A stretch of 16,074 bases of DNA from Acidobacteriota bacterium (GTDB taxonomy: Bacteria > Acidobacteriota > Terriglobia > Terriglobales > Acidobacteriaceae), in contig JAJXYW010000013.1 of the NCBI GenBank assembly GCA_021780415.1, forward strand, positions 1 through 16,074, read 5' to 3'. The number at the start of each line of letters is the position of its first letter. Position 1 is the first letter of the stretch. Positions 1-16,074 of this stretch are shown here, piece by piece. The notes below the pieces were generated by a model, which was not told the DNA's origin, did no database searches, and was given only the letters and a program-made list of their open reading frames with translations. A program made the translations under genes and the position numbers.

Positions 1-393
1 GAGGATGTGATGCAGGAGATTTTCATGCAGATCTGGCGCAATCCGAACAGCTTTGTCGCGGCCAAGGGAAGCCTGGGCGGATGGCTGGCGGTGGTGGCGC
101 GGAACCGGTCGATTGACATGCTGCGGCGGAAGCGGCCGAGTGAGCAGGTGGAGGAGATGAACCTGGCGTCGGCGTGCAACCTGGCCGATGAGGCGGAGCG
201 GTCGCTGCTGATGGAACGGGCGCGGGCGGCGGTGAAATTGCTGCCCACAGAACAACGCAAGACGCTGGAGATGGCGTTCTATGACGGGCTGACGCACTCG
301 GAGATTGCAGAGATGACCGGCGACCCGCTGGGGACCGTGAAGACGAGAATACGCAGCGCGTTGCTGACGCTGAGAAAGGCATTCCAGGCATGA
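1..393 (+). CDS. RNA polymerase sigma factor, sigma-70 family (ECF type), 5'-truncated by window edge
   Basis: This is the C-terminal 130 codons of an ECF-like sigma factor. The frame is open to the first base, so the gene begins before the window. Visible residues 1-45 are the end of region 2 (EDVMQEIFMQIWR, then the DNA-melting/-10 recognition helix GWLAVVARNRSIDMLRRKR). Residues 80-128 are region 4, the helix-turn-helix that reads the -35 element (LLPTEQRKTLEMAFYDGLTHSEIAE followed by GTVKTRIRSALLTLRKAF). The stop overlaps the next gene's start in an ATGA, so sigma and anti-sigma are co-transcribed and probably translationally coupled. It likely directs RNA polymerase to a stress or envelope regulon and is held inactive by its partner. 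The family call is secure; the signal and regulon cannot be read from the sequence. Confidence 0.93.
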   Translation, partial: EDVMQEIFMQIWRNPNSFVAAKGSLGGWLAVVARNRSIDMLRRKRPSEQVEEMNLASACNLADEAERSLLMERARAAVKLLPTEQRKTLEMAFYDGLTHSEIAEMTGDPLGTVKTRIRSALLTLRKAFQA

Positions 394-1259
394 ACACCGC
401 GAATCACATTACGCAAGACGACTTGTACCTCTTCGCGCTGCAGCTTCTGCCGGAAGCCGATATGAAGAGCGCAGCATCGCATTTGAAGGAGTGCGCTGTG
501 TGCCGGACGCAGTTGGGCGAGATCCAGGGCGACCTGGTGACCTATGCGCTGACCGCTGAGTCGCAGACGCCGCCCTCGCAGGCGCGCGAAAGGCTGCTGC
601 GGCAGGTTGCAGCAGAGAAGAAAGTGATCCCGGTTGATCCGGTGGAGCAGCACATTGAGCCAGTGCTGTATCCGCGCAATAGCCGGATGTACCAGATGGA
701 CGCTCCGGAGGAACGGGAGCCGCGGCGGGTAGCACCAGTACTAGCCTGGGTGGGATGGGGCGTGGCTGCATGCCTGGCCGTGGTGGCCGGGATGCAGGTG
801 GACCAGCGCAAGCTGGTAGAGCAGGACATGGCCGTGGTCACGGCTCAACTGAGCCAGAGCGTGGCCCAGAGCGAACAGGCCAAAGCGGTGATGCAGACGC
901 TGCAGAATGCCAGCGCGATGCAGGTGGCGCTGCATGTTCCGCTGAATGCGGGTGCGGTACCCAAGCTTGATCCAGAGGCCCATGCGACCTATGTTCCGGA
1001 GACCGGGGCGCTGGTGTTTGTGGCCGACCATCTGGACCCGCTGCAAGCGCAGAAGACCTACGAGCTTTGGCTGCTGCCGGCCGAGGCTGGACAGGCTCCG
1101 ATTCCTGCGGGACTATTCAAGCCGGATGAGAAGGGCAATGCTTCGGTGGTGATGCCCGCGCTGCCCAAGGGAGTGACTGCCAAGGGCTTCGGCGTGACCG
1201 TGGAGAATGAGGGCGGATCAAAGACGCCTACGGCGCCGATCGTGCTGGCGGGGATGTAA
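390..1259 (+). CDS. Membrane anti-sigma factor, RskA/zinc-finger (ZAS-like) type
   Basis: The protein has 289 residues. Its cytoplasmic N-terminus carries the zinc-binding anti-sigma motif H31-x3-C35-x2-C38 (HLKECAVC) in a helical sigma-binding domain. A single membrane span lies near residues 115-136 (PVLAWVGWGVAACLAVVAGM). A short alanine/glutamine-rich, coiled-coil-like stretch (about 140-172) follows, then an outer RskA-type C-terminal domain (about 178-289, with YELWLLPAEAG and GLFKPDEKGNASVVM). This is the usual architecture of an anti-sigma factor that sequesters its sigma until regulated proteolysis releases it. The start ATG overlaps the sigma stop by 4 bp, which fixes the start and supports the pairing. 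The gene is followed by a heptad repeat and a terminator. Confidence 0.9.
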   Translation: MNTANHITQDDLYLFALQLLPEADMKSAASHLKECAVCRTQLGEIQGDLVTYALTAESQTPPSQARERLLRQVAAEKKVIPVDPVEQHIEPVLYPRNSRMYQMDAPEEREPRRVAPVLAWVGWGVAACLAVVAGMQVDQRKLVEQDMAVVTAQLSQSVAQSEQAKAVMQTLQNASAMQVALHVPLNAGAVPKLDPEAHATYVPETGALVFVADHLDPLQAQKTYELWLLPAEAGQAPIPAGLFKPDEKGNASVVMPALPKGVTAKGFGVTVENEGGSKTPTAPIVLAGM

Positions 1260-1288
1260 GAGCAGAGATTAGGGAACAGAGACCAGGG
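1260..1288 (+). repeat. Degenerate heptanucleotide repeat directly after a stop codon (copy 1)
   Basis: Starting one base after the TAA of the anti-sigma gene, the sequence runs in 7-bp units: GAGCAGA, GATTAGG, GAACAGA, GACCAGG, then the decaying GATGAGT. The shared form is GA-N-N-AGR. Its first 22 bases (1261-1282) match the reverse complement of 1424-1445 at 20 positions, so this copy and copy 2 form an inverted pair around the terminator. Confidence 0.75.
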
Positions 1289-1375
1289 ATGAGTGTCCGG
1301 GAGACATTCTCTCCAGCCCCATCTCTTCACCCCGTCGGCCAATCAGCCCCAGTGATCTGCACACAAACAAAAACA

Positions 1376-1413
1376 CCAGCCGCTGCACCTCATCGCAGCC
1401 GGCTGGCATTTTC
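1376..1413. terminator. Hairpin terminator between convergent genes, probably bidirectional
   Basis: CCAGCCGCTGC at 1376-1386 pairs with GCAGCCGGCTGG at 1395-1406, apart from one bulged C, around an 8-base loop. On the + strand CATTTTCT follows; on the - strand the hairpin runs into GTGTTTTTGTTTG. The T-tract is better on the - strand, so it should stop the lipoprotein transcript well and the anti-sigma transcript at least partly. Confidence 0.75.
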
Positions 1414-1445
1414 TAATCCTTACTCCCTGTTCCCTAATCCCTGCT
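1414..1445 (-). repeat. Degenerate heptanucleotide repeat directly after a stop codon (copy 2, inverted to copy 1)
   Basis: Read on the - strand, immediately after the TAA (1446-1448) of the lipoprotein gene, the 7-bp units are AGCAGGG, ATTAGGG, AACAGGG, AGTAAGG, then ATTAGAA. It has the same position relative to its gene and the same unit order as copy 1. Bases 1424-1445 match copy 1 in inverted orientation at 20 of 22 positions. Confidence 0.75.
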
Positions 1446-2882
1446 TTAAGGCTGTGTGACGAGGACGCGAAGGCCGTTGCCTTGCAGCGGGATGTGGGTC
1501 TGGACGGTGTTGGTGTCGGTGTAAATGACGCTCATGTACTGGTTGTCGGAGGAGGTGACGTAGACCTTGCCGGCGGGCTGCCCACCGGTGGCGGATACAG
1601 AGTTGGGATGGCCGAAGATCACGTTGGAGGTGCCATTGGCCAGTGCCGTGGCGGCACTGCCGGAGATGCCACAGATGGTAGTGACAACTTGGTCGGTCTG
1701 AAGATTGATGACCGTGACGGTGCCGGCATCGGAGTTATTGGGGCAGGTGCCGGTGCTGTCGCCCTGATTGATGACGTAGGCGGCGGGCGGGTTGCCGTTC
1801 TTACCCTGGAGGACCGAGACCATGGTCGGGTTAATACCTACGGGAACGGTGGCGAGGACCTGGCCGAAGTTGGTGGCATCGACCGGGTTGGCGGCGCTGC
1901 AATTGGGGTTGGTGGGCTGAGCAGAGGAGTTGCAGAGCGGGATGTTGATGATGCTAAGACTGCCGGCCTGACCCGGTGCGCCCTGATTGGCCACGACCAG
2001 AAGTGTGTCCACGCTGTCGAGGTCGGCCCACACAGGATTGGAGCCGACGTTGATGGTGGGCTTGTAGGCGTCAAGGTCGTTATTGGGGACGTTGATGACC
2101 GAGACGGTGCCGGAGCCCTGATTGAGGATGAAGGCGCGGCGGTCGTCGGGGGTCATGATGCCGTAGATGGGGGCGACGCCGACGGGGATCTGGGCGGAGT
2201 CCGAGAGCGTAATGGTGGAGATGGTCTCGATAGAGTCGACCTGGCCGACACCGCCGGGGAATTGTTGCGAGTTCTGGCTGATGGCGTAGACGCGGGGGGT
2301 ACCGGCGGCGCCGACAACGTAGACCGGGTTAGTGCCGCGCTGGATGCCGACGTTGTCATAGAGCGCGGCGGTGAGGGCGTTGACGGCGGCGATGCTGTTG
2401 GTGTTGCTCTCGGGGATGAAGATGGTGGAGAGGCCGCTGGCTGGGGAAAGTCCGGTAATGCTGATCGGGGTGTTATTGACCGGGAGGGTGGTCTGGGTGA
2501 CACCGCTGGTGATCAGGGCCGTGGGATTGGAGAGCGGGAAGGTGTCGAGCGTGCCCTGGGCGTTGATGACGTAGCCCTGACTGCCTCGGGTGCTGAGCAT
2601 GAAGTAGCTCGGATTGGAGAGAATGTTGGGCGTGGAGAGCACGGTATCGCCAGCGAAGTCGACGATGGTGAGCAGGCCGGGGGAGGTGGGGCTGGGACTG
2701 GAGACGGCGACCGCGTACTTGGTCGGCTGACCAGCGGGACCGACGGGACCGATGGCGCTGACGACGGGGCGATACTGGTTGCCGCAGCCCGTGAGGGAGA
2801 CGACGGCGGAGAAAGAAAGGGCGAGAACGGCGATGCCTGCGAGGTTCGCGCGGCGGAGACGGTTCCCTACTGGCTGGTGCAT
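1446..2882 (-). CDS. Lipoprotein with YVTN/YncE-like beta-propeller repeats
   Basis: With the chosen ATG at 2882 the protein has 478 residues. It starts with a basic n-region (NRLRRAN), a hydrophobic core and a lipobox LTG-C33, so it should be lipidated by Lgt, cut by LspA and placed in the envelope. The remainder is a series of roughly 40-50 residue beta units with YVTN-family character: GTVSVINV, GSLSIINIP, GTVTVINLQTDQVV and YMSVIYTDTNTV, often preceded by an xxYVINQG strand. This predicts a seven-bladed propeller whose ligand is unknown. The frame stays open a further 78 codons upstream to 3116, but those residues precede the signal peptide and overlap the divergent gene. The chosen start has no clear Shine-Dalgarno. 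Confidence is high for fold and location, low for function. Confidence 0.8.
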   Translation of the reverse strand: MHQPVGNRLRRANLAGIAVLALSFSAVVSLTGCGNQYRPVVSAIGPVGPAGQPTKYAVAVSSPSPTSPGLLTIVDFAGDTVLSTPNILSNPSYFMLSTRGSQGYVINAQGTLDTFPLSNPTALITSGVTQTTLPVNNTPISITGLSPASGLSTIFIPESNTNSIAAVNALTAALYDNVGIQRGTNPVYVVGAAGTPRVYAISQNSQQFPGGVGQVDSIETISTITLSDSAQIPVGVAPIYGIMTPDDRRAFILNQGSGTVSVINVPNNDLDAYKPTINVGSNPVWADLDSVDTLLVVANQGAPGQAGSLSIINIPLCNSSAQPTNPNCSAANPVDATNFGQVLATVPVGINPTMVSVLQGKNGNPPAAYVINQGDSTGTCPNNSDAGTVTVINLQTDQVVTTICGISGSAATALANGTSNVIFGHPNSVSATGGQPAGKVYVTSSDNQYMSVIYTDTNTVQTHIPLQGNGLRVLVTQP

Positions 2883-3017
2883 ACTCGTGTGACGCAAAGT
2901 TCCGAACAAACAGTACTCCCCGGAAGGAGTCGCTTTGAGCTGAGGGTAAACCACAGGCACCGGAGAATAAAACCGGGCGGCTGAGAACCAGATCGGCGCG
3001 ACTGCCTTCGACATCTG

Positions 3018-3023
3018 ATTGTA
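3018..3023 (-). promoter_or_regulatory. Candidate -10 box for the lipoprotein gene
   Basis: On the - strand TACAAT lies about 136 bases upstream of the lipoprotein ATG in the divergent intergenic region. No convincing -35 sits at 16-18 bp, so this is only a candidate. The rest of 2883-3114 shows no hairpin, RNA gene or repeat that I can support. Confidence 0.25.
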
Positions 3024-3102
3024 AACGAATACGAGCAGTGAATCCGCGACGCTGTGATTCCACCGATCCGGGAGGGGCAGAGTTTCAGGATTTAAAGCGA
3101 AT

Positions 3103-3108
3103 GGAGAG
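3103..3108 (+). promoter_or_regulatory. Shine-Dalgarno that decides the start of the CoA-binding gene
   Basis: GGAGAG ends directly before the upstream ATG at 3109, too close for initiation there. It lies at a normal distance from the second ATG at 3115. Confidence 0.6.
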
Positions 3109-3114
3109 ATGACC

Positions 3115-3531
3115 ATGAATGAAGCTGAGTCGATGCTGGAGATGCTGGGGGGACGCGAGAAGGCGCCGCGAACGCTGGCGGTGGTGGGGCTGTCGGATGA
3201 CCCGGCGAAGGCAAGCTATGCGGTGTCGGCGTATATGCAGGAGCATGGGTACAGGATTCTGCCGGTAAATCCGGGGATTGAGAGCGCGCTGGGGGAGAAG
3301 AGCTATGCGTCGCTGAGCGAGCTGCCGGAGCGGCCGGATGTGGTGAATGTGTTTCGGCTGCCAAAGGCGATTCCGGCGATTGTGGACGAGATGCTGGAGC
3401 TGGGGCTGACGAATCTTTGGGTGCAACTGGGGATTCGAAATGAGGAGGCTGCGGCAAAGGCTGCGGCGGGCGGGATTCGGGTGGTGATGGACCGGTGCAT
3501 TATGGTGGAGCATCGGCGGCTGATGCGGTGA
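3115..3531 (+). CDS. CoA-binding protein (CoA_binding_2, YccU-like)
   Basis: The protein has 138 residues and a single Rossmann domain of the CoA-binding family related to the N-terminus of succinyl-CoA synthetase alpha. Seen are the nucleotide loop LAVVGLSDDPAKASYAVSAYM (20-41), the second strand YRILPVNPG (46-54), SLSELPERPDVVNVFRLP (67-83), and LGLTNLWVQLGIRNEEAAAKA (96-116) ending in VVMDRCIMVEHRRL. The family usually binds CoA, but the cellular role is not established. Two ATGs are possible: 3109 abuts the GGAGAG at 3103-3108, while 3115 is 8 nt from GGAG, so 3115 is preferred. The DsbD-like gene starts 33 nt after its stop. Confidence 0.88.
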   Translation: MNEAESMLEMLGGREKAPRTLAVVGLSDDPAKASYAVSAYMQEHGYRILPVNPGIESALGEKSYASLSELPERPDVVNVFRLPKAIPAIVDEMLELGLTNLWVQLGIRNEEAAAKAAAGGIRVVMDRCIMVEHRRLMR

Positions 3532-3552
3532 ACGACGGTGCTACTTTGCTTC

Positions 3553-3558
3553 TACAAT
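3553..3558 (+). promoter_or_regulatory. Candidate -10 element giving a leaderless dsbD-like transcript
   Basis: TACAAT ends 6 nt before the ATG at 3565. Transcription normally starts about 6-7 nt after a -10 box, so the mRNA would begin at or next to the start codon. No strong Shine-Dalgarno is present. A -35 match is not obvious. Confidence 0.4.
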
Positions 3559-3564
3559 AGGCGG

Positions 3565-5700
3565 ATGGATAGAGAGCGTTTGCGGATGCGTGGCGTAGGG
3601 CTGGCGGTGCTGGTGATGGCCGCGATGGCGGTGGGGTCGGTTGCGCGGGCGCAGATGAAAGAGGTGGGCAACGGCGGGCCGGGGCCGGTGAAGGCTGAGC
3701 ACCTGACGGCGGAGTTGACCGCGCTGTCGCCGCAGATTGCGGTGGGTGGAACGCTGCAGGCGGGGCTGGTGCTGACGATCGAGGAGCACTGGCATGTGTA
3801 CTGGGTGAATGCGGGGTCGGCGGGCGAGCCACCGAAGATTACGTGGACGCTGCCGGCGGGAATGACGGCGGGGCCGATGCAGTTCCCTCCCCCTGAGCGG
3901 CTGCCGCTGGGCCCGCTGATGGACTATGGGTATGAGGATGGGGTGGCGTTTCCGGTGCTGCTGAACGCGTCGCCGAAGATGAAGCCGGGGAAGGTGCACC
4001 TGGATGCGGAGGTGCGGTGGCTGGTGTGCAGCAGCGTGTGCCTGCCGGGGAAGGCTCACCTGGGGATCGATGTGGAGGTGGTGAAGGGGCCGGTGGCGGA
4101 GGCGAAGCCGGTGGGGGCGCTGGGGTCGGCGCTGGCTGCGCTGCCCAAGCCGCTGCAGGCGGGGATGAGTGCGACTGCGGTGGGCGATGCGAATGAGATT
4201 CTCGTCACACTGAAGACCGGCACGCGGGAGACGGATGCGGAGCTGTATCCGTTCGATCCGGGGCAGATTGACGACGCCGCGAGCCAGCAACTGCAACCGC
4301 TCGCCGATGGGGTGAAGATCTGGCTGAAACGGGCTCCGGATGCGACGAGCCTGCCGAAGACGCTGCATGCGCTGGTGGAGTTGAGCTCGACCGAGGCGTA
4401 TGAGTTTACGGCGGACGTGACGCCGGGGGTGGTGGCGGCGCCACCGATCGCCGCGAAGAAGGCGGCGGCGGACGAGAGCACGGGGACGGACCTGAACGCG
4501 TTCAGCGCGATTGGACTGGCGTTTCTGGGCGGGCTGCTGCTGAACCTGATGCCATGCGTGTTTCCGGTGCTGTTTCTGAAGGGGCTGGCGCTGCTGAACT
4601 CGCGGGATGAGGAGCGGGGACGGCAGCGGACGCATGGGCTGGTGTACACGCTGGGGATTGTGGTGAGCTTCTGGGTGATCGTGGCGGCGCTGCTGGTGCT
4701 GCGCGCGGGCGGGCGCGAGCTGGGGTGGGGGTTCCAGTTGCAGTCGCCGGGGTTTGTGGCCGTGCTGGCTTCGCTGGTGTTCTTTTTGGGATTGAGCCTG
4801 GCGGGGCAGTTTGAGATTGGGCTGTCGCTGACCAGCGCTGGTGGGGGTCTGGCGAAGAAGCAGGGGCTGGCGGGGAGCTTCTTTACGGGCGTGCTGGCGA
4901 CGGTGGTGGCGACGCCGTGCATGGCTCCGCTGATGGGCGCGGCCGTGGGCTTTGCGCTGGTGCAGGCGGCCTGGCTGACGTTTGTGGTGTTTACTGCGCT
5001 GGCGCTGGGGCTGGCGCTGCCGTACCTGCTGCTGAGTATGCAGCCGCAGTGGACGAAGTTCCTGCCGCGGCCGGGTGCGTGGATGGAGACGCTGAAGCAG
5101 ATGGTAGCCGTGCCGCTGTTTGCGACGGCGATCTGGCTGGCGTGGGTATATGGACAGTTGTATTCGCCGGAGGGCGTGGACCGCATGGTGTGGCTGCTGA
5201 GCGGGTTCCTGGTGCTGGCGATTGCGGGATGGGCGCTGGGTAAGTGGCCGGCGAAGTGGGGCTCGGCTGTGGCTGCGGTGGTGCTGATTGCAGTGGCGCT
5301 GGCGCTGCCGCTGCGTAAGCCCGCCGTCGAGACGCTGGTGTGGCAGCCGTATACCGAGGCGAACTTTGCAGCGGCTCGGGCTACAGGCAATCCGGTGTTC
5401 ATCGACTTTACGGCGGCGTGGTGCTTGAGCTGCCAGGTGAATGAGCGGGCGGTGCTGAAGTCGAAGGATGTAGAAAAAGCGCTGGAGAAGAATCATGTGC
5501 AACTGCTGAAGGCCGACTGGACGCAGTATGATCCGGCGATCACGCGGGAGCTTGCGGCGGTGGGGCGGAGTGGCGTTCCGACGTATGTGATCTACCCGCC
5601 GGGGAAGGTGTCGAATGCGGATGTGCTGCCGGAGTTTTTGACCAAGGCGGTGGTGCTGACGGCGATTGAGAAGGACGCGAAACCGATGGGGACGGAGTAA
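3565..5700 (+). CDS. dsbD: Thiol:disulfide interchange protein, DsbD/ScsB family
   Basis: The protein has 711 residues. A signal peptide covers about 1-29 (LAVLVMAAMAVGSVARA). A periplasmic N-terminal ScsB-type domain (about 40-290) has EEHWHVYWVNAGSAGEPP and a cysteine pair C155/C159 (WLVCSSVCLPGKA). The membrane core of about eight helices (312-585) holds the paired half-site cysteines C331 (NLMPCVFP) and C452 (VATPCMAP). A C-terminal periplasmic thioredoxin domain (590-711) has the active site C620-LS-C623 and the cis-proline region GVPTYVI. Electrons should pass from cytoplasmic thioredoxin through the membrane cysteines to the outer domains, feeding disulfide reduction, copper-stress or cytochrome c pathways. 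All six redox cysteines are present. The start at 3565 is chosen for the signal peptide; a GTG at 3538 would add nine residues. Two stretches of heptad-like and palindromic repeat follow the stop. Confidence 0.92.
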   Translation: MDRERLRMRGVGLAVLVMAAMAVGSVARAQMKEVGNGGPGPVKAEHLTAELTALSPQIAVGGTLQAGLVLTIEEHWHVYWVNAGSAGEPPKITWTLPAGMTAGPMQFPPPERLPLGPLMDYGYEDGVAFPVLLNASPKMKPGKVHLDAEVRWLVCSSVCLPGKAHLGIDVEVVKGPVAEAKPVGALGSALAALPKPLQAGMSATAVGDANEILVTLKTGTRETDAELYPFDPGQIDDAASQQLQPLADGVKIWLKRAPDATSLPKTLHALVELSSTEAYEFTADVTPGVVAAPPIAAKKAAADESTGTDLNAFSAIGLAFLGGLLLNLMPCVFPVLFLKGLALLNSRDEERGRQRTHGLVYTLGIVVSFWVIVAALLVLRAGGRELGWGFQLQSPGFVAVLASLVFFLGLSLAGQFEIGLSLTSAGGGLAKKQGLAGSFFTGVLATVVATPCMAPLMGAAVGFALVQAAWLTFVVFTALALGLALPYLLLSMQPQWTKFLPRPGAWMETLKQMVAVPLFATAIWLAWVYGQLYSPEGVDRMVWLLSGFLVLAIAGWALGKWPAKWGSAVAAVVLIAVALALPLRKPAVETLVWQPYTEANFAAARATGNPVFIDFTAAWCLSCQVNERAVLKSKDVEKALEKNHVQLLKADWTQYDPAITRELAAVGRSGVPTYVIYPPGKVSNADVLPEFLTKAVVLTAIEKDAKPMGTE

Positions 5701-5730
5701 GGCAGAGGATAGGGGATAGAGGATAGTGAA
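5701..5730 (+). repeat. Degenerate heptanucleotide repeat directly after a stop codon (copy 3)
   Basis: Immediately after the dsbD-like TAA the 7-bp units are GGCAGAG, GATAGGG, GATAGAG, GATAGTG, then decay. The theme matches copies 1, 2 and 4: three variable bases followed by AGRG. Confidence 0.75.
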
Positions 5731-5820
5731 TCGATGAGAGCGGTTGCGGCGGAGGGGATGCTCGCCGATGCGATGAGGCGAAGGGAGTGGTGGCCTGCAT
5801 GGCGGCTGGTGTGCTGCAGG

Positions 5821-5871
5821 GGGTCTCTCCGCCGCGGCGGCGACGAGCACCGCCTTCGGTCGAGATGACGG
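5821..5871 (-). repeat. Palindromic GTCATC-type dispersed repeat, intergenic copy
   Basis: On the - strand the element begins CCGTCATCTCGACCGAAG and ends near GGAGAGACCC, with a GC-rich middle. The 18-base core at 5854-5871 matches 15 of 18 positions of the core at 6565-6582 inside rarA. I recall related GTCAT...GA.CGAAG sequences as common dispersed repeats in Acidobacteriota and some other phyla; a genome-wide count is needed. The rest of 5731-5902 shows nothing I recognise. Confidence 0.5.
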
Positions 5872-5902
5872 TGGCTGGGTGGGCGCTTGGTGAAGAGATG
5901 CT

Positions 5903-7285
5903 CTAGGATTTTGCTTCGCGGAGTTTGGCGATCTCTTGCATGCGCTGGGCTAAGAGTTTTTCGCGGCCTTCCTGCGTGGGGTGGTAGTAGCGGCGAGTGG
6001 CGAGGTTGTCGGGGAGACATTGCATCGCGGCTACTTTGCCTTCGATGTCGTGGGCGTACTGGTAGTTCTTGCCGTAGTCGAGTTCCTTCATAAGCTTGGT
6101 GGGGGCGTTGCGCAGGTGGAGCGGTACGGGCTCGGCGGGGTGGGATTCGATGTCGGCGAGGACCTGACCGTAGGCCGTGTAGACGGCGTTGGATTTGGGC
6201 GCGAGGGCGAGGTAGACGACCGCCTGCGCGAGGGCGAGTTCCCCTTCGGGACTGCCTAAGAAGTGCATGGCGTCGCGCGCGGAGAGGCAGAGGTTGAGGG
6301 CCTCGGGGGCGGCCAGGCCGATGTCTTCGACGGCCATGCGGACGATGCGGCGAGCGACGTACATGGCGTCTTCGCCGGCGGCGAGCATGCGGCCGAGCCA
6401 GTAGAGGGCGGCGTCGGCGTCGGAGTTGCGTACGGATTTGTGGAGGGCGGAGATGATGTCGTAGTGCTGCTCGCCTTTTTTGTCGTAGAGCAGGACGCGC
6501 TGCTGGAGGGCTTCGGCGGCGATGGCGGGGGTGATGCGGAGGAATCCTGCGGACGATGGGCTCGCTTCGCTCAGGATGACGGGATTTGTGGGGGCGAGGC
6601 CTTCGGTGAGTTTGGCGGCGACTTCGAGGGCATTGAGAGCGTTGCGGGCGTCTCCGCTGGAGTAGCTGGCGATGGTGTCGAGGGCGCCTTCTTCGGCTTC
6701 GATGTGGAGTGCGCCCAGACCGCGTTCTGTGTCGGTGAGGGCGCGGTGGAGGAGGGCGATGATCTCGGACTGGTCGAGGGCGCGGAGGGTGTAGACGCGG
6801 CAGCGGGAGAGCAGGGCGGCATTGATTTCGAAGCTGGGGTTCTCGGTGGTGGCGCCGATGAGACGAATGGAGCCGCGCTCGACGTAGGGGAGAAAGGCGT
6901 CCTGCTGGGCTTTGTTGAAGCGGTGAATCTCGTCGATGAAGAGGATGGTGCGGGAGCCGTAGGTGGCGGCCTTTTCGGCGTCGGCCATGACCTGCTTGAT
7001 CTCCTTGATGCCGGAGAGGACGGCGGAGAACTCGATGAAGGTGGCAGACGTGCGGTTGGCGATGATCTTGGCGAGCGTGGTTTTGCCGACGCCGGGAGGG
7101 CCCCAGAAGATGAGGCTGGCTGCGTCATCGTTTTCGATCTGGAGTCGCAGCGGTTTGCCGGGCGCGAGGAGGTGGGTCTGGCCGAAGAACTCGTCGAGGG
7201 TGCGGGGACGCATGCGCTCAGCGAGAGGGGCGCGCTGGGCCGAGGGGTTGGTGGAGGCGTCAGGGTTAGGGGCGAAGAGGCTCAT
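5903..7285 (-). CDS. rarA: Replication-associated recombination protein RarA/MgsA (AAA+ ATPase)
   Basis: The protein has 460 residues, the usual family length. The N-terminal AAA+ module has LAERMRPRTLDEFFGQ, Walker A G62-PPGVGKTT70, Walker B near 114-119 (ILFIDEIHRF), sensor 1 GATTENPSF (144-152) and the arginine region LLSRCRVY. The C-terminal tetramerisation part begins ITPAIAAEALQQRVLLYDKKGEQHYDIISALHKSVR. RarA acts at stalled replication forks with SSB and RecA. Residues about 233-250 (TNPVILSEASPSSAGFLR) sit at the junction of the two parts, are not typical of the family as I recall it, and are encoded by a palindromic repeat. The gene lies 39 nt downstream of the RNA methyltransferase; its leader is heptad repeat with no Shine-Dalgarno, so translation may depend on readthrough from upstream. 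Confidence 0.95.
   Translation of the reverse strand: MSLFAPNPDASTNPSAQRAPLAERMRPRTLDEFFGQTHLLAPGKPLRLQIENDDAASLIFWGPPGVGKTTLAKIIANRTSATFIEFSAVLSGIKEIKQVMADAEKAATYGSRTILFIDEIHRFNKAQQDAFLPYVERGSIRLIGATTENPSFEINAALLSRCRVYTLRALDQSEIIALLHRALTDTERGLGALHIEAEEGALDTIASYSSGDARNALNALEVAAKLTEGLAPTNPVILSEASPSSAGFLRITPAIAAEALQQRVLLYDKKGEQHYDIISALHKSVRNSDADAALYWLGRMLAAGEDAMYVARRIVRMAVEDIGLAAPEALNLCLSARDAMHFLGSPEGELALAQAVVYLALAPKSNAVYTAYGQVLADIESHPAEPVPLHLRNAPTKLMKELDYGKNYQYAHDIEGKVAAMQCLPDNLATRRYYHPTQEGREKLLAQRMQEIAKLREAKS
6536..6589 (-). repeat. Palindromic GTCATCCTGAGCGAAG-type repeat inserted in frame in rarA
   Basis: On the - strand the DNA reads CCCGTCATCCTGAGCGAAG, a short middle, then GCAGGATTCC. 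ATCCTG (6544-6549 on +) and CAGGAT (6572-6577) form an inverted repeat. The stretch encodes NPVILSEASPSSAGFLR at RarA residues 234-250 and keeps the frame. It lies between GDARNALNALEVAAKL and ITPAIAAEALQ, normally joined by a short variable linker. Confidence 0.6.
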
Positions 7286-7286
7286 A

Positions 7287-7318
7287 AGGACAGGGGGATA
7301 GAGGATAGGGGATAGCGC
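7287..7318 (+). repeat. Degenerate heptanucleotide repeat between two genes (copy 4)
   Basis: On the + strand the units read GACAGGG, GGATAGA, GGATAGG, GGATAGC. It fills nearly all of the 39 nt between the stop of the RNA methyltransferase (7325) and the start of rarA (7285). Both genes are on the - strand, so here the G-rich strand is antisense, opposite to copies 1-3. Confidence 0.7.
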
Positions 7319-7324
7319 TTGCTG

Positions 7325-8140
7325 CTACGGATTGGATGCGGGGGTGCTTGAGGAGGATCGTTGGCGGAGGGCTTCGTAGAGGAGGGTGGAGCCGGCTACG
7401 GCGGCATTGAGCGACTCAACCGCACATGGAATGTAAAGGCGAGCTTGCGCGAGAGCGAGGGCTGTGGCAGAGAGGCCTGCTCCTTCGTTGCCGATCATGA
7501 AGGCAGAGTGGGCGGCGAAGTTGGCTTCGAGAAGAGAGATGGAATCGAGGTGCTGGGCTACCGCTGCGTAGAGGGTGGTTCCCTGCTGCTGGAGTTGTTG
7601 CGCGATGCGTGCGAGAGGGGCGCGCACGATGGGCATGCGGAAGACGGAGCCGGCGGAGGCGCGGACGACCTTGGGGTTCCACTGGTTGGCGGTGTCGGGC
7701 GTGAGGAAGATCTGCTGCACGCCGAAGGCTTCGGCGGAGCGGAGGAGCGTGCCGAGGTTGCCGGGATCCTGAAGGCTTTCGAGGACGAGGTTGATGGACT
7801 GGGCACGGGACGCGGGCGGCGGGATGATGGGAATGAGGACGGTTGCGGCAATGCCCTGGGGAGAGGCGGTTTCGACGGCGCTGGCGAAGACATCGCGGCT
7901 GAGGGTAAGGGTGGTGGAGGCAGCGAGGCCGGCGAGCGAGGGACGCTGGAGGACGGATTCGCTGCCCTCGCGGAGGAAGAGGGTTTCGAGGGTGAGGCCG
8001 GAGCGGAGGGCCTCGGCGATGAGGTGCTCGCCTTCGAGGCCGAGGAGGTCGCCGGGCTGCGAGGCCTTGCCGCTGAAGGAAGCGCGCAGGACTTTGACGC
8101 GGGCGTTGGACTTGCTCGTGATGGGGGCGGATGAAGGCAT
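7325..8140 (-). CDS. SpoU/TrmH-family RNA 2'-O-methyltransferase
   Basis: The protein has 271 residues. The N-terminal substrate-binding part (LRASFSGKASQPGDLLGLEGEHLIAEALRSG, 18-48) is typical of TrmH/RlmB/TsnR enzymes. The C-terminal trefoil-knot SPOUT domain has motif 1 NLVLESLQDPGNLGTLLRSAEAFG (117-140), motif 2 MIGNEGAGLS (215-224) and motif 3 IPCAVESLNAAVAGSTLLYE (237-256). It should transfer a methyl group from SAM to a ribose 2'-hydroxyl in rRNA or tRNA; the exact nucleotide cannot be told. The frame is open upstream to 8749, but that part is antisense to tsaC and has shadow composition. ATG 8140 is where the family begins; no clear ribosome site precedes it. It is the upstream partner of rarA and diverges from tsaC. 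Confidence 0.92.
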   Translation of the reverse strand: MPSSAPITSKSNARVKVLRASFSGKASQPGDLLGLEGEHLIAEALRSGLTLETLFLREGSESVLQRPSLAGLAASTTLTLSRDVFASAVETASPQGIAATVLIPIIPPPASRAQSINLVLESLQDPGNLGTLLRSAEAFGVQQIFLTPDTANQWNPKVVRASAGSVFRMPIVRAPLARIAQQLQQQGTTLYAAVAQHLDSISLLEANFAAHSAFMIGNEGAGLSATALALAQARLYIPCAVESLNAAVAGSTLLYEALRQRSSSSTPASNP

Positions 8141-8251
8141 GATGCGTGCGATAAAAGGCGCTGAACCCAAGTGTACGCGCAGATTCGCCGAGGATTGTGC
8201 GGTGCGGGCTTCGCCGCGACCGAGCGAATGGGATAAAGTCATTGCTGGGAT

Positions 8252-8255
8252 GGAG
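8252..8255 (+). promoter_or_regulatory. Shine-Dalgarno that decides the tsaC start
   Basis: GGAG lies 5 nt before TTG 8261 and overlaps the alternative GTG at 8255. This favours initiation at the rare TTG codon. Confidence 0.45.
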
Positions 8256-8260
8256 TGACC

Positions 8261-8905
8261 TTGAACGCTGATGTGATTCGGATTCATCCGGACGAACCGG
8301 AACCTCGTTTGATCGCGCAGGTCGTTGAGTCGCTGCAACGCGGCAATGTGGTTGCGCTGCCGACGGATACGTTCTATGGGCTGGCGGTGGACCCTGTGAA
8401 CCTGCGGGCGGTGGAGCACATCTACGATTTGAAGACGCGGGCGCGGCACAAACCGCTTTCGCTGTTGATTTCGGATGTGGCGCAAGCGTATGAGCTGGCG
8501 CGGTCGATCGATAGCACCTTCGATAGGCTGGCGGAGAAGTTCTGGCCGGGGCCGCTGACGATTGTGGTGAAGGCAGGGAGCAAGCTGCCGCTGCGCGTGA
8601 CGGCGAATACCGGCAACGTTGCGTTGCGCGTGCCCGAGGCGCAGATCTGCAGGGCCGTGGTGAGTGCGCTGGGGCTGCCGATTACGGCGACGTCGGCGAA
8701 CCTGAGCGGGCAGCCGGAGTGCACGTATGCGGCGTGCGTGCGCGAACAATTTGGCGAAAAGATTCCGCTGATTGTGGATGGTGGGCCGACGGCGCGGTCA
8801 GTGGCGACAACCATTGTCGACTTGAGTGGCGGCGGAAACTCGTGGATGATTCTGCGCGAGGGAGCTATCCCTACGCATGAGATCGTGCTTGCGCTGCAGC
8901 ACTAA
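8261..8905 (+). CDS. tsaC: L-threonylcarbamoyladenylate synthase (TsaC/Sua5/YrdC)
   Basis: The protein has 214 residues from TTG 8261. It makes threonylcarbamoyl-AMP from threonine, bicarbonate and ATP, the first step of t6A at tRNA position 37 for ANN codons. Family signatures are VVALPTDTFYGLAVDP (30-45), the KTR...HKPLSLLI block (58-70), FWPGPLTIVVKA (94-105), GNVALRVPEA, LPITATSANLSGQPE (139-153) and the closing TIVDLSG...WMILREGAI (184-203). No Sua5 C-terminal domain is present, so it is the short bacterial form. Two starts are possible: GTG 8255 overlaps the GGAG at 8252-8255, while TTG 8261 has it 5 nt upstream and is preferred. The YdcF-like gene follows on the same strand. Confidence 0.93.
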   Translation: MNADVIRIHPDEPEPRLIAQVVESLQRGNVVALPTDTFYGLAVDPVNLRAVEHIYDLKTRARHKPLSLLISDVAQAYELARSIDSTFDRLAEKFWPGPLTIVVKAGSKLPLRVTANTGNVALRVPEAQICRAVVSALGLPITATSANLSGQPECTYAACVREQFGEKIPLIVDGGPTARSVATTIVDLSGGGNSWMILREGAIPTHEIVLALQH

Positions 8906-8980
8906 AATGAGATGCTTCGAGGAGAGAGGCTGAATTCTGCACAAGTGATCGCGGCATACTTAGAGCAGGTTCCGACACGC

Positions 8981-9652
8981 ATGAGTACAACACCGATCAC
9001 GACGGAGAGTCGTCCGCGCAGAGGCGTCCACTGGGTGCGCTGGCTGGTGGCAATGGTGCTGCTGATTTCGGTGGGATGGTTTACGTGGGTATATCGGCAG
9101 ATTGTGGCGACGGCCACGGTCGATAACGCGCAGCCGGCAGATGCGATTGCGGTGTTTGGAGCGGCGGAGTATGCAGGGCGGCCTTCGCCGGTGCTACACG
9201 CGCGGCTGGATAAGGCCGTGGCGCTGTATGACGAAGATATGGCGCCGGTGATTGTGACGCTCGGCGGCGGCTCGGATAAGGACTCGGGCAAGACCGAAGG
9301 CGGAGTGGGGCGTGACTATCTGCTGGCCAATGGTGTGCCGTTCGACAGGATTATTGCTGAGACCAAGTCGTTCGATACCGAGCAACAGGTGGAAAGTCTG
9401 GCTCGGATTGCGGCGCGAGAACACTTCCACCACGTGATCGTGGTGAGCGATGGGACGCACCTGTTTCGGATTGCGCTGCTGTGCAGGCGCGCGGGGCTGG
9501 AGGTGTATACGTCGCCGCGCGCGCCGCTGGGACACATCGACGATCTCGACGCGGCGGCGCGGGTGACGCACGAGATGCTGAGCTATACGGCGCTGCGGAT
9601 GAACCTGCATGCGAGCTGGGTGCATCTGTGGCTGAATGGCCGGACGGGCTGA
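8981..9652 (+). CDS. YdcF/SanA-like DUF218 membrane protein
   Basis: The protein has 223 residues from ATG 8981. It has a short cytoplasmic tail, one membrane span at about 19-37 (VRWLVAMVLLISVGWFTWV) and a DUF218 domain facing outward. The domain shows ADAIAVFGAAEYAGRPSPVLHARLDKAVALY (53-83), the glycine-rich VIVTLGGGSDKD (90-101), the acidic and threonine-rich ETKSFDTEQQVESL (127-140) and VIVVSDGTHLFRIALLCRRAGL (152-173). Relatives (SanA, ElyC, YdcF) affect envelope permeability and peptidoglycan lipid-carrier use, but the reaction is unknown. Upstream ATG 8912 and GTG 8945 are in frame; they lack normally spaced ribosome sites, and a TAAAAT at 8903-8908 would place transcription start after 8912. 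The start is therefore uncertain; the stop is not. Confidence 0.82.
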   Translation: MSTTPITTESRPRRGVHWVRWLVAMVLLISVGWFTWVYRQIVATATVDNAQPADAIAVFGAAEYAGRPSPVLHARLDKAVALYDEDMAPVIVTLGGGSDKDSGKTEGGVGRDYLLANGVPFDRIIAETKSFDTEQQVESLARIAAREHFHHVIVVSDGTHLFRIALLCRRAGLEVYTSPRAPLGHIDDLDAAARVTHEMLSYTALRMNLHASWVHLWLNGRTG

Positions 9653-9670
9653 GAACTAGTCTTAAGCTAC

Positions 9671-10799
9671 CTATTCCTCTTCGTCGGCGATAGGTGCGGG
9701 GACGCCGCCTTCCCTGCGCATGCGGAGATAGCCACGGATGAAGGGCTCGAGTGCGCCGTCGAGGACCTTGTCGACGTCGCCGACTTCGACGCGCGTGCGT
9801 AGATCCTTTGCCATGCGATAGGGCTGCAGGACGTAGCTGCGAATCTGTGAGCCGAACTTGATGTCGAGCTTGGAGTCCTCGAGCTTGCGGCTGATGGCCT
9901 TCTTCTTGTCGAGCTCGTACTCGTAGAGCTTGGAGCGCATCATCTTCATGGCGCGGTCCTTGTTCTTATGCTGCGAGCGTTCGTTCTGGCAGCCGGTGAC
10001 GAGGCCCGTGGGGAGATGCGTGATGCGGACCGCGGAGTCGGTGGTATTGACGTGCTGGCCGCCCTTGCCGCCGGAGCGGTAGGTGTCGATGCGCAGGTCT
10101 TCGGGCTTGATGTCGATGACGATGGTGTCGTCGATTTCGGGTGAGACGAAAACGCTGGCGAAGCTGGTGTGGCGGCGCTTGGCGGAGTCGAAGGGCGAGA
10201 TGCGGACGAGACGATGGACGCCAGTTTCGCCGCTGAGGAGGCCGAAGGCGAAGTCACCGTTGATGGTGAAGGTGGCGGACTTGATGCCGGCTTCGTCGCC
10301 GTCCTGAATCTCGTTGATCTCTACCTTGAAGCCCTGGCGCTCAGCCCAGCGAATGTACATGCGCATGAGCATCTCGGCCCAGTCCTGGCTCTCGGTGCCG
10401 CCGGCGCCGGGGTGCACGGTGACGATGGCGTTGAGCGGGTCGGTGTCGCCGGAGAGCATGGTTTTGGATTCGAGCGCGTCGGCGAACTCGACCAGCGCGG
10501 GGATCTCGCGGGTGAGGTCAGGCTCGGTGTTTTCGCCTTCACGGGCTAGCTCGAAGTAGGCCTCGATGTCATCGGAGCGGCGAGCGAGTTCGGCGTCGTC
10601 GGCGAGGAGGGTTTCGAGACGCTTGCGCTCGCGCATGAGGGGCTGTGACCTGGCGGCGTCGGCCCAGACGGATGGGTCGGAGATCTTCTGCTCGACGGCA
10701 GCTAACTCGGTCTTGAGGCGGGAGGAGTCAAAGATACTCCCGCAGCTCGCGTATTTTTTCGCGGACCGGGGAGTAGGTGAATTCGAGATCGCTCAGCAT
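9671..10799 (-). CDS. prfB: Peptide chain release factor 2, with programmed +1 frameshift
   Basis: RF2 reads UGA and UAA and triggers hydrolysis of peptidyl-tRNA. Translation from ATG 10799 gives 23 residues (MLSDLEFTYSPVREKIRELR, then EYL) and meets TGA at 10730-10728. A +1 slip on CTT continues with DSSRLKTELAAVEQKI and gives a 375-residue protein. In that numbering the stop-codon recognition motif SPF is at 201-203 and the catalytic GGQ at 246-248, close to the E. coli positions. RF2-type SPF, rather than the RF1 PxT motif, settles identity. The gene begins 4 nt after the lnt stop, so the two form an operon. It ends 18 nt from the convergent YdcF-like gene with no hairpin terminator visible between them. 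Annotation pipelines that ignore the slip would start it at 10636. Confidence 0.96.
10727..10742 (-). promoter_or_regulatory. prfB programmed +1 frameshift signal
   Basis: On the - strand the site reads CGGGAG TAT CTT TGA C. It combines an internal Shine-Dalgarno-like purine run, the usual 3-nt spacer, the slippery CTT codon, and the weak stop context TGAC. This is the autoregulatory arrangement known from E. coli: low RF2 slows termination at UGA and raises frameshifting into the full-length frame. Confidence 0.95.
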
Positions 10800-10803
10800 G
10801 GAT

Positions 10804-12423
10804 CTAGTTTACTTGGGTTTGCGTTGTAAATCTTTTGCGGGTAAGTCCGAGTGCGAGCAAGAGCGAGGTTACGAGGGCGCAGAGCCAGGCAAACCAGTCG
10901 CCGTGGCGGCTGTAGAAGGTGATGTCGCTTTCGTAGCCGAAGGGGACCTGGACCGAGGTGCGGATGTAGCGCGGTATGGTTTCGGTGATGCGGCCGCGGG
11001 GGTCGATAACGGCGGTGATGCCGGTGTTGGTGGCGCGAAGGACCCAGCGGTGGTTCTCGATGGCGCGCATGCGAACCATGTCGAGATGCTCCCAGGGGGC
11101 GCTGGTATCGCCGTACCAGCCATCGTCGGAGATATTCACTAATACCTTCGCACCCTGCAACGGGAAGCGGCGAAGGTCATCCCCGAAGATCGATTCATAA
11201 CATATAAAGGTGCCGTATTTTTTATCGCCCACGGTAAAGACGGTGCGACGAGTTCCGGGAATAAAGATGAGATCGTCGAGCAGATTCCCTACAAAGAAAA
11301 ATAGTGGCTTGTAAGGAGTGTATTCGCCGAATGGGACAAGGTGCATCTTGTCGTAGCGGCCCGCGTAACTTCCATCCGGGAGAAAAAAGCTGGCTGAGTT
11401 ATAGAGCCTTGGGTGGCCATGATCGTAGGTGGCGACGGTGACATCATTGACGATGACCGCGGCGTTGGCTTGCTGCGCGAGCGTGCTGATGGCCTGGCGC
11501 AGAACGGGATCATTGTCGTAAAAATCGGTGGGAGCTTCGGGCCAGATGATGATTTGCGAGCGCTCGTTGAGGGGTGTTCCGTATAGTTCTTGGTCCCGAC
11601 TGGTAAGTCCGATCACAGGATGCAGGCTAAGTTGCGAGAAGGAGTCGAGCATCTGCTGCCGGGTCTCGACGCGACCAGTTGCTTCGCTTCCGACACTTAG
11701 ATTCTCCTGCAGGAGGGTGGCAACGGACTGGGTGGGTTCGGGCACGTCGAAGCGATTGCGCGCGACGGCGACGGTAGCTAAAAGAACGAAAATTGCGGCG
11801 GCGGCGGCAGGCAGAAACTTCGCGCGGAGGAGCGTGGTTGCAGGACGCAGGAGCCAGAGCGCATTGACGGCGGCGATCACGAAGGAAATCCCCATGACAC
11901 CGGTCCAGGGAGCGAGCCGAGTGAGGGTGAGGTTGTCGACCTGCACGTAACCTAGAAGGTCCCAGGGGAAACCGGTGATGCGGGCGCGGGCTAACTCAAC
12001 GGCTACCCAAAGAAATGGAATGGCAAGGAGTACGACGGTGCGGGAGTAGCGCAAGCGCAGGGTGCCTACCAAGGCTCCGAAGAGTGCCTGATAGAGGCCG
12101 AGGTAGAGGGAAAAAAGAATAAGAATTCCCAGCGATGCGACGGCGGGAATGCTCGCATAGATATGCATCGTGCGGTAGATCCAGTAACAATTTCCGGCAT
12201 ACCAGACGACCCCGGAAAAGTAGGCGAGAAGGGCCGCCGGATAAGGGCGGAGTGGCTTTCCGGCACGATTGCAGCTAAGTAATGCATAGAGCAGCGGCAC
12301 CAGGCAGAACCAGCACAACGCTCTGCGCCAGAGAGGCACAGGGCCAGCAATGGAAAACGGTAATATCTGCAAGAAGGAGGAAAGTAGGGCCAAAGCCCAT
12401 AGCCGCGGGGGAATCAATCGCAT
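10804..12423 (-). CDS. lnt: Apolipoprotein N-acyltransferase
   Basis: The protein has 539 residues and is an inner-membrane enzyme that adds the third acyl chain to lipoproteins. The N-terminal half has about six hydrophobic spans (within about 8-225). The nitrilase-like domain (about 232-490) shows the catalytic triad E296 (IIWPEAPTDF), K359 (GRYDKMHLVPFGEYTP) and C408 (FICYESIF), with the supporting LVNISDDGWYGDTSAPWEHL. A final membrane span lies at about 508-527, followed by a basic tail. The lipoprotein at 1446-2882 would be one of its substrates. The start ATG at 12423 lacks an obvious Shine-Dalgarno. It is followed after 4 nt by prfB. Family and activity are well supported. Confidence 0.95.
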   Translation of the reverse strand: MRLIPPRLWALALLSSFLQILPFSIAGPVPLWRRALCWFCLVPLLYALLSCNRAGKPLRPYPAALLAYFSGVVWYAGNCYWIYRTMHIYASIPAVASLGILILFSLYLGLYQALFGALVGTLRLRYSRTVVLLAIPFLWVAVELARARITGFPWDLLGYVQVDNLTLTRLAPWTGVMGISFVIAAVNALWLLRPATTLLRAKFLPAAAAAIFVLLATVAVARNRFDVPEPTQSVATLLQENLSVGSEATGRVETRQQMLDSFSQLSLHPVIGLTSRDQELYGTPLNERSQIIIWPEAPTDFYDNDPVLRQAISTLAQQANAAVIVNDVTVATYDHGHPRLYNSASFFLPDGSYAGRYDKMHLVPFGEYTPYKPLFFFVGNLLDDLIFIPGTRRTVFTVGDKKYGTFICYESIFGDDLRRFPLQGAKVLVNISDDGWYGDTSAPWEHLDMVRMRAIENHRWVLRATNTGITAVIDPRGRITETIPRYIRTSVQVPFGYESDITFYSRHGDWFAWLCALVTSLLLALGLTRKRFTTQTQVN

Positions 12424-12566
12424 CGCTATGAGTCTAGCATCGCAGGTGGAATAAATTATTTGCTGCGCAGAAAGGCAGCTGTGCGCAGTTGAGGTGCATC
12501 CAATTTATAACATTGAGCTAGTCCATCAAGGTACATCAATTCAAGGAATAAATAAAATAGATTGAT

Positions 12567-12594
12567 TTGCAGGAAAGCTAAATAGAACTATAGA
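12567..12594 (+). promoter_or_regulatory. Candidate sigma-70 promoter for the H1-like gene
   Basis: TTGCAG (12567-12572) and TATAGA (12589-12594) are separated by 16 bp within the AT-rich gap. Transcription would start near 12601, leaving a leader of about 60 nt. Confidence 0.35.
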
Positions 12595-12647
12595 ATTCAA
12601 CATGTTGCGGAAATGCTCAAGAAATTTCAGAGATGAGCAACCATGGA

Positions 12648-12654
12648 AAGGAAG
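12648..12654 (+). promoter_or_regulatory. Shine-Dalgarno that decides the start of the H1-like gene
   Basis: AAGGAAG lies 6 nt before ATG 12661. The upstream in-frame ATG at 12643 would place this purine run inside the coding region and has only a weak site of its own. Confidence 0.6.
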
Positions 12655-12660
12655 TACCAG

Positions 12661-13038
12661 ATGGACGTTAGCAAGATTATTGCTGAAATAGATGCGCAGA
12701 TCGCCCCGTTGCAGCAAGCACGGGCAGTACTGCTGGGTTTGAGTGAGAATACTGCGGTGGCAAAACCGCGTCGTGGCCGCCCCAAGGGAAGCACGAACGC
12801 AGCGAAGCCAGCAGCGGTGAAGGTAGCCAAGCCCTCCAAGCGGAAGCGTAACCTGAGCCCCGAGGGACGGAAGCGCATTGCCGAGGCGATGAAGCGTCGC
12901 TGGGCCGAACGCCGCAATGATGCTCCCAAGGCGGCGAAGAAGGTTGCGGCAAAGAAAGTAGCTGCTCCGAAAAAAGAAGCAGGCGCACCAAAGAAGGAAG
13001 TAGCTGCACCAAAGAAGGAAGCCGCCGCGAAGAAGTAG
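12661..13038 (+). CDS. Small basic AT-hook / histone H1-like DNA-binding protein
   Basis: The protein has 125 residues from ATG 12661 (131 from ATG 12643). Residues 1-27 (MDVSKIIAEIDAQIAPLQQA and onward) form an amphipathic helix likely to self-associate. Residues 36-44 (PRRGRPKGS) are an AT-hook with the GRP core for minor-groove binding. Residues 64-85 (NLSPEGRKRIAEAMKRRWAERR) are a basic helix seen in many bacterial AT-hook proteins. The tail 88-125 is lysine/alanine/proline rich, with APKKE units like eukaryotic H1 tails. It probably acts as a nucleoid-associated protein that prefers AT-rich DNA; its own upstream region is such a tract, so autoregulation is possible. No enzymatic motif is present. 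It ends at a clear rho-independent terminator, so it is monocistronic. Confidence 0.8.
   Translation: MDVSKIIAEIDAQIAPLQQARAVLLGLSENTAVAKPRRGRPKGSTNAAKPAAVKVAKPSKRKRNLSPEGRKRIAEAMKRRWAERRNDAPKAAKKVAAKKVAAPKKEAGAPKKEVAAPKKEAAAKK
12985..13021 (+). repeat. 21-bp direct repeat coding the APKKE tail units
   Basis: GCACCAAAGAAGGAAG occurs at 12985-13000 and again at 13006-13021, a period of 21 bp or seven residues. It encodes successive APKKE-V/A-A units and shows recent unit duplication. Confidence 0.7.
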
Positions 13039-13070
13039 CCTTGCTTATCTGAGTTTCAGGGAAGGAAAGA

Positions 13071-13096
13071 GGAGCTATCTGAGATAGCCCTTTTTT
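13071..13096 (+). terminator. Rho-independent terminator of the H1-like gene
   Basis: GCTATC (13074-13079), loop TGA, GATAGC (13083-13088), then CC and six T residues (13091-13096). It lies 36 nt after the stop codon. On the - strand only a weak pyrimidine run follows the hairpin. The remaining bases to 13163 hold a small hairpin (CACGC/GCGTG at 13123-13136) without a T-tract. Confidence 0.85.
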
Positions 13097-13163
13097 CGCG
13101 TCTATTTTGGCTTTGTATATTGCACGCTTGCGCGTGAGGGCTTCTGGATGGGTGTAAGGCAGG

Positions 13164-13808
13164 TCAGCGGACCGCGATGACTTCTCGCACGTTATCTTTT
13201 CCGAGAAAGAATCGAAAGCTGCTGTAGCCTTCGAAAAACTTCTCAACCTGGCGCGTCTGGTAGACCTTGCGGACTGGGAACGATCCACTGTCGAGCGCGA
13301 GGAGGTCGTCGGCGTCGGCAAGTTGAAAGCGCGCGAAGGCAGTTTCGGGGCCTTCGAGACGACCGTGAAAGAATGCCAGCAGCATGCCGTTGGGACGCAG
13401 CACCTTGCGCAACCGCGCGAAGAGCGCGGGCACCATCTCCGGCGGGAGATAGTTGGCGGTGTCCCACAGGAGAATGACGTCGAAGGTGCGACCGGAGAAG
13501 TCGAGATTAGCGGCGATGAAGCTATCGACATCAAACTCAGGCTCGGTGTCCTTGGGGTCGAAGAGTTGCACGGGCTTAAGCCACTCGGGGCGGGTTGCGT
13601 CCTGGACGATGTTGGCCATGTAGACGCTGTGGCCGCGCGAGGTGAGGTAGTTGATGTTGGCGGGCGACGTGGTTCCGAAGTCGAGGACGCGGAGGGATTG
13701 AGTCTGCTCGAGATAGGTCCGCACCTCGACCCAGCCACGGGAGTGGCGGGGTGGCCGCTCGGAAGAATGCGCGGTGGATCCGCGCTCTTTTTTAAACATC
13801 CCAAACAT
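13164..13808 (-). CDS. Class I SAM-dependent methyltransferase (substrate unknown)
   Basis: The protein has 214 residues. The Rossmann-type methyltransferase fold is indicated by LRVLDFGTTSPANINYLTSRGHSVYMANI (39-67), by FDVILLWDTANYLPPEMVPALFARLRKVLRPNGMLLAFFHG in the middle, and by the closing beta region FRFFLGKDNVREVIAVR. Motif I is degenerate: the usual D/E-x-G-x-G-x-G appears as DFGTTSPAN, so SAM binding may be weakened or altered. The basic N-terminus (MFGMFKKERGSTAHSS) looks flexible. GGAG lies 9 nt upstream of the ATG at 13808. The gene begins 27 nt after the bactofilin stop on the same strand, implying co-expression. No specific substrate can be assigned. Confidence 0.78.
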   Translation of the reverse strand: MFGMFKKERGSTAHSSERPPRHSRGWVEVRTYLEQTQSLRVLDFGTTSPANINYLTSRGHSVYMANIVQDATRPEWLKPVQLFDPKDTEPEFDVDSFIAANLDFSGRTFDVILLWDTANYLPPEMVPALFARLRKVLRPNGMLLAFFHGRLEGPETAFARFQLADADDLLALDSGSFPVRKVYQTRQVEKFFEGYSSFRFFLGKDNVREVIAVR

Positions 13809-13835
13809 GGCTGTGATCTCCGCTGCAACTTCGGC

Positions 13836-14225
13836 TCAGGCGTGGTTGCCCTCGTGCGCTGCGCCCCCACCGGGTGACGCAGGAAATGGTTCATTGGCGC
13901 GGGATGGATCGACGCCACCACGCAGCGTGGCTCCCTCTTCTATGGACAGGCGAGTGGCGTAGATGTCACCAAGGACTACGGCACCATCGCGCAGTTCAAC
14001 GCGGCCAGTGGCACGAATTTCTCCCTCTATATGACCGGCGATGACAAGGTCCTGCGCCAAAATGATGGCATGGACACGGCCTTCGGCACGCACGGTAAGG
14101 CGTGCTCCGGGAAGACGTATCACGCCATCAACCTCGCCGTCGATCAGCAGATCGGTTGAGCCGGAAATTTCGCCGCGAAATTTAATCTCGCGGCCAATGA
14201 CAGTTGCACCTTCGGTCGGAATCAT
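13836..14225 (-). CDS. Bactofilin (polymer-forming cytoskeletal protein)
   Basis: The protein has 129 residues from ATG 14225. The core (about 8-105) is a bactofilin right-handed beta-helix: IGREIKFRGEISGSTDLLIDGEVDGVI, then turns with repeating G-x-hydrophobic periodicity (LTVRAEGRVHAIILAQDLVIAGHIEGEIRATGRVELRDGAVVLGDI in two overlapping stretches) ending SIEEGATLRGGV. The tail (106-129) is proline/glycine rich and disordered. Bactofilins polymerise without nucleotide and scaffold envelope growth, stalks or chromosome-segregation proteins. The frame is open upstream to 14309, but the conserved domain starts here and the upstream residues have no domain character. The methyltransferase gene follows after 27 nt. 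The leader lacks a well-placed Shine-Dalgarno. Confidence 0.88.
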   Translation of the reverse strand: MIPTEGATVIGREIKFRGEISGSTDLLIDGEVDGVIRLPGARLTVRAEGRVHAIILAQDLVIAGHIEGEIRATGRVELRDGAVVLGDIYATRLSIEEGATLRGGVDPSRANEPFPASPGGGAAHEGNHA

Positions 14226-14388
14226 AAAAATAGGGCCGCTCCATGGCCGAGGGAGCGCGGTCGTCACGCATCCCGGGTAATAAGCCCGACTATAAACTAA
14301 GCGGGTCAACGCGACATAATCGACGACGATGGGGGCACCATGCGTCTAACGTGGTGAGGATGCTGCTGGCGATACCGAAACCGGTGAG

Positions 14389-15525
14389 TTAGCCAGCGAC
14401 GGCGTCGCCACGGCGCAGCGTACGGCTGCGGACGGTGAGGCGTTCGATGCGGTCACGCTGGACGTCAAAGCCACGGCCCGGTGTAGTGGGAACAGTGATG
14501 GTGCCGGCAGCGCTGACGGTGACCTCGGGTTCGATGATGTCCTGTGCCCAGTAGCGTTTGGAGGCGGAGACATCGCCGGGCAGCGAGAAGTTGGGCAGCG
14601 AGGAGAGCGCGATATTGTGGGCGCGGCCGATGCCGGTTTCGAGCATGCCGCCACACCAGACGGCGATGCCGAAGGAGTGGGCGACGTCGTGGATGGCGAT
14701 GGCTTCGGTGAAGCCTCCGACACGGCCAACTTTGATGTTGAGGATGCGGGCGCTGCCAAGTTCGAGAGCTGCGATGGCGTCGCGGCGATTGCGGATGCAC
14801 TCGTCGAGGCAGATGTCGGTCTTGATGCGGCGCTGAAGTTCGGCGTGGAAGAAGAAGTCGTCGTACCAGAGCGGCTGCTCGATCATGAGGAGTTTGAACT
14901 GGTCCCAGGACTCGATGGCTGCGACGTGTGCAGCGTTGTCGAGCGAGTAGGCGGAGTTGGCGTCGCAGCTCAGCAGGATGTCGGGCCAGCGCTCGCGGAC
15001 CATCGCGAAGATGCTCGAATCCCAGCCGGGCTTGCACTTGAGCTTGATGCGCTGATAGCCGGCGGCGAGCTCTTTGGCGATGGTTTCCATGAGCTTTTCA
15101 GGCGTCGCCTGGATGCCGATGGAGACACCGCAAGGGATGGTGTCGCGGGTACCGCCGAGGAGTTTAGAGAGCGCGATTCCCTGCTGCTGCGCGTCGAGGT
15201 CCCATACGGCGTTTTCAAGCGCGGCCTTGGCCATGCGGTGGCCACGGACCTGCTCGAAGAGCGCGGGACAGTCGCGACCGGAAGCGATGGTGGCGTTGAG
15301 CAGGCGTGGCGCGAGTTCGTTCTCGATGATGATCCAGGCAGTGTCGACCTGCTCGTCGGAGAAGTAGGGGTGCTCGCCAGCGACGCACTCGCCCCAGGCG
15401 GTGAGGCCGTCGGCTTCGATTTCGATGAGGAGGATGCGGCGGCCGGTGGTGACGCCAAAGCTGGTCTCGAATGGGTGCGCGAGTGGCATCTGGATCTCGC
15501 GGACGTGGATGGCTTCGATCTTCAT
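14389..15525 (-). CDS. menC: Enolase-superfamily o-succinylbenzoate synthase / N-succinylamino-acid racemase
   Basis: The protein has 378 residues. It shows all features of the muconate-lactonizing subgroup's NSAR/OSBS family: capping domain (1-about 125, MKIEAIHVREIQMPLAHPFE), catalytic K161/K163 (RIKLKCKPG), metal ligands D188 (CDAN), E216 (MIEQPL) and D241 (CLDEC), second catalytic lysine K265 (NIKVGRVGG), and GGMLETGIGRAHN (292-304). OSBS dehydrates SHCHC to o-succinylbenzoate in menaquinone synthesis; NSAR racemises N-succinyl-amino acids with the same residues, and many members do both. The GNAT gene immediately upstream favours the racemase pathway, so the symbol menC marks the family rather than a proven role. 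AGGAG (15531-15535) sits 5 nt before the ATG. The upstream gap is mostly heptad repeat. Confidence 0.9.
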   Translation of the reverse strand: MKIEAIHVREIQMPLAHPFETSFGVTTGRRILLIEIEADGLTAWGECVAGEHPYFSDEQVDTAWIIIENELAPRLLNATIASGRDCPALFEQVRGHRMAKAALENAVWDLDAQQQGIALSKLLGGTRDTIPCGVSIGIQATPEKLMETIAKELAAGYQRIKLKCKPGWDSSIFAMVRERWPDILLSCDANSAYSLDNAAHVAAIESWDQFKLLMIEQPLWYDDFFFHAELQRRIKTDICLDECIRNRRDAIAALELGSARILNIKVGRVGGFTEAIAIHDVAHSFGIAVWCGGMLETGIGRAHNIALSSLPNFSLPGDVSASKRYWAQDIIEPEVTVSAAGTITVPTTPGRGFDVQRDRIERLTVRSRTLRRGDAVAG

Positions 15526-15530
15526 GGTGA

Positions 15531-15535
15531 CTCCT
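15531..15535 (-). promoter_or_regulatory. Strong Shine-Dalgarno of the menC-like gene
   Basis: On the - strand AGGAG lies 5 nt upstream of ATG 15525. It is one of the few well-formed ribosome sites in the window. Confidence 0.8.
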
Positions 15536-15547
15536 GCGGGGTTGTCA

Positions 15548-15629
15548 GTTCTCAGCTTCTAGCTTCTGGCTTCTAGCTTCTAGCTTCTAGCTTCTAGCTT
15601 CTAGCTTCTAGCTTCTAGCTTCTAGCTTG
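15548..15629 (-). repeat. Heptanucleotide tandem array, 10 near-perfect copies (copy 5)
   Basis: On the + strand GCTTCTA is repeated from 15555 to 15624: ten units, nine exact and one ending in G (15562-15568). Degenerate edges are GTTCTCA (15548-15554) and GCTTG (15625-15629). The unit contains CTAG across its junction. Because 7 is not a multiple of 3, TAG occurs every 21 nt in each frame on both strands. The array fills most of the 82 nt between the GNAT stop and the menC-like start, and overlaps the end of the GNAT gene. Confidence 0.97.
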
Positions 15630-16074
15630 TTGGATTGGGGGGCGTAGGCGTAGGATTCGTCCCAGTGGCCGAGGAAAAACTGGCCGTCGCCGCGGGCGTT
15701 GCGCTGGTAGCCGAGGACGGCGAGGCCGCGGGCGAAGGAGGATTCGAGGGCCTGCGCATTGCGTGCCTGGAGGTCGCAGGCCGTGGTGCGATCCGGGGGC
15801 GAGGCCTTCCACGCATAGACCTCGGAGGGTACGTCGACGCGCTCAATGGCGTCGACGGGTTGGGGTTGTCCACTGAGTGCGCGCTCGACGCGATTGGAGC
15901 GTAGCCACCACTCGGCGTAGACGCGATCGGTGGGCAGTCCGCCCTGTAGCGGCGAGCTGGAGGGTCCGTAGAAATTGTGCTGGTAGCGACGAACGATGGC
16001 GCCCAGCTTGGAGATATTGAAGTACGAGTTCTTGATTTCGAGGGGATCGAAGGTCCACTCCATGAGTTCGATGC
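15608..16074 (-). CDS. GNAT-family N-acyltransferase (COG3375-like), 5'-truncated by window edge
   Basis: About 155 codons of the C-terminal part are visible; the frame stays open to the edge through IEL before MEWTFDP, so the methionine at 16063 is internal. The block EWTFDPLEIKNSYFNI, KLGAIVRRYQHNFYG and GGLPTDRVYAEWWL is characteristic of the predicted acyltransferase family COG3375. The acyl-CoA pyrophosphate-binding loop would be before the window. GNAT proteins next to racemases of the NSAR/OSBS family have been described as D-amino-acid N-succinyltransferases (Geobacillus pathway, from memory). The final residues NKLEARS and the TAG stop come from the heptad array, so the native end near SYAYAPQS has been replaced or extended. 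Confidence 0.82.
   Translation of the reverse strand, partial: IELMEWTFDPLEIKNSYFNISKLGAIVRRYQHNFYGPSSSPLQGGLPTDRVYAEWWLRSNRVERALSGQPQPVDAIERVDVPSEVYAWKASPPDRTTACDLQARNAQALESSFARGLAVLGYQRNARGDGQFFLGHWDESYAYAPQSNKLEARS

Follow-up and report, generated by a model that had tools for sequence, protein, structure and literature searches.

Dispersed seven-nucleotide tandem arrays that often begin at gene edges in Terriglobales

What process could place tandem units of exactly seven bases at the borders of several genes in one stretch of bacterial DNA? The stretch analysed here (the window, 16,074 nt) is Granulicella-like, and a sequence-only reading had listed five loci with such units. Tandem Repeats Finder reports all five, at 1263-1289 (period 14), 1413-1442, 5704-5726, 7296-7315 and 15549-15628; the last has 11.3 copies and a score of 144. 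Cyanobacterial STRR are species-specific heptanucleotide tandem repeats, and the reading had proposed that the window might hold an independent acidobacterial counterpart. The arrays, and the centre of the convergent gap (gap A) between the first two, are as follows.

Array A-left: 1261..1288, + strand, units AGCAGAG ATTAGGG AACAGAG ACCAGGG.
Centre of convergent gap A: 1289..1410, no strand assigned, a GC-rich stem-loop followed by T's at about 1376-1414.
Array A-right: 1411..1445, - strand, units AGCAGGG ATTAGGG AACAGGG AGTAAGG ATTAGAA as read on the - strand.
Array B: 5701..5728, + strand, units GGCAGAG GATAGGG GATAGAG GATAGTG.
Array C: 7286..7315, + strand, AAGGACAGGGGGATAGAGGATAGGGGATAG.
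Array D: 15549..15628, - strand, about 11 copies of GCTAGAA (TTCTAGC on the + strand).

The positions that the reading gave relative to genes were right, with gene ends at 1259, 1446 and 5700, a gap of 39 nt, and a stop codon inside 15548-15629. Array A-left begins 1 nt past the stop codon of an RskA_C anti-sigma gene (+, 390-1259), and array A-right starts where the convergent gene on the - strand terminates, immediately next to its stop codon (gene end 1446). These two arrays (1261-1288 and 1445-1411) are near copies inverted to each other, and the arms are paired with each other in the predicted fold of 1257-1449; the centre of the gap has a sequence unlike the window's in the relatives compared. 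Array B begins directly behind the DsbD stop codon (5698-5700, + gene). Array C lies in the 39-nt gap (7286-7324) between the SpoU methylase stop (7325) and the RarA/MgsA start (7285), and its 5' end adjoins the RarA/MgsA start codon (CAT, 7283-7285) of a gene on the opposite strand. The placement at gene ends therefore stands for the stop edges and needs widening for array C, which abuts a start, so that "gene edges" is the better term. The pattern NNNAGRG was correctly recognized as common to four arrays, though the units of array C (7287-7318) are irregular. Array D represents a dialect different from the NNNAGRG arrays, and three copies of its unit (GCTAGAA x3) were found in 29/397 genomes of the order.

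The window arrays belong to a dispersed repeat family, composed mostly of four to five NNNAGRG units with the usual head RRCAGRG. A search for four AGRG cores at 7-nt spacing gave 935 matches in 25 related genomes (19 positive), versus 5 at 8-nt and 145 at 6-nt spacing, with overlapping matches within one array each counted; the 6-nt matches belong mostly to another family, of AGAGCA/AGGGCA hexamers. The reading was right that the repeats with period 7 form a real family, and this family is widespread in the relatives. The pattern read backwards also matched many genomes (for example, 220 versus 359 in G095); it is contained in runs of AGGGA-type units, and therefore other spacings were chosen as controls. 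In the order Terriglobales, sampled with one genome per species, the 7-nt pattern is present in 241/397 genomes. A lag test covered 157,823 non-coding bases from 43 loci (42 chosen by a DsbD relative, and the window). The non-coding repeat segments numbered 8 at lag 7, three of them supplied by the window itself, and 9 at lag 14 (partly the same arrays); the other lags of 5, 6, 8, 9, 10, 11 and 13 had 1, 4, 1, 1, 3, 2 and 2 segments, and coding DNA had 2 segments at lag 7. Among 144 arrays from four genomes (G002, G006, G017 and G018), 65 have four units and 68 have five (133/144 together). The triplet of the first slot is mostly RRC, CGT is the commonest triplet of the fifth (tied in G017), and the order of units is partly fixed and common to different loci. 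By location, 114 of these arrays are intergenic, 25 lie inside called genes, and 5 at stretch ends.

Read along the purine-rich strand, the arrays often have their 5' end at a gene edge, be it a stop or a start; the 3' end is free. In seven genomes (the above four, G095, G155 and G239), the 5' end was 0-3 nt from a stop or start in 65/160 intergenic arrays, and the 3' end in 0/160. Distance counts in G002, G006, G017 and G018, which left out the arrays in called genes (25/144) and at stretch ends (5/144), showed that a distance of 0-3 nt separates the 5' gene from the array start in 54/114, whereas the 3' gene was 0-3 nt from the array end in 0/114 and was overlapped by 2. When arrays overlapping a gene were also left out (101/114 kept), edge starts were observed in 52/101 versus 7.1/101 expected under uniform placement. 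The outcome that the sequence-only reading had named against itself, period 7 being no commoner than other periods and gene ends not enriched, did not occur in the relatives. In one case the edge is that of an RNA gene: the RNase P RNA gene has its Rfam match at L137:2727-3192, and an array begins at 3196. All three start-edge genes tested (RecO, TrmD and EVE) are real, and arrays at start edges are directed outward from the gene. Since many arrays lie at least 4 nt from an edge (46 in three genomes) and others inside called genes, the edge rule is strong, not absolute. In G155, 7/13 arrays are at an edge, and in G095 only 4/31; the two arrays of G239 follow neither the edge rule nor the skew. 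The T of CAT together with the array gives TAA, TAG or TGA in 14/16 start-edge arrays versus 125/613 control starts. A fossil stop codon at these edges was considered and rejected, because the arrays there are purine-rich and, of the four purine pairs that can follow T, three yield a stop codon; this excess is therefore not relied on.

The orientation of single arrays follows the G-rich strand and not the gene strand. Agreement with the local GC skew was found for 74/79 single arrays (35/36, 12/15, 22/23 and 5/5), whose 5' gene is sense in 44 cases and antisense in 35. The arrays agreed with the skew in 28/31 cases in G095, in 8/13 in G155, and in 27/46 for all arrays together in G006, where the skew is weak. 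Across six genomes, arrays no more than 250 nt apart formed convergent inverted pairs in 31 cases and divergent ones in 0; pairs of equal orientation numbered 20, of which 13 are in G095. If single arrays are what is left of former pairs, a remnant of the lost arm might be expected, but no trace of one was found beside single arrays in G002 or G017; the strong skew of these two genomes could have erased it.

The arms of one gap are homogenised and more alike than their orthologues. At gap A, the similarity within the locus is 0.62 in the window, 0.52 in L001 and 0.53 in L022, and same-side arms between species reach at most 0.32 in all 20 comparisons; L002 and L034 have little arm similarity (0.19 and 0.21). 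The paired arms in G006, with heads left out, match at 0.776 versus 0.697 ± 0.030 with swapped partners, a value reached by 6/5000 swaps; this test used the 13/16 pairs of the same subfamily, and 3 mixed-subfamily pairs were dropped. The place of an array is sometimes kept between species while the units differ. For example, L001 and L002 have an array in the position of array B, composed of other units. Start-edge arrays were kept in 3/5 distinct orthologous cases (distinct pairs were counted from a listing in which some pairs are doubled and three lie under 30% identity), and the orthologous gaps of L137 of G002 gave few usable alignments in G022, G017 and G003. Because positions are sometimes kept between species, the arrays may have a function.

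The explanation that we favour, giving it a little under an even chance, is that the arrays represent an intergenic, DNA-level repeat family with copies dispersed in the Terriglobales, which spread by copying and slippage and is bounded by selection at gene edges. A growing DNA strand might switch to an existing array, copy it, and land back on the chromosome, which would produce a new copy. Slippage in 7-nt steps, and likewise copying between two hairpin arms, would change and homogenise the units. A copy extending into a gene would be lost, which would leave the surviving arrays flush with gene borders. For the strand bias there could be two sources: the process may act on one replication strand, or a strong G/C mutational skew may erode the C-rich arms on the leading strand. 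A role in expression would not be required for the arrays, although some copies may have been recruited.

Convergent pairs could also be read at the RNA level, with the arms of one gap pairing in the transcript and acting as, or extending, a 3' end or a bidirectional terminator. The paired arrays fold strongly against mononucleotide shuffles (z -17.7 in L157, -14.3 in L169, -11.1 for gap A of L022, and -7.0 for gap A of the window), and arm match is higher within loci than between loci. However, array B on its own does not fold (z +1.9), many arrays sit at start codons, and single arrays lack a complement within 150 nt downstream in G002 (4.85 versus 4.94 shuffled) and G017 (5.62 versus 5.44), the same score for single arrays of G006 being 8.47 versus 5.94. 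Overall, such a hairpin role is unlikely as the explanation. Its intrinsic terminator part was rejected, as hairpins with a T-run (called by a simple rule of our own) are not enriched behind stop-edge arrays (9/53) over control stops (56/456).

The documented counterparts of the family are the G-rich heptads described by Rehm et al. 2015 (PMC4692102), with the unit GGGAATC in Xanthomonas and GGGGA(C/T)T in Nostoc PCC7120. According to that article, which also cites earlier surveys, heptads are over-represented in many bacterial genomes for a cause that is not agreed; the Xanthomonas heptads lie closer to the 5' neighbouring ORF on either strand (on average 28 versus 160 nt), and convergent pairs number 70 and 75 in two genomes. 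The acidobacterial arrays share with them the 7-nt unit, the preference for about four units, the mostly intergenic location, the 5'-ORF polarity regardless of ORF strand, the convergent pairs, and the occurrence in the same gaps of related species with changed length (PMC4692102). This polarity and the convergent pairs having already been reported there, the kind of repeat is already known. The sequences are different, however: the acidobacterial core is AGRG with three variable bases in many dialects, and not GGGNATC or GGGGAYT. Near-exact abutment was seen in the acidobacterial arrays, whereas PMC4692102 resolves classes of 0-50 nt; it also reports that no leading or lagging preference was found for Xanthomonas, while the acidobacterial arrays follow the GC skew. 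Most arrays of the AGAG dialects, unlike the heptads of that article, lack G-quadruplex capacity; four GGG tracts are the rule in some dialects only. The term "acidobacteri" is absent from the text of PMC4692102, and searches of the open-licence literature listed no acidobacterial heptad repeat family. New here are the acidobacterial family, the near-exact edges, the strand bias, and dialects mostly without G-quadruplex capacity. The TAACTGA repeats of Beggiatoaceae, Cyanobacteria and Bacteroidetes, as presented in MacGregor 2015 (PMC4679880), have a single invariant sequence, are found mostly a few nucleotides before start codons and face them; the acidobacterial units differ, and the arrays at start edges face away from the gene.

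Edge-starting, outward-pointing heptads in many soil Acidobacteria, Xanthomonas and Nostoc suggest one general, unexplained intergenic process. Stated in full, this would be a bacterial DNA process with a 7-nt step that adds or copies G- or purine-rich heptads outward from gene edges, which we also regard as unlikely. In the manner of telomere-like repeats, the heptads would be added to the strand that exits the gene with its 3' end. Acidobacteriota, Xanthomonas and Nostoc, with their differing sequences, would be three groups, at the least, in which the process originated or to which it spread; conservation would be limited to the step, the polarity and the start at a gene edge, and purifying selection at genes and RNA genes would leave traces flush with the edges. 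In its odd polarity the acidobacterial family agrees with the repeats of Xanthomonas and Nostoc; in sequence it does not, and in several genomes it also lacks the G4 capacity. The question thereby shifts from the G-quadruplex to the 7-nt copying step, the replication strand and gene edges, and the many dialects within one order make it testable by comparative genomics and in cultivable Granulicella.

REP/BIME elements, which have REP-associated Y1 transposases, are small repeats scattered through intergenic DNA, many of them paired in inverted orientation. The arrays resemble them in size, dispersal, location and pairing, and a mobile element of REP or MITE type, dependent on a transposase and with the paired arrays as its inverted ends, could account for the usual head, the shared unit order and the strand bias. 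Array C is present in the window and absent from L001, the closest relative, which has only 5 nt at that place. Unlike REP/BIME, single arrays, when folded or tested, showed no hairpin. A link with the Y1 transposase (PF01797) was rejected, since it occurs in 22/24 array-rich genomes and equally in 22/24 without AGRG x4 matches. No target duplications were seen by eye at the arrays, and insertion would leave the flush 5' ends unexplained, so that a mobile element is rather improbable.

Plain neutral slippage of heptanucleotide microsatellites, without any spreading, might suit array D and the long pure arrays of G095 and G239, which resemble simple slippage products. It is improbable for the family, whose loci share unit order and the usual head and whose edge pinning is far above uniform placement. 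A G-quadruplex element of the sort suggested for the repeats in Xanthomonas and Nostoc is quite improbable. Four GGG tracts are present in the AGGG dialects (15/16 arrays in G018, 13/17 in G155 and 22/34 in G095), but in only 3/43 in G002, 12/32 in G017 and 26/53 in G006; and the edge and strand rules are clearest in G002 and G017, whose arrays mostly lack such tracts. The AGAG dialects being mostly unable to form it, G4 was rejected as the general basis.

The period of 7, coprime with 3, had been taken as meaningful, and a heptad with TAG could close all three frames behind genes as a translation backstop. The dialects do not bear this out: all frames are closed within the array in 40/43 cases in G002, 24/53 in G006 and 20/32 in G017, but in 3/16 in G018, 11/34 in G095 and 0/17 in G155, where the edge rule is also seen. 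Some genes do take their stop codon from an array, including the ORF at 15608-16063 (- strand), which ends inside array D with the stop and the last codons (LEARS) array-derived; the stops would be useless in start-edge arrays, and as a general purpose this highly improbable reading was rejected. Hardly any weight is given to a promoter ladder, in which TANNCT boxes every 7 nt on the complementary strand of start-edge arrays would be -10 elements of leaderless or nearly leaderless transcripts: in the divergent gaps of G002, G006 and G017, 6-9% of starts are preceded by TANNNT beginning at -12, start-edge arrays of the TAG type carry the box near -13/-14 as judged by eye, and at 3 orthologous starts these arrays have been retained, but the offset is off the -12 optimum, other offsets in G006 also exceed 6%, tandem genes of G017 show none, AGGG/YYC dialects lack the box, and stop-edge arrays would drive antisense transcription.

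As for plasmids, the first 50 kb of pACIX901 of Granulicella tundricola contained no arrays, and one Nostoc heptad query gave zero matches in the plasmid collection; one array query gave three weak matches there, in other genera.

All five 7-bp arrays claimed for the window by the sequence-only reading are real, and its interpretation is partly supported. The host is Granulicella-like (Terriglobales); its DsbD shares 93% identity with the protein of an acidobacterial MAG (L001) and 83% with the one of Granulicella sp. L46 (L002). A custom gene caller found 14 genes in the window, on the strands expected, and missed the ORFs 12643-13038 and 13836-14309.

Arrays in the window, written as read on the purine-rich strand
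A-left, 1261-1288, + strand: AGCAGAG ATTAGGG AACAGAG ACCAGGG; one base past the stop of the RskA_C gene
A-right, 1445-1411, - strand: AGCAGGG ATTAGGG AACAGGG AGTAAGG ATTAGAA; immediately after the stop of the convergent gene
B, 5701-5728, + strand: GGCAGAG GATAGGG GATAGAG GATAGTG; immediately after the DsbD stop
C, 7286-7315, + strand: adjoins the RarA start codon of the opposite strand, within the 39-nt gap to the SpoU methylase
D, 15628-15549, - strand: GCTAGAA, 11 units; provides ORF 15608-16063 with its stop codon

The period of seven is not confined to the window. Across 43 loci whose choice did not depend on repeats (the window and 42 that carry a DsbD relative; 591,410 bases of coding and 157,823 of non-coding DNA), the commonest non-coding lags were 7 (8 segments) and 14 (9, partly the same arrays); lags 4-6 and 8-13 gave 1 to 4 segments and lag 15 gave 6. 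Four AGRG cores spaced by 7 were matched 935 times in 19 of 25 whole genomes, against 5 times (2 genomes) for spacing 8 and 145 times (12 genomes) for spacing 6, where those listed were mostly AGAGCA/AGGGCA hexamer arrays, which are a different family. The spacing-7 pattern was present in 241 of 397 genomes of the order, in some as a single match only. The unit types vary by genome: TAGAG types in G002, G006 and G017; ATTAGGG, AACAGGG and YYCAGGG in G006, G017 and G018; AATAGGG/AACAGGG in G095; GTCAGGG/ATCAGGG in G155; and CTGAGAG in G239. Three units of the array D type, GCTAGAA, were found in 29 of the 397 genomes.

Twenty stretches each were sampled from the relatives G002 (Granulicella sp. 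L46), G006, G017 and G018, and 20 altogether from G095, G155 and G239. The stretches were selected for holding arrays (part of G018 excepted), and densities were therefore taken from whole-genome counts only. The gene calls used for them are those of the custom caller. Read on the purine-rich strand, the array starts 0-3 nt from its 5' gene in 54 of 114 intergenic arrays of the first four genomes (G002 26/40, G006 15/46, G017 12/23, G018 1/5); none ends 0-3 nt from its 3' gene, and two overlap it. With G095 (4/31), G155 (7/13) and G239 (0/2) added, the counts are 65 of 160 on the 5' side and 0 of 160 on the 3' side. Random placement within each array's own gap would give 7.1 of 101 on either side, against 52 (5') and 0 (3') observed. 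The array overlaps the 5' gene in 11 of the 114, and several of these overlaps provide that gene's stop codon. The arrays had been described as placed at gene ends; the rule holds at stop codons but also at start codons of genes on the other strand, and the start-edge genes were genuine in the three tested (TrmD, RecO and an EVE-domain protein). It extends to the RNase P RNA gene at L137:2727-3192 (Rfam), past which an array begins at 3196; a second array lies 22 nt before the 5' end of this gene and is directed away from it.

Among the arrays of at least four units in G002, G006, G017 and G018, 65 of 144 have four and 68 have five. The variable bases of the first unit are mostly GGC, AGC, GAC or AAC in G002, G006 and G017, and CGT is the commonest triplet in the fifth (tied with GAT in G017). 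The unit order is often common to different loci within one genome, and thus an array looks like something copied whole rather than a fresh slippage run. One array of G002 (L145:12138-12236, after a stop codon) is unusually long at 12 units; the other arrays sampled there have 4-6.

Inverted pairs at most 250 nt apart were always convergent (31, with 0 divergent, in six genomes); 20 more pairs within this distance had both arrays in one orientation, G095 contributing 13. Single arrays were oriented with the G-rich strand (G002 35/36, G006 12/15, G017 22/23, G018 5/5), whereas of their 5' genes 44 were sense and 35 antisense. With singles and pairs pooled, the agreement was 28/31 in G095, 8/13 in G155 and 0/2 in G239. 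In most bacteria the leading strand is the G-rich one. In G006, where the mean GC skew is weak (0.08), convergent pairs account for 31 of 46 intergenic arrays, compared with 4/40 in G002 (skew 0.30) and 0/23 in G017 (0.22). The skew of G002 (L131-L150) is very strong, about +-0.3 across many 20-kb stretches, intergenic DNA included.

The convergent gap with A-left and A-right carries arrays at both edges in the window, L001 and L022, with within-gap unit agreements of 0.62, 0.52 and 0.53; same-edge agreement between species reached at most 0.32 (20 comparisons). The arms are weaker or lost in L002 and L034 (0.19 and 0.21). Over 13 same-subfamily pairs of G006, the arm match was 0.776 against 0.697 +- 0.030 for swapped arms (6 of 5000 draws as high). 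Array B occupies the same position in the window, L001 and L002 with other units, and is absent from L003 and L034; array C is present in the window and absent from L001. At this SpoU methylase/RarA junction in L001, only 5 nt separate the aligned flanks, and by eye the methylase frame seems to enter the RarA start. When orthologues of G002, G006 and G017 were compared, both carried an array in 3 of 5 distinct start-edge cases and in 2 of 11 stop-edge cases (one with differing unit types); these fractions are too high since the samples, L242 excepted, were selected for arrays.

We think that the arrays are a repeat acting at the level of DNA. Such a repeat would spread by copying, and its units would be homogenised through slippage and copying between hairpin arms. 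Copies running into genes would be lost, which is proposed to leave the remaining arrays flush with genes. This reading agrees with the unit order common to different loci, the concerted change of paired arms, the convergence of inverted pairs, the edge rule as seen at coding genes and at one RNA gene, and the bias towards one strand.

Most tests of a functional role came out negative. The paired arrays may act as RNA hairpins, and their predicted folds are strong; for single arrays of G002 and G017, no downstream pairing partner was found and the opposite edge had no trace of one, while 6 of 18 arrays counted as single in G006 have a weaker partner. At start edges the arrays might also form a ladder of -10-like boxes, since starts in divergent gaps show an excess of TANNNT at -12, but the arrays place this box at about -13/-14. 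TANNNT begins exactly at -12 in 6-9% of divergent-gap starts in G002, G006 and G017, a signature of leaderless transcripts. Terminators were not enriched behind arrays (9/53 stop-edge arrays vs 56/456 control stops), and the presence of Y1 transposase does not follow that of arrays. G4 capacity and stops in all frames were rejected as general bases, since only some unit types have either.

Compared with known heptads, the acidobacterial family is of the same kind with another core. Rehm et al. (2015, PMC4692102) describe Xanthomonas GGGAATC heptads, which have the polarity of the acidobacterial arrays and likewise favour about four units, form convergent pairs and sit in conserved gaps, and Nostoc GGGGAYT heptads, which share the polarity. 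In that paper, the Xanthomonas heptads have no strand preference, whereas acidobacterial single arrays follow the G-rich strand; G4 formation is proposed with the function left open, and a suggestion is cited that heptads mirror the polymerase contact length. The acidobacterial units fall outside these heptads by sequence and only partly have G4 capacity. The TAACTGA repeats (PMC4679880) are heptamers of fixed sequence and differ in placement. Literature searches on acidobacterial and general heptad repeats gave none reported for Acidobacteria among the matches listed. The acidobacterial variant is new, and the kind is already known yet unexplained; the diversity of the acidobacterial family restricts the possible explanations.

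Other repeats were also observed. The hexamer family AGAGCA/AGGGCA (i.e. GCAAGA/GCAAGG) is separate and in tandem at L137:8480-8570 and 8682-8705, with more places in G001, G003, G007 and G010. The L137 hexamer arrays adjoin other repeated DNA, which has many BLAST matches in G001, G003 and G024. By eye, the gaps at window 5818-5880 and L137:8615-8675 share a pattern of stretches, GGTCTCTCC...GGTCGAGATGAC / CATCTCGACCGC...GGAGAGATCCC, which probably represents a further dispersed repeat of intergenic DNA. The Lys/Ala-rich ORF 12643-13038 of the window, histone H1-like by eye, contains a 21-bp repeat (12952-13021).
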